The translations under genes were made by a program, and so were the position numbers. A model generated the notes under the pieces. That model searched no databases and had not been told where the DNA came from. It saw nothing but the letters and a program-made list of their open reading frames with translations. A stretch of 64,000 bases of DNA from Buttiauxella gaviniae ATCC 51604 (GTDB lineage Bacteria > Pseudomonadota > Gammaproteobacteria > Enterobacterales > Enterobacteriaceae), in contig NZ_LXEP01000008.1 of assembly GCF_001654835.1 (NCBI RefSeq), positions 1 through 64,000 on the forward strand, written 5' to 3'. This document shows positions 1 through 64,000 of the stretch, piece by piece. The stretch's first letter is position 1; every line of letters starts with the position of its first letter.

Positions 1-680
1 TCAGTCAGTGGAACGTGAGCCGGAGTCAGCTCCGTCTGCGGTACAAATGCGGGTGTCAGTTCGGTCTGCGGCACAAATGCAGGCGTCAGCTCCGTCTGCG
101 GCACTTCTGCTGGCGTCGGCGTAGTAAGCGGTGTCTCCACTACATGAGCCACAACTTCGGCCAGGGGAAGGTCATCAGAAATACTTAAGGAATCGTTTGC
201 TGGAGAAATAAACGTATCAAATTGGTTGTGATCGTGAACAAGAGAACCGAGACCCGCTGTTGGAAAACCTGAAGTAGCATCAACTACTTCGCCAGTCAGC
301 TCCACTCGTTCAATAAAATGCCCGCCGCCACCAGTTCCAGCTTCGATTGGCGCTTCATTACCCGCAGCAGTTGCATCCAGGGCTTTAGTCGGGTCAACAC
401 CATCTGTAATTGCCTGCTGTAGTGCTGCGACATCATCAGTCGCGTGCTCAGTATTAGCTGCGGCAGTTACGCCGCTTTGATCACTCCAGTGGCTATTACG
501 CCCCATATCCATTGTATGACCATCGGATAAGTTCACCGTTAATGCGCCGTTAGCACTGGTTACGATTTCTTCTCCAGCGAAGATTCGATCCCCTTCATGC
601 AGTTCACGCTGAGTTCCATCAACAGCAATAGCAAAAACCTGTCCAATGACTACTTTGACGATACCGAGAATGTTGTGCAA
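1..680 (-). CDS. LapA-type giant adhesin, N-terminal retention module (partial)
   Basis: N-terminal 226 codons of a protein running off the left edge. I read it from a TTG codon at 680: an in-frame TAA lies 30 bases upstream, there is no ATG or GTG between, and AGGGG sits about 9 bases before. The product opens HNILGIVKVVIGQVF and continues DGTQRELHEGDRIFAGEEI, the pattern of 'retention module' type I-secreted RTX adhesins. Residues 104-107 are TAAG, followed by a glycine run. In Pseudomonas LapA a TAAG site near residue 108 is cut by the periplasmic protease LapG, whose access is controlled by c-di-GMP through LapD; that is known of the family, not shown here. From about residue 190 a 10-residue unit (VPQTELTPAF) repeats. 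The secretion genes and C-terminal RTX region are outside the window. Confidence 0.85.
   Translation of the reverse strand, partial: MHNILGIVKVVIGQVFAIAVDGTQRELHEGDRIFAGEEIVTSANGALTVNLSDGHTMDMGRNSHWSDQSGVTAAANTEHATDDVAALQQAITDGVDPTKALDATAAGNEAPIEAGTGGGGHFIERVELTGEVVDATSGFPTAGLGSLVHDHNQFDTFISPANDSLSISDDLPLAEVVAHVVETPLTTPTPAEVPQTELTPAFVPQTELTPAFVPQTELTPAHVPLT
5..114 (-). repeat. 30-bp coding tandem repeat in the adhesin linker
   Basis: Three near-identical 30-bp units (about 25-54, 55-84, 85-114) plus a diverged fourth at the edge encode the 10-residue unit VPQTELTPAF. Differences are mostly silent, so the protein repeat is being kept. It is a Pro/Thr-rich linker between the retention module and the extracellular part. 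It continues past the window edge, so copy number is unknown. Confidence 0.8.
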
Positions 681-709
681 ACCACTTGCCCCTGAATATT
701 GATATTACA

Positions 710-905
710 TATACCCGTCATACTTCAAGTTGCATGTGCGTTGGCAATACTCGCTCCCACCAGTCACTTACTTGATTAAGCTCCCGGGGATTAATGAGAG
801 ACTCCTGTCTCTCACCGGAGGCCAGCCTTTGGCTGGTCAAATTCGTTCCCGACGAATTTGTCACTGCGTCGCCGCCTTCCTACAACTCGAATTATTTTGG
901 GTATA
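710..905. repeat. ERIC element with an internal hairpin-rich insertion
   Basis: The left end TATACCCGTCATACTTCAAG and the right end (ACTCGAATTATTTTGGGTATA, inverted) are the termini of the enterobacterial repetitive intergenic consensus, as is the internal CAGTCACTTACTT...AAGCTCCCGGGGATT. A normal ERIC is about 127 bp; this one is 196 bp. The excess of about 70 bp lies between the central stem and the right-hand GCCGCCTTCC block. ERICs with insertions of about this size are known from other enterobacteria (recalled, not checked). Confidence 0.85.
796..860 (+). repeat. Three-hairpin module inserted in the ERIC
   Basis: Three consecutive perfect hairpins. H1 is GAGAGAC-TCCT-GTCTCTC (796-813), H2 is CCAGCC-TTT-GGCTGG (822-836), and H3 has the 9-bp stem CAAATTCGT with loop TCCCG (838-860). 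The same order of hairpins, with the same H3 loop and changed but still paired stems, occurs on the minus strand at 36398-36464 downstream of tRNA-Lys. This suggests a mobile or structured RNA module rather than chance palindromes. Confidence 0.75.
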
Positions 906-1625
906 GATGCAACAAAATAAAAATTTCGACGTGTCACTTTGTCTAAAAATGAACATCTTTCTTTAATTAAAATATTAGTATTAACTTTTTATTCACAATG
1001 AGTTCTGTATAAAATACGCGCTACAGCCAGCTACATAATAACTTACACTAAAAAATATAGTGAGGAACATCTCAAATAATAAAAAATTCATTTCCCAGAA
1101 AGAAATCAGGCTGATTCATATGCAAGCCTATTAAAATAAAAAACAAAACATCCACTTTTGAATAATCATGGCATTTATTATGCAAAATCGCTCTAAGTGC
1201 ATAAATAACACAGTGATATTATATATTTGTATCCATGGTGTTAAGATGTTATCACTAAAGAAATAATGTCCATTATTCTACATTCCAAATCAAACTCACT
1301 CAGATTTATCGTAGGCAATAAATTAAACAGCAGTTTTAAAACCTACAAAGATATAACTAATAAGATATTCACTCTGTAATTATCTAATTTAAAAGTGCTT
1401 CGTTCACTGCCAATATTGATGGTTATTTCAACACCTGTCGCATAACCTTGATTACAGTATAAATAATTTCATTCTCTCTCTTGCCGGTGAACTAAACTTT
1501 GCAAGAAGCCCGTACAACAGCAGCCCCATCATTTACATAATGAAATTATCTGTAAAGATTTGAACGGGACAGACATTTTGGCAAGAATGAGAATACCCAC
1601 GCGCTCACCACTTTTGGGAAACTAG
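906..1625. other. AT-rich non-coding stretch
   Basis: About 720 bases between the ERIC and the MipA-like gene, markedly richer in A and T than the flanking genes. I see no convincing reading frame, RNA gene or strong terminator. It must hold the promoter of the MipA-like gene and perhaps that of the adhesin. Long A/T runs would suit silencing by H-NS, which is inference. Confidence 0.5.
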
Positions 1626-2423
1626 ATGAGACCAGACCGACAGTTTGCTGCACTCTGCTCCCTGCTGTTAATAAGTACATACGCGAAAGCCGAAGTTGAT
1701 CTTGGCTCCTTAGACTTATTCGCCAAGGACAATGTCACCAGCCCCATCCCTAAAGGCCTGGTCCTGGGCGGGGCTGTCATTAGTGGCACGCCACGTTACG
1801 AGGCGCAGAAAAATGATACTTATATCATCCCCGGCGCTGTCTATTTTGGCGAACAATTTATGTATCTGGGCGACCGTGCGCGCTACTACTTTCACCTGGA
1901 CGATAAAGTAGCTGCTTATGCATATGGCAGGTTCCGCTTTGGTAACCTTGACCCCGATGATGAAGATGCATTCGACGGGATGAACAAGCGAAAATCAGAG
2001 TTAGAAGCTGGTGTCGGTGGAACTCTCATTACCCCTTACGCCCTGCTTAGTGCGCGAATTAGTTCAGATGTAACAGGCCGTAGTAATGGTCAGGAATTAT
2101 TGCTGTGGGCTGATTTTCCAATCATTAAGGGAAATTTGTTGGTTATGCCCGGCATGGGGATGATGATTCGCAGCGATAAGATGGCGAACTATTACTTCGG
2201 CGGTGTCTCGAAAAGCGAAGCAACACCTGAACGCTCGGAATGGGATACCGGTACTACCTTCTCCCCAATGGCTGCAGTAATTACCAGCTATCGCTTCAAT
2301 TCCAAATGGCTAGGAATGTTTGCTGCCAACTATGAATTTTATGACAAAGATATCGCTGATAGTCCAATCGTTCAGCATAACGGAGAGCTGTATGGGCTCC
2401 TTGCCGTCGGCTATATCTGGTAG
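1626..2423 (+). CDS. MipA/OmpV family outer-membrane protein
   Basis: 265 residues. Residues 1-22 form a signal peptide with probable cleavage AKA|EV. The rest has alternating polar and aromatic strands typical of a small beta-barrel, and the protein ends in aromatic GYIW as expected for outer-membrane assembly. The segments TPRYEAQKNDTYIIPGA, YYFHLDDKV and the terminal DSPIV...GLLAVGY fit MipA/OmpV. E. coli MipA scaffolds murein synthases; other members are porins or antibiotic-related. I would not carry the MipA role over without testing. Monocistronic, followed by a strong terminator. No good ribosome site precedes the ATG. Confidence 0.8.
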   Translation: MRPDRQFAALCSLLLISTYAKAEVDLGSLDLFAKDNVTSPIPKGLVLGGAVISGTPRYEAQKNDTYIIPGAVYFGEQFMYLGDRARYYFHLDDKVAAYAYGRFRFGNLDPDDEDAFDGMNKRKSELEAGVGGTLITPYALLSARISSDVTGRSNGQELLLWADFPIIKGNLLVMPGMGMMIRSDKMANYYFGGVSKSEATPERSEWDTGTTFSPMAAVITSYRFNSKWLGMFAANYEFYDKDIADSPIVQHNGELYGLLAVGYIW

Positions 2424-2432
2424 AGATAAATA

Positions 2433-2478
2433 TGCTGAGTCAGGTTCTAATAAATAAACTGACTCAGCAATAGTTTTT
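2433..2478 (+). terminator. Rho-independent terminator after the MipA-like gene
   Basis: Perfect 11-bp inverted repeat TGCTGAGTCAG ... CTGACTCAGCA around a 15-base loop, followed by ATAGTTTTT. It lies 10 bases past the stop codon. Confidence 0.8.
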
Positions 2479-2622
2479 GCTTATATCTCAGCAACCGTGC
2501 AATTTATTATCTCCGGTTGATGATAATATTTTATAAACTTTAGCCTCTCAAATAAATGGCATTACCCATTGAGTTTGCAGCGTGATTTATTCAACGCAGA
2601 GGCCAGCACAAGGTATTGATAT

Positions 2623-3825
2623 TTACTGGGTGCTTCGTGTGCTCAATGCCATTACCGCACTGGCTACGGTGAACAAGCCAATAATCCAGGCCATTGTCCA
2701 CGGCGTTCCATCACTGAGCAGTGCCAACAGCAACGAAGAGATAATCCCGCTGCCGTACTGCAATGACCCCATAAAGGCGGATGCGGAACCAGCAACGTTT
2801 GGTACTGAATCCAGCGCGGCGGCGGTAGAGGTTGCGGCAATAATGCCGTTCATCGAGAAGAAGACAAAAACGGCCGCCACAATCAAAATCAACCCACCAA
2901 TTTCTAGCTTCGCAGCAGCGGCCAGAACCAGAGCGGCAACGGCGGCAGTAACGACGGCGAATTTAAGCAACACTTCCAACGGATAACGCTGCACCAGACG
3001 GCGGTTTATCACGCTCATGCCCATCAGCCCAACAATGTTCAACGCAAATAGCCAACCGTAGTGCTGCGGCTCCACGCCAAAATAAGTGATGTAGACAAAC
3101 GGCGAGCCGGTAATAAACGCGTAGGCCGCGACGTAATAGAAGGTCAGGCACAGGGTAAAACGCATGAAAGTAGTGTTCGTTAGTAGCGCGTAGTAGTTAC
3201 GAAATGCGCTGGGTAACGAGGCTTTTACCCGCTTTTCTTGCGGCAATGTTTCAGGCAACCAGAACAGTGAAATAAACATCATCCCGCCAATCACTGCCAG
3301 CAACCAAAAAATTGCGTGCCAGGAGGTGATTTTAATCATCTGCCCACCGAGCAGTGGCCCGGCAATGGGTGCAATCGCCATAATGATCATTAATGTTGAT
3401 AGCATTTGCGCGGCACGCGTCCGGCTAAACAAATCGCGGATCATCGCTCGCGCCAGCATCGGCCCGGTGCAGGCACCCAGAGCCTGGAACACGCGCCAGA
3501 AAACAATCTGCGAAATGTCGGTGGAAAGTGCGCAGCCTACTGAGCCAATCATAAACAGCCCCATACCAATAAATAAGGGCAGGCGGCGGCCAAAGTGATC
3601 GCTTAACGGCCCCCAAATCAACTGGGCGACACAAAAGCCCATTAAGAACCCGGTTATCGTCAGTTCTGCATTGCCGTGCAGGTCCTGGGCCATTAACGGC
3701 ATGGCTGGCAAATAAATATCAGTCGATAAAGAAGTGAACGCCATTAACGCGCTAAGAATAATCACGAAAGAGAGGCCGGCCGTTTTACTGGCTGCGGTCT
3801 GCACGCGCGCCTGAGAGTCAATCAT
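2623..3825 (-). CDS. Bcr/CflA-type multidrug efflux MFS transporter
   Basis: 400 residues with about 12 membrane segments, proton-driven drug/H+ antiporter of the DHA1 class. The signature STDIYLPAMP is at 34-43 and the loop 2-3 motif GPLSDHFGRR at 72-81, both typical of the Bcr/CflA subfamily (bicyclomycin, chloramphenicol, florfenicol exporters). Transcribed away from the divergent SDR gene. The start ATG lacks a clear Shine-Dalgarno, so an internal start is possible. Substrate cannot be read from the sequence. Confidence 0.85.
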   Translation of the reverse strand: MIDSQARVQTAASKTAGLSFVIILSALMAFTSLSTDIYLPAMPLMAQDLHGNAELTITGFLMGFCVAQLIWGPLSDHFGRRLPLFIGMGLFMIGSVGCALSTDISQIVFWRVFQALGACTGPMLARAMIRDLFSRTRAAQMLSTLMIIMAIAPIAGPLLGGQMIKITSWHAIFWLLAVIGGMMFISLFWLPETLPQEKRVKASLPSAFRNYYALLTNTTFMRFTLCLTFYYVAAYAFITGSPFVYITYFGVEPQHYGWLFALNIVGLMGMSVINRRLVQRYPLEVLLKFAVVTAAVAALVLAAAAKLEIGGLILIVAAVFVFFSMNGIIAATSTAAALDSVPNVAGSASAFMGSLQYGSGIISSLLLALLSDGTPWTMAWIIGLFTVASAVMALSTRSTQ

Positions 3826-4021
3826 AGAATTTCGTACCCAAATAAGTCAGGCGCTTATAGTAACGACTGCGCGCAAAAAGATAATCCAGGATAATCGGAT
3901 AGCCATTATGAATCGTGCTCATGAATGTATTTAACGCCAGGGGAAATCCTGGTTGCTCTCCAGCCTGCCGAGTTTGTCCTAAGCTTACTGTCTGCGTTTG
4001 AAATGCCAACAGGAGAAAAGT

Positions 4022-4930
4022 ATGAGTGATAACAAAAACATACCCGCAAACCGTAACGAAACACACGCAGATCAATTCCCTACCCCACCCTTTCCCCATC
4101 AAAAACAGCCTTTCCCTGGGCTTGCCGGGAAAATGACGCCGCGCCCCGATCACGGCGAAACATCCTATAAAGGCAGTGGCCGTCTGGCGGGGAAAAAGGC
4201 ACTGATAACCGGTGGTGATTCCGGGATTGGCCGGGCGGTAGCTATCGCCTTTGCGCGCGAAGGTGCGGATGTTGCAATCAACTATCTGCCTGAAGAAGAG
4301 GAAGATGCTAAAGAGGTTATCGAATTGATTCGCGAGGCTGGGCGTAAAGCGGTTGCCATTCCCGGAGATATTCGCGAAGAGTCATTCTGCCAACAGCTGG
4401 TGAAACAGGCTGCGCAAGAGCTTGAGGGATTGGATCTGCTGGTGAACAATGCGGGTCGTCAGCAGTATTGCGAGTCGATTAAAGATCTCACTACAGAAGC
4501 CTTTGATGCGACGTTCAAGACCAATGTTTACGCCATGTTCTGGATAACTAAAGCCGCGTTAGATTATCTGCCGCGCGGTGCATCTATTATTAATACCTCG
4601 TCGGTTCAGGCATATCTCCCCAGCGAAATTCTGCTCGATTATGCCCAGACCAAAGCGGCCATCGTGGCATTCACTAAGTCGCTGGCAAAACAGCTTGGGC
4701 CAGAAGGCATCCGGGTGAATGCGGTCGCTCCCGGCCCTTACTGGACGGTTTTGCAGTGTTCCGGCGGTCAGCCACAAGAGAAAATTGAAAAATTCGGTGA
4801 GTCCGCGCCGCTTGGCAGACCAGGGCAGCCTGCAGAAATTGCCGGGATGTATGTGACGCTTGCCTCGCCTGAGTCGAGCTTTACGTCAGGCCAGGTGTGG
4901 TGTTCAGATGGTGGTACCGGGACGCTGTAA
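4022..4930 (+). CDS. SDR family oxidoreductase (YghA/glucose-dehydrogenase-like)
   Basis: 302 residues, NAD(P)-dependent short-chain dehydrogenase. I chose the ATG at 4022 because AGGAGA lies 6 bases before it; a longer frame begins at 3998. The first 50 residues are a polar, Pro/His-rich extension (HADQFPTPPFPHQKQPFPG) seen in the stress-related YghA/YhdF group. The Rossmann motif TGGDSGIG is at 63-70 and NNAG at 142-145. The catalytic set is Ser194, Tyr207 and Lys211 (YAQTK). All key residues are intact. Substrate unknown. It shares a terminator with the convergent DUF421 gene. Confidence 0.88.
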   Translation: MSDNKNIPANRNETHADQFPTPPFPHQKQPFPGLAGKMTPRPDHGETSYKGSGRLAGKKALITGGDSGIGRAVAIAFAREGADVAINYLPEEEEDAKEVIELIREAGRKAVAIPGDIREESFCQQLVKQAAQELEGLDLLVNNAGRQQYCESIKDLTTEAFDATFKTNVYAMFWITKAALDYLPRGASIINTSSVQAYLPSEILLDYAQTKAAIVAFTKSLAKQLGPEGIRVNAVAPGPYWTVLQCSGGQPQEKIEKFGESAPLGRPGQPAEIAGMYVTLASPESSFTSGQVWCSDGGTGTL

Positions 4931-4931
4931 A

Positions 4932-4979
4932 GTGCGGCCACAGAACGGGGATGCCTTTCTCCGTTCTGGCACTTTATTT
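4932..4979. terminator. Terminator between the convergent SDR and DUF421 genes
   Basis: Stem CAGAACGG ... CCGTTCTG, extended outward by GTGC/GCAC, then TTTATTT on the plus strand. It lies between two convergent stop codons and overlaps the last codons of the DUF421 gene. Confidence 0.65.
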
Positions 4980-5420
4980 GGATTCTGGGACGATGGAGAT
5001 ATGACCGTTGGTTTCCAGGATCGCAAACTTAATTTCATCAAGCCGGGTAATGCCGTGGTCAACTCTCGCCATTAACAAAATATCGTCGCAGGAAATATCG
5101 GCTTTTTTCATTTTGTCCTGAAAAAGGTAGCCATTTTCCACCAGAATAACCGGCGTTCCATCAAGTAGATCATCCGCTCCCGGCAGATATTTTTTAATCA
5201 TGCCAAACAGAATATCCACCACAATTAAAGTGACGATCGTAATCATCGCGCCGGTCACTGAAAAATCATTTCCCAGCAGTGCCTGTTGGGTGGCCTCACT
5301 AATAATCAGCAGTAATATCAGGTCAAAAGAGGTCATTTGCAGCAGGGCACGCCGACCCGCAATCTTAAAAACCACCATCAATATCAAGTAAATGGCAAGA
5401 GCCCTTAATACCATATCCAT
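4974..5420 (-). CDS. DUF421 family membrane protein (YetF-like)
   Basis: 148 residues, three hydrophobic segments in the first 80 residues followed by a soluble domain. The sequences RLALYLxL-like VLRALAIYLILM, IAGRRALLQMT, SEATQQALLGND and LDGTPVILVENG are hallmarks of DUF421. Function is not known; some Bacillus members affect spore or envelope stability. Length is short but usual for the minimal enterobacterial form. The preceding gene ends 12 bases upstream, so the two are probably one operon. GAGGTGG precedes the start. Confidence 0.8.
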   Translation of the reverse strand: MDMVLRALAIYLILMVVFKIAGRRALLQMTSFDLILLLIISEATQQALLGNDFSVTGAMITIVTLIVVDILFGMIKKYLPGADDLLDGTPVILVENGYLFQDKMKKADISCDDILLMARVDHGITRLDEIKFAILETNGHISIVPESK

Positions 5421-5432
5421 TGTCTGGCCACC

Positions 5433-5939
5433 TCAGGGATAGATAATTTGCCGGAATGTAATATCCGGTCCGCCATCAACCGCTATCGTGCTTTTAATCA
5501 GGCCTGCTTTCATCGGGGTAAGACTTAGCCACAGTGTTTGCTGCGCACCTGCTGTAGGTTTGTCATATTCAACGATCATTTCTCCATTAAGGCTGTACAT
5601 TTTATCCGGCTGCGGTTGCAGAGAATCAACGCGAAAACTCTCCATAAAATCACCGCCAAAAATAATACGGTTGTGATCACCAAGGGATGAGACTGAAACA
5701 ATTTTCATGTCAGCATCACTCATCAGCCGATTGAATTTTTCATAATGAAGGGAAAGCGAGCCATTGGTATTGGAAAGGTGAGAATCACTCAGATATCCCT
5801 TTGAAAATATCCCGCACAAGGCGGCAACAACAATCAGCAACAGCAGGACAAAACCATAGCGCCGCACCTGAAAGTCAAAGTTAAGCCAGAACGGTTTTTC
5901 GACAACGGGTGAAGATTTATCGGCGGGTGTTATTTTCAT
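5433..5939 (-). CDS. Hypothetical single-pass membrane protein
   Basis: 168 residues, not recognised. A short basic cytoplasmic N-terminus is followed by one membrane segment at about 29-46 (YGFVLLLLIVVAALCGIF), then about 120 residues predicted outside with beta-rich character (MYSLNGEMIVEYDKP, QTLWLSLTPMKAG). It is upstream of, and 12 bases from, the DUF421 gene and so probably co-transcribed with it. Its outward domain may partner DUF421, which is inference from position only. Confidence 0.65.
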   Translation of the reverse strand: MKITPADKSSPVVEKPFWLNFDFQVRRYGFVLLLLIVVAALCGIFSKGYLSDSHLSNTNGSLSLHYEKFNRLMSDADMKIVSVSSLGDHNRIIFGGDFMESFRVDSLQPQPDKMYSLNGEMIVEYDKPTAGAQQTLWLSLTPMKAGLIKSTIAVDGGPDITFRQIIYP

Positions 5940-6063
5940 TATTTCAATCCAGCCAGAAGAAAAGATTTAGCCACACCATGATGAAAGTAACATCACTCAA
6001 TTGAGCTTAGTCAAAGGGAAGAACCTCCGCCATGATTCGGAAAACGGAGAGTCCCTAAGTGGT

Positions 6064-8151
6064 TCATTTTTTAACCAGAACTGAACATAACTCTTGTAAT
6101 GGAAGCGGTCGGTGAAATAAGAATCCCTGCGCATAGGATACACCGGCAGAGAACACTTTTTTTCTCTCGTCCTCAGTTTCAACGCCTTCAATAAGAACCA
6201 TTGCATTTGTTCCCTTGCAAAGAGTCACAACATTTTTTAGAAAGCAAAATCCATTATCTTTATTAAGATTTTGCACTAAGCTTCTGTCTAATTTTATTTT
6301 ATCAAGATCATATTCATTGATATATGAAATAGTTGAGTAGCCAGAGCCAAAATCATCAAGAGAAATTTTAACCCCCAAGGCTTTAATTTCGCTCAAACAC
6401 TTTGAAAGCATTTTCGGATCACTTATTTTTTGCGATTCGGTTATCTCAAACTCTAACACCCATCCATTTGGCAAAGGCTCACTTAAACATTTTTTAATGA
6501 TAGAGTGTAGTCGATTATCACTCAATGTTTGTGGCGACATGTTAATACACATTGTATAGCCTTTGAAGCCTAAAAGCTGGGTGCGGATTATATTAACCAC
6601 AGTCTGTAAAACCCAAAAATCTATTTCAGGCATTAAATTTAAACGTTCATAATATTCAAGAAAAACAGGAGGTGTTATTGTGCCATCTTTAGCTTTATGA
6701 CGAATAAGTGCTTCGCAACCAATGATTTCATTTTCAGGGAGTTTCACCTGAGGTTGAAAATATAAAATGAAATCACCATTTTTTCTGAGATTATTTATTT
6801 TATCTTGTGCAATGAAATGATCATTCATTTCTGCCAGGTAGTTATTGCTACGGACGGAATTAAATTCAGCGGGATGATTAATCACTTCATTTTGTGATAA
6901 CAGACTGACATTTAAATCTTGCAGTATCTTATCATTAAAATTAATTCGAGACTCCATGACCTTCAGAAAAGCGTGATAAATTTTCGCACCAATAGCAATA
7001 ACCATTATTTGTAACACGACCATTCTTACCGACCCTCCGCTTGCCAGCCATGCATTCATCAGTGGTGGCGTAACCCATGAAAATTGACTCTGCAAAGGTG
7101 GAATGAGCCCGACGATGGTTGCTACATAGGCCACTGTATAGTTCATCATAGGCACTAAAATAAAGGGGATAATCATTATCGGATTGAGGACGATGGGCAC
7201 GCCAAACAGTAGCGTGTCATTGGTGTTAAATATTGATAAAGGCGCAGAAACGCTGAGTAGTTTACGATAATATTTTTTATCGCTGAATAGCATCGCTGCA
7301 GCAAGGCTAAGCGTTGAACCACTGCCACCAATATTGCACCAGACGTTAAAAAACATACTACTGATCACATTTAACGTTGCATGGCCTGCATGCCAGGCAG
7401 CAATGTTATTGTTAGTGGAAAGGACTAATGAGTGTAATTGTGTTTCTAATAAATTTTCGCCGTTGAGGCCAAAGAACCAGGAAGCCCCACAGAATAATAA
7501 ATATATCAACCCGTGAAAATAATCACTCGGGTATAAAGAGCGCGCCACTCCACTAACAATAAAATATAAATCCCCTTTCCATAACTTGATAAGCGAACCA
7601 CATAAATAAAGCAGTATAAATGCCAGCGCAGCGCCACAAAATAAATACCATGCGAAAAACCTTTCATGTTTACGATCATGAATATAGTTAATTGTTTTTT
7701 CGCATACTATACCGGTTGTCGCACCAAGAAGCATGGATGCAGAAATATTAACATCCAGAAAGAAGTAAGGTGACTCGCTAAAAAAGCTACTCACTATAAT
7801 TAACACACCTAAGTTAATTAAAGCCAAACTCATTGGGGGTATTCTGTTACGCCTTGCAAAGTGCATAGATAAGAAGACATTCAACATTATTGGAGCTATT
7901 TTTACCAAACCTTCTTTTAAAAGCGACAACCATGAATATATATTTTCGAACCCAGCAATTAAGGAGACACTTGAAATAAGCTCTAGCATACCGCATGCAA
8001 CGAAAAGCGGGACCATTGCCATGGTGCTTGAGGCGATAGCATTAAAAAGTCTGCTATTAACGATACAACTCACCACCTGCGAGCCCGCCCCCTCTTTACA
8101 AAAGATAAAAAACTTTCTCACTACCACCTCAAAGAAAAACAGGCTGAACAC
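6064..8151 (-). CDS. PTS EIIC-like membrane domain fused to an EAL phosphodiesterase
   Basis: 695 residues from the GTG at 8151. A GTG at 8121 (residue 11), with GAGG 5 bases before it, is a better start. Residues 30-400 are an EIIC domain of the lactose/cellobiose type: NIGGSGSTLSLAAAM at 273-287 and NDTLLFGVPIVLNP at 311-324. There is no EIIA or EIIB. Residues about 455-690 are an EAL domain with EALIRH (480), INMS (N537), EITE (569-572), DDFGSG (599-604), K620, IEGVE (654-658) and QGF. All metal and catalytic residues look present, so it should hydrolyse c-di-GMP. Presumably sugar binding or transport state controls the enzyme; that is inference. Confidence 0.85.
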   Translation of the reverse strand: MFSLFFFEVVVRKFFIFCKEGAGSQVVSCIVNSRLFNAIASSTMAMVPLFVACGMLELISSVSLIAGFENIYSWLSLLKEGLVKIAPIMLNVFLSMHFARRNRIPPMSLALINLGVLIIVSSFFSESPYFFLDVNISASMLLGATTGIVCEKTINYIHDRKHERFFAWYLFCGAALAFILLYLCGSLIKLWKGDLYFIVSGVARSLYPSDYFHGLIYLLFCGASWFFGLNGENLLETQLHSLVLSTNNNIAAWHAGHATLNVISSMFFNVWCNIGGSGSTLSLAAAMLFSDKKYYRKLLSVSAPLSIFNTNDTLLFGVPIVLNPIMIIPFILVPMMNYTVAYVATIVGLIPPLQSQFSWVTPPLMNAWLASGGSVRMVVLQIMVIAIGAKIYHAFLKVMESRINFNDKILQDLNVSLLSQNEVINHPAEFNSVRSNNYLAEMNDHFIAQDKINNLRKNGDFILYFQPQVKLPENEIIGCEALIRHKAKDGTITPPVFLEYYERLNLMPEIDFWVLQTVVNIIRTQLLGFKGYTMCINMSPQTLSDNRLHSIIKKCLSEPLPNGWVLEFEITESQKISDPKMLSKCLSEIKALGVKISLDDFGSGYSTISYINEYDLDKIKLDRSLVQNLNKDNGFCFLKNVVTLCKGTNAMVLIEGVETEDERKKVFSAGVSYAQGFLFHRPLPLQELCSVLVKK

Positions 8152-8550
8152 CTAGCTGTCAGAATAATTTATATAAATTAAACAATCAGATTATTCGTAA
8201 AACATTAATGATATTTCGTTGTAAGCTACTCATTAATCTGGTTAATTTAGTGTTTGTTTTTTGTTAATTTAATTTTAGTCAAAAACACTTTTTTAGTCTT
8301 GAACGATTAATCATGACATATAACTCTTGAACAACGATCGACAATTACCGCAGTATAATACAATATTATTTAATATTCAGACACACTCTAAAATAGCCAA
8401 TAAAATACAATCCACTCTTTAATGTCAATGTTAAGCACAAATTGAGAAAGCAAAAAAAATTTTATTAGAATGTTTTTTTGCTTTCCATATTGCTGAGTGA
8501 GTTGTGATTTTACGTAGCTAACTACTTCAAGAGAGTTTTCGGGATTTATT
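8152..8550. other. AT-rich intergenic region upstream of the EIIC-EAL gene
   Basis: About 400 bases between the EIIC-EAL start and the pxpA stop. It must contain the EIIC-EAL promoter. Apart from the inverted repeat at 8446-8485, I see no gene or recognised operator. Frames here are short and run into pxpA in the wrong frame. Confidence 0.45.
8446..8485 (-). terminator. 13-bp inverted repeat, possible pxpA terminator
   Basis: GAAAGCAAAAAAA and its exact complement TTTTTTTGCTTTC are separated by 14 bases, about 65 bases beyond the pxpA stop. The stem ends in an A/T run that would give a U-rich stretch in the transcript, but it is weak in G/C, so the terminator role is tentative. Confidence 0.4.
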
Positions 8551-9315
8551 TCAAACGATAAATGAATGGATAGCAATGCCCTTCTCTTCCAGAAGGTTAC
8601 GAATCTGACGAGCCATCTCGATAGCGCCTGGGCTGTCGCCATGTACACAGATGGAGTCGGCTTTGATAGGGGTAAACTGGCCTTCGATGGATGTCACGCC
8701 ACCCTGGGTAATTAGTTGCAGCATACGTTGTGCTATGAGCTTCGCATCATGCAGTACGGAGGCGGCCTCACGGCGAGAAACCAGCGTACCATTAGCGTGA
8801 TAGGCCCGATCGGCAAAGGCTTCAGCAATAGTTCGTAGCCCTTTTTCCTGTGCCAAATCCAGCACACGGGAACCCGCAAGGCCCACCAGCGGTAAACGAG
8901 GGTCAATGGCAAGGATAGCGTCGATGACCGCTAAAGCCTGCCGCTCGTCCTGGGCAATAGTGTTATAGAGCGCACCATGTGGTTTTACATAACGCACTTC
9001 GGTGCCCGCCGCTTTCGCCAGGCCTTGCAGTGCGCCAATCTGGTAAATCACATCAGCGATTAATTCATCTCGGGCAACGTCCATATTACGACGACCAAAC
9101 CCCACCAAATCAGGATAGGAGACGTGCGCACCGATTGCCACGCCTTGTTGGGCTGCCTCTCGCAGTGTTAATAACAGCGCAGCCGGTGAACCAGCATGGA
9201 AGCCGCAGGCAACGTTGGCACTGCTAACAAGTTTCAGAATCGCGGCGTCATCACCCATCGTCCACGCGCCAAAACTCTCTCCTAAATCGCTATTTAAATC
9301 TATCGCTGTGACCAT
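8551..9315 (-). CDS. pxpA: 5-oxoprolinase subunit A (LamB/YcsF family)
   Basis: 254 residues, full length. The family N-terminal signature [14 protein letters not shown] (5-18) and [11 protein letters not shown] are present, as is VKPHGALYN. PxpA works with PxpB and PxpC to hydrolyse 5-oxoproline to glutamate with ATP. Neither partner is in the window. It lies 47 bases downstream of the DHA2 efflux gene on the same strand and may be read with it. It could therefore be an orphan copy relying on pxpBC elsewhere. Confidence 0.88.
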
Positions 9316-9362
9316 CGCTGCCCTCTTCGCCCAATCACTTATCTATTGATAATTAGCATACA

Positions 9363-10862
9363 TTATTTGCGTAGCGGGACATCTTTCATCAGCAATGAGA
9401 GCACAAATGCGAGCACTACTACACACGCCGAAATCATGTACACCGAGTGCAAGGCCGAACCAAATGCCTGCAAATAATCATTCTGCAGCGCTGCCGGAAG
9501 TTCATGTACCGCTTTCGCACCCAGTTGGTGTGGCAGTTGGACATCCGGTGGGATCAGCTCAATAAGTTTGTTTTGCAGCACGTTAGTAAAAATCGCACCG
9601 AAAGCCGCGACACCTATCGAGCCACCAATCTGGCGGAACAGCGTAGTACTGGAGGTCGCAACCCCAATCAGTTTCTGCTCAACGCTATTTTGTACCGCCA
9701 GTATCAGCACCTGCATCACCATCCCGAGGCCAAATCCCAGCAGTGCGATATACATATAAAGAATATGAATCGACGTATCTATTTTAAGCGTACCGAGCAA
9801 TGCCATGGCAATGAACGTCACCAACGTGCCAAGAATGGGGAAGATACGATAACGCCCAATTTTGCTGATGATGCGCCCGCTAATAATCGAAGTCAGCATG
9901 AGTCCGCCCATCAGCGGTAACAACTGAATCCCCGCTTCCGTCGGCGTGGAAGACTTCACCACCTGCAAATAGAGCGGCAGGAAAGTCATCGAACCAAACA
10001 GCGACATGCCGATGATAAAACCAATCAGGCAACTTAATAGGAAGGTACGGTCGCGAAACAGGCCGAGCGGAATGATTGGCTCAAAAGCCCGCTGTTCTTC
10101 ATAGATAAAACCACCAAGCGTCACCACGAAGAAAGCAAATATGCACCACAATTGGGGATCGGACCATGCCATTACCGTGCCGCCCTGGCTGGTAAACAGA
10201 ATCAAACAGGTCAGCGACGCCGCAAGATAACCTGCGCCGAGGAAGTCAATTTGGTGGCGAATACGTGCCGTTTGCGGTTTTAACACAGCTCCAATCACCA
10301 GCAAGGCGAAAATACCCAACGGCAAGTTGATGTAAAAAATCCACCGCCAGGAAAAATGCTCTACCAGAAAACCGCCAATCAGCGGACCAATGACCGTAGC
10401 GAGCCCAAATACCCCGCCAAACAAGCCCTGATATTTCCCACGCTCAGCCGGAGGGATGACATCACCCACTGCCGCCATTGTCACGACCATCAGGCCACCG
10501 CCGCCCAACCCCTGCAATGCACGCATTAGAATCAGTTGCGTCATATTCTGCGCCAGGCCGCACAATGCCGAGCCAAGTAAGAACAGTACAATAGCGACTT
10601 GCAGGACGATTTTCCGCCCAAGCAAGTCGCCAAATTTACCGTATAGCGGCACCACAATTGTTGAAGAGAGCAAATAAGCCGTCACCACCCAGGAGAGTTT
10701 TTCCAGCCCACCCAACTCGCTGACGATCGTCGGCAAGGCGGTAGACACGATGGTCTGGTCGAGTGCCGCAAGCAGCATGACCAGCATCAGCGCGGAAAAC
10801 AGCAAACGAATCGATGTCGTTTGCTGTTGCGTTTCTGTCTGGGGCGTTTCGGTGACTGTCAT
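9363..10862 (-). CDS. DHA2 family (EmrB/QacA-type) drug efflux transporter
   Basis: 499 residues with about 14 membrane segments, the length of the DHA2 drug/H+ antiporters. [13 protein letters not shown] (34-46) is the DHA2 signature, [10 protein letters not shown] (75-84) is loop motif A, and [20 protein letters not shown] follows. The C-terminal [16 protein letters not shown] is also typical. A TetR-type regulator is divergent across an 82-base gap holding a palindrome, the usual arrangement of regulator-controlled efflux. No EmrA-like adaptor is adjacent, so it probably exports to the periplasm only. Substrate unknown. Confidence 0.88.
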
Positions 10863-10880
10863 TTTATCTGCCGGGTTGTA

Positions 10881-10902
10881 ATTAATTAACTGGGTAATTA
10901 AT
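10881..10902. promoter_or_regulatory. Candidate TetR operator between the efflux and regulator genes
   Basis: Perfect inverted repeat ATTAATTA-ACTGGG-TAATTAAT (8-bp arms, 6-bp spacer) in the 82-base divergent gap, about 20-40 bases before the efflux start. Position and symmetry suit a TetR-family operator. The arms are only A and T, so chance is possible. Confidence 0.5.
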
Positions 10903-10944
10903 ATAGATGGAATAGTTTCATACGGTCAATGGAGTGCGCACAAA

Positions 10945-11640
10945 ATGTCACCTGTAAACGGCCCTGATAAATCCGAAAATAATATTGATAATGGCCAAAA
11001 ACGTCGCCGCCCTGGCCGCCCAGCAGGCACCAGTAACAACACCGATAAGCGTGAGCACTTGATTGATATCGCGCTGAAGCTATTTTCAAATCAGGGGATT
11101 GCACAAACCCCTCTGAGCGCCATTGCCGCGGCTGCAGGCGTGACACCAGCCATGCTGCATTACTATTTCAAGACCCGCGAACAATTGCTGGATGTATTAA
11201 TTGATGAGCGTTATATGCCGGCGCGGGCATCAATGGGTGGCGCTTTTGAGCTACACCCAAACGACCCGGTGGGTGCGCTGACCGCGTTGACGCAGAAATT
11301 CATTGATGTCTCGTTGCTTTACCCGTGGTTTGCTCCGCTTTGGATAAGAGAAGTATTGAGTGAAACCGGGTTATTGAAGCAACGAATTGATGCCCGTTTC
11401 GGCACAAAAGAGAAACAGTCGGCGGTGAACTGGATTCACAAATGGCAGGATGAAGGCCGCTTAAACCCAGATCTCGACCCGGAGTTTCTCTTTATTTCGC
11501 TGTTCGGTTTAACGCTAATGCCTGTTGCCCGCTTGCAACAGGAAATTCGTAATGGCGATTCCCGCCTGAGTGCTGAAAGGCTTTCACGCCATATTGCTGC
11601 ACTGCTGAAATCTGGGGTGGGTAATCAGCACCTGGATTAA
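10945..11640 (+). CDS. TetR/AcrR family transcriptional regulator
   Basis: 231 residues. A polar basic N-terminus (KRRRPGRPAG, about 20-29) precedes the TetR helix-turn-helix at about 37-83: LIDIALKLFSNQGIAQTPLS, then AAAGVTPAMLHYYFKTREQLLD. The rest is the all-helical ligand domain. GGAG is 10 bases before the ATG. Divergent from the DHA2 efflux gene, which it most likely represses together with itself. The inducer cannot be inferred. Confidence 0.88.
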   Translation: MSPVNGPDKSENNIDNGQKRRRPGRPAGTSNNTDKREHLIDIALKLFSNQGIAQTPLSAIAAAAGVTPAMLHYYFKTREQLLDVLIDERYMPARASMGGAFELHPNDPVGALTALTQKFIDVSLLYPWFAPLWIREVLSETGLLKQRIDARFGTKEKQSAVNWIHKWQDEGRLNPDLDPEFLFISLFGLTLMPVARLQQEIRNGDSRLSAERLSRHIAALLKSGVGNQHLD

Positions 11641-11788
11641 AAATCAAATATTTCCGGCACCATTCATAACTCATATCAATGATTAGGCTTTTTCTTAGTT
11701 TACCCGTATTAAAAATGATGGATTATGCTCGCGCCAGATTATGGCGTTTCGCTTCGGCGGCTTCTTCTCAATTTTGGGTTAAACAGCA

Positions 11789-11986
11789 ATGAAAAAAGTA
11801 ATGTTGATGTTGGTTATGGCCGCAGCACTGGCTGGTTGTAGTTCTCCTGCTCAGCGCATGGCTGAATGCCAGGCACAGGGAATCAGTAAAGATACCTGTT
11901 ATCTTTCTGAGCAGAACCGACAAAACTCAGTTAATAACGCAGCGATGAAACAGGCAATGGAAAATGCCCACGACGCAGTAAAATAA
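11789..11986 (+). CDS. Small putative lipoprotein
   Basis: 65 residues. The signal peptide MKKVMLMLVMAA ends in the lipobox LAGC with Cys17, followed by Ser-Ser, which favours outer-membrane sorting. The mature part is about 48 polar residues (SPAQRMAECQAQGISKDTCY) with two further cysteines at about 27 and 37 that could form a disulfide, and a helical tail. I do not recognise a family. Followed by a short hairpin. Confidence 0.7.
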   Translation: MKKVMLMLVMAAALAGCSSPAQRMAECQAQGISKDTCYLSEQNRQNSVNNAAMKQAMENAHDAVK

Positions 11987-12008
11987 GTCTGATAACCATC
12001 GTTAATAC

Positions 12009-12030
12009 AGGCTCAAAAGAGCCTGTTCTT
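12009..12030 (+). terminator. Probable terminator of the small lipoprotein gene
   Basis: AGGCTC-AAAA-GAGCCT followed by GTTCTTC. The stem is short but perfect, with a modest T-tract, 22 bases after the stop. Confidence 0.5.
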
Positions 12031-12330
12031 CATCTCATCCCCGCCAGACACCAACCCACATAACCAATTGAATTTAGTTGACTTTATAACCACTTATTTA
12101 TGTGAAATGTAAAGTTTAAAAAATGAATGTCTTAGCCGTTTGTTGACGCTTGTATTTAGCCTGATATGGGGAGTACATTAGCGCCGGCGAATCGATGAAT
12201 CGTTATCAAAATGCAATATGAAACGGCTTTATCGAGTGAAGTAAATCCCAAAACACCCGAACTGCGGTTTCATCTTTCTATACTGAATTTTTAGCACGAT
12301 TGCGCGGAAACACGCGCGGAGCAATGTAAC
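12031..12330. other. Intergenic region upstream of ypdK
   Basis: About 300 bases without a convincing gene. It holds a small GC stem (GCGCG-GAAACA-CGCGC, about 12302-12317) just before the ypdK ribosome site and a -10-like TATACT near 12278. The ypdK promoter is presumably here. Confidence 0.4.
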
Positions 12331-12405
12331 GTGAAATATTTCATGATGGGCTTATCGTTCATTTTGTTAGTGTGGGTGGGTACGTTTGTGATGATGGTTG
12401 AATAA
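12331..12405 (+). CDS. ypdK: Small membrane protein YpdK
   Basis: 24-residue frame from a GTG codon with GGAG 9 bases upstream. The product begins MKYFMMGLSFILLVWVGTF and ends VMMVE. E. coli YpdK, as I recall it, is the 23-residue MKYFFMGISFMVIVWAGTF plus ALMI, so similarity is strong over the whole length. It sits in the same place, convergent with alaC. It is a single membrane helix of unknown function. Too short for routine gene calling. Confidence 0.88.
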   Translation: MKYFMMGLSFILLVWVGTFVMMVE

Positions 12406-12435
12406 CCTGAATATCAAACTATCAAACAATGAGAG

Positions 12436-12470
12436 ACAGGAGCCATAAGGCTCCTGTTTTCGTTTTTATT
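12436..12470. terminator. Bidirectional terminator between ypdK and alaC
   Basis: Perfect 9-bp stem ACAGGAGCC-ATAA-GGCTCCTGT followed by TTTCGTTTTT on the plus strand. It serves ypdK and reaches the alaC stop. Confidence 0.8.
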
Positions 12471-13704
12471 CGGCTAAATCTGAAGAAGATTTCTGCGTGG
12501 TTGGTAATAAACCGTCCGCACGGAACATGGCTTTAATGCCTCGTACTGCCTGGCGAATGCGGTCGCGGTTTTCAATCAGAGCAAAGCGAACATGCGTGTC
12601 GCCGTAATCACCAAACCCAACACCTGGCGAAACGCACACTTTCGCATCCTGAAGCAGCTTTTTAGCAAACTCCAGTGACCCCATCTGCGCGTACTGCTCA
12701 GGGATTTTCGCCCACACATACATTGACGCTTTTGGGCACTCAACCATCCAGCCAGCTTCATGCAAGCCCTTAACTAAGACATCACGGCGGCGTTTGTACT
12801 GCTCGGCGATATCACGTACACACTGCTGATCACCTTCCAGTGCCGCAATTGCCGCGACCTGTAGCGGGGTGAATGTGCCGTAGTCATGGTAGCTTTTGAT
12901 CCTGGCAAGCGCGTTGACTAACTCTTTATTGCCCACCATAAAACCAATGCGCCATCCCGCCATATTGTAGCTTTTCGACAGCGTGAAGAATTCAACGGCC
13001 ACATCCCGTGCACCTGGGACTTCCATTATTGACGGGGCTTTCCAGCCGTCATAGACGATATCGGCATAGGCCAGGTCATGCACCACTAGCACGTCGTAGC
13101 GTTTTGCTAAAGCGACAACCTTTTCGAAAAACTCCAGTTCAACACACTGTGCTGTTGGGTTCGACGGGAAGCCGAGGATCATCATTTTCGGTTTTGGATA
13201 GCTTTCGCGAATAGCTCGTTCAAGCTCGGCAAAGAAGTCGACGCCTTCCACCAGCGGCACCGAACGAACTTGCGCACCGGCGATGACCGCACCGTAAATA
13301 TGAATGGGGTAACTTGGGTTTGGCACCAGTACCATGTCGCCATGATCAAGCGTTGCCAGCATCAGGTGTGCCAGTCCTTCTTTCGAGCCGATAGTGACAA
13401 TAGCTTCGCTTTCAGAGTCGATTTCGACGTCATAGCGGTCTTTGTACCAGCGCGAAATCGCGCGGCGCAAGCGCGGTATGCCTCGGGAAGTCGAGTAACC
13501 GTGGGTGTCTTCACGCTGTGCGACGGTGCAGAGTTTCTCAACGATGTGCGGCGGGGTTGGGCCGTCAGGGTTGCCCATACTGAAATCGATAATATCTTCG
13601 CCGCGACGACGCGCCGCCATTTTCAGCTCAGCGGTGATGTTGAATACATACGGAGGGAGACGATCGATACGCGAAAAACGACGCTTTGGACTGGAGTCAG
13701 CCAT
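12466..13704 (-). CDS. alaC: Glutamate-pyruvate aminotransferase AlaC
   Basis: 412 residues, full length, fold-type I PLP enzyme making alanine from pyruvate and glutamate. The Schiff-base lysine is K244 in TLSKSYNMAGWRIGF. N182 (FPSNPTAQ), D210 and Y213 (HDLAYAD) supply the usual PLP contacts. E. coli synteny (ypdK-alaC-ypdA) supports the name over other alanine transaminases. Here a DUF1479 gene has come between alaC and ypdA. Confidence 0.95.
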   Translation of the reverse strand: MADSSPKRRFSRIDRLPPYVFNITAELKMAARRRGEDIIDFSMGNPDGPTPPHIVEKLCTVAQREDTHGYSTSRGIPRLRRAISRWYKDRYDVEIDSESEAIVTIGSKEGLAHLMLATLDHGDMVLVPNPSYPIHIYGAVIAGAQVRSVPLVEGVDFFAELERAIRESYPKPKMMILGFPSNPTAQCVELEFFEKVVALAKRYDVLVVHDLAYADIVYDGWKAPSIMEVPGARDVAVEFFTLSKSYNMAGWRIGFMVGNKELVNALARIKSYHDYGTFTPLQVAAIAALEGDQQCVRDIAEQYKRRRDVLVKGLHEAGWMVECPKASMYVWAKIPEQYAQMGSLEFAKKLLQDAKVCVSPGVGFGDYGDTHVRFALIENRDRIRQAVRGIKAMFRADGLLPTTQKSSSDLAE

Positions 13705-13947
13705 AAATTCCTCAGATTAACGTTAGCGCCCGGACCGTCCGAGCGACGCTGCCACGCGATATGGCCTGATTAGAAAATAGCCTGAATAAAAAACATCTGT
13801 CGAGAGGAAAAACGAAATATTTTTATGATGCACAAAAAGAGGATACTTCATTTGAAGCTAATCCCTATTTTATTTGATAACCATCGATTACATTAACCAT
13901 GTCGCAACATTCATATAACCTCTTTCTAATAGACGTGGAGTTTCGCC

Positions 13948-15189
13948 ATGACCCTACACATTGATGACTTACCGCGTGCAATCCGTGAGATAAAACAAAA
14001 GCTTCGCCACGAATTGCCGGACTACAAAGCTGTGTTTGAACAACTCGAAGGCGATATGCAGCACCAGATTGACGCAATCCGTGATGAGATGGCCCGTGGT
14101 GAAAACCCGGTACCACAAATCAACGCCGACGATATCGTCAACAATCGCGTCAGTGATCAGCAAAAAGCCCTGATTCGCCAGCGCGGTTGCTGCACTGTAA
14201 AAGGTGTATTCCCACAATCCCAGGCTCAAGCCTGGAATGAAGAAGTAGGAAATTACCTGGAGCGGAATAACTTTGTCGAAAAACTAAAGAATGCTGCAGA
14301 AGATAACTACTTCGGCAATCTTGCCGCCAGTAAGCCGCAAATTTACGGTATTTACTGGTCTAAACCACAAGTTGAAGCTCGCCAGCATGCCCGTATGAAA
14401 GCGGTACAGGTTTTCCTGAATAATTTATGGGAAACCGAAAGCAACGGTAAGCAACATTTCGATCCGAATCGTGTTGTGAGTTACGCTGACCGTACTCGCC
14501 GCCGCCCGCCGCGCTCTAACTCTTTGGGCCTCTCGCCACACGTCGATGGCGGTTCAGTTGAGCGCTGGCTGGATGAGAATTTCCGCCATGTTTACCGCCA
14601 TGTGTTTACCGGTGACTGGCAAAATTACAATCCCTTTGCTGCGGAAGGCCGTACCGAAGTGCGTGAGTTCCCATCCCCAGCAGTGTGTTCCATGTTCCGT
14701 ACTTTCCAGGGTTGGACGGCACTTAGCCCGCAACGCAAACATGGTGGCACGCTAACACTACTGCCGATCGCAAATGCAATGGCCTATATCTTACTGCGCG
14801 CACTTCAAGACGATGTGCCGGAAGAATCCTTATGTGGAGCAAAGCCAGGGCGAGCACTATCCATTAACGAGCAATGGCATCCCCTTTTATTAACAGGGAT
14901 TTCCTCAATTCCAGATATGGAAGCAGGTGATACCGTGTTCTGGCACTGCGATGTGATCCATGCCGTTGAAAATGAACACCTTGGAGAATTCGACAGTAAC
15001 GTGATGTATATCGCTGCAGCTCCGTGGTGTGAGAAAAATGCCGCCTATCTCGAGCGCCAGTGGCCAGCATTTGTTGAAGGAAAATCACCACCAGACTTCG
15101 CGGCCGATGATTTCGAAGTGGATTTCACGGGGCGAGCCACGCCTGCGGATTTAACTGACGCAGGGCGGGAGCAATTGGGCGGGAAGTAA
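13948..15189 (+). CDS. DUF1479 family protein (YbiU-like)
   Basis: 413 residues, close in length and sequence pattern to E. coli YbiU (about 420). The core looks like a double-stranded beta-helix Fe(II)/2-oxoglutarate oxygenase: H198 and D200 in [13 protein letters not shown] and a distal His338 in [13 protein letters not shown] would form an HxD...H metal site. Substrate is unknown. In E. coli ybiU lies elsewhere; here the gene is divergent from alaC and followed by REP-type repeats, so it may be an insertion or a relocation. Confidence 0.85.
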
Positions 15190-15200
15190 TCGATTCAGTT

Positions 15201-15283
15201 GTCGGATGTCACTAGCTTAATCTGACCGACAAAAAGCTGTAAGACCGTTGTGGGGGGGATTAGCGCAAGCGACATCCACCCTC
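15201..15283. repeat. Paired inverted REP (BIME-like) units before ypdA
   Basis: A forward unit GTCGGATGTCACTAGCTTAA followed by TCTGACCGAC (15201-15230) and an inverted unit GATTAGCGCAAGCGACATCC (15259-15278) match the REP unit seen again at 17810-17840. Two facing REPs form a bacterial interspersed mosaic element. They may stabilise the upstream mRNA end or bind gyrase or IHF. Confidence 0.75.
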
Positions 15284-15366
15284 TTTTCACCAAAAGATAC
15301 CTTTCTGGTAACCGCTGGGTAATTTCCTTATCATTGCCTTTCCATTCTTTGTCACGCGAGTCACCC

Positions 15367-17073
15367 GTGCACGAAATTTTTAACATGCTGCTGGCGGTAT
15401 TTGACCGGGCGGCGTTGATGCTTATTTGCCTGTTCTTTCTAATTCGCATCCGCCTTTTCCGCGAGCTTCTGCATAAAAATGCCCACACGCCCAAAGAGTT
15501 ATTAGCAGTCACCGCTATTTTCTCCATGTTTGCTTTGTTCAGCACCTGGTCTGGTGTACACGTTGAAGGCTCGCTGGTGAACGTGCGTATTATTGCCGTC
15601 ATGGCCGGCGGGATCTTATTTGGCCCTTGGGTAGGTATCATCACCGGTATTATTGCTGGGACACACCGTTATCTAATTGATATTGGTGGCATAACGGCTA
15701 TTCCCTGCCTGATTACCAGCATCGTTGCGGGCATTATTTCAGGGTGGATAAACCGTAAAATACCCAAAGAGAAACACTGGAGTGTCGGCATAATCGCCGG
15801 GATGCTGTGTGAAACTATGACCATGATTCTGGTGGTGCTATGGGCGCCATCTGTCGGGCTTGGAATAGATATCGTTTCGAAAATTGGTATTCCGATGATC
15901 CTCGGAACGGTCTCTATTGGCCTGATAGTGGTGCTGGTGCAAAGTGTTGAGGGTGAAAAAGAGGCCAGTGCCGCACGCCAGGCCAAACTTGCACTAGATA
16001 TTGCCAACAAAACACTGCCACTGTTCCGCAACGTTAACAGCGAGTCATTGCGCCAGGTCTGCAATATCATTCGCGAAGATATTAATGCCGACGCGGTGGC
16101 GATTACCGATATAGACAAAGTACTGGCCTACGTCGGGTTTGGAGAGAATAACTATAAACAGAACGACGATGGTATCAGCCCAAGAACGCAACTCGCGATT
16201 CGAGAAGGCAAAATCATTATCCGCAATGATGATGAGGCTTATCGCACCCCGGAAATTCACTCGCTGATAATTATTCCGTTATGGGAAAAAGGTGTCGTCA
16301 CCGGCACGCTTAAAATCTATTACCGCCACGCGCACCAGATCACTTCCACATTACAAGAAATGGCGGTCGGGCTTTCGCAGATTATTTCCACCCAACTGGA
16401 GGTTTCCCGCGCCGAGCAGTTACGCGAAATGGCAAATAAAGCTGAGTTACGCGCTCTACAAAGCAAAATTAACCCTCATTTCCTGTTCAACGCGCTAAAT
16501 GCGATTTCATCCTCTATTCGTATGAATCCAGATACCGCGCGCCAGCTTATCTATAACTTGTCGCGCTACCTGCGTTACAACATTGAATTAAAAGACGATG
16601 AGCAGATCGACATTAAAAAAGAGCTGTATCAAATTAAAGACTATATCGCTATTGAGCAGGCGCGTTTTGGCGACAAGCTGACGGTGATTTATCACATTGA
16701 TGAAGAGGTTAACTGCCTGATTCCAAGCCTGCTGATTCAGCCGCTGGTTGAGAACGCGATCGTGCATGGCGTGCAGCAATGCAAAGGCAAAGGTGTCGTC
16801 ACCATCAGCGTGGAAGAGAGCGGGAATCGTGTGCGTATTGCGGTGCGCGACACCGGGCATGGTATCGATCCGCAAGTTATTGAACGCGTAGAGGCCAACG
16901 AGATGCCAGGCAATAAAATTGGTCTGTTAAATGTGCATCATCGCGTAAAATTACTCTATGGAGAGGGGTTGGTTATCCGACGCCTTGAGCCGGGGACGGA
17001 AATTGCGTTTTACATTCCTCACGCCGCTACTGTCGTTCCGCCGTTATTGTCGCAGCAAGGAGGAAATGCATGA
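15367..17073 (+). CDS. ypdA: Sensor histidine kinase YpdA (pyruvate sensing)
   Basis: 568 residues from the GTG at 15367; the open frame extends to 15250, but the E. coli protein begins with the same [19 protein letters not shown]. Residues 1-200 are the 5TMR-LytS membrane module, about 215-350 a GAF domain, and the LytS-type kinase core has [10 protein letters not shown] with His371. The C-terminal ATPase has DTGHG. In E. coli YpdA/YpdB responds to extracellular pyruvate and activates yhjX. The stop overlaps the ypdB start by four bases (ATGA). The upstream overlap with the REP repeat argues against the longer frame. Confidence 0.93.
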
Positions 17074-17801
17074 AAGTTCTCATCGTAGAAGATGAAGTGC
17101 TGGCGCAGCAGGAGCTTAACTGGTTGATAAAAGAACATAGCCAGATGGAAGTGGCTGGTATCTTTGACGATGGTATGGATGTACTGAAATACCTGCAACA
17201 TCACGAAGTTGACGCTATTTTTTTAGATATAAACATCCCTTCTTTAGATGGCGTGTTATTGGCGCAAAACATCAGTAAATTTGCCCATAAGCCGTTTATT
17301 GTGTTTATCACTGCCTGGAAAGAGCACGCAGTGGAGGCCTTTGAACTCGAAGCGTTCGACTACATTCTGAAGCCTTACCAGGAATCGCGCATTATCGGCA
17401 TGCTGCAAAAACTGGAAGCTGCTTACCAGCAACAGAATGCCCCTGCCTCTGCCAACAGCCCAAGCCGTGAAGCGCTAACCATTAACCTGGTGAAAGATGA
17501 GCGAATTATCGTCACCGACATCAACGATATTTATTACTCCGAAGCGCACGAGAAGATGACGTTTGTCTATACGCGACGCGAAGCCTATGTGATGCCGATG
17601 AATATCACCGAGTTTTGCCACCGATTGCCAGAAAGCCACTTCTTCCGCTGCCACCGTTCGTATTGCGTTAACCTGAGTAAGATCCGCGAGATAGAACCGT
17701 GGTTTAACAATACTTATATTTTACGTCTGCGGGATTTGGATTTTCAGGTGCCGGTGAGTCGCAGCAAAGTGAAAGAGTTTCGCGCGTTGATGCGCTTGTA
17801 G
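17070..17801 (+). CDS. ypdB: LytTR response regulator YpdB
   Basis: 243 residues. The receiver domain (1-120) has acidic pocket residues at 7-8 and the phospho-acceptor D53 in [11 protein letters not shown]. The LytTR DNA-binding domain spans about 140-240 ([21 protein letters not shown]). Translationally coupled to ypdA. In E. coli the pair is followed by ypdC and the fry PTS genes; here a REP element and glk follow at once, so the two-component system stands alone. Confidence 0.95.
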
Positions 17802-17809
17802 AGCGTAAT

Positions 17810-17840
17810 GTCGGATGTCGCTTGCGCTAATCCGACCTAC
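17810..17840. repeat. REP element between ypdB and glk
   Basis: GTCGGATGTCGCTTGCGCTA continuing ATCCGACCTAC: the classic REP hairpin with GTCGGAT/ATCCGAC arms. It sits between the convergent ypdB and glk ends and matches the units at 15201-15283. Confidence 0.8.
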
Positions 17841-17848
17841 GAAAGCCG

Positions 17849-18814
17849 TTAGAGGATTTGCCCCAGCGTCTGACGCAAATGAGCGCCAGCGCCGAGCAGC
17901 CCTGGTTGATCGTGAACAATCAGGTACACCGGGATGTTCTGCACGTACTCTTTGAAACGCCCTTTATCCTCAAAACCGCCACGGAAACCGGAAGCTTTAA
18001 AGAACTCGAGGAAACGTGGCACGATGCCGCCCGCGATATATACGCCGCCGAAGGTTCCCAGCGTCAAAGCGAGGTTGCCCCCAAAGCGCCCCATGATCAC
18101 GCAGAACAGCGACAGCGCACGGCGACAATCGGTGCAGCTATCTTCCAGCGCTTTTTCAGTGATGTCTTTCGGCTTGTAATTTTCCGGCTCGCGTTGGTCA
18201 GACTTGACAATAGCGCGGTACAGATTCACAAGCCCTGGGCCTGAAAGCACACGCTCCGCAGAAACGTGGCCGATTTCGGTGCGCAGTTCTTCGAGAATAA
18301 TCCCCTCTTCTTCACTGTTTGGCGCGAAGTCAACGTGTCCGCCTTCGCCAGGCAAGCTCACCCAGCGTTTATCGACGTGAACCAGATGTGCGACCCCAAG
18401 ACCGGTGCCTGCACCGTAAACCGCGATAGGTTTGCCTTCGACCGGTTCATCACCGCCAAACTTGATCAGGTGCTCTTTTTTGAGCGCCGGAATAGCCATG
18501 GAAACGGCGGTAAAGTCGTTGATAATTTCCAGATGTTCAAAGCCGAGATTCTTTTTCATCTCCGCCGTGGAGAATGCCCAGCTATGGTTGGTCATCGCCA
18601 CCCAGTCACCGGTAATCGGGCAAGCAATGGCGATACAACCATCGGTTACACTGACATTGTGCTCTTTGAGATAATGCACCACGACCGCTTCCAGGCTTGG
18701 AAAATCGAGGCCCGAGTAAGTTTTTGCCTGGGTGATGTCACCATTTTCAACGTTGCACAGTGCCAGACGTGCATTGGTACCGCCTACATCTCCTACCAAA
18801 GCATATTTTGTCAT
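17849..18814 (-). CDS. glk: Glucokinase
   Basis: 321 residues, the usual length. The phosphate-binding loop [12 protein letters not shown] is at 8-19. Sugar-site motifs include [11 protein letters not shown] and [10 protein letters not shown]. It phosphorylates free cytoplasmic glucose with ATP, as opposed to PTS-coupled uptake. A match to the Cra consensus lies upstream. Convergent with ypdB and divergent from yfeO, as in E. coli. Confidence 0.96.
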
Positions 18815-18932
18815 TCTTCCACTGCTCCGCTAAAGTCAAAATAAGTCCTGACAACACTGTAAAATTAGCTAGCCTAAACAACAACGACCAGATGAGAAGT
18901 GCCTTGGGATTATAGATCTTCGTCACAGATTA

Positions 18933-18948
18933 GCTTGAGCGTTTCAGC
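18933..18948 (-). promoter_or_regulatory. Cra (FruR) operator upstream of glk
   Basis: On the minus strand GCTGAAACGCTCAA fits every position of the Cra consensus RSTGAAWCSNTHHW. It is about 120-135 bases before the glk start. Modest repression of glk by FruR is reported in E. coli. It could also act on yfeO. Confidence 0.65.
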
Positions 18949-19036
18949 CCATATTGCTGAAAGGCAAGATGTGTTATCTGGCAGACTGTATGTCGTGGCG
19001 ATTTTGCGTTAAAAAAATTTCAGTTAAGGAAAAATC

Positions 19037-21930
<2,894 letters not shown>

Positions 21931-22006
21931 TCATTCCTTCTCAGAGGGCTTACAGTGAGTATTGGACATCTGTGATCGCTGTCGAGGAACGAGGAGAATA
22001 AGGCCG

Positions 22007-22024
22007 TGGAAAGAGGGATTTACA
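22007..22024 (-). promoter_or_regulatory. TyrR box upstream of ipdC
   Basis: On the minus strand TGTAAA-TCCCTC-TTTCCA matches the TyrR consensus TGTAAA-N6-TTTACA at 11 of 12 fixed positions. It lies 80-97 bases before the ipdC start. TyrR is the known activator of ipdC in Enterobacter cloacae. Confidence 0.75.
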
Positions 22025-22108
22025 CTTAACCGCGGTGTAGTCTGAAGCCCGTAATGTTGTGAAAACGTATACACTAAGTTGGCATTATTCACTTACCGGG
22101 AAACTAAT

Positions 22109-23098
22109 ATGGTCTATCAGGCAAATCCTGCGCGTTATGAATCAATGGAATATCGTCGTTGTGGGCGCAGCGGACTCAAACTACCCGCCATTTCTCTAGG
22201 TTTATGGCACAATTTTGGCGACAGCACGCTACTGGACAACAGCCGCCAGTTGTTGCACCGCGCATTTGATTCCGGGATTACCCATCTGGATCTGGCCAAT
22301 AACTATGGGCCGCCTCCGGGTTCTGCTGAAGAAAACTTTGGCCGTATCCTGCGTGAAGATTTCCTTCCATATCGTGATGAATTGATTATTTCCTCCAAAG
22401 CGGGGTACACCATGTGGGATGGGCCGTATGGAGATTGGGGCTCGCGTAAGTATCTAATTTCAAGCCTTGATCAAAGCCTGAAGCGTATGGGGCTGGAGTA
22501 TGTTGACATCTTCTACCACCATCGCCCGGATCCAGAAACACCACTTGAAGAAACCATGCGCGCACTGGATACCGTGGTGCGTCAAGGTAAAGCACTCTAC
22601 GTTGGCGTCTCAAATTACCCAGCCGAACTCGCCGCTCAAGCCATTGATATTTTGAACGACCTCGGTACTCCATGTCTTATCCACCAGCCACGTTACTCGA
22701 TGTTTGAGCGTTGGGTTGAAGGCGGTTTACTGGACGTTCTGCAAGAAAAAGGCGTGGGTAGCATTGCCTTTTCTCCCCTGGCTGGCGGCCAACTGACCGA
22801 TCGCTATCTTGATGGTATTCCTGCTGATTCCCGTGCCGCAAGCGGCAGCAAGTTCCTTAATGCTGACCAGCTCACAGATGAAAAACTGGAGAAAGTTCGT
22901 AAATTGAATGATATCGCGCAACGTCGCGGGCAGAAACTTTCCCAAATGGCGCTCGCATGGGTGCTGCGTGGTGACAAAGTTACATCAGTGCTGATTGGCG
23001 CCAGTAAAACCAGCCAGATTGATGACGCAGTCGGCATGTTAGCCAATCGTCACTTTACGGCAGAAGAACTGGCTGAAATTGAAGCCATCTTAGTGTAA
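22109..23098 (+). CDS. Aldo/keto reductase, YghZ-like (L-glyceraldehyde 3-phosphate reductase type)
   Basis: 329 residues from the ATG at 22109; an upstream in-frame TTG at 22079 is less likely. NADP-dependent TIM-barrel reductase. The catalytic set is visible: Asp and Tyr in THLDLANNYGPPPGSAEENF, Lys in IISSKAGY, His in FYHHRPD. The start MVYQANPARYESMEYRRCG parallels E. coli YghZ, which reduces L-glyceraldehyde 3-phosphate and methylglyoxal. yghZ is elsewhere in E. coli, so this may be a paralogue. Divergent from ipdC; reduction of an aldehyde such as indoleacetaldehyde is only a possibility suggested by the neighbourhood. Confidence 0.85.
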   Translation: MVYQANPARYESMEYRRCGRSGLKLPAISLGLWHNFGDSTLLDNSRQLLHRAFDSGITHLDLANNYGPPPGSAEENFGRILREDFLPYRDELIISSKAGYTMWDGPYGDWGSRKYLISSLDQSLKRMGLEYVDIFYHHRPDPETPLEETMRALDTVVRQGKALYVGVSNYPAELAAQAIDILNDLGTPCLIHQPRYSMFERWVEGGLLDVLQEKGVGSIAFSPLAGGQLTDRYLDGIPADSRAASGSKFLNADQLTDEKLEKVRKLNDIAQRRGQKLSQMALAWVLRGDKVTSVLIGASKTSQIDDAVGMLANRHFTAEELAEIEAILV

Positions 23099-23250
23099 CC
23101 GTTATCACTATCTGATTTAATTACGAACTAAATTAGCAAAAAGTGCTCTCCTCAGCGAATTAGGAGTTGTGGTGATGAAACACTTAGTTACCACAACTTA
23201 CTATACCGCTAACAAGCCGCTCTGGCGGTTACCGTGTAAGGGGAGAGAGT

Positions 23251-23607
23251 ATGTTCAGGTCACTGATTCTTGCGATAGCATTACTGGCATCTGCACCAAT
23301 GATGGCGAATGCGGGCGAAATCACCCTGCTGCCGTCAGTTAAGCTTCAAATTGGCGATCAGGATTATCGCGGTAATTACTGGGATGGCGGCGGCTGGCGC
23401 GACCGTGATTACTGGCATCGTAATTATGAATGGCGTGACCGTGGCTGGCATCGCCATGATAACGGCTACCATCGTGGCTGGTATAAAGACCGCGGCCGTA
23501 ACAGCTTTGAGAAAGGCTATCGCGCGGGCTGGAATGATCGTGACGATCATCGTGGCCGAGGCCGTGGCGATCATGGACGTGGGCACGGTGGTGGCCATCG
23601 CCATTGA
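23251..23607 (+). CDS. ypeC: DUF2502 family secreted protein YpeC
   Basis: 118 residues. A signal peptide of about 21 residues (ANA|GEIT) precedes [14 protein letters not shown], then a basic region rich in Arg, Gly, Trp, Tyr and His ending in a [10 protein letters not shown] tail. The N-terminal half matches E. coli YpeC closely. Function is unknown; the His-rich tail could bind metal, and mntH is near, but that is inference. GGGAGAGAG precedes the ATG. Confidence 0.9.
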
Positions 23608-23620
23608 GGCTAATGATTTA

Positions 23621-23650
23621 AAAATGGGAGCTAAGGCTCCCATTTTTATT
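23621..23650. terminator. Terminator between ypeC and the bestrophin gene
   Basis: AAAATGGGAGC-TAAG-GCTCCCATTTTT with A and T tracts on both sides. It can act for both convergent genes and reaches the bestrophin stop. Confidence 0.85.
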
Positions 23651-24548
23651 ACAGCAATCGATAGTTTTTATCCGGGGTGATTTTTCCAGGAAGCCTCCCA
23701 TCATGGATCATTTCCCGTAAATCAATTTCAATGGTGTTGCAGATAGCATTCAAGGGTAAATCATTATCTTCCCGGCCAAAGGGGTCCTCAAGCTCAGTTG
23801 CAATCGCATCGAGCGCAAGGAGTGCATAAGTGGTAAATAATGAAAAAAGCAGTGAAAGAAACCCAAAGCTGTCGATGATCAGCAATGGATAAATCGCACA
23901 ATAGATATAAATAGTGCGATGTAAAATTAAAGAGTATGCAAATGGGATTGGCGTATTACTGATACGTTCACACCCCCCCTGAATAGTGCTGATATTATTG
24001 AGGTAATGATTAAAGTTCTGGTAATCCAGGGAATTTCGCTTATAGCGAAAAAGCCATTTGCCAATCTCCTGAAGCAAAGCATTACATGGAGTGGCAACAT
24101 TTAGCCTCTCAAGCATAAATGGGGCTTGCGATGTAATCTCCACAGGCATTTTTTCATGCCGCAGCATCGATTTTAATATGTTGCAATAACATACGATAAA
24201 ATTGAGCACGATTCTCATCTCATCTTGGCTAGCTTCTGTTGTGCTTTTTATTTCTCGCATTAAAGATCGAGTGGTAATCAACAAGTCTCCCCAAAGCTTT
24301 CTGGCTTCAGAATAGCGGAGCCATGCTGCATTGTTACGGAAGCCAAGAAAAATCGAAATAGATATCCCAATAAAACCAATTGGATTTTCTTTTGCTTCAA
24401 TACCATGCATATGCAAGAGCGGGAGTAGAAATAGATAAGCCATATTCAACATAGCGAAAAAAAGCAACTGGCGAGAAATCTTCCTCATAATAGACCCTCT
24501 CCATGAGAACAATCTTCTAAACCAGTGTTGCTCAGGCCTGACTATCAT
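23649..24548 (-). CDS. Bestrophin family anion channel (YneE-like)
   Basis: 299 residues. The opening MIVRPEQHWFRRLFSWRGS and the block NPIGFIGISISIFLGFRNNAAWLRYSEARKLWG are diagnostic of the bestrophin/RFP-TM family (E. coli YneE). Hydrophobic segments at about 25-45, 55-75, 205-225 and 225-245 fit the four-helix channel. LEDPFGREDNDLP is the conserved calcium-clasp-like region. Bacterial bestrophins form pentameric ion channels. Its start overlaps the stop of the upstream HycA-like gene by four bases, so the two are translationally coupled. Confidence 0.88.
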   Translation of the reverse strand: MIVRPEQHWFRRLFSWRGSIMRKISRQLLFFAMLNMAYLFLLPLLHMHGIEAKENPIGFIGISISIFLGFRNNAAWLRYSEARKLWGDLLITTRSLMREIKSTTEASQDEMRIVLNFIVCYCNILKSMLRHEKMPVEITSQAPFMLERLNVATPCNALLQEIGKWLFRYKRNSLDYQNFNHYLNNISTIQGGCERISNTPIPFAYSLILHRTIYIYCAIYPLLIIDSFGFLSLLFSLFTTYALLALDAIATELEDPFGREDNDLPLNAICNTIEIDLREMIHDGRLPGKITPDKNYRLL

Positions 24549-24964
24549 TCTTTATCCTTTACACACAAATTTGCCATATATTCATAAACGGGAAGCAATT
24601 TTTGCAAATAATGCTCAAAAACCTGTTTTTTATCAGAAAGTGGTATCACTCCGTCAAGGAGGCCTTGTTGATTAATATATGAAGAGGGTATATCTATAAT
24701 GCTATCCCCTTGTATAAGAGGATGATAGCTAATCATAACAGGACCTAAAAAAACGGTGCGGATAATATTTAGTTGCATTGTACCAAAAAGCTTTATAGAT
24801 AAATTATTACTTTGGCAAATTGCCACCTGGTGATGATATAAACGCTCAGTTAATGTAATATTCTTCAGCAAAACCAATGTATAGTTATTCCATAAACTAT
24901 CCATACTTGTTTTTTTACTATGAATATCAGAAGCGTACTCTTTTAAAGATAGGTATTGCGGCAT
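24545..24964 (-). CDS. HycA-like protein (formate hydrogenlyase regulator family)
   Basis: 139 residues. Compared from memory with E. coli HycA (153 residues), it aligns without large gaps. LWNNYTLVLLKNITLTERLYHH faces QWHIYCNSLVQGITLSKARLHH, and GLLDGVIPLSDKKQVFEHYL faces GMIDGKVNIRDREQVLEHYL. It lacks the HycA C-terminal tail. HycA lowers FhlA-dependent expression of formate hydrogenlyase. No hyc or fhlA gene is in the window. Its last four bases overlap the bestrophin start, so it is the first gene of a two-gene unit. Role here unknown. Confidence 0.68.
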   Translation of the reverse strand: MPQYLSLKEYASDIHSKKTSMDSLWNNYTLVLLKNITLTERLYHHQVAICQSNNLSIKLFGTMQLNIIRTVFLGPVMISYHPLIQGDSIIDIPSSYINQQGLLDGVIPLSDKKQVFEHYLQKLLPVYEYMANLCVKDKE

Positions 24965-25032
24965 ACAAAAAGCTCTCCCACTTAAAATTGAGATTAAATA
25001 TGGCTAATAAAAGGTAATGAATAATGAATTAA

Positions 25033-25938
25033 CTAGTCAGTATTTCCTGTTTTGCTTAGTGCTTTGATGACATCATTATGAAGAATAAAGTCAATGTAAT
25101 TACGCAGCGTTAAAGTGTTATTTTTATTACTGGGATAAATCATCCACAATTCAATTTTCTGCACACTCCAGTCGGGAAGAGCAATTTTAAGCTGACCATT
25201 TTTTAGATAAGACTCCACAATGTACTCAGGCAAAATTGCCATCCCTGTACCTTGTAAAGCTTGTTGCAATATATAAGTCAGATTATCGCTGGTATGCCGA
25301 GAGGTCATTACCAATTTATAACTGCTAGTTTCTTGAGAAAGAGTGACGCTTTTCCATGTTTTATGAGTAATTAAATCACATGTAAGCAATTCATCAGGTG
25401 AACTGACATTATGCTTTTCTGCATACTCCGGCGTCGCAACAATAAATCGGTTAAAGGTTCCCAGGAAGCGTCCAATGAAAGAGTCATCTGAGGGCTTACC
25501 TATTCTGTAAGCGACATCAAAAGTATCGTTAACCGAACCAAAGAATGAGTCCGCAGTGACCAGTTCAAGTTCAACCTGCGGATTTGCTTTCAAAAACTCA
25601 TGGTGAGGAGCAGGTAAGGCACTGTACATGAACCCCGGAGGCGCTATTATTCTTAATTTGCCATTTGGGCTTTCACGTAATAGCTGAATGAGTTCATCAG
25701 CTCTAAATGCAACATCTATCACTTCCTGACAGTATCGCAAATAACTTTCACCTGCATATGTCAACGAGATCTTTCGCGTTGTTCGATTGAGCAAACGTAA
25801 ACCAAGATATTCTTCGAGTTCACTTATTTGCTGGCTGACGCGAGATTTCGTCATATTCAATTCTTCAGCGGTTCTTGTAAAATTGCCGTTTTTTACCAGC
25901 GCGGCAAAAAGAGCCATATGATTAAAGTGCTTGAACAT
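25033..25938 (-). CDS. LysR family transcriptional regulator
   Basis: 301 residues. Winged HTH at about 18-60 (FTRTAEELNMTKSRVSQQIS, ELEEYLGLRLLNRTTRKISL), then a periplasmic-binding-type effector domain. It resembles the large group of LTTRs (AaeR/DmlR-like) with the AGESYLRYCQE helix. It is divergent from a 65-residue membrane protein and upstream of, but not clearly joined to, the HycA-like/bestrophin pair (68-base gap, same strand). Its target is most likely one of these. Not named. Confidence 0.88.
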   Translation of the reverse strand: MFKHFNHMALFAALVKNGNFTRTAEELNMTKSRVSQQISELEEYLGLRLLNRTTRKISLTYAGESYLRYCQEVIDVAFRADELIQLLRESPNGKLRIIAPPGFMYSALPAPHHEFLKANPQVELELVTADSFFGSVNDTFDVAYRIGKPSDDSFIGRFLGTFNRFIVATPEYAEKHNVSSPDELLTCDLITHKTWKSVTLSQETSSYKLVMTSRHTSDNLTYILQQALQGTGMAILPEYIVESYLKNGQLKIALPDWSVQKIELWMIYPSNKNNTLTLRNYIDFILHNDVIKALSKTGNTD

Positions 25939-26119
25939 GACAAAACCCTGATGTTTCTAAACGTCAGCATAAATCATACATAACATAATGCGGGATGGAC
26001 AGTGCTGATTGTTCAACAAATCACACCTATTTGTTCTTAAAGTAGTAACTAATCAACAGAGTCTTAATAGGTATGATTACCTGTGCTCGGGGACCAATAT
26101 ACAGGGGGGTTTATAAATA

Positions 26120-26317
26120 ATGTGGACCACGATAGCGAATAGAAAACTACTGAGCATTCCGCTTTTTGGAATATTAGTGCTCAATACGATTATTGACATT
26201 TTCTTAGGTGCTATTGCACTAGGGCATCACAACTTTATGATTGTCGGTGTATTGGCAATCGCATTTGCGATTCAGGGAATGTTTATGTTTCGAGTTAACA
26301 GGAACATATTCTTTTAA
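26120..26317 (+). CDS. Small hypothetical membrane protein
   Basis: 65 residues with two hydrophobic segments (about 10-32 and 38-56) and short basic ends (NRKLL, RVNRN). An AGGGGGG run lies 11 bases before the ATG, a slightly long spacing. Not recognised. Divergent from the LysR gene, a common layout for a regulator and its target. Confidence 0.55.
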   Translation: MWTTIANRKLLSIPLFGILVLNTIIDIFLGAIALGHHNFMIVGVLAIAFAIQGMFMFRVNRNIFF

Positions 26318-26380
26318 CTCATCAGGGGAAGCGATATAAATAAACGCAACTACATGAATGAACTTATAAAGATGTAACCC

Positions 26381-26402
26381 GCGACCACAAGTGTGTGGCC
26401 GC
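26381..26402 (-). terminator. Hairpin after mntH
   Basis: GCGACCACA-AGTG-TGTGGCCGC, one mismatch in nine pairs, between the 65-residue gene and the mntH stop. There is no U-tract on either strand, so it may not terminate on its own. Confidence 0.35.
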
Positions 26403-26416
26403 AGAGCACTATAAAT

Positions 26417-27655
26417 CTACAGTCCCAAAGCCGTACCAACTAGCAGCCACAGGTTAAGCGCCACCACTATAGCCACAATCACCCACCCCACATGTTTTAC
26501 CAGCCGGGTATTGACGAGATCGCCCATCAATTTTTCATTGCTGGTGAAAATCAGTAGCGGCACCAACGCCAGTGCGATACCAAAACTGAGTAGTACCTGG
26601 CTCATCACAAGGACGCGGGTTGGGTCAAGCCCCATCAGGATGACAATAAATGACGGTGCCATAGTGACTGAGCGGCGCACCCACAGGGGGATGTAGAAGC
26701 GAACAAACCCCTGCATCACAACCTGCCCTGCCAGAGTACCGACAACGGTTGACGACAGACCCGCCGCGACCAGACTCAAACCGAATATAGACGCCGCTGA
26801 ATGACTCAAAAGAGGTTCCAGCGTGAGGTATGCCTCATCGAGATCGGCAACGCCGGTATGACCTGTGAAGTGAAACGCCGCGGCGGCGGTTGCCATCATC
26901 GCCAGATTTACAAACCCGGCGATCGTCATTGCGATACCCACATCCCATTTGGTCGCGCTGTAACGTTCGGCGCGATTGCCTTCGTGCATATGTTGGGTCA
27001 GCGATGAATGAAGATAGATCACATGCGGCATAATTGTCGCCCCCAGAACCCCGGCGGCCAGAAACACCGCTTCGCTGGTCGGCAAGCTTGGGATCAGCAT
27101 CCCTTTACCTAGTTCAGCCAGTTTGGGCTGCGAGAAAATCAATTCAACAATGTAAGCCGCAGCCACAAACAGCAGCAAACCACCGATGACTTTTTCCAGC
27201 GGTTTCTGGCCGCGCCGTTGCAGCATCAGTATAAGGAACGTTGCAATCCCGGTCAGCACTGCGCCCTGGAGTAACGAAACGCCCAGGATCAATTTAAAAC
27301 CAATCGCAGCACCAATAAACTCCGCCAGATCGGTCGCCATGGCAATGATTTCGGCTTGTATCCAGTACAACCACACCACCGGGCGCGGATAGTGGTCACG
27401 GATCTGCTCCGCGAGGTTCTTGCCGGTGGCAATCCCCAGTTTTGCCGAGAGAATTTGGATAAGCATCGCCATCAGGTTTGCCCACACCACTACCCATAGC
27501 AATTTGTAGCCAAAACTTGCCCCGGCCTGGATGTTGGTCGCAAAGTTGCCGGGATCGATATACCCGATAGCAGCGATAAAAGCCGGCCCCATCAACGCCA
27601 GGCGTAATCTGCGCGCTGTGCGGGTACCACTGTTGTCAACGCGACTGTTTGTCAT
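26417..27655 (-). CDS. mntH: Manganese/proton symporter MntH (Nramp)
   Basis: 412 residues from the second of two adjacent ATGs (27655), which has better spacing from AGAGG and matches the E. coli length; the first ATG is at 27658. Eleven membrane segments. The metal-site motif of helix 1 is IDPGNFATN and that of helix 6 is [12 protein letters not shown]. Imports Mn(II), and Fe(II) less well, with H+. An MntR box and a Fur box lie upstream, matching dual control known in E. coli and Salmonella. Confidence 0.96.
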
Positions 27656-27667
27656 CATCTGCCTCTG

Positions 27668-27689
27668 AGATATAGCCTTTGCTATGTTT
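27668..27689 (-). promoter_or_regulatory. MntR operator of mntH
   Basis: Interrupted palindrome with core ATAGCCTTTGCTATGTTT. By my recall of the E. coli mntH site (arms AAACATAGC and GCTATGTTT around a 4-base centre) it differs at two positions in the left arm. It is 13-34 bases upstream of the mntH start, where binding would block the promoter or initiation. Confidence 0.8.
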
Positions 27690-27703
27690 CAAGCTATCAA
27701 AAA

Positions 27704-27718
27704 TGAGAATGATTATCA
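27704..27718 (-). promoter_or_regulatory. Fur box of mntH
   Basis: TGAGAATGATTATCA matches the 7-1-7 Fur consensus TGATAATNATTATCA with one mismatch. It lies just upstream of the MntR box. Confidence 0.75.
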
Positions 27719-27902
27719 AATCCATTTAAAATGCTTAAACCGATTATTTTGATAGACGGAAACAATGAGGAATTTGCAGTGACAATTTTATTGCCAGTTA
27801 ACTTTCATGAACTGCGGCAAGCACTATGTTAGAGATATGTGCGTTGACGCAACTTTTACCTTCTTTACTTAACATAGCAGAAATGTATGGTTGATCACTA
27901 AT

Positions 27903-27918
27903 TTTGAGTTTGGTCACA
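27903..27918 (+). promoter_or_regulatory. CRP site upstream of nupC
   Basis: TTTGA-GTTTGG-TCACA matches TGTGA-N6-TCACA at 9 of 10 positions, about 100 bases before the nupC start. nupC is a known CRP/CytR target in E. coli. Confidence 0.55.
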
Positions 27919-28013
27919 GGACATCACTATAGTGTGCGATTAGTCTCGTTTTCTTATTGCTTGTTTCATAGAATGTGCAACGAAATTAAACCTGCCTCAT
28001 GTTTGGAGCAAAT

Positions 28014-29201
28014 ATGTCCCGCGTTCTTCACTTTGTCTTAGCGCTTGCCGTGGTAGCGCTACTTGCTTTATTGCTAAGTAGCAACCGTAAGCAAATTCGT
28101 ATTCGCTTTATCGTTCAACTGTTAGTGATTGAACTCATTCTCGCCTGGTTCTTCCTGAACTCAGAAATCGGTCTGGGCTTTGTGAGAGGTTTCTCAGAAA
28201 TGTTTGAGAAACTGCTGTCGTTCGCTAACGAAGGGACAAACTTTGTATTCGGTAAGATGAATGACGAAGGACTCGCCTTCTTCTTCCTGAAAGTACTCTG
28301 CCCAATCGTCTTTATCTCCGCGCTGATCGGGATATTGCAGCACATCCGTGTTCTGCCGATTGTTATCCGCTTTATCGGTACCGTTCTGTCTAAAGTGAAT
28401 GGTATGGGTAAACTGGAATCCTTTAACGCCGTAAGCTCGCTGATTCTGGGACAATCAGAAAACTTTATCGCCTATAAGGATATTCTCGGCAAGATGTCGC
28501 GCAACCGCATGTACACCATGTCCGCTACGGCCATGTCTACCGTGTCCATGTCGATTGTCGGTGCTTACATGACGATGCTCGAGCCAAAATATGTGGTCGC
28601 CGCGCTGGTGTTGAACATGTTCAGTACCTTTATCGTACTGTCGCTGATTAACCCTTATCGCGTTGATGAGAGCGAAGAAAATATCCAGATGTCTAACCTG
28701 CACGAAGGCCAAAGCTTCTTCGAAATGCTCGGTGAATACATTCTGGCAGGTTTTAAAGTTGCGATTATTGTTGCAGCGATGCTGATTGGCTTCATTGCCT
28801 TGATTGCCGCACTGAACGCACTGTTTGCAGCAATCTTCGGCATCTCCTTCCAGGGCATCCTGGGTTACATCTTCTACCCGGTAGCCTGGGTGATGGGTGT
28901 TCCGTCGCATGAAGCATTGCAGGTTGGTAGCATCATGGCCACCAAACTGGTTTCCAACGAATTCGTTGCGATGTTGGATCTGCAAAAACTGGCCGGTACG
29001 CTTTCCCCACGTGCGGAAGGTATCCTGTCAGTGTTCCTGGTGTCGTTTGCCAACTTCTCTTCTATCGGGATCATCGCTGGTGCGATTAAAGGCCTGAACG
29101 AAGAGCAAGGTAACGTGGTTTCTCGCTTCGGCCTGAAACTGGTTTACGGCGCAACTCTGGTGAGTATTCTGTCAGCATCTATCGCTGGTCTGTTCTTGTA
29201 A
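28014..29201 (+). CDS. nupC: Nucleoside:H+ symporter NupC
   Basis: 395 residues from the ATG at 28014 (GGAG 6-7 bases before), matching E. coli [11 protein letters not shown] here as [11 protein letters not shown]; the frame extends five codons upstream. Concentrative nucleoside transporter with the family motifs [20 protein letters not shown] and VSNEFVAM. Imports pyrimidine nucleosides and adenosine. It lacks about five residues relative to E. coli around [10 protein letters not shown]. Confidence 0.96.
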
Positions 29202-29211
29202 TTCTCACAAT

Positions 29212-29244
29212 AAAAAGCCGGGGCAATTTGCCCCGGCTTTTTTA
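29212..29244. terminator. Terminator after nupC
   Basis: AAAAAGCCGGGGC-AATTT-GCCCCGGCTTTTTT. Very strong stem with T and A tracts on both sides, so it can serve both nupC and the convergent cyclase gene. Confidence 0.92.
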
Positions 29245-29254
29245 TGCCTAATTT

Positions 29255-30895
29255 CTATGCCTGGCTAACACCATCATCCTGCCAGCAGACCTGGTTTCTG
29301 CCTCGTTGTTTAGCGGTATACATCCGCATATCTGCAAGCGACTGGATTTGCTCAAGCGAGCACTCTGGAAGCTCACTGTAGGCCGCAACCCCTAACGAGG
29401 CAGTGATTTGTAACTGCGTACCGTCATCGAGGAGCAGAGGCGATGATTCAAGCTCCCACTTAATTCTTGTCGCGACCATAATCCCCGCTTTGAGGTCGGA
29501 ATTTGGCAGGAAAATGCAGAACTCTTCACCGCCGATACGCCCCAGAATATCCTGGCTGCGAACCGCACGCTGAATGCGCTGAGTCGCATGCACCAGCACA
29601 TTGTCACCGACCTGATGCCCGTAAACATCGTTCACTTTCTTGAAGTGGTCGAGATCTAATTGCACAAGTGTGTAATCTACATAATCAGGGCTAATTTGTG
29701 ATGTTTTCTCAAAGAAGCCACGGCGGTTAAGTGCGCCGGTCAAGTCATCGTGAAGCGCATGGTGCTGCATTTCACGCTGCAAGTTCCCCATATTGCGCAC
29801 CAGGCGGCAAATAACTCGGTGCGATCCCCAAAGGAAAAGCACGAATATTCCCCACATCGCGATCAACAGGATACTGAAACGGCCAAAATCTTCATGTAAA
29901 CCCTGGCTTAGGGTTTGGGTACTGATCAGTACCGAGCGCGTGCCAACAACTCTGCCAAAAGTGATGAATACCGACCCATCGCGCATCGTGCCGCGCGATG
30001 AGACTTCAAGCATCTGGCGAATAGTTTGTAGATGCTTAGCAGTGAGTTGAAATTGATTGCTCGACCCAACGGTACCGGTGAGTGGGATTAGCCGTTCATC
30101 AAACAGTTGGTAAGCACTCTGCGTATCTTCCGGTAATGACGCCGCAAGGAATTTTTGCACCGCATCATTTTCAAACGCAATCCCCAGAAGACCTATCCAT
30201 TCACCACGAAAATCGACAGGAATGGCGGCATTAACCAGAGTGTCATCAGTTTTAGCGATATTCTGCCGTGTCCAGAAAGGTTCTCGCTGTGGATTGAGCA
30301 ATGGCGAAGCCAGCACGAAACTACCCTGCTCTACTTGCGGGTTGTAACTGCTCACTAATAGTGAATTCATCTCCTGGGATAGCGAGACAATAAATTCGCC
30401 ATCGCGTGAGATGTAGTACAAATCTGCAGTCAGTTCATTGGCCCCTGTCGCTAACGGGAAAAGACCTTGAATCTTCCGCAATGCATAGAGCTGCTGGCGG
30501 ACTTGTAGCGCGTCCTCGCCGTGAAATGCGCTGTCTTCGGTAAGCGTATCGGGCAAAGGTAACTCGCGGATCCACAATGGTGAATCACCAACATCACCTG
30601 TAATTTCCGAAGGAACAGTTGCCACACCAGGGAACAAAGGATCGTCCATCGCTTCAATAAAAATTCGTTTTAGGTAGCGAAGGTTATCAACTTTGTACTG
30701 TGCTTTACTTTCGATTCTGGCAATCACACTTTCGAGGTGACTAAGCTGGCTTGTACGGTAGCCATGGCTAAATAGCTGTCCTTGCTGCCAGAATAAAAAA
30801 GTGGTCAGCGCAAAAACAAAAATGAAAACCAGATGGATAACCCGGAGTGTTTTTGCCATTGGCAGGCGAAATCTATTCGCTAAAGAAGTGCTCAC
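29255..30895 (-). CDS. Diguanylate cyclase with periplasmic sensor domain
   Basis: 546 residues from a GTG with AAGGGG about 7 bases before. A membrane segment at about 18-38, a periplasmic region of about 300 residues (probably Cache-like), a second membrane segment near 345-362 and a C-terminal GGDEF domain. The active site is GGEEF at 455-459 and the inhibitory I-site RSQD is at 446-449, so it should make c-di-GMP and be product-inhibited. It lies 36 bases downstream of pdeA on the same strand. E. coli has no cyclase between nupC and pdeA. Confidence 0.9.
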   Translation of the reverse strand: MSTSLANRFRLPMAKTLRVIHLVFIFVFALTTFLFWQQGQLFSHGYRTSQLSHLESVIARIESKAQYKVDNLRYLKRIFIEAMDDPLFPGVATVPSEITGDVGDSPLWIRELPLPDTLTEDSAFHGEDALQVRQQLYALRKIQGLFPLATGANELTADLYYISRDGEFIVSLSQEMNSLLVSSYNPQVEQGSFVLASPLLNPQREPFWTRQNIAKTDDTLVNAAIPVDFRGEWIGLLGIAFENDAVQKFLAASLPEDTQSAYQLFDERLIPLTGTVGSSNQFQLTAKHLQTIRQMLEVSSRGTMRDGSVFITFGRVVGTRSVLISTQTLSQGLHEDFGRFSILLIAMWGIFVLFLWGSHRVICRLVRNMGNLQREMQHHALHDDLTGALNRRGFFEKTSQISPDYVDYTLVQLDLDHFKKVNDVYGHQVGDNVLVHATQRIQRAVRSQDILGRIGGEEFCIFLPNSDLKAGIMVATRIKWELESSPLLLDDGTQLQITASLGVAAYSELPECSLEQIQSLADMRMYTAKQRGRNQVCWQDDGVSQA

Positions 30896-30931
30896 AAATC
30901 AGCCCCTTGATTATATGCTCGCAACATACTG

Positions 30932-33127
30932 CTACCTTAATGTATGGACTAAGGCCAGAGGCTCTGGCTTGCCTATCAGATACCCTTGTAAAAAATGTAC
31001 GCCGAGTTCGCATAACAGCCTGCGCTGCTCTTCCGTTTCAACAAACTCAGCCACAACAATCAATTGCTTCGCTCGAGCCATATCACATATAGATTTAACA
31101 ATCAGTGGGTCAAGCGAGTCGGTGGTGATGTCTTTAATGAAGCAACCATCAATCTTAATAATGTCCGCATGCAACCTTTTCAACCGCTCGTAGTTCGCAT
31201 AACCGGTACCAAAGTCGTCGATGGCAATTTTAAACCCATAATCACGCAGTAATGTAATGTTCTGCATTGAAGTTTCTGAGTCTGAAAAAGCCTGTTCCTC
31301 GGTGACTTCAATAATCACGCTGCTGGCTGGCACCTGAAATTGCGTAAACAATGAAATAATATTCTGCGCAATATCCTTTTGCATCAAGGTCAACGGCATA
31401 AGGTTTACCGAGAAACGTGACTGCTCGCCCTTCTCTGGGTGAAGATACAAATAATTCACCAGCTTCTTCACCACTAACATATCGAAGTGCGTGCTGAGGT
31501 TAAACTCGGCAATAACAGGAATAAACTTATCCGGGGTAATTAATTCATCATCAAAAGTGATGCGGCTCAGTATTTCGTGATATCCATGTCCCATCTTATT
31601 CACAATAGGTTGTGCATAGAGAGTGACAGGTTCTTCTTCATTTAAGGCCCGTTTGATTTTTTGCAGTAACAAAACACGCTCTGTCGTTTTGTCAGAGACA
31701 TATTCAACTCTGGTATTCAAGCTGAGCACGCGTAACGATTCACTCGCCTGTTCGGAAAGAAAACTTAATTGCCCTAAAGTGTGGTGTAATTCTTCAAGGC
31801 TATTGTCGATAACGCTATAGGATGCGCCGTACTCAATTTCCAGCATGGTGTTATGCCATGTTATTTTTTTGCTATTGAGTAAATCAACAATATGTTCGAG
31901 TCGCGCATCGGTATGTTGTCCGCGGAGGAAAATTAATAATTCACTGCCGGGTAACTGAAATATTTGTTCGCCTTCATGCAGGAAAGGCGTTATCTGGCTG
32001 GTAACCATGCGCTTACAATGAATTCGCATCATCATGCCGTAATGGCGGCTTAAAAATTCCAGGTTCGACATCCGTAGGCAGCAAAGCGTCCCTTCCGGAT
32101 AACATTGCACATGATGTTCCAGCGCACGTAAATTTGGTAATTGTGTTAACGGATCGGTTAGTGACTGCGAATGATAAATGCGTTTCATCCATTCGTTTTT
32201 CTTAAACATCATCGTCATGTACAACATACAGACGGAAAAAGAGATGAAAACAGAAAGAATGAATGACAGGGCAAATTCTGTATTAACCCCGTAAAGGAAA
32301 CCATCGTTATATGTCAATAGTAGCCATACGGATATAGCCCATAACAGCCCCATTAAACGCGGGCCAAAATGGCGGATACCCAGCGTAAATAGCACAAAAA
32401 TAGCGGGCACGAGGTAACCTGAAACCTGCAACATGCCCCACGACGAGCACAGCACAACCAGCAGAGTTATCAGGCATAACATCCAGGTCAAAGAATAAAA
32501 ACGGCGTGGACCAATGAAATCGCGCATCACGCAACGACGCCAAAAGGCTCGGACGTAATTTGGATTCAGGATCATTCTGAGTGGATAGTAAAACAGGAAA
32601 GTAAATATCAGCGAGGCGGCAATTAAATTTTGAAAATCCACTACCATAAACATGAGTGAATTGTCACCAAAGTACGCAGCCACTGCTTCTGGAAATTGAA
32701 TATATCGTCCCGCCAGATACATCAATAATTTAGTGCTAAAAGGCGCGACAAACCCTAGCCAGAATATCCGAGTCCCCATTCCTTTATCGGTCAGAGCATA
32801 GCGCCACCTCGTCCCAAGATAATGACGGGCAATTATGCTACAAACTATTATTGGAAATATCAGGCAAAAAACAAATGATACTAACGCCACAAATGACAGA
32901 TGTAGTACGCATGAGAATGTCACTGCTGATGAAATTATTAGAGGAATAATCGCAGTCCGGCCATAGATAAACACCATGGCTATCAACAAACCCATTGGGA
33001 GATAAGCGAGATAAACCTGAACACCATCAATTGTCGTTAACGGTGAAATGTAGCGAGAAAAAGGGACAAGCAAGAGAGATAAAACCAGTGCTGTGACGAA
33101 TTTCTTGATAGATTTTTGAAAAATCAT
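30932..33127 (-). CDS. pdeA: Cyclic-di-GMP phosphodiesterase PdeA (YfeA)
   Basis: 731 residues from the ATG at 33127 (AGGG before it); the open frame extends 27 codons further up, but E. coli PdeA is 729. Residues 1-280 form a MASE1-like membrane sensor. A degenerate GGDEF follows (SLTDPLTQLPNLRALE, with LPGSELLIF in place of the active site). The C-terminal EAL domain has EILSRI in the EAL position, NLMP, EVTEEQ, DDFGTG, KIDG and QGYLIGKP. Its close match in E. coli also has EIL. Catalysis is likely but not certain. Confidence 0.92.
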   Translation of the reverse strand: MIFQKSIKKFVTALVLSLLLVPFSRYISPLTTIDGVQVYLAYLPMGLLIAMVFIYGRTAIIPLIISSAVTFSCVLHLSFVALVSFVFCLIFPIIVCSIIARHYLGTRWRYALTDKGMGTRIFWLGFVAPFSTKLLMYLAGRYIQFPEAVAAYFGDNSLMFMVVDFQNLIAASLIFTFLFYYPLRMILNPNYVRAFWRRCVMRDFIGPRRFYSLTWMLCLITLLVVLCSSWGMLQVSGYLVPAIFVLFTLGIRHFGPRLMGLLWAISVWLLLTYNDGFLYGVNTEFALSFILSVFISFSVCMLYMTMMFKKNEWMKRIYHSQSLTDPLTQLPNLRALEHHVQCYPEGTLCCLRMSNLEFLSRHYGMMMRIHCKRMVTSQITPFLHEGEQIFQLPGSELLIFLRGQHTDARLEHIVDLLNSKKITWHNTMLEIEYGASYSVIDNSLEELHHTLGQLSFLSEQASESLRVLSLNTRVEYVSDKTTERVLLLQKIKRALNEEEPVTLYAQPIVNKMGHGYHEILSRITFDDELITPDKFIPVIAEFNLSTHFDMLVVKKLVNYLYLHPEKGEQSRFSVNLMPLTLMQKDIAQNIISLFTQFQVPASSVIIEVTEEQAFSDSETSMQNITLLRDYGFKIAIDDFGTGYANYERLKRLHADIIKIDGCFIKDITTDSLDPLIVKSICDMARAKQLIVVAEFVETEEQRRLLCELGVHFLQGYLIGKPEPLALVHTLR

Positions 33128-33376
33128 AAGCCCTGGTCTGAGTATTCTGTAATGGCTTTGCAGCATTATTCGGTGATAAATAATACGTTTATTTGTTGCG
33201 CAAATCAAGTTTGCGAATTATTGCATGTAGTTAAATTTATTGGTTTTTTATACAACCCAACAAAGAGAAATAGTTTGATATATTCATATTGAGAATACAT
33301 CGTATTTATATATTCACTAAATTGATGAAAATCGTGCTCAGATCACTATTTTGTGAAGTTATTCTGGCGCAGAAAC

Positions 33377-33407
33377 GAAAAAACCCCCGCCATTAGGCGA
33401 GGGTTTC
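33377..33407 (-). terminator. Terminator of the tRNA-Ala operon
   Basis: On the minus strand AACCCTCGCC-TAAT-GGCGGGGGTT followed by TTTT. It lies just past the second tRNA-Ala. Confidence 0.85.
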
Positions 33408-33413
33408 ATATTT

Positions 33414-33489
<76 letters not shown>

Positions 33490-33535
33490 ACGAATGGGTT
33501 TGGTTTAAACGATTCAAATCTTGCTGGTAAAGATT

Positions 33536-33611
<76 letters not shown>

Positions 33612-33644
33612 GTACCGTGAAACCGTGTCGTATCGACGGGCGGC

Positions 33645-33673
33645 ATCATATGAAACCCATTCAATAGTGTCAA
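33645..33673 (-). promoter_or_regulatory. Sigma-70 promoter of the tRNA-Ala operon
   Basis: TTGACA, 17 bases, TATGAT, then the GC-rich discriminator GCCGCCC typical of stringently controlled stable-RNA promoters. It ends about 33 bases before alaW. Confidence 0.85.
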
Positions 33674-33832
33674 CGTCAAATTCAGCTTCTGCGATTAATC
33701 GCCGAAAAAGCAAACAATACAAGTAAAAGCAGATGCATCTCGTCTTCCTGTAGTTAATCCTGTCACAGTTTCCAGTAAAATGATCCTCTAAAATGAACCA
33801 CTAATAACCCCTTTGGATTTAAGGAAAAAACT

Positions 33833-34186
33833 GTGCTCAAGGAACGTATGACCCCGGAAGAGCTGGCGATGATTACTGGTTATAGTCGCCAAACAATCAA
33901 CAAATGGGTACGCAAAGAAAGCTGGCTCACAACTCAAAAACCCGGTGTTCAGGGAGGTAAAGCTCGCCTGATTCATGTGGATGAACGTGTTCGCGATTTT
34001 ATTAATAGTGCAAAACGCGTTTCGGAGAAACTCAGCAGCTACCACGTTAATGACACTTCACTGGAAGGGCTTTTGCTCAATTCGATGAAACAGATGTCTA
34101 TCTCGGAACAAGAAAAGATGTCTGCATTGATTCTGCGAGAAGGCATTGCTGGGGTGTTAAAGCGTTTAGGTATTCGTGATGAGTAA
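33833..34186 (+). CDS. yfeC: DUF1323 putative DNA-binding protein YfeC
   Basis: 117 residues from a GTG with AAGGA 7 bases before it. N-terminal helix-turn-helix MTPEELAMITGYSRQTINKW followed by VQGGKARLIHVDERVRDF, as in E. coli YfeC. The C-terminal LILREGIAGVLKRLGIRD also matches. E. coli has the paralogue yfeD next door; here only one copy is present. Target unknown. Followed by a strong terminator. Confidence 0.9.
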   Translation: MLKERMTPEELAMITGYSRQTINKWVRKESWLTTQKPGVQGGKARLIHVDERVRDFINSAKRVSEKLSSYHVNDTSLEGLLLNSMKQMSISEQEKMSALILREGIAGVLKRLGIRDE

Positions 34187-34196
34187 AACGAGTATC

Positions 34197-34222
34197 AAAA
34201 AGCCGGCATAAGCCGGCTTTTT
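34197..34222. terminator. Bidirectional terminator between yfeC and gltX
   Basis: AAAAAGCCGGC-ATAA-GCCGGCTTTTT, perfect and symmetrical, between two convergent genes. Confidence 0.92.
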
Positions 34223-34249
34223 AGTCACAACACTTTATAACGCGGGGCG

Positions 34250-35665
34250 TTATTGTTGTGCTTCGCGCGCAGCAATGAATTCCAGAGCCTGATTAATACG
34301 AGCAATCGAACGTTGCTTACCAATCGCGTGAACAGTGACATCAAGACCAGGTGACTGCCCTGCCCCTGTAACAGCGACACGCAACGGCATACCAACTTTA
34401 CCCATACCTACTTCCAACTCATCAGCGGTTGCCTGAATTGCATTATGCACATTCTCTGCAGTCCAGTCGGTCAATGCTGCCAGTTTATCGCGCACAACTT
34501 CCAGCGGCTGACGAGCAACCGGACGAAGGTGTTTCTTCGCAGCATCCGCGTCAAACTCACTGAAATCTTCATAGAAGTAGCGGCAAGTTTCAGCCATCTC
34601 TTTCAGCGTTTTGCAGCGGTCGCCCAACAATTTAACCAACTCAGCCAGTTGTGGGCCGTTGCGGGTATCAATATTTTGCTGCTCGATATGCCATTGCAGA
34701 TGGGTCGCAACATATTCAGGAGCAAGGTGGTTAATGTAGTGGTGGTTAAGCCACTGCAATTTTTCAGTGTTGAATGCACTGGCCGATTTGCTAACGGAGT
34801 CCAGTGTGAACAATTTGATCATCTCTTCACGAGTGAAGATTTCCTGATCGCCATGAGACCAGCCCAAACGCACCAGGTAGTTCAACAGAGCTTCTGGTAG
34901 ATAGCCATCGTCACGATACTGCATGACACTAACTGCACCATGACGTTTGGACAGTTTTTTACCGTCGTCACCATTAATCATGGAAACATGCGCATAAACC
35001 GGAACTGGCGCATTCAATGCTTTCAGGATGTTGATCTGACGCGGAGTGTTGTTGATATGGTCTTCGCCACGAACAACGTGGGTGATTTCCATATCCCAGT
35101 CATCCACTACAACACAGAAGTTGTAGGTTGGGGATCCATCGGTACGGCGAATGATCAGATCATCCAACTCCTGGTTGCTAAATTCGATTGGGCCACGGAT
35201 CTGGTCATCGAAAATAACAGAACCTTCTTGCGGGTTGGCAAAACGCACAACACATGGTTCATCAGCAGTATGATGCTCATGGCCATGACGGCAGCGCCCG
35301 TCATAACGCGGCTTGTCGCCGTTCGCCATTTGTTCTTCACGCAAAGCTTCAAGGCGTTCTTTAGAGCAGTAGCATTTGTAGGCTGTACCAGCTTCCAGCA
35401 TCTCGTCGATAACCGCGTTATAGCGATCAAAACGCTTGGTCTGATAGTACGGGCCTTCATCCCACTCAAGGCTCAGCCAGTTCATGCCATCCATAATAGC
35501 TTCGATAGCTTCTGGTGTTGAACGCTCAAGGTCTGTGTCTTCTATACGAAGCACGAACTCACCGTCGTGGTTACGAGCAAAAAGCCATGAATAGAGAGCA
35601 GTACGAGCACCACCAACGTGCAAATAGCCTGTTGGGCTTGGCGCGAAGCGAGTTTTGATTTTCAT
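34250..35665 (-). CDS. gltX: Glutamyl-tRNA synthetase
   Basis: 471 residues, the E. coli length. Class I signature HIGH appears as [11 protein letters not shown] (10-19). KMSKS appears as [11 protein letters not shown] near 232-242. The zinc-binding segment [15 protein letters not shown]...CRHGHEH is intact. Charges tRNA-Glu for translation and tetrapyrrole synthesis. Divergent from the tRNA-Val/Lys operon. Confidence 0.98.
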
Positions 35666-35880
35666 TAAACGGCCTTAATTACGCAAAAGTACCGGGGAAC
35701 CGGCAAATGCCAGGGAATATAGAGTGGGCAACATTCTACCACTGTGTACTGATTCCTCAATGTCGATACCCTTTCTTGTCTTCAATCCACATATTTTGAT
35801 GACAAATCAATCACCAATGCGTAATTCGCGATCGCATTGTTTATTTTTACGACGAACGAACAAAATCTTTAGAAAAGGCG

Positions 35881-35908
35881 TTGACTCATTTTCAACTCTC
35901 CCTATAAT
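35881..35908 (+). promoter_or_regulatory. Sigma-70 promoter of the tRNA-Val/Lys operon
   Basis: TTGACT, 16 bases, TATAAT, then a GCGACTCC discriminator. Transcription would begin about 10 bases before the first tRNA-Val. Confidence 0.88.
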
Positions 35909-35925
35909 GCGACTCCACACAGCGG

Positions 35926-36001
35926 GGGTGATTAGCTCAGTTGGTAGAGCACCTCCTTTACACGGAGGGGGTCGGCGGTTCGAGCCCGTCATCACCCACC
36001 A
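35926..36001 (+). tRNA. valU: tRNA-Val (anticodon TAC)
   Basis: 76 bases with encoded CCA. Acceptor GGGTGAT/ATCACCC, anticodon arm CCTCC-TTTACAC-GGAGG, T arm GGTTCGAGCC. First of three identical copies, in the order valU-valX-valY-lysV of E. coli. Confidence 0.97.
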
Positions 36002-36044
36002 TTCATTAGTGAGTGATTCCGCAGTGTAGCAAGAGATAAGATTT

Positions 36045-36120
36045 GGGTGATTAGCTCAGTTGGTAGAGCACCTCCTTTACACGGAGGGGGTCGGCGGTTC
36101 GAGCCCGTCATCACCCACCA
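36045..36120 (+). tRNA. valX: tRNA-Val (anticodon TAC)
   Basis: Identical to the copy at 35926-36001. A 43-base spacer separates them. Confidence 0.97.
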
Positions 36121-36153
36121 TTATCTACTCTTGCAATAGAAGTACCGAAGTTT

Positions 36154-36229
36154 GGGTGATTAGCTCAGTTGGTAGAGCACCTCCTTTACACGGAGGGGGT
36201 CGGCGGTTCGAGCCCGTCATCACCCACCA
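36154..36229 (+). tRNA. valY: tRNA-Val (anticodon TAC)
   Basis: Third identical copy, after a 33-base spacer. Only 3 bases separate it from the tRNA-Lys gene. Confidence 0.97.
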
Positions 36230-36232
36230 TTC

Positions 36233-36308
36233 GGGGCGTTAGCTCAGTTGGTAGAGCAGTTGACTTTTAATCAATTGGTCGCAGGTTCGAATCCTGCACG
36301 CCCCACCA
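36233..36308 (+). tRNA. lysV: tRNA-Lys (anticodon TTT)
   Basis: 76 bases with encoded CCA. Acceptor GGGGCGT pairs exactly with ACGCCCC; E. coli has GGGTCGT/ACGACCC, so a compensated pair change has occurred. Anticodon loop CTTTTAA, T arm GGTTCGAATCC. The last 18 bases plus one following A are repeated 181 bases downstream. Confidence 0.97.
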
Positions 36309-36314
36309 AATTTA

Positions 36315-36343
36315 GACAAAAGCGCCTTCGGGGCGCTTTTGTC
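36315..36343 (+). terminator. Terminator after tRNA-Lys
   Basis: GACAAAAGCGCC-TTCGG-GGCGCTTTTGTC followed by GTTTC. Very stable stem containing the TTCG tetraloop sequence, 7 bases past the tRNA. Confidence 0.85.
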
Positions 36344-36397
36344 GTTTCTAAGGCTCGATCTTTTTCATGCTGGGTTCGAACCTGCTGCAGGTTTGAC

Positions 36398-36464
36398 AAA
36401 ATCGTCGGGAACGATTTTACATCACCGCTTGCGGTGAACCTCAGGGCGAGTCTCAGGATGAGAC
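36398..36464 (-). repeat. Three-hairpin module, second copy
   Basis: Read on the minus strand: H1 GTCTC-ATCCT-GAGAC (36450-36464), H2 TCACCGC-AA-GCGGTGA (36422-36437), H3 with arms AAAATCGT and ACGATTTT around loop TCCCG (36398-36418). Order, spacing, H3 loop and the linker ending GAGG before H2 match the ERIC insert at 796-860. Stem sequences differ but remain paired. Confidence 0.72.
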
Positions 36465-36575
36465 GAGTGATATCCTGCACGCCCCACCAATGTATAAAGG
36501 CGCCTTTTTGCTATGCGCGTTTCTAATACATCACCTGGCGCCCTGCCAAAATTAATGAATACCACCTTCTTCTCT

Positions 36576-36602
36576 CAAGATTTTCCCGCGTTTAGCCGAT
36601 AA
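36576..36602 (+). promoter_or_regulatory. Sigma-28 (FliA) promoter of the flxA-like gene
   Basis: A perfect -10 GCCGATAA (36595-36602) with the -35 element CAAGATTT 11 bases before; consensus TAAAGTTT, 5 of 8. It lies 30 bases ahead of the ATG. This marks the gene as a late flagellar-class gene. Confidence 0.75.
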
Positions 36603-36632
36603 CTGCTTCATCTAATCCCTCGAGGAACTATT

Positions 36633-36977
36633 ATGAGCAACACTATCAACACCTCTACACCTTCACCGCAAGCCAGCACAGGCAGTTCTTCAGCAAGTTC
36701 TGGTAACAACCTGGCTTCACAAATCAGCCGTATCACCCAGCAAATAACTAAACTAACTCAGCAAGCGAAAGATATTGCCAATGGCAGCGGCACAACAGAA
36801 GAAAAGCAAAAACAGCAGGAACTGATTCAGGCACAGATTAAAATGCTGCAGGCGCAACTTGCACAACTACAGCGCCAGCAAGTAGAAGCTGCAGAGAAAA
36901 AACAGGAACAGCAACAATCCCGAGTGGAAGGTGTGAATAAACCATCCGAAGATCATCAGATCGATATCTACGTCTAA
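36633..36977 (+). CDS. FlxA-like protein
   Basis: 114 residues, FlxA family. A Ser/Thr-rich N-terminus is followed by a long Gln/Lys-rich coiled coil (about 28-92: [18 protein letters not shown], then [19 protein letters not shown]). GAGGAA precedes the ATG. FlxA of E. coli (110 residues) is expressed from a FliA promoter and has no settled function. The promoter here is the same type. The gene occupies the place of xapABR in E. coli. The last four bases overlap the end of yfeR on the opposite strand. Confidence 0.85.
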
Positions 36978-37903
36978 TCTTTATTAAACAGTGGGTCGCT
37001 CAGGCGAGCAGTAGTTAACTGCTGCGCCTGTTGACGAACAACCTGCCAGATAGCCTCAGCAGCACGAGAAAGTGAGCGATTTTTCCGCCGCACCAACATT
37101 AATTGCCGATCGACAACCGGAACTAGCGGCCTGACAACCAGAGGGCGCTCTTTAGGTAACGGCAATGCAAGTGCTGGAAGAACGCTAATGCCAATTCCGG
37201 CCTCAACCATTGGAAACAGTGTTGCCGGGTGGCCAATCTGCTGAACAATATTGGCCTCAATACCCTGACGCATTAACGCATCATCGATCAACGGGCGGCT
37301 GCCTGATGCGTAATCCTGTAGCACCAGGTTTTGACCTTGTAATGCCTGCCACGAAACACACGACTGAGCGGCAAACTGATGGTCATTACGGCAAAGCAAT
37401 AAAAACGGCTCGGAAAGCACGACTTCACAATCCAGATCATTTGCCTGAATAGGGTCGATAACCATGCCAAAATCGACTTCCCCCTGACGAATGCTTTGCA
37501 GCACCCACTGTTGCGGGCGGTCGTGGAGCACAAAGCGGATCGCGGGAAACTCAAGCGCTGCCGCAGCGATAGATTGCGGCATTAAGTGGGCTGAGATAGT
37601 CTGGCTCGCGGCGACCCGCACAATTCCGCTTAGCTGATGGCCAACGCTACGTGTATCCAAAAGTGTGCTGGTCAACTCTTCCAGCAGCCGCTCAAGCCTG
37701 GACGCCAGTTGTTGGCCCGCATCCGTCAGCACGACTTCTCGTGTTGTGCGGTCAAGCAGCTTTACGCCTAGCTCACTCTCTAACTCTTTTACGCTATGGC
37801 TAACCGCCGATTGGCTCAAACCAATTTGCTCCCCTGCCCGGCTAAAACTCCCGGCATGAGCTATGGCGACAAACACTTTTAACTGACGCAGTGAATAATT
37901 CAT
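36974..37903 (-). CDS. yfeR: LysR family regulator YfeR
   Basis: 309 residues. N-terminal HTH in [20 protein letters not shown], then [20 protein letters not shown]. Divergent from yfeH, as in E. coli and Salmonella, where YfeR responds to osmolarity and controls yfeH. The 90-base gap contains ATTAATGCATT, a symmetrical T-N11-A type candidate site. The effector domain is complete. Confidence 0.9.
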
Positions 37904-37993
37904 CTATTAAATTCATTAATGCATTCAATAAATCAATTTTATTTCTAAAACTAATGAAAGCACAATAGCCCTACAACAGTTTGAGGAATGATG

Positions 37994-38983
37994 ATGAAAC
38001 TCTTTCGCGTACTCGACCCCTTCACGCTGACGCTAATTGTGACCGTATTACTGGCGTCTTTCTTCCCCGCTCAAGGCAGCTTTGTTGGCTTTTTTGAAGG
38101 GCTAACGACCGCCGCAATTGCACTGTTATTCTTTATGCACGGCGCAAAGCTTTCGCGCGAAGCGATTATTGCTGGCAGCAGCCACTGGCGTTTACACCTG
38201 TGGGTAATGTGCAGCACGTTCGTGCTATTCCCGGTGCTAGGCGTGTTGTTCGCCTGGTGGGCACCAGTCAATGTCAGCCCTGAGATTTATACAGGATTCT
38301 TGTACCTGTGTATTTTGCCTGCCACGGTGCAGTCCGCTATTGCGTTCACTTCGCTTGCAGGAGGCAACGTGGCAGCAGCCGTGTGCGCCGCATCGGCTTC
38401 TAGTCTGCTTGGTATATTCCTGTCGCCACTTTTAGTGGGCATGGTGATGCATGTTCATGGCGCGAGTGGCAGCTTGCAGCAGGTCGGCAGCATTATGATG
38501 CAGCTACTGGTGCCGTTTGTGGCGGGTCATCTTTCTCGCCCGTGGATTGGTAATTGGGTCGCAAAACATAAAAAATGGATTGGTAAAACGGATCAGACTT
38601 CCATTCTGCTCGTCATTTACACGGCATTTAGCGAAGCGGTAAGGCACGGAATTTGGCACAAAGTCGGCCTGGGTTCACTGCTGTTTATCGTGGTGGTAAG
38701 TCTGGTATTGCTGGCTATTGTCATCACCATCAACATGTTTGTGGCAAGGCGTCTGGGCTTTAGCAAAGCTGATGAAATTACCATTGTGTTTTGCGGTTCG
38801 AAGAAGAGTTTGGCGAATGGTATTCCGATGGCAAATATCTTATTCCCGGTCGCAACAGTCGGGATGATGGTGCTGCCGCTTATGATCTTCCACCAGCTGC
38901 AGTTGATGATATGCGCGGTGCTAGCCCGCCGTTATCAGAAAGAGACGCAGGTGGCAGCCAAAGCCGCCACCGATAACACTTAG
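37994..38983 (+). CDS. yfeH: Putative bile acid:Na+ symporter family transporter YfeH
   Basis: 329 residues from the third of three consecutive ATGs (37994), which is best spaced from TTGAGGA and matches E. coli MKLFRILDPF. About nine or ten membrane segments of the SBF/ASBT-like fold. The conserved FCGSKKSLANGIPMANILFP near the C-terminal third is the signature of the bacterial SBF-like group. Natural substrate is unknown. The stop abuts that of ypeB on the other strand. Confidence 0.92.
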   Translation: MKLFRVLDPFTLTLIVTVLLASFFPAQGSFVGFFEGLTTAAIALLFFMHGAKLSREAIIAGSSHWRLHLWVMCSTFVLFPVLGVLFAWWAPVNVSPEIYTGFLYLCILPATVQSAIAFTSLAGGNVAAAVCAASASSLLGIFLSPLLVGMVMHVHGASGSLQQVGSIMMQLLVPFVAGHLSRPWIGNWVAKHKKWIGKTDQTSILLVIYTAFSEAVRHGIWHKVGLGSLLFIVVVSLVLLAIVITINMFVARRLGFSKADEITIVFCGSKKSLANGIPMANILFPVATVGMMVLPLMIFHQLQLMICAVLARRYQKETQVAAKAATDNT

Positions 38984-39199
38984 TTAATGCCTTTTGAGGG
39001 GCTTCACCAGCCCCTCCAACCCTTCGGTCTTAATCAGCAAAGTAAGCCTCATTAGCTCACCAAGATGCCCTTGAGGAAATTCATCTTTACGCGCAAACCA
39101 CAGCAAGTACTCTTCCGGTACATCAATCAATACGCGACCTTTATACTTGCCGAACGGCATTACTGTATTAGCTATCTCAATAAGCTGCTCTTTATCCAT
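38984..39199 (-). CDS. ypeB: DUF3820 family protein YpeB
   Basis: 71 residues from the ATG at 39199 (AGGTG 6 bases before); a GTG at 39208 would add three residues and overlap ligA. The sequence IANTVMPFGKYKGRVLIDVP, then EEYLLWFARKDEFPQG, is the whole DUF3820 motif. The start follows the ligA TGA by one base, so translation is coupled. Function unknown; related domains occur in nucleases and DNA-repair contexts. Confidence 0.92.
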   Translation of the reverse strand: MDKEQLIEIANTVMPFGKYKGRVLIDVPEEYLLWFARKDEFPQGHLGELMRLTLLIKTEGLEGLVKPLKRH

Positions 39200-39200
39200 C

Positions 39201-41228
<2,028 letters not shown>

Positions 41229-41234
41229 TCAATA

Positions 41235-41261
41235 TAAAAAACCCCCGGAATCCGAGGGTTC
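41235..41261 (-). terminator. Terminator between zipA and ligA
   Basis: On the minus strand AACCCTCGG-ATT-CCGGGGGTT then TTTT. It would reduce read-through from zipA into ligA. Confidence 0.8.
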
Positions 41262-41287
41262 AAAGAAAAACATGTTCAGAGCGCGTA

Positions 41288-42274
41288 TCAATGGCTGATG
41301 TTAGCTTCAACCACTTCGCGGATACGGTCCTGGTACTCACGCATTTTTTGCGGCGTCATCATACGACGTTGGTCATCAAGCACAACACCACCGACTTCAT
41401 CGGCAATGTGCTGAGCGGACTGCAGCATCAATTTAAAGTTTTGCGTTGGGTCGCCGTATGACGGTACTTGCATGAAAATTGTCACGCCAGGCGTTGCAAA
41501 ATTCGTCATGCTTTCTGGGTCAAAAGAACCTGGCTTAACCATATTCGCAAGACTAAAGAGAACCGGACCACTGCCATCAGGACTGAGATGACGGTGGAAA
41601 ATGTTCATTTCGCCAAAGATAAAGCCCGCTTGCTGAATACTGTTTAACAGCACATCACCGTTAATCATGCTGCCAGCATGAGCCGATACGTTCAGCACAA
41701 TCACCGTCTCTTTACGACGTGCCGGAGGTTCCGGTGTCAGAGCAGGTTGTACCGCAACTGGCTCAGACGCAGGTTCAGAATGCTGCACCGGTTGGACCGG
41801 CGCTTGCGGTGCCACTGGCTGAGGCGGTTGAACAGGCTGTTGTACCGGTTGATGGACAGCAGGTTGCTGTGGCGCTGGCTGATGTGCCGGCGCAACAGGA
41901 ACTTCCTGACGTGGAATAACCGGTTCAGGCTGACGCACTGGCGCACCCTGACGCGGCTCCGCAGAGGCGTAAGGTGGCTCATACTGATGTTGAGGAGCTT
42001 GCGGCTGCCGAGGCATTTCTGGCTCGCGAGTCGTTGTTTCTGGCGCAGGATTAACCCGACGCACACGCACCTCACCTACTCCATCATCTTGTTCATCGTC
42101 AGCCTCGTCGTCATCCGATTCGTATTCGTCACGCTTAGACTTCAGGCGCTTCATTGGACGATCACGAAAAATGGAAGAACGCTCCTTACGACTTGTCCAC
42201 AGGCCGTGAACCAGTAAGGCTATTATGGCGATCGCGCCAACAATGATTAATATCAGACGCAAATCCTGCATCAT
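41288..42274 (-). CDS. zipA: Cell-division protein ZipA
   Basis: 328 residues from the ATG at 42274, matching E. coli [20 protein letters not shown]; the frame runs 17 codons further up. An N-out membrane anchor (about 4-25) is followed by a basic/acidic segment, a long Pro/Gln/Val linker (about 80-185) and the C-terminal FtsZ-binding domain ([20 protein letters not shown] ... [18 protein letters not shown]). Tethers FtsZ to the membrane; essential in E. coli. The repetitive linker produces long spurious frames on the other strand. Confidence 0.96.
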
Positions 42275-42504
42275 TATATTCTCTGTTGTTCTAACACCTT
42301 GCCACCGCGGCAAACATTTACTCACTAAGAGTATTTGCCCATCTGCTCAAGTGCAAGTCCGCACACTGTTTTCTCAGCATAAAGATGTACCAAAATCGAT
42401 TTTTCGCTGTTTTTTCGACCATTTCTTAATAAGTTTTTCTCCTGGCACTCAGTTATGATAACTCTGCACGTCATTGTAATGACCAAAAAGGAGTTCGTTC
42501 AGAT

Positions 42505-43266
42505 ATGGTTTCAACTTCAGGAGCCGGGCCACGTAGTGGCGTTTATTACTTTTCGCAAGGCTGGAAGCTGGTACATCAGCCAGGGATCAGGCGCTTCGTG
42601 CTCTTGCCATTGTTGGTCAATATTTTATTAATGGGTGGAGCATTTTGGTGGTTGTTTACTCGCCTGGATGTTTGGGTTCCCACACTTCTTTCTTACGTTC
42701 CAGATTGGTTACAGTGGTTGAGCTATCTCATTTGGCCACTGGCAGTCGTGTCTATCTTGCTGGTGTTTGGCTACTTCTTCTCAACCATAGCCAACTGGAT
42801 TGCTGCCCCCTTCAACGGATTACTGGCAGAACAACTCGAAGCTCGTCTGACTGGCGCAACACCGCCGGATACCGGCGTGTTAGATATCATGAAAGATGTT
42901 CCACGTATTATGAAACGCGAATGGCAAAAGCTCTCCTGGTACCTACCGCGAGCGCTTGTATTGCTGGTTCTCTACTTTATCCCTGGCATCGGCCAAACCG
43001 TCGCGCCAGTTTTATGGTTCTTATTTAGCGCCTGGATGCTGGCTATCCAGTATTGCGACTACCCATTTGATAACCATAAAGTGCCATTTAAAGAAATGCG
43101 CATCTCACTGCGTGAGAAGAAAATCATTAACATGCAGTTTGGCTCACTAGTCAGTCTGTTTACGCTTATCCCATTCCTGAATCTGGTTATCATGCCAGTC
43201 GCTGTATGTGGTGCTACCGCCATGTGGGTCGACTGCTATCGCCCTAAACACGCCATGTGGAAGTAA
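42505..43266 (+). CDS. cysZ: Sulfate transporter CysZ
   Basis: 253 residues, high-affinity sulfate/proton symporter of the inner membrane. Four to six hydrophobic segments. The conserved sequences [20 protein letters not shown] and [19 protein letters not shown] match E. coli. AAGGAG lies 14 bases before the ATG, which is long. Divergent from zipA and upstream of cysK. Confidence 0.96.
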
Positions 43267-43272
43267 ATTTGC

Positions 43273-43297
43273 AGGAGCGGCTTATGCCGCTCCTTAT
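43273..43297 (+). terminator. Terminator after cysZ
   Basis: AGGAGCGGC-TTAT-GCCGCTCCT followed by TATTCC. Good stem, modest T-run. Confidence 0.65.
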
Positions 43298-43418
43298 TCC
43301 TTCTGGCTTCTGCTTATTTCCCTTCTACATATAGATATGCGATTTCTTTACTTCCGCATAACTTCTAAGCAGGTATGCTGGAGAGGTTTCCCAAATTTCA
43401 TACAGTTAAGGACGGGTT

Positions 43419-44390
43419 ATGAGCAAGATCTATGAAGACAACTCTCTGACTATCGGTCATACGCCGCTGGTTCGACTGAACCGCATCGGTAATGGACGCA
43501 TCCTGGCCAAGGTAGAGTCCCGTAACCCGAGCTTTAGCGTAAAATGCCGTATCGGGGCCAATATGATTTGGGATGCCGAAAAACGCGGTGTGCTGAAGCC
43601 TGGTATAGAGTTAGTTGAGCCAACCAGTGGTAACACCGGCATTGCACTGGCATATGTCGCCGCAGCACGTGGTTATAAGCTGACGCTAACCATGCCTGAA
43701 ACCATGAGTATTGAACGCCGTAAGCTGCTCAAAGCCCTGGGTGCTAACCTGGTATTGACTGAAGGCGCGAAAGGCATGAAAGGCGCGATTCAGAAAGCAG
43801 AAGAAATTGTTGCCAGTAATCCTGAGAGATTCCTGTTACTGCAACAGTTTAGTAATCCAGCAAACCCTGAAATCCATGAAAAAACTACTGGCCCAGAAAT
43901 CTGGGAAGATACCGATGGTGAAGTGGACGTATTCATCGCTGGTGTTGGCACCGGTGGTACGTTGACTGGTGTTAGTCGCTATATTAAAAACACCAAGGGC
44001 AAAACAGACCTTATCAGTGTGGCCGTTGAGCCGACTGACTCCCCGGTTATTGCTCAGGCTTTGGCGGGCGAAGAACTCAAACCTGGCCCACATAAAATTC
44101 AAGGTATCGGTGCTGGTTTTATCCCTGGAAACCTCGATCTGAAACTTATCGACAGAGTTATCGCTATCACTAACGACGAAGCAATTTCTACTGCACGTCG
44201 TTTGATGGAAGAAGAAGGTATTCTTGCGGGGATTTCATCGGGTGCAGCAGTAGCTGCAGCGTTAAAACTTCAGGAAGATGAAGCATTTACCAATAAAAAT
44301 ATTGTGGTTATACTGCCTTCTTCCGGGGAGCGTTACCTGAGTACCGCCCTGTTTGCCGATCTTTTCACTGAAAAAGAACTCCAACAGTGA
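43419..44390 (+). CDS. cysK: Cysteine synthase A
   Basis: 323 residues, PLP-dependent O-acetylserine sulfhydrylase. PLP lysine K42 in [11 protein letters not shown]; substrate loop [14 protein letters not shown] phosphate loop [10 protein letters not shown]. Makes cysteine from O-acetylserine and sulfide. Same order, cysZ-cysK-ptsH, as E. coli. CysB control is expected but I did not identify a reliable site. Followed by a terminator. Confidence 0.98.
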
Positions 44391-44412
44391 AGCCAATCAG
44401 GTAAATCAGTGT

Positions 44413-44440
44413 AAAAAAGCACCCGAATGGGTGCTTTTTT
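44413..44440 (+). terminator. Terminator after cysK
   Basis: AAAAAAGCACCC-GAAT-GGGTGCTTTTTT, perfect 12-bp arms, 23 bases past the stop. Confidence 0.92.
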
Positions 44441-44510
44441 GTGGCATACGTCAAACTTTTAGGCACCCTGCCATTGCGTCACTCCGCCAGGTCTGGTATC
44501 TATCCAGCAA

Positions 44511-44534
44511 ATTATTTTGATGCGCGAAATTAAT
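44511..44534 (+). promoter_or_regulatory. Possible Mlc operator upstream of ptsH
   Basis: ATTATTTTGATGCGCGAAAT followed by TAAT is near-palindromic (ATTATTT ... AAATTAAT), the form of Mlc sites at pts promoters. ptsHI is an Mlc target in E. coli. Based on pattern and position only. Confidence 0.45.
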
Positions 44535-44541
44535 CGGAAAA

Positions 44542-44557
44542 TGTGATGTACATCTGC
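44542..44557 (+). promoter_or_regulatory. Possible CRP site upstream of ptsH
   Basis: TGTGAT-GTAC-ATCTGC: a perfect left half-site and a weaker right half (consensus ATCACA). CRP activates ptsHI in E. coli. Confidence 0.4.
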
Positions 44558-44569
44558 TGAATCGATTTA
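44556..44569 (+). promoter_or_regulatory. Cra (FruR) operator upstream of ptsH
   Basis: GCTGAATCGATTTA fits every position of the Cra consensus RSTGAAWCSNTHHW. It is about 215-230 bases before ptsH, next to the CRP and Mlc-like sites, so this 60-base patch is probably the upstream pts control region. Confidence 0.65.
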
Positions 44570-44785
44570 ACGATTTGGTGCAAAATCACATTTCACGGCA
44601 TAATGATTAATGACGAGCGAGCCGCGAAGCGCATGGTCGATACCAAAGCACATTTCGTGGTTCCAGAAAGCATCCTGTGTCGCGTAGAGTTACAATTAAC
44701 ACGGCGCTAACTATACAGGCTAAAGTTTTGCCACCAGGCTAGACTTTAGTTCCACAACACTAAACCTATAAGTTGGGGAAATACA

Positions 44786-45043
44786 ATGTTCCAGCAAGAA
44801 GTTACCATTACCGCTCCAAACGGTCTGCATACCCGCCCTGCTGCTCAGTTTGTTAAAGAAGCTAAAGGCTTCACTTCTGAGATCACTGTGACCTCCAACG
44901 GCAAAAGCGCAAGCGCGAAAAGCCTGTTCAAACTGCAAACTCTGGGTCTGACCCAAGGTACTGTTGTGACCATCTCCGCTGAAGGCGAAGATGATCAGAA
45001 AGCAGTTGAGCATCTGGTAAAACTGATGGCTGAACTCGAGTAA
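44786..45043 (+). CDS. ptsH: PTS phosphocarrier protein HPr
   Basis: 85 residues. The phosphorylated His15 is in [13 protein letters not shown]. Ser46 is in [11 protein letters not shown]. Carries phosphate from EI to all sugar-specific EIIA domains. First gene of ptsH-ptsI-crr. TTGGGGA lies 9 bases before the ATG. Confidence 0.98.
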
Positions 45044-45087
45044 GTTCTGGGTTCTTCGTAAATATCAGTCACAAGTAAGGTAGGGTT

Positions 45088-46815
45088 ATGATTTCAGGCA
45101 TTTTAGCATCCCCGGGTATCGCTTTCGGCAAGGCACTTTTGCTGAAGGAAGATGAAATTGTCATCGACCGGAAGAAAATTTCTGCCGACAAAGTTGCGCA
45201 GGAAGTTGAACGTTTCTTAAGTGGGCGCGCTAAAGCGTCGGCACAGTTAGAAGCGATCAAAATTAAAGCTGGCGAGACCTTCGGTGAAGAAAAGGAAGCT
45301 ATCTTCGAAGGCCACATTATGTTGCTGGAAGACGAAGAGCTTGAGCAGGAAATCATAGCCCTTATCACCGATAAGTTAGTGACTGCTGATGCAGCTGCTC
45401 ACGAAATTATCGAAGGCCAGGCGATCGCGCTGGAAGAATTAGACGATGAATACCTGAAAGAACGTGCGGCTGACGTACGTGATATCGGTAAGCGTCTGCT
45501 GCGCAATATCCTTGGTCTGGCAATTATTGACCTTAGCTCCATCCAAGATGAAGTTATCCTGGTCGCTAAAGATTTGACTCCGTCAGAAACCGCACAGCTT
45601 AACCTGCAAAAGGTTCTGGGTTTCATCACCGATATCGGTGGCCGTACCTCCCACACCTCCATCATGGCGCGTTCTCTTGAACTGCCTGCGATTGTTGGTA
45701 CCGGTAGCGTGACCAGCCAGGTGAAGAACGGTGATTACCTGATCCTCGATGCTGTTAACAATAAAGTTTACGTTAACCCAACCAACGAAGAGATCGAAGC
45801 TCTGCGTGCTGTACAGCAGCAAGAAGCTTCTGAGAAAGCTGAACTGGCAAAACTGAAAGATCTGCCAGCAATCACTCTCGATGGTCATCAGGTAGAAGTA
45901 TGCGCAAACATTGGTACTGTTCGTGATGTCGACGGTGCTGAGCGTAATGGTGCAGAAGGTGTAGGTCTGTATCGTACAGAATTCCTGTTCATGGACCGTG
46001 ATTCACTGCCAACTGAAGATGAGCAGTTCGCGGCGTACAAAGCTGTTGCTGAGGCCTGTGGCTCACAAGCAGTTATCGTACGTACCATGGATATCGGTGG
46101 CGACAAAGAGCTGCCGTACATGAACTTCCCGAAAGAAGAGAACCCGTTCCTGGGCTGGCGTGCAGTACGTATCGCCATGGATCGTAAAGAGATCCTGTAC
46201 GCTCAGGTTCGCGCTATCCTGCGTGCTTCTGTATTCGGTAAATTACGTATCATGTTCCCAATGATCATCTCTGTTGAAGAAGTGCGTGCACTGAAAGCTG
46301 AGATCGAAATCATGAAGGCGCAGTTGCGTGAAGAAGGCAAAGCGTTTGACGAAACTATTGAAGTTGGCGTGATGGTTGAGACTCCGGCTGCGGCCACGAT
46401 TGCTCGCCATTTGGCTAAAGAAGTCGACTTCTTCAGTATCGGTACCAATGACCTGACGCAGTACACCCTGGCAGTTGACCGCGGTAATGATATGATTTCA
46501 CATCTTTACCAGCCAATGTCACCGTCTGTACTGACTCTGATTAAGCAAGTTATTGATGCTTCTCATGCAGAAGGTAAATGGACCGGTATGTGTGGTGAGC
46601 TTGCAGGCGACGAACGTGCTACACTTCTGTTGCTGGGAATGGGTCTGGACGAATTTAGTATGAGTTCCATTTCTATCCCGCGCATTAAGAAGATTATTCG
46701 TAACACGAACTTCGAAGATGCGAAGGTGTTAGCAGAGCAAGCACTTGCTCAACCGACAACGGACGAGTTAATGATGCTGGTTAACAAGTTCATTGAAGAA
46801 AAAACAATCTGCTAA
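45088..46815 (+). CDS. ptsI: PTS enzyme I
   Basis: 575 residues, the E. coli length. Active-site His189 is in [20 protein letters not shown]. The C-terminal PEP-binding barrel contains [20 protein letters not shown] and the catalytic cysteine in GMCGELAGD. Transfers phosphate from PEP to HPr. 44 bases after ptsH. Confidence 0.98.
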
Positions 46816-46855
46816 TCCACCGGATGCGGCCCAATTTACTGCTTAGGAGAAGATC

Positions 46856-47365
46856 ATGGGTTTGTTTGATAAACTGAAATCTCTGGTTTCTGATGATAAA
46901 AAAGACACCGGAACCATTGAGATTGTTGCCCCACTTTCTGGCGAAATCGTTAACATTGAAGATGTTCCAGATGTGGTTTTCGCCGAGAAGATTGTTGGTG
47001 ATGGTATTGCAATTAAACCGACTGGCAACAAAATGGTTGCTCCGGTTGACGGCACCATCGGTAAAATCTTCGAAACTAACCATGCTTTCTCTATCGAATC
47101 CGATAGCGGCATTGAGTTGTTCGTCCACTTCGGTATCGACACTGTTGAACTGAAAGGCGAAGGCTTCAAACGCATCGCAGAAGAAGGCCAGCGCGTTAAG
47201 AAAGGCGACGTAGTTATCGAGTTCGATTTGGCCCTGCTGGAAGAGAAAGCGAAGTCTACCCTGACTCCGGTTGTTATCTCCAACATGGACGAAATCAAAG
47301 AGCTGATCAAACTGACTGGTAGCGTGACTGTGGGCGAAACCCCGGTAATCCGCATCAAGAAGTAA
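46856..47365 (+). CDS. crr: PTS glucose-specific EIIA
   Basis: 169 residues. The two active-site histidines, counted with Met, are His76 (TNHAFSI) and His91 (FVHFGID), the latter phosphorylated. EIIA-Glc feeds EIICB-Glc and, depending on phosphorylation, inhibits non-PTS permeases or activates adenylate cyclase. Third gene of the operon, 40 bases after ptsI, with AGGAGA before the ATG. Confidence 0.98.
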
Positions 47366-47399
47366 GATTCACGCGGCAGGTCATCTCCCTGCAATGAAT

Positions 47400-47434
47400 A
47401 AAAAAACCGGAAATGTCTATTTCCGGTTTTTTTT
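47400..47434 (+). terminator. Terminator of the ptsHI-crr operon
   Basis: AAAAAACCGGAAAT-GTCT-ATTTCCGGTTTTTTTT. Long perfect stem and an eight-base T-run, also usable by the convergent rhamnosidase gene. Confidence 0.93.
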
Positions 47435-47456
47435 CGTCTATGTCTGGCACTGAATT

Positions 47457-50123
47457 TTATGCGCGCAGATATTCGACCTTATAATCTCCCGATCCTACCT
47501 CTGCAAATCCGCTATTCTCTTGCAGCTTAAAGACCATATCCCGAGCTGACAGCAGCTCTCCGATGCCCGAAAGTTTTAGGGTCGCATGTGTGTTATGTGG
47601 AACCTTAACGTCCAACGTCACAATATCCCCCACTCTGCTTTGTCTCACTTGCCAGCGAACCTTAATTTCACCGTAAACGGAGTCATAAGCCGCATCTACC
47701 CAGGAAACGTTGCCGCCAATCGTCGGTGCGATAATCACATGCTTAAAGCCTGGTTCATCAGCGTCTGCCTCAATACCCGCAACGGAGCGATACAGCCACT
47801 CCCCTACCGCGCCATACGCATAATGGTTAAACGAGTTCATATTGGCGCTCCACATCGAGCCATCAGGCTTCATACCATCCCAGTGCTCCCAGATGGTCGT
47901 TGCACCTGCTTTTACTTGATACAACCAGGAGGGAAAATCATCCTTAAGCAGCAGTTCCCACGCCTCTTGTTCCCGCCCATTCTGGCTCAGTGCATGGCAA
48001 AAATAAGGGGTACCCACAAAACCGGTCACCAAATGGCCATCATGCTCGCGCAGGAGTTCCACAAGCGTATTCACGGTACGTTCCCGGAACGATTCTGGCA
48101 CCAGGTTAAAATAGAGCGCCAGAATATGCGCAGTCTGCGTTCTGGCCGCAAGCCTGCCTGAGGGAGTGAAGAACTCATCCTGAAAACGCTGAACGATTTG
48201 CTGATGCAAAGTGCTGTAGCGCTCAAAATCTTCTGTTCGATTGAGTGCTTTGGCGGCCTGGCTGAATAGTTGTGTGGAGTAAGCAAAATAAGCCGTGCAG
48301 ACAAGATCCGTTGGCGTCGCGCCAAAATAACTCCCCTCTTTCGCATCCAACGCAACCCAATCGCCAAACTGCAATTTATAACGCCAGATCAGGTTCTCGG
48401 AATGCGTGAGCATAAAATCCACCCAACCTTTCATGCTCTGATACTGGTTTTCCAGAACGCGAGTGTCGCCATACATCAGGTACATCGTCCACGGATTGAT
48501 AACCGCGGCATCTGCCCACGCCGCTGCTGAGTGCGTTCCTCCCTCGGCCAGGTTGATATCATTCGCGCAATGCCCGGTGAGAATATCAGGAATGACGTGC
48601 GGCACACCGCCTTCTGGCGTCTGGTCGTGTTGCAGATCCCGGAGCCATTTCGCAAAGAAATTACGCGTATGCATCAGGTAACTGGCCGTGCGGCAAAATA
48701 TCTGTGCGTCCCCTGTCCAGCCCAATCTTTCATCGCGCTGGGGGCAGTCGGTCGGGACATCAATGAAATTCCCTTTTAACCCCCACAGAATGTTGTGATG
48801 AAGCTGGTTTAAATCTTCATTTGAACAATTGAAATGACCGGTTTGAGTCATATCTGAATGCAGCACCACAGCTTTGAAATTCTCAGGGCTGACATTTCCA
48901 GGGTAGCTTTCGACTTTTACGTAGCGAAAACCCTGCCAGGTAAAGCGAGGGTGATAAACCTCCGTCTCCCCGCCTTTTAAAACATACTCCACACGTTGTT
49001 TCGCTGAACGCAGATTATCCAGATAAACATTTCCCTGAGCATCCAGCGTCTCGAAATGGCGCAGAATAACTTTGTCACCCCGATTGCCATTTACTTTGAA
49101 TTCAACCCAGCCACTCAGGTTTTGCCCTAAGTCGATAACCGTATCGCCCTGCGGCGTCGTGATAATCGAAGTGGGTTCCAGCGTGGCTATTTTTTTTACT
49201 TTGCAGGCGCCCTGCGCGGTGAGCACTTTTTTATCATAAGAAACCAGGCTGACAGGGCGCCAGTGAGCGTCATCAAATCCCGTTTTATTCCAGCCTTCTT
49301 GCTCAAAGCTTGCATCGCAAATTTCACCGTCGTAAATCTCAGAGAACATAATCGGTGAATCTTCGCCACGCCAGGAATTATCGCTGACCACAATCTGCCG
49401 GGTTCCATCCTCATAATGAATCACCAGTTGGCAGATAAGTGCGGTCTGTTCGCCGTAATAATTCCTGTCGCGGGTAAAGCCCATATCACCTTTATACCAG
49501 CCAGCCCCCAGCTCAGCGCCAATAGCGTTCTCACCCGGCTTGAGTTGCTCGCTCAAATCGTAAGTTTGATAAAGCAAATGGTTGTGGTAGCTCGTCCAGC
49601 CTGGCGTTAGCTCATCATTACCGACTTTGCCTCCATTAAGATAAAACCGATAAACCCCTAAAGCTGATACATGCAAATAAGCGGAAACCACCGCACTGTC
49701 GTTGTTGAGTGAAAAGGTTTTTCTTAATAGTGTGACTTTTGAATTATCTTTATCTGCAAGAGTTTCAGCAGATATAAAATCCCCTGACCAGGGGGTATCC
49801 AGCAGCCCAGTAATAAATTCTGCGGCGGTACTCCACAGGCTTTCCTCACCATGGTTATCTTTAATTTTCACACGGACAAAATAACGTGTTGAGGGATGCA
49901 GTAAAATTTCATTAATATTCACATTCACCGAAGCGTCACTACTGATTACTCCGCTATCAAATAAAACAGCATCGAAGTATTTATCATCACTCACCTGTAA
50001 CTGATAACAAACTTGCTTCACATTCCTTTGGTTACTTTCAATCTCCCAACCGATGACTGGAAAAGCATCGATACCCGATAAAGATAACTCATAGTCAAGC
50101 GTGACCTTTTTGACTGACAGCAT
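47457..50123 (-). CDS. Alpha-L-rhamnosidase (GH78)
   Basis: 888 residues with no signal peptide, so cytoplasmic. Domain order fits GH78: an N-terminal beta domain with fibronectin-like strands (SLWSTAAEFITGLLDTPWSG), the Bac_rhamnosid_N domain (ELGAGWYKGDMGF), then the (alpha/alpha)6 catalytic domain with DCPQRDERLGWTGDAQIF near 457-474, holding the acidic catalytic cluster, and TTIWEHWDGM. Releases terminal rhamnose from rhamnosides such as plant flavonoid glycosides. Lies downstream of a sugar transporter and AraC regulator on the same strand, in the place of pdxK-yfeK between crr and cysM. Confidence 0.92.
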   Translation of the reverse strand: MLSVKKVTLDYELSLSGIDAFPVIGWEIESNQRNVKQVCYQLQVSDDKYFDAVLFDSGVISSDASVNVNINEILLHPSTRYFVRVKIKDNHGEESLWSTAAEFITGLLDTPWSGDFISAETLADKDNSKVTLLRKTFSLNNDSAVVSAYLHVSALGVYRFYLNGGKVGNDELTPGWTSYHNHLLYQTYDLSEQLKPGENAIGAELGAGWYKGDMGFTRDRNYYGEQTALICQLVIHYEDGTRQIVVSDNSWRGEDSPIMFSEIYDGEICDASFEQEGWNKTGFDDAHWRPVSLVSYDKKVLTAQGACKVKKIATLEPTSIITTPQGDTVIDLGQNLSGWVEFKVNGNRGDKVILRHFETLDAQGNVYLDNLRSAKQRVEYVLKGGETEVYHPRFTWQGFRYVKVESYPGNVSPENFKAVVLHSDMTQTGHFNCSNEDLNQLHHNILWGLKGNFIDVPTDCPQRDERLGWTGDAQIFCRTASYLMHTRNFFAKWLRDLQHDQTPEGGVPHVIPDILTGHCANDINLAEGGTHSAAAWADAAVINPWTMYLMYGDTRVLENQYQSMKGWVDFMLTHSENLIWRYKLQFGDWVALDAKEGSYFGATPTDLVCTAYFAYSTQLFSQAAKALNRTEDFERYSTLHQQIVQRFQDEFFTPSGRLAARTQTAHILALYFNLVPESFRERTVNTLVELLREHDGHLVTGFVGTPYFCHALSQNGREQEAWELLLKDDFPSWLYQVKAGATTIWEHWDGMKPDGSMWSANMNSFNHYAYGAVGEWLYRSVAGIEADADEPGFKHVIIAPTIGGNVSWVDAAYDSVYGEIKVRWQVRQSRVGDIVTLDVKVPHNTHATLKLSGIGELLSARDMVFKLQENSGFAEVGSGDYKVEYLRA

Positions 50124-50168
50124 AATGACAGGCTCCTTTGATAACTCAATATTTTGCAGATCCGATAT

Positions 50169-51473
50169 TTATTTTATCCGCATCGCTTCGGCAGGTAATA
50201 AAGGGACTCTGGGATATTTTTCCACTACCATTTCGCCTTCACTGGAAAATTCATTTCTTTGTTGGCGATGAAAACACAGCCAACCAATAAACATACCTAG
50301 AGCAACAATTGCAGAAAAGATGGAGTAAAGTGCTACCGGTCCAGCATCGAGTAAAACGGGAGTGACAAAGGCTAATAATGCACATGATAAACGTGCCACA
50401 CCCACAATCGCCCCCTGAGCAGTTGAACGAAGCATGGTCGGAAATGATTCCTGCGACCACACTTTCATAATACCTTCAAAAGCCATACCACTGCCGGTAG
50501 CAGTAAATAAAAGGAAGCAGAACCACGATAATGGCGAGAAATTAAGTAATACGGGCATAAAGAAACCGCCAGCGAAGAAGAATGCGCCAATAATAAAAAC
50601 CAGCATTCTTTTTGAGGTGTCTACCATCTTCATAAAGAGCAAACCAGATAATACTCCTACGGGCATCAACAATAAATTCCACAGAGAATTTTCCTCAACC
50701 GTAATGCCGACTACATTCACGGCAACATAAGTCCCGAATTGGCCGCCGGTATTTGCCGCCAGATTCACCAGCGTATAAAAAAAGCATAACGCTACAAACG
50801 GCCATAAATATTTCCCATGCAGTAAATCTTTAAACGACGATTTCTGTGCGCGAACCGTTGTCGCCCCACGGCGATTCTCGTCACGAGCAAGTAACCACAT
50901 TGGCGATTCAGGAATCGTCCAACGTAATAGCAGCAACACGGCGGCGACAATGCCCACATGAAGGTACATAATTTGTGCACCCAATTGCCCCCAACCCCCG
51001 ACGACGGCTGAAATTCCCATGGTGGTGCTGATACCTACCAGCCACAACAGGTTAGATAATCCGATAATCTTGCCACGGTTTTTATCACAGGCCGCTTCAG
51101 CAATCGTTGCCAAAGAAACCGGCAAATCGGCTCCTGTCGCCAGGCCAACAAACATCGTACCGGCCAGCAAAATGACAAAGACCTTGCCAAACGCCAGCAT
51201 CAGCGATCCCAAAACAATCATTGCCATAGTGGCAATAAACACTTTTCTCCTGCCGAGGCGGTCGCCCAACCTGCCACCTAAAAATGCGCCAATTGCAATG
51301 CATAGAGTTAATACGCCGGAAAGTACACCAATATCAGCCGAAGTAATGCCAATCGCTTTCTGATAAATAACTAACGCTGTGCCATTGGAAACAATGGCGG
51401 CCGAGTCGATATAAGATGCCATTCCCGAAACAACCCCCACATACCAAGGGTTAATGATTTTTGTTTTATCCAT
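50169..51473 (-). CDS. MFS sugar/glycoside transporter
   Basis: 434 residues, about 12 membrane segments, SP-like branch. Loop 2-3 motif GGRLGDRLGRRKVF at about 66-79, and the post-helix-6 PESPMWLL motif of sugar porters. 45 bases upstream of the rhamnosidase and downstream of the AraC gene, so it is the probable importer of the rhamnoside that the intracellular enzyme cleaves. Exact substrate unknown. Confidence 0.85.
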   Translation of the reverse strand: MDKTKIINPWYVGVVSGMASYIDSAAIVSNGTALVIYQKAIGITSADIGVLSGVLTLCIAIGAFLGGRLGDRLGRRKVFIATMAMIVLGSLMLAFGKVFVILLAGTMFVGLATGADLPVSLATIAEAACDKNRGKIIGLSNLLWLVGISTTMGISAVVGGWGQLGAQIMYLHVGIVAAVLLLLRWTIPESPMWLLARDENRRGATTVRAQKSSFKDLLHGKYLWPFVALCFFYTLVNLAANTGGQFGTYVAVNVVGITVEENSLWNLLLMPVGVLSGLLFMKMVDTSKRMLVFIIGAFFFAGGFFMPVLLNFSPLSWFCFLLFTATGSGMAFEGIMKVWSQESFPTMLRSTAQGAIVGVARLSCALLAFVTPVLLDAGPVALYSIFSAIVALGMFIGWLCFHRQQRNEFSSEGEMVVEKYPRVPLLPAEAMRIK

Positions 51474-51551
51474 AATATTGACTCCATTAAATTATTGTTT
51501 ACGTCATGTATTACTTATTCCCATAAAAAATGATGAATATGAAAAATATGG

Positions 51552-52409
51552 CTATAATTCTGTAATTGAATAACTTAGATGTCTTTCCTGCGAGGGTGTA
51601 CGAGAAAATCTCTTTTTATACACATCGGTTAAACGTGAGGCGTTAATAAAGCCGCAAAATAATGCCACATCTTTAATCGGCCGATCGGTAGTCCGTAAAA
51701 GTTCCTGAGCCTTTAACAAGCAACAAATTTGCTGGAATTTCTCGGGTGTGGTACCGGTCATCTCTTTAAAGAAACGAAACATCGTGCGTTTCGCCATCCC
51801 ACACTCTTCGCACAAAGCGTCCCAATTTATATGTCGGCAATAGTTCTGGCGAACATAATTCAGTATTTTTTGCCCGCTACTTTCACGGTGACGATTTCTT
51901 TCTCCCCGGCGGGCAATGCAGCGACACAGCAAAGAGACAATTTCCAGAATGGCTGCTTCTGTAGCAGAAAAGTAAACTGCATCAAAATGATCATCTCGCC
52001 TGGCTGTGACTTCTTCCGTTAACCCGACGATTTTCTGCAGTTCACTTTCGTTTAAAGTGAGCAGTTCTCTCACTGAAGGTTGAGTCGTCTCTCGGACAAC
52101 ATCCAACAATGCATCAATATTATGTATGAAACCAAAATGCCGGTCTTTATGAAATAAGAGATTAATAAGGGAAAGATTATTAGTCGACTCGTAATAATGA
52201 GTGTCATTCGCCGAAACAAAAAAGAAGTCACCTGTATAAACCAACTCCACCTGATCGTTAATAATATGAAAACCGCTGCCGCTACGCACAATAACCAGCT
52301 CATCAAAATCATGGCCGTGGGCATCTGCCATTTCCTGGTTATCCAACATAAATAAGCAGAAGGCGTGTGCCTCTGAAAGAAAAAAATCTTGTGGTTGTTT
52401 AATTTCCAT
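51552..52409 (-). CDS. AraC family regulator with cupin sensor (RhaS/RhaR-like)
   Basis: 285 residues. N-terminal cupin (HGHDFDELVIVRSGSGFHII) and C-terminal double HTH (about 185-280: ALCEECGMAKRTMFRFFKEM and DVALFCGFINASRLTDVYKK). The cupin start resembles RhaS/RhaR, rhamnose-responsive activators. First gene of the apparent AraC-MFS-GH78 unit, 78 bases before the MFS gene, and probably activates it. The effector may be rhamnose or the intact glycoside. Confidence 0.85.
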   Translation of the reverse strand: MEIKQPQDFFLSEAHAFCLFMLDNQEMADAHGHDFDELVIVRSGSGFHIINDQVELVYTGDFFFVSANDTHYYESTNNLSLINLLFHKDRHFGFIHNIDALLDVVRETTQPSVRELLTLNESELQKIVGLTEEVTARRDDHFDAVYFSATEAAILEIVSLLCRCIARRGERNRHRESSGQKILNYVRQNYCRHINWDALCEECGMAKRTMFRFFKEMTGTTPEKFQQICCLLKAQELLRTTDRPIKDVALFCGFINASRLTDVYKKRFSRTPSQERHLSYSITEL

Positions 52410-52505
52410 CTATTCACCTGCCAGTTATTTATTACATCGTGGTGATAGAGATATTAGAACTTAATATTAATGACAAGTCATTATGGCAAGATGGCACTGC
52501 GGCGT

Positions 52506-52521
52506 AAGTCACCGTGACGTT
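52506..52521. promoter_or_regulatory. Palindrome upstream of the AraC gene
   Basis: AAGTCAC-C-GTGACGTT, a near-perfect dyad about 100 bases before the AraC start. It could be a binding site, but I cannot assign a protein. Confidence 0.3.
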
Positions 52522-52620
52522 ACTATCATTTTTTCTTAATAAGTCAGATTAGAGGGGGGATGGCGAGGTAACGATTTTGTAGGGCGTGGCTTATCACCCT
52601 ACACGATTAATATTCTGAAA

Positions 52621-53532
52621 TTATATTCCTGAGCCTTGCGAATAACTCTCTTCGCCAAATACTCCCGTCGATAAATATCGATCGCCGCGGTCGCAGATAA
52701 TTGCTACGACAACAGCCCCCGGATTTGCCTGTGCAACACGCAATGCACCCGCGACTGCACCGCCGGAACTCACGCCGCAGAAAATCCCCTCTTCACGGGC
52801 AAGTTTGCGCATCGTTCTCTCGGCTTCAACCTGTGACATATCAATCACTTCATCAACCAAAGCAGGGTTGAAGATCTTCGGTAGCCACTCTTCTGGCCAG
52901 CGGCGAATCCCCGGAATACTGCTGCCATCTTCAGGCTGTAAACCAACAATTTTGACTGGTTTGTCTTGTTCGCGCATAAACTGGCTGACGCCCGTGACTG
53001 TACCCGTGGTTCCCATACTGGAAACAAAATGCGTAATACGACCCTGTGTCTGCTGCCAGATCTCCGGCCCGGTTGTGCTGTAGTGCGCGTATGGGTTATC
53101 CGGGTTGTTGAACTGGTCGAGGACTTTGCCTTCGCCTCGTTCATCCATCAAACGTGCCATTTCGCGTGCGCCTTCCATGCCCTGCTCTTTGGTCACCAGA
53201 ATCAATTCTGCGCCATAAGCCTGCATCGCCGCTTTGCGTTCCATACTCATGTTGTCAGGCATTAAAAGCTTCATTCGGTAGCCTTTAAGCGCTGCAATCA
53301 TCGCCAATGCAATCCCGGTATTGCCGCTGGTCGCTTCAATGAGCGTATCTCCTGGGGAGATTTCACCGCGAGCTTCTGCGCGTACAATCATCGAAAGTGC
53401 AGCTCTGTCTTTAACCGAGCCTGCGGGGTTGTTCCCCTCAAGCTTCACCCAAATTTCACTGCCGTTATCAAGGCCGGTGCGCTGCAATTTAACCAGAGGT
53501 GTATTGCCAATCGTGCTTTCTAAGGTGTTCAC
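52621..53532 (-). CDS. cysM: Cysteine synthase B
   Basis: 303 residues. PLP lysine K41 in [36 protein letters not shown] phosphate loop. Differs from CysK in accepting thiosulfate to form S-sulfocysteine, which fits its place behind the thiosulfate transport genes. A hairpin with a T-rich tail separates it from cysA, so its expression may be partly uncoupled. Confidence 0.97.
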   Translation of the reverse strand: MNTLESTIGNTPLVKLQRTGLDNGSEIWVKLEGNNPAGSVKDRAALSMIVRAEARGEISPGDTLIEATSGNTGIALAMIAALKGYRMKLLMPDNMSMERKAAMQAYGAELILVTKEQGMEGAREMARLMDERGEGKVLDQFNNPDNPYAHYSTTGPEIWQQTQGRITHFVSSMGTTGTVTGVSQFMREQDKPVKIVGLQPEDGSSIPGIRRWPEEWLPKIFNPALVDEVIDMSQVEAERTMRKLAREEGIFCGVSSGGAVAGALRVAQANPGAVVVAIICDRGDRYLSTGVFGEESYSQGSGI

Positions 53533-53547
53533 TTGCCTGTCCAGAAA

Positions 53548-53576
53548 ATAAGAAAAGCGGCCACGTGGGCCGCCTT
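53548..53576 (-). terminator. Terminator/attenuator between cysA and cysM
   Basis: On the minus strand GCGGCC-CACGT-GGCCGC then TTTTCTTATTTT. It lies inside the cysPTWAM gene string and may lower cysM expression. Confidence 0.75.
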
Positions 53577-53603
53577 TGCGTGTCGTGTTGTTCAGTAAAC
53601 TTA

Positions 53604-54704
53604 TCAGGCGGATTGCGCGAGGTCTACCTGGCCATTATAAGTACTGTGAATTCTGTTCTTCCCATCATACAAGCGCGCATGTTGCAGGCCGACAAACAGA
53701 CGCTCACCACGCACAGGAACATAGTCTTCGCGCAGCACAACCGTTAACGGTTCGTCATACCAGCCCAACGGCTGCACAACCAGCTGCATGTAATGCCCAC
53801 GTGGGCTGATTTCCAGCACCTGAACTGGCAGTGGCGAATCCAGATTAGTACGGCGGCTGACGTCCACTTCCCATGGGCGTAAGAACAAATCGACAGGCCC
53901 CTGGTGCGCAGGTGTAAAGCCAAGCGGCCAACGGTGTGCGCCAACATGGAACTGGCTGCCGCGCACAACGCCTTTCATACGGTTCACTTCACCAAGGAAC
54001 TCCAGCACGAAACGAGTCGCGGGTTCGCGCCATACCGCTTCCGGCGTATCAACTTGTTCAATATTCCCCTGGCTCATGACCACCACGCGGTCCGCGACTT
54101 CCATCGCTTCTTCCTGGTCGTGGGTCACGAATACGCTGGTGAATTTCAGCTCTTCATGCAACTGGCGCAACCAGCGGCGCAACTCTTTACGTACCTGTGC
54201 ATCCAGCGCACCGAATGGCTCATCAAGCAGCAAGATTTGCGGTTCAACCGCCAGCGCACGTGCCAACGCCACACGTTGCTTCTGCCCACCGGAAAGCTGT
54301 GCCGGGAAACGATCTGCCAGATGGGATAACTGCACCATCTCCAGCAAACGAGTGACTTTCTGTTTAATCGCTGCGGAAGAAGGACGTTCGCGGCGCGGCA
54401 GAACCGTCAGGCCAAAAGCGATGTTGTCGAACACCGTCATATGGCGAAACAGTGCGTAATGCTGGAACACAAAGCCCACTTTGCGGTCACGCGCGTGAAT
54501 GCGGCTCACATCGGTGCCGTGGAAACTAATGCGCCCGCTGTTCTGGTGCTCAAGGCCCGCGATAATACGCAGCAGCGTGGTTTTACCGGAACCTGACGGC
54601 CCAAGCAATGCCACCATTTGGCCAGAAGGGATATCCAGCGAGATATCATTCAACACCTGGGTGCGACCAAAAGATTTCTTAATATTGGTAATATCAATGC
54701 TCAT
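53604..54704 (-). CDS. cysA: Sulfate/thiosulfate ABC transporter ATPase
   Basis: 366 residues. Walker A GPSGSGKT at 35-42, signature LSGGQKQR near 136, Walker [14 protein letters not shown], switch His in [10 protein letters not shown]. The C-terminal regulatory extension (TOBE-like) is present. Powers uptake through CysT and CysW. Overlaps the end of cysW by 11 bases. Confidence 0.98.
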
Positions 54705-55569
54705 GATTCCCCTCCTGTTGCAGGCGTTTTTCCTGGCTATTCAAACGCCACTGCACCGCACTCTTTAAGAACAACGTAACGATTGCCATCAGGGTTAATA
54801 ACGCCGCAGCGGTAAACGAGCCAACGGTGTTGTAGTCCTGCTGTAGCAATTCAATTTGTAACGGCAGTGAGAATGTCTCACCGCGGATAGAACCGGAAAC
54901 CACCGACACGGCACCAAACTCACCAATGGCGCGAGCATTGGTTAACACCACGCCGTACAGCAGCGCCCAGCGGATATTGGGTAATGTAACGCGTCTGAAC
55001 ATCTGCCAGCCCGAAGCGCCGAGCAAAATCGCTGCTTCGTCTTCCTGGCTGCCCTGGCTCAACATCACTGGCACCAGTTCGCGCACCACAAACGGACAAG
55101 TCACGAAGATAGTCACCAACACCATGCCCGGCCAGGCGAACATAATCTGGATGTTATGCGCATCCATGAAGCCTGCCAGCGGGCCATTCGAACCGTAGAA
55201 CAGCAGATAAACCAGTCCTGCGACTACGGGTGAAACCGCGAATGGAATATCCAGCAGCGTCAGTAACAACTGGCGGCCAGGGAAATCAAAGCGTGTCACC
55301 AGCCATGCCAGCAAAATACCGAACACCAGGTTCACCGGCACGGTAATCAGCGCAATCATTACGGTGAGCCAGATGGCGTGCAGCATATCCGGGTCAACAA
55401 TATTGCGCAGCGCAGGCATCAGCCCTTTCGAGAAGGCCTGAGCGAAAATCGATGCCACTGGCACCACCAGCAGCAAAAACGAAATCAGTACGCCGAGGCC
55501 TATCAGCGTCCATTTGCCCCAGTTAAATCCAGTACGGCGATAGCTTTTCAATTCAGTTACGTCCGTCAT
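54694..55569 (-). CDS. cysW: Sulfate/thiosulfate ABC permease CysW
   Basis: 291 residues, six membrane segments. The ATPase-contact loop [22 protein letters not shown] is the EAA motif. Pairs with CysT. Overlaps cysT by one base and cysA by eleven. Confidence 0.97.
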
Positions 55570-56402
55570 CAGTGACCTACCACGCGCCGACCAAAGCGAC
55601 TTTGCAACGTGTTAATGGTAAACAGCAGCAGCAGTGAAGCGGCAAGGATCACCGAGGCAATCGCACTGGCTGCCGGGTAATCAAACTCCTGCAAACGCAC
55701 AAAAATCATCAGTGAGGTGACTTCGGTCTTCCAGGCGATGTTGCCGGCAATGAAAATTACTGCGCCGAATTCACCCAGGCTACGGGTGAATGAAAGTGCT
55801 ACACCCGCCATCAGCGCCGGAGAAAGCTCCGGTAAAATCACGCGGCGAAAACTCTGCCAGCGCGTCGCACCCAGCGTTTCCGCAGCTTCTTCATATTCCG
55901 GGCCTAACTCTTCCAGCACGGGTTGAATGGTTCGCACTACAAACGGGATACTGGTAAATGCCATTGCCACGGCAATACCCAGCCAGGTGTACGTCACTTT
56001 AATGCCAAACTGCGCCAGCCATTCGCCGTACCAGCCGTTAACTGAAAACAGCCCGGCAAGCGTTAAACCCGCTACGGCAGTGGGCAGAGCAAAGGGTAAA
56101 TCCATTAATGCATCAAGCAGGCTACGGCCCGGAAACTGGTAGCGCGTCAGGATCCACGCCATCAACATGCCAAAGAAACCGTTGAAGATAGACGCCACAC
56201 CCGCAGACAGCAGCGTGACTTTATATGCCGCCACCACCTGCGGGTTGGTGATCACTTCCCAATACTGCGCCAGCGTCATCTCAGAGAGTTGCATCACCAG
56301 CGCACTTAACGGCAGCAGTAAAATCAGGCAAACAAACAGCAAACTGGTGCCGAGGCTTAAGGTAAAGCCCGGCAGCACCCGCTTGGAGGCAACAGAAAAC
56401 AT
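55569..56402 (-). CDS. cysT: Sulfate/thiosulfate ABC permease CysT (CysU)
   Basis: 277 residues, six membrane segments. EAA loop EEAAETLGATRWQSFRRVILP. Partner of CysW in the membrane. Start and stop share one base with cysP and cysW, so the whole operon is translationally coupled. Confidence 0.97.
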   Translation of the reverse strand: MFSVASKRVLPGFTLSLGTSLLFVCLILLLPLSALVMQLSEMTLAQYWEVITNPQVVAAYKVTLLSAGVASIFNGFFGMLMAWILTRYQFPGRSLLDALMDLPFALPTAVAGLTLAGLFSVNGWYGEWLAQFGIKVTYTWLGIAVAMAFTSIPFVVRTIQPVLEELGPEYEEAAETLGATRWQSFRRVILPELSPALMAGVALSFTRSLGEFGAVIFIAGNIAWKTEVTSLMIFVRLQEFDYPAASAIASVILAASLLLLFTINTLQSRFGRRVVGH

Positions 56403-57418
56403 TACTCACGCCCCTTGCCGAGCAACTGGTCAAACTCACCGCCGCTGGCAAAGTGGGTTTTCATCGCTTCTGGCCAGCCACCGAACTCATCTTCCACACG
56501 GAACAATTCGGTCTGAGGGAATTTATCTTTCAGTTTTGCCATCACTTCCGGGTTATTCACACGGTAGTAATAGTCAGTGATGATGGTTTGTGCCGCCGGG
56601 CTATACAGGAAGTTCAGATACTCTTTTGCTGCTTTTTCAGTGCCGTTGGCTTTGACGTTTTTATCGACCCAGGCCACCGGGAACTCCGCCAGAATGTTGA
56701 CCTTTGGCACAACCACTTCGTAGCCATCTTTCTCGTACTGTTTGCTAATGTTGTTAACTTCGGACTCAAAGCTAATCAACACATCACCCAGGTTACGCTC
56801 AACAAACGTGGTGGTTGCACCACGGCCGCCGGTGTCAAACACTTCAACGTTTTTCAGGAACTGGGTCATGAACTGTTCTGTTTTGGCTTTATCGCCGCCG
56901 TCAGCTTTGTTGGCTGCACCCCATGCACCTAAGTAGGTGTAACGGGCATTACCTGAAGTTTTTGGGTTAGGGAAAATCAGCTTTACGTCCGGGCGAACCA
57001 GGTCGCTCCAGTCGTGAATATTTTTAGGATTGCCCTTGCGCACCAGGAACGCCATGGTGGAATAGAACGGCGAACTGTTGTTTGGCAAACGGGTCTGCCA
57101 GTCGGCGGGAATCAGGTTGCCTTTGTCATGCAGGATCTGCACATCCGAAACCTGGTTATAAGTTACAACGTCTGCTTTTAAGCCCTGCAAAATCGCCAGC
57201 GCTTGTTTTGATGACCCGGCATGAGATTGTTTAATCACCAGCTTGTCGCCGTTATTTTCCTCAGCCCACTGTTTCTGGAAGGCAGGATTGAGCGCGGCAA
57301 AAAGCTCGCGAGACACATCATAAGAGCTGTTCAGCAGTTCCGTGGCATGAGCTGAACCTGCCAGCAACGCAGAAACAACCAAAGCACTCCAGACTTTTTT
57401 AACCGATGTCATTGCCAT
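56402..57418 (-). CDS. cysP: Thiosulfate/sulfate-binding protein CysP
   Basis: 338 residues, periplasmic. The signal peptide ends at about residue 26 ([18 protein letters not shown]). The oxyanion-binding pattern [14 protein letters not shown] and [13 protein letters not shown] is intact. First gene of cysPTWAM; AAGGGTG precedes the ATG. CysB-dependent activation is expected. In E. coli ucpA and mur genes lie upstream; here repeats and yfeX do. Confidence 0.97.
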
Positions 57419-57537
57419 TGGGCACCCTTATAAATGTGATAACGATCGAGCTTTATGGTTACCAGTGTATTTATAACGAGTGTCAAAGCTGTAACGGTTT
57501 TATATATCGTTTGGTGATTTGCAATAAGAAAGGGATA

Positions 57538-57591
57538 TATACCCGCCAGCCCTCAAGTTACGGCTGTGTTGGGTCTAATTATTTCAGGTAT
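57538..57591. repeat. Internally deleted ERIC remnant
   Basis: TATACCC-GCCAGCCCTCAAGTTACGG resembles the ERIC left end, and CTAATTATTTCAGGTATC directly after it resembles the right end. It appears to be an ERIC that lost its middle, about 54 bp instead of 127. Confidence 0.5.
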
Positions 57592-57596
57592 CAAAG

Positions 57597-57716
57597 GTAG
57601 GGCGTTAGCGGTGAAGGCAGTCTGACGACGGCCAGCGCGCAAAAACCGGAGCGTACATGAAGTACGTGAGGATTTTGAGCACTGCCCGGTGCCAGAATGG
57701 CGAGTAAGGTAGCCCT
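57597..57716. repeat. Palindromic repeat between cysP and yfeX
   Basis: About 120 bp bounded by AGGGC and GCCCT, with a central hairpin CGTAC-ATGAA-GTACG flanked by AAAAACCGGAG and GAGGATTTTGAGC. The unit around the hairpin looks like a common enterobacterial intergenic repeat, but I cannot name it. The right end reaches the yfeX stop codon. Confidence 0.55.
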
Positions 57717-58615
57717 TACAGGTTTAGAAGCTTGTCTAAAGACGGCGCGAAATAATACCCGCCGGTTACCGGTTTGGTGAAACGCAGCATGCCATCACGC
57801 TTACCGTCGGTTTCGCCAAACATGCTCAGAAGTTGCTGCTCAATGTTATGCAAACGGGCGCAATAAGCGATGAAGTACAGGCCGTGGGTACCGCTCGCCG
57901 TGCCGTATGGCAGGCTCTGGCGCACAATTTTCAGGCCTTTACCATTTTCTTTCAAATCGACACGCGTCAGGTGAGATGTTTCCGGGCGCTCATCACCGTC
58001 AATCTCTTCGTTGGCCTCTTTAGTACGGCCAATGATCATCTCCTGCTCGTTCACGCTCATGCGGTTTAGCTGTTTGAGATTATGCTCCCAACGCTGCACG
58101 AACACGTAGCTACCACCTGCATCGATGCCATCATTAATGACCGCTACTTCACGGCGCGTTTCTTCGCCCTGCGGGTTTTCGGTGCCATCAACAAAACCAC
58201 TTAAATCGCGCTCTTCAACCCAGCGGAAACCATGGATTTCTTCTTCAATTTTCAGCGCGTCGCCAAATGCTGCAAGCGCTGCCTGTGCCACAGAGAAATT
58301 CACGTCATGGCGCAGAGAAAGAATATGGATCATCACGTCATGTTGCGTTGCTGGCGCAAGACCTTTGCCCAATGGAGCAAAGTTTTTCAACTCGGCCGCA
58401 CCCACACCGCCGCTGAGATCGCGCCATAGATCGTGACCAAACGCCACCACAGCACCTAAATTCGCATCAGGGAATTTATCCTGAAACGCAGTCAGTGATT
58501 GATTAAAGGTTTTACAACCCTGGCGAATAGCATCGAAATCGCCCTGAATACTCGCTTCCAGCCAAACGGCGGCGCGACAATGTTCTGGCAGAATGCCAGA
58601 TTGAACACGAGACAT
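57716..58615 (-). CDS. yfeX: Dye-decolourising-type heme peroxidase YfeX
   Basis: 299 residues from the ATG at 58615 with AGGAGG before it; the frame runs seven codons further up. DyP signature GFVDGTENP with the distal Asp, heme-ligand His in [11 protein letters not shown], and distal Arg in [10 protein letters not shown]. Cytoplasmic in E. coli, where roles in porphyrinogen oxidation or heme iron release have been debated. Confidence 0.95.
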
Positions 58616-58624
58616 GAATCCTCC

Positions 58625-58653
58625 TAAAAAACACACGCCACTCTACGTGGCGT
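58625..58653 (-). terminator. Terminator between yfeY and yfeX
   Basis: On the minus strand ACGCCAC-GTAGA-GTGGCGT then GTGTTTTTT. It ends just before the yfeX ribosome site. Confidence 0.7.
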
Positions 58654-58718
58654 TTATTCCCTTATGATACCCAATTCCAGCAACACCTTATTGAGAAGGC
58701 GCAAGCCAGCGGTTATTT

Positions 58719-59294
58719 TTATCGACGCCAGATAATTTTACTGATCTTCCAGGTTTTGAGCGTATCGTCAGACGGCATCAACTCCTGCCCGCCATGCCAT
58801 TCGCCGCTGAAAATGTAGCTGATGTGCTGGCTGTCTTTGGCCTTACAATCGACACCGTCACTATCATCTCCAGTCCCTTTGACACACGCGCCAAATGCTT
58901 TGTCGTACAGGTCGCTAAAGGTGGTACCAATCTTCACGCCGCTATCGGTTTCGATGTCGCTATCCATAACATCAACGCGGCTTACTGTGCCTTTTTCTCC
59001 GTTGACGACAACCATCACGGTTTTGTCATCCATCGCTTCATAGAAGCGAACAATCTCACCGTTATCGGTTTTCATGCCGCTGCGTAAACGGTAGTTATCA
59101 TTCAATGCGCTGCTGACTGCTTTTTCATCCATCGGTGTGCTGGCATTTAGCTCCCCGACCCCCTTCTCGCTGACTTCAATTGACGAACCAAACCAGTTCC
59201 ACGGATTTGCCGCAGACCAGTTGACGGATGACAACGTCGAACAGCCTGCTAACACCAGCGGCAGCCCTAATAACATCAGGCGCAGTTTTTTCAT
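58719..59294 (-). CDS. yfeY: RpoE-regulated lipoprotein YfeY
   Basis: 191 residues from the ATG at 59294 (AAGGAA before it); the frame runs seven codons up. Lipobox LAGC at 15-18, then STLSSVNWSAANPWNWFGSS, closely matching E. coli YfeY of the same length. Outer-membrane lipoprotein of the sigma-E regulon in E. coli; I could not identify a convincing sigma-E promoter here. Function unknown. Confidence 0.92.
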   Translation of the reverse strand: MKKLRLMLLGLPLVLAGCSTLSSVNWSAANPWNWFGSSIEVSEKGVGELNASTPMDEKAVSSALNDNYRLRSGMKTDNGEIVRFYEAMDDKTVMVVVNGEKGTVSRVDVMDSDIETDSGVKIGTTFSDLYDKAFGACVKGTGDDSDGVDCKAKDSQHISYIFSGEWHGGQELMPSDDTLKTWKISKIIWRR

Positions 59295-59357
59295 CAGAAA
59301 TTCCTTATTAAGCATGGATACGCGCTTTGGAGTGCAAACTTTCCCAAAAGTGCCCGG

Positions 59358-59804
59358 TTATTCACGATTGATAGTGAAGTAATCCCGTAAACGGCGGCTG
59401 GTACACAGCCACCAGAGGGCAAAAATATCGGCAACCAGCAGCGCTAAAGTGACGCCCGTCAGCACTTCGCCCTGCCAAAGCAATATGAGTTGCCAGGCCA
59501 AAACGACGAGCTGTGCGGCAATCAATATCCAGCGCCAGGCGGCCCATAATCGAGCGTATAAATGGCGGCGGCCGCTAATCATAAATGCCAGAGCCGCAGG
59601 AACGCCAGGCAATAGCCCGAACCAGAAATTGTCGCGGTCAGGATAGAAGACACCAAGGATGGCATCGCCCTGTTGACGGGACGCTGCCGCCAGCACCAGA
59701 ACAAACCAAGTTCGCGCCTGCAAAAGAAGGGTACACCAGAACAAAAAAGGTGTTTTCAGATTACCGTGGGTATCGTAATCCGAAGGTGGATACAGCACAG
59801 GCAT
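59358..59804 (-). CDS. yfeZ: DUF2919 inner-membrane protein YfeZ
   Basis: 148 residues with four hydrophobic segments (about 18-40, 60-75, 88-108, 115-135). FWCTLLLQARTWFVLVLAAA and FYPDRDNFWFGLLPG are the DUF2919 pattern. Its start overlaps the ypeA stop by one base. Function unknown. Confidence 0.9.
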   Translation of the reverse strand: MPVLYPPSDYDTHGNLKTPFLFWCTLLLQARTWFVLVLAAASRQQGDAILGVFYPDRDNFWFGLLPGVPAALAFMISGRRHLYARLWAAWRWILIAAQLVVLAWQLILLWQGEVLTGVTLALLVADIFALWWLCTSRRLRDYFTINRE

Positions 59805-60229
59805 TAATATTCCTGGTCTTCAATCAATCGCTTGCCGAGTAGCATCACATCTTGCTGCTCGTACTCGAGCCGCTCATACATGCCAATCACCAGCTCGTTT
59901 TCTTCACGCACCATGATTTGAATTTTTGGGCAACCGCGTGCGATTAGCTTCTTTTCAAGTCGGCTCAGCAGCGCATTAGCGATGCCGCGACCACGATATT
60001 CCGGGTGCACGCCAAGGTAATAAGCTGATCCTCGGTGGCCGTCATATCCGCCCATCAGCGAGCCTACGACTTCGCCGCCCACTTCTGCCACTAAGAACAG
60101 ATCCGCGTCATGATTGAGTTTGCGTTCAATGTCCATCTCAGGATCGTTCCATGGACGCAGTAAGTCGCAACGTTCCCAAAGCGTAATGACTTCTTCGAAA
60201 TCATCCTGGCGAAAAACACGTATTTCCAT
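59804..60229 (-). CDS. ypeA: GNAT acetyltransferase YpeA
   Basis: 141 residues from the ATG at 60229 (AGGTGG before it), identical in start and length to E. coli YpeA; the frame runs 24 codons up. The acetyl-CoA motif [10 protein letters not shown] (Q/RxxGxG/A) and [21 protein letters not shown] are intact. Substrate unknown. Transcribed with yfeZ. Confidence 0.94.
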
Positions 60230-60435
60230 GGTATTAGCCACCTGAAAGTCTAAAACAGTGATTATGGCGTTAAGTTTCTGTTTAGCCAATATCTGCCGCA
60301 AAACGAGGTAAAAAATGACATACTAGTCACTCATTCATTTTTGGTAATGAAAATCCCACAAATGCTTGTCGTTTACCCTTTGCCGATACGCTATAAATGC
60401 CTATCTGCAATTTTAAAGATAAAAATATTAGCCGC

Positions 60436-62219
<1,784 letters not shown>

Positions 62220-62220
62220 A

Positions 62221-64000
62221 TCACAGCGGAACGGTCTGCGCCTCAACCACCGCCAGCGCCACCATATTCACAATACGACGAACGGACGCAATCGGGGTTA
62301 ACACATGCACCGGTTTCGCCACGCCCATCAATACTGGCCCGACTGTCACCCCTTCGGAGCTGGAAACACGCAACAAGTTGTAGCTAATACGTGCCGCTTC
62401 GACGTTTGGCATGATCAGGATATTTGCCGAACCTTTCAGTGGGCTGTCAGGCATACGCTCGTTACGAATGCTTTCCACCAGCGCCGCATCACCATGCATT
62501 TCACCGTCAATTTCCAGCTCTGGTGCACGTTCGCGTACCATCTCCAGCGTTTTACGCATCTTGCATGCCGCTTTCGAATCGGAGGAACCATAGTTGGAAT
62601 GCGACAACAACGCGACTTTTGGCTCGATACCAAAGCGACGCACAGTTTCTGCGGCTAACAAGGTAATTTCTGTCAGCTCTTCCGGCGACGGATCGTCATT
62701 CACATAGGTATCAGCAATAAAGGTGTTGCCGCTTGGCAACAACAGCGCGTTCATTGCCCCAGCCGCTTTCACGCCTTCACGATACCCAAACAACTTTTCC
62801 ACCACGGAGAAGTGCTCGTGATACTCACCGATGGTACCGCAAATCATGGCATCCGCCTCACCACGGTGCACCATAATTGCACCGATCACCGTGGTGTTGC
62901 TGATCACGGCACGCTGCGCCTGTTCTTGCGTAATACCGCGGCGTTTCATGATGTTGTAGTACTCATTCCAGTACTCTTTGAAACGCGGATCGGATTCGTT
63001 ATTCACGATCTCAAAATCGCGCCCGGCTTGCATTTGCAGGCCGAGTTTCTTCAGGCGCATTTCGATAACCGCCGGGCGACCAATCAGAATCGGTTTCGCC
63101 AAACCAAGTGTAATCAGCTCCTGAGTCGCATGTAGCACGCGCGCCTCTTCACCTTCTGTCAGCACCACTCGTTTTGGATCTTTGCGGGCCTGAGAGAAGA
63201 TTGGCTTCATAAACAGGTTAGTTTTGTAGACGAACTCGGTCAGTTTTTCGCGATAAGCGTCGAAATCCTGAATCGGACGTGTTGCCACACCGGTTTCCAT
63301 TGCCGCTTTCGCCACTGCGGGTGCGATTTGCACGATAAGACGCGGGTCGAATGGTTTTGGAATCAGGTAATCAGGGCCGAAAGTCAGCTCTTCTTCACCG
63401 TAAGCAGAAGCCACTACATCGCTCTGCTCTGCGTGAGCCAGTTCGGCAATCGCGTGAACCGCAGCCAGTTTCATCTCTTCGTTAATCGCCGTTGCGCCAA
63501 CATCCAGCGCGCCGCGGAAGATGAAAGGGAAGCACAGCACGTTGTTAACCTGGTTAGGGAAGTCAGAACGACCGGTGCAGATAATTGCATCCGGGCGCAC
63601 TTCTTTTGCCAGCGGCGGCAGAATTTCCGGCTCAGGGTTTGCCAGCGCAAGAATCAATGGCGCGCGCGCCATCTTCTTGACCATATCCTGGCTCATGGCT
63701 TTCGGGCCAGAACAGCCGAGGAAAATATCCGCACCTTCAATCACTTCGTCGAGCGTGCGCTTACCGTTATCTTCCACCGCGTAAGCCGCTTTGGTTTCAG
63801 CCATGTTTTCTTCACGGCCCTTATAGATAACGCCTTTCGAATCGCACACAACAATGTTGTGTTTCTGGATGCCCAGTTGTACCAGCAGGTTCATACAGGC
63901 GATAGCCGATGCACCCGCGCCAGAAACTACTAAACGCACATCAGAGATATTCTTCTCAACTACACGCAGGCCGTTAAGCACCGCAGCAGTACAGATGATG
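62221..64000 (-). CDS. maeB: NADP-dependent malic enzyme MaeB (5' end outside the window)
   Basis: 593 codons of the C-terminal part; the N-terminus is past the right edge (E. coli MaeB is 759 residues). The visible region begins IICTAAVLNGLRVVEKN in the NADP-binding domain (VVSGAGASAIACMNLL, CDSKGVIYKGRE) and ends in the phosphotransacetylase-like domain (about the last 330 residues: FMKPIFSQARKDPKRVVLTE, MNALLLPSGNTFIADTYVND). Decarboxylates malate to pyruvate with NADP. The PTA-like part is regulatory, not known to be catalytic. Confidence 0.96.
   Translation of the reverse strand, partial: IICTAAVLNGLRVVEKNISDVRLVVSGAGASAIACMNLLVQLGIQKHNIVVCDSKGVIYKGREENMAETKAAYAVEDNGKRTLDEVIEGADIFLGCSGPKAMSQDMVKKMARAPLILALANPEPEILPPLAKEVRPDAIICTGRSDFPNQVNNVLCFPFIFRGALDVGATAINEEMKLAAVHAIAELAHAEQSDVVASAYGEEELTFGPDYLIPKPFDPRLIVQIAPAVAKAAMETGVATRPIQDFDAYREKLTEFVYKTNLFMKPIFSQARKDPKRVVLTEGEEARVLHATQELITLGLAKPILIGRPAVIEMRLKKLGLQMQAGRDFEIVNNESDPRFKEYWNEYYNIMKRRGITQEQAQRAVISNTTVIGAIMVHRGEADAMICGTIGEYHEHFSVVEKLFGYREGVKAAGAMNALLLPSGNTFIADTYVNDDPSPEELTEITLLAAETVRRFGIEPKVALLSHSNYGSSDSKAACKMRKTLEMVRERAPELEIDGEMHGDAALVESIRNERMPDSPLKGSANILIMPNVEAARISYNLLRVSSSEGVTVGPVLMGVAKPVHVLTPIASVRRIVNMVALAVVEAQTVPL

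Follow-up and report, generated by a model that had tools for sequence, protein, structure and literature searches.

Two distant hairpin blocks of Buttiauxella gaviniae as probable copies of one small mobile element, the core of tRNA-linked repeats

The tRNA-linked repeats (TLRs) of E. coli are described in tRNA and rRNA operons, and the sRNAs RrA, RrB and RrF, found in the dual terminators of rrnA, rrnB and rrnD, are treated as TLRs conserved in Enterobacteriales; insertions into ERICs or genes and mobility are absent from the parts of that paper covered here (PMC8144298). According to the same parts, RrB binds both CsrA and Hfq, with an overall KD for CsrA of about 100 nM and loss of binding when three GGAs are mutated, and the effects of rrA/B/F are modest and in part at odds with one another, overexpression and deletion acting alike (PMC8144298). 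The other 19 E. coli TLRs are rated below 0.01 as CsrA ligands in the portion of the source used. The recognition element of CsrA/RsmE is given, in the excerpts consulted, as the loop A(N)GGAX with a closing C-G pair; its hairpin form is an ANGGAX hexaloop on a stem, A-GGAX being weaker.

Long ERICs with internal insertions of about 70 bp are said to have been reported by De Gregorio in 2005 and by Wilson and Sharp in 2006; we know of no earlier connection of these insertions with TLRs or CsrA. A literature search, in which the key ERIC-insertion papers were not covered, returned nothing tying TLRs to ERIC insertions or mobility. IS200/IS605-type elements and REPs carry hairpins near their ends and have neither terminal inverted repeats nor target duplications. 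AaHKsRNA22 (RF02902) is an sRNA of Aggregatibacter.

The window analysed here is a stretch of 64,000 nucleotides from Buttiauxella gaviniae ATCC 51604 (contig NZ_LXEP01000008.1). An earlier note had described in it one three-hairpin module at two distant loci, and the sequences are as claimed: hairpin order, spacing and loops agree, and the stems differ in sequence yet stay paired (Table 1; for copy 2 on the minus strand GTCTC-ATCCT-GAGAC, TCACCGC-AA-GCGGTGA and AAAATCGT-TCCCG-ACGATTTT). The number of hairpins had to be revised. Once further copies were aligned, the three-hairpin reading was dropped, since the supposed linker ending in GAGG is a degenerate second hairpin, which reads GCCCC-TTT-GGGGC in better copies, and the module therefore has four hairpins.

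Table 1. Positions of the two module copies and of neighbouring features in the window
Feature	Position	Strand	Remarks
N-terminus of LapA-type retention-module adhesin	3..680	-	NF033682, 120.7 bits, cut-off 50
ERIC element hosting copy 1	710..905	+	TATA...TATA ends
Probable scar of a second module, ERIC site A	748..753	+	TACTCG (module left end), then directly ERIC flank CTCCC
Copy 1 of module	792..860	+	F orientation, 69 bp long; insertion point GGGGAT^TCACTG at ERIC site B
Copy 1 hairpin 1	796..813	+	GAGAGAC-TCCT-GTCTCTC
Copy 1 hairpin 2	directly 5' of hairpin 3	+	reduced, CC-GGA-GG
Copy 1 hairpin 3	822..836	+	CCAGCC-TTT-GGCTGG
Copy 1 hairpin 4	838..860	+	CAAATTCGT-TCCCG-ACGAATTTG
tRNA-Lys	36233..36308	+	last of Val-Val-Val-Lys, E. 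coli valU-valX-valY-lysV order
tRNA-linked repeat / RtT-like RNA containing copy 2	36353..36489	+	RF00391, 31.4 bits, E 4.4e-4
Copy 2 of module	about 36397..36470	-	F orientation on minus strand
Copy 2 hairpin 1	36450..36464	+	GTCTC-AGGAT-GAGAC on + strand; CsrB-like AGGAT loop

For a covariance model (R1) seven modules from this genome other than copy 1 were used, copy 2 among them. Copy 1 was recovered by R1 in the genome-wide search with 33.8 bits (E 7.1e-5), and it scored 49.4 bits with a second model, R2, which was trained with copy 1. Copy 2 scored 75.4 bits with R1 and 67.3 bits with R2, both of which were trained with it. The R1 match of copy 1, on which that model was not trained, shows the two blocks to be homologous copies of one module.

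Two copies alone are insufficient for covariation. Pair statistics were computed on 84 distinct sequences (nearer set) and on 98 (class-wide); the alignment inputs, 88 and 70 sources, came from the loci collected by then, with duplicates not fully removed. In the 84-sequence set 96.7% of 1931 cells were paired, 22 of the 24 pairs were altered on both sides, and covariation reached 0.540; shuffles gave 0.146 (sd 0.007), and slid controls did not exceed 0.107. The class-wide value was 0.547 against 0.151 in the control. The four short hairpins are thus maintained by covariation, and the compensatory stem changes noted earlier are borne out. As RNA, copy 1 folds with a z of -4.96 (no equally stable fold in 200 shuffles) and copy 2 with -2.78 (3/200), and the opposite strand of copy 2 folds less well (-1.36; 19/200).

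Copy 2 can be assigned to a described class. A TLR lies behind a tRNA or rRNA gene and repeats 18-19 bp of its 3' end; copy 2 lies behind tRNA-Lys, the last 18 bp of the repeat (36472-36489, plus strand, ATCCTGCACGCCCCACCA) being identical to the tRNA-Lys 3' end, and we class the block as a TLR behind a lysV-type tRNA. With the E. coli TLRs, rttR/RtT among them, copy 2 has in common its position behind a tRNA, the split T-arm, the 18-bp repeat of the tRNA 3' end, the GAGTA end and hairpins 1-3. The boundary of copy 2 is approximate because extra bases are present at its left junction. Since its F orientation is on the minus strand, its RtT-sense strand is the plus strand, as for the tRNAs. The Rfam check proposed earlier did return RF00391 for copy 2, at a score that stays under the gathering score of 45; the C7 copy came to 44.1 bits, also below it, L092 passed with 45.5 bits, and copy 1 gave no match at E<=10. 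The E. coli rttR repeat, whose hairpin 4 is degenerate, and the lysT-operon repeats are diverged relatives. On the RtT-sense strand, ERIC-borne modules align with the full length of AaHKsRNA22, with best scores of 39.1 (L048) and 38.9 bits (L056), just under its cut-off of 39.8 bits; AaHKsRNA22 is absent from the matches listed for the copy 1 and copy 2 stretches.

Copy 1 lies inside an ERIC, as had been stated. BLAST aligns both halves of this ERIC with an empty ERIC from the genome (82% and 89% identity), and the uninterrupted site, GGGGATTCACTG, was read in an ERIC without insert (L021). Copy 1 and the other ERIC-borne copies resemble the internal insertions, roughly 70 bp in length, of long ERICs. 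The short remnant at site A was judged by eye against the filled site A of L013/L048 and is probably what remains of a second module. The nearest tRNA in the window is at 33414, and copy 1 is therefore not behind a tRNA or rRNA gene as a TLR would be. It is flanked by the adhesin gene on the minus strand and a MipA/OmpV-like gene on the plus strand. The RtT-sense strand of copy 1 runs towards the adhesin gene, which is encoded on the minus strand to its left; an arrangement antisense to both neighbours was thereby ruled out. Near copy 1 the RtT-sense strand has 3 promoter-like sites, no more than the 3.7 expected by chance.

The genome and related genomes were scanned for further copies, and the idea of a structured module survived this check, as copies are many and their covariation is strong. 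Instead of two loci we found a large family, partly already named (TLR, RtT/rttR, RrA/B/F), with 26 copies in this genome at E<=1e-4. Own genome included, the module is carried by 23 of 40 genomes and class-wide by 111 of 274; of the same-genus genomes scanned, 11 of 11 carry it. Match lengths were 62-103 bp, and 66-88 bp in 212 of 215. Six pattern matches to the module were seen in viral contigs. YPAL/RU-2 and RU-3, considered as its identity, were set aside as different by eye.

The E. coli TLRs are described in tRNA/rRNA operons; here the module occurs in further places as well. ERICs hold it at four recurrent sites, and it lies in tRNA T-arm copies, beside 5S rRNA sequences, within other repeats and, in frame, within protein genes. 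Of these contexts, ERICs, protein genes and other repeats are new for the module as far as our searches show. Two own-genome copies, copy 2 among them, are in tRNA-Lys T-arm copies. Copies beside tRNA-Phe (L085, L086, L122 and L145, arms for which tRNA-Pro was ruled out) have their RtT-sense strand antisense to the tRNA, and copies within genes occur in both senses.

The suggestion that the module moves between contexts is supported by these many contexts and by an insertion that is exact in at least one gene. A 75-bp in-frame insertion at CTGT^TCGAG is present in G175 and G499 and absent from G498, G496 and G507, and is exact against these three empty relatives. Three insertions of this gene were examined; a second one, also of 75 bp, has its boundary placed by eye, the aligner putting the gap elsewhere. 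A tRNA-Tyr arm (L092 and L094; tRNA-Ser was ruled out) is filled as GGAT[...]TCGAACC, and an orthologous ERIC is empty in this genome (L014) and filled in G004 (L078), the pair also differing beside the junction (TT versus AA). Junctions are not always clean, as the tRNA-Lys copies (window, C7, L084) have extra bases at the left end. Of the 98 contexts, 8 without a recognised right end and 14 duplicates were dropped; in the remaining 76, which are distinct but partly related, T stood at -1 in 63 and C at +2 in 63, while the T at +1 was imposed by the search pattern. Where empty sites could be read, the left flank usually ends in T, the right flank begins with T, usually TC, and target duplication is absent beyond one ambiguous T.

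The module is not a MITE, having no target site duplication and, with ends T(A)CTCG and TTTG, no terminal inverted repeats. It is like IS200/IS605-type elements and REPs in its hairpins near the ends and in lacking terminal inverted repeats and target duplication, and differs from them in that hairpin 4 runs to the very end and no guide sequence was identified. Neither a mobility enzyme nor an autonomous copy of the module came to light in the loci covered. Rickettsia palindromic elements, in the description available, are likewise short structured mobile DNA inside protein and RNA genes, and were set against the module by description as belonging to another host group and size. A general preference for inserting into hairpin loops was not supported (mean of 5.63 straddling pairs versus 5.38 in swapped flanks). 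By eye, insertion at tRNA T-arms and at the G014 repeats does look hairpin-loop directed.

On the RtT-sense strand hairpin 1 usually carries a putative CsrA loop, A(N)GGAX closed by C-G. It was found in 87 of 98 class-wide copies (61 hexaloops and 26 pentaloops), which were picked from the best matches of a consensus-loop model and so favour consensus loops, and in 51 of 84 copies of the nearer set (33 hexaloops and 18 pentaloops); it was found in none of the 98 in hairpins 2 and 3 or on the opposite strand. In the 87 copies the A and the GGA are fixed, N is optional and X is free, a variation of the kind that CsrA tolerates. By its predicted loops the family is of the CsrA/RsmE type. Hairpin 4 usually offers a second GGA on this strand, mostly as CNGGA without the A preferred by CsrA. 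Copy 2 has an AGGAT pentaloop and copy 1 an AGGA tetraloop only, which is not exact. The loop is missing in the ERIC site-D subfamily and, in the alignments shown, in the E. coli rttR and lysT-operon repeats. RrB of E. coli, between rrnB T1 and T2, is a clear full copy (66.6 bits; AGGAC and CGGGA loops). In a cross-table compiled by hand from genome lists, the module was present in 46 of 133 CsrA-positive and in 3 of 67 CsrA-negative genomes (G052, G369, G391; Fisher p 5.8e-7), an association that is confounded by phylogeny and therefore weak.

We consider it likely that the two blocks represent a single small mobile element, the TLR core (here 'TLR module'), which would be non-autonomous and give rise to transcripts binding CsrA. 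Copy 2 is the TLR behind the lysV-type tRNA and copy 1 an insertion at ERIC site B; the element would be inserted by an enzyme, possibly in a Y1-type or similar single-strand reaction. By analogy with the published RrB copy, RtT-sense transcripts may bind CsrA, and the TLR module would then seed CsrA sites where it lands. Selection on structure, as proposed earlier, is supported by the covariation; its target may be RNA, for which the CsrA-type loop speaks, or single-stranded DNA, insertions that duplicate no target sequence pointing to a step at the DNA level.

A weaker contender, which keeps an appreciable minority share of our confidence, is a purely selfish single-strand element, whose TCC/GGA loops are contacts of a transposase on single-stranded DNA hairpins and whose likeness to CsrA sites is coincidental. 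It agrees with the insertion without duplication, with the retention of loops in copies of either orientation to the gene and with the persistence of E. coli TLRs without a GGA loop, but it leaves unexplained why 87 of 98 hairpin-1 loops vary as CsrA tolerates; moreover, RrB is reported as a CsrA ligand in the parts of PMC8144298 covered, and there is no known partner, of Y1 type or otherwise.

It seems improbable that the module is a structured RNA that is not itself mobile, an sRNA or processing element whose copies multiplied as tRNA/rRNA 3' ends were duplicated and as ERICs transposed and underwent gene conversion. TLRs are indeed tied to duplicated tRNA/5S 3' ends, 23 of the 26 own-genome copies are in or beside an ERIC, ERIC sites tend towards module subfamilies of their own, and the copies fetched from G285 (15, chosen for equal scores) and G161 ride in larger repeats. 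This reading is weakened by the 75-bp protein-gene insertions with three empty relatives and by the identical boundary in unrelated contexts. Chance likeness of two unrelated hairpin clusters, to which the scarcity of common primary sequence outside hairpin 4 might point, can practically be dismissed, as R1 joins both blocks without having been trained on copy 1 and intermediate forms exist.

The TLR module as a mobile element joins TLRs, the RrA/B/F sRNAs and the internal insertions of ERICs, with AaHKsRNA22 as a near match, and gives a testable answer to the nature of TLRs and to the reason for an sRNA inside dual rrn terminators. More speculatively, and rather doubtfully, it may be a class-wide mobile RNA element whose replication or tolerance depends on CsrA and which, inserting exactly before TC with a ready-made CsrA hairpin, rewires the Csr regulon. 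The rrnB T1-T2 cassette, which contains a module copy (RrB), is common in plasmids according to the parts of PMC8144298 covered. A mobile element with a CsrA hairpin would let a global regulator gain targets.

Both blocks of the window exist and fold as the earlier note had claimed, as judged from the sequence and from RNA folding against shuffles; for the opposite strand of copy 2, the stability in the folding was not clearly beyond the shuffles. Each block was used as a query against the genome of the window (own genome), yielding additional copies. From a comparison of these a shared plan was read, beginning with T-ACTCG, followed by hairpin 1 (GGCCC-ATCCAT-GGGCC) and TC, hairpin 2 (GCCCC-TTT-GGGGC), hairpin 3 (CGCAG-CAAG-CTGCG) and TT, and ending with hairpin 4 (CAAATCTGC-TCCCG-GCAGATTTG) and TC. 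The block had been described as three hairpins with a GAGG-ending linker; the hairpins hold, their number is four, and what was taken for the linker corresponds to hairpin 2, which is degenerate in copy 1. This four-hairpin fold is conserved.

Features of the window in and around the two module copies
Feature	Position	Strand	Remark
LapA-type (retention module) adhesin gene, N-terminal part	3-680	-	ERIC of copy 1 in its upstream region
ERIC	710-905		contains copy 1
TACTCG at ERIC site A	748-753		ERIC flank follows directly
Module copy 1	792-860	+	
tRNA-Lys/TLR block	36353-36489	+	repeats 18 bp of tRNA-Lys 3' end
Module copy 2	about 36397-36470	-	beyond tRNA-Lys
FlxA-like small gene	36633-36977	+	downstream of tRNA-Lys/TLR block

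Homology of the two blocks was assessed with a covariance model, R1, trained on seven own-genome modules with copy 1 excluded. At E<=10, R1 gave 33 own-genome matches, of which 26 also passed E<=1e-4; copy 1 was recovered among these 26 at 33.8 bits, in support of homology. Since two of the 26 overlap (C50), they represent 25 places. In a nearer set of 98 matches (88 sources, 84 distinct) pairing was kept in 96.7% of the cells, changes on both sides occurred at 22 of 24 pairs, and the covariation score was 0.540 against 0.146 in shuffles; class-wide (117 matches, 70 sources, 98 distinct) it was 0.547 against 0.151, both alignments being fitted to the model's own structure, which favours that structure. 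A MAFFT alignment of seven sequences, with the structure drawn on it by hand, gave 0.403 against 0.139. The compensatory stem changes reported for the two blocks are thus borne out in all three sets.

The second model, R2, was trained on the 98 matches and hence includes both window copies. The tRNA-Lys/TLR block scored 31.4 bits against Rfam RtT, below the gathering score of 45, and it carries a repeat of the tRNA 3' end, the hallmark of tRNA-linked repeats (TLRs) according to PMC8144298. E. coli K-12 was searched with R2, filters off. Weak copies came up at rttR/tpr, one of 24.9 bits plus three others, and in the lysT operon, where four scored between 16.7 and 23.5 bits and a fifth 12.0. The position behind lysV reached only 12.2 bits, whilst a strong copy (66.6 bits) was found between rrnB T1 and T2. 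The latter is RrB, described in the same paper as an sRNA binding CsrA and Hfq, with an overall KD for CsrA of about 100 nM and binding lost on mutation of three GGAs.

The module is widespread. With the own genome counted, it was found in 23 of 40 relatives (R1, E<=0.01) and, using R2 at E<=1e-4 with stricter filters, in 111/274 class and 49/200 phylum genomes; the further copies that the earlier note had proposed to look for in related genomes are therefore present. A pattern scan matched at least 119 stretches. Among the 80 listed are Pectobacterium, Serratia, Yersinia, Klebsiella, Salmonella, Vibrio, Rheinheimera, Thioalkalivibrio and Methylomonas, together with two labelled merely "proteobacterium"; wherever a listed title gives a group, that group presumably belongs to the Gammaproteobacteria. 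Six viral contigs (L376-L381) match the hairpin-4 pattern exactly, and comparison genome G420 has nine CsrA-family matches.

ERIC sequence lies within 160 bp of 23 of the 26 own-genome matches (BLAST), ERIC ends were seen by eye at one more (L068), and the remaining two lie within copies of the tRNA-Lys T-arm. Within ERICs, the modules return to four sites. Site A follows GTTGGC..., site B follows GGGGAT, site C follows AAGTGAT on the opposite strand, and site D precedes TCCTGCAAC. The TACTCG at site A in the window looks like the scar of a second module, lost perhaps by recombination between CTCG repeats. Rfam isrH matched positions 710-910 (-) weakly (16.2 bits, cut-off 45); as it aligns to both ERIC ends, the isrH sRNA model may contain ERIC sequence.

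In relatives, copies occur in arms of tRNA-Lys and tRNA-Tyr, beside tRNA-Phe, and, at four loci (L093, L105, L128, L129), next to 5S-like sequence, by likeness to E. coli rrfB. All 15 copies fetched from genome G285 are within larger repeats, with one identical module. Identical or near-identical modules, nested in larger dispersed repeats, were noted at L170-L184 (G285; repeat ending near GTTAA), L192-L197 (G130; starting near GGAACC..CTGAATAAGTCC) and L185-L191 (G161). At L106-L113 (G014) flanking inverted repeats enclose the modules, their stems varying in a paired manner (GGCGCTG/CAGCGCC, GGCACTG/CAGTGCC, GGCATAG/CTATGCC). Genome G175 has copies inside genes with PglZ and SNF2-helicase domains (Pfam). 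Its locus L165 (1-16501), 16.5 kb long, contains eleven modules, of which several are in frame within such genes; with a DNA methylase adjoining, it looks like a defence locus.

Comparison of empty and filled sites indicates an element that starts with T, ends in TTTG and lies immediately 5' of T(C), one T being ambiguous. The junctions read GGCTGCAC^TCACAAACC and GGGGAT^TTGCTCCC, and, with empty forms taken from other ERICs and the usual tRNA arm, AAGTGAT^TCGGG and GGAT^TCGAACC (tRNA-Tyr). The insertion is seen most cleanly in the helicase gene, where 75 bp (25 codons), between CTGT and TCGAG in G175, are present in G175 and G499 and absent from G498, G496 and G507. The same gene has a second insertion of 75 bp and a third of 78 bp in opposite orientation with a less clear boundary. 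Extra bases occur at the left junction of the tRNA-Lys copies, and the ERIC pair L014 (empty) and L078 (filled) shows TT versus AA beside the junction. The same insertion point thus recurs, and in at least one case the insertion is exact; the suggestion that the module moves between contexts stands for its many contexts and this gene, some junctions being less clean. In the module contexts, hairpin-loop insertion found no support as a general rule. The module would be a non-autonomous element, moved by an enzyme of some kind.

On the RtT-sense strand, opposite to that of the TCC-type loops, hairpin 1 carries a CsrA-type loop. For CsrB the published consensus is CAGGA(U/A/C)G, and for RsmE it is A(N)GGAX. 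Among the 98 distinct class-wide copies, 61 have an ANGGAX hexaloop and 26 an AGGAX pentaloop in hairpin 1, this loop being absent from hairpins 2 and 3 and from the opposite strand; in 94 the loop of hairpin 4 contains GGA, usually within CGGGA or CTGGA. The nearer set has 51/84 and 67/84, respectively. Copy 2 has an AGGAT pentaloop and copy 1 a shorter AGGA loop. The CsrA-type loop is absent from the E. coli rttR and lysT-operon repeats in the alignments shown, in agreement with the low CsrA-ligand scores that PMC8144298 gives for the other 19 E. coli TLRs.

CsrA binding has been demonstrated for RrB in the published work; from the loop distribution and the RrB data, we infer that RtT-sense transcripts of other copies would bind CsrA as well. 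The RtT-sense strand of copy 2 runs in the same direction as the tRNA operon. A promoter-site scan of the RtT-sense strand at copy 1 gave none beyond chance. This strand reads towards the LapA-type adhesin gene, which starts about 110 nt onward, so that an effect of CsrA on the adhesin gene through copy 1 is conceivable from the sequence.
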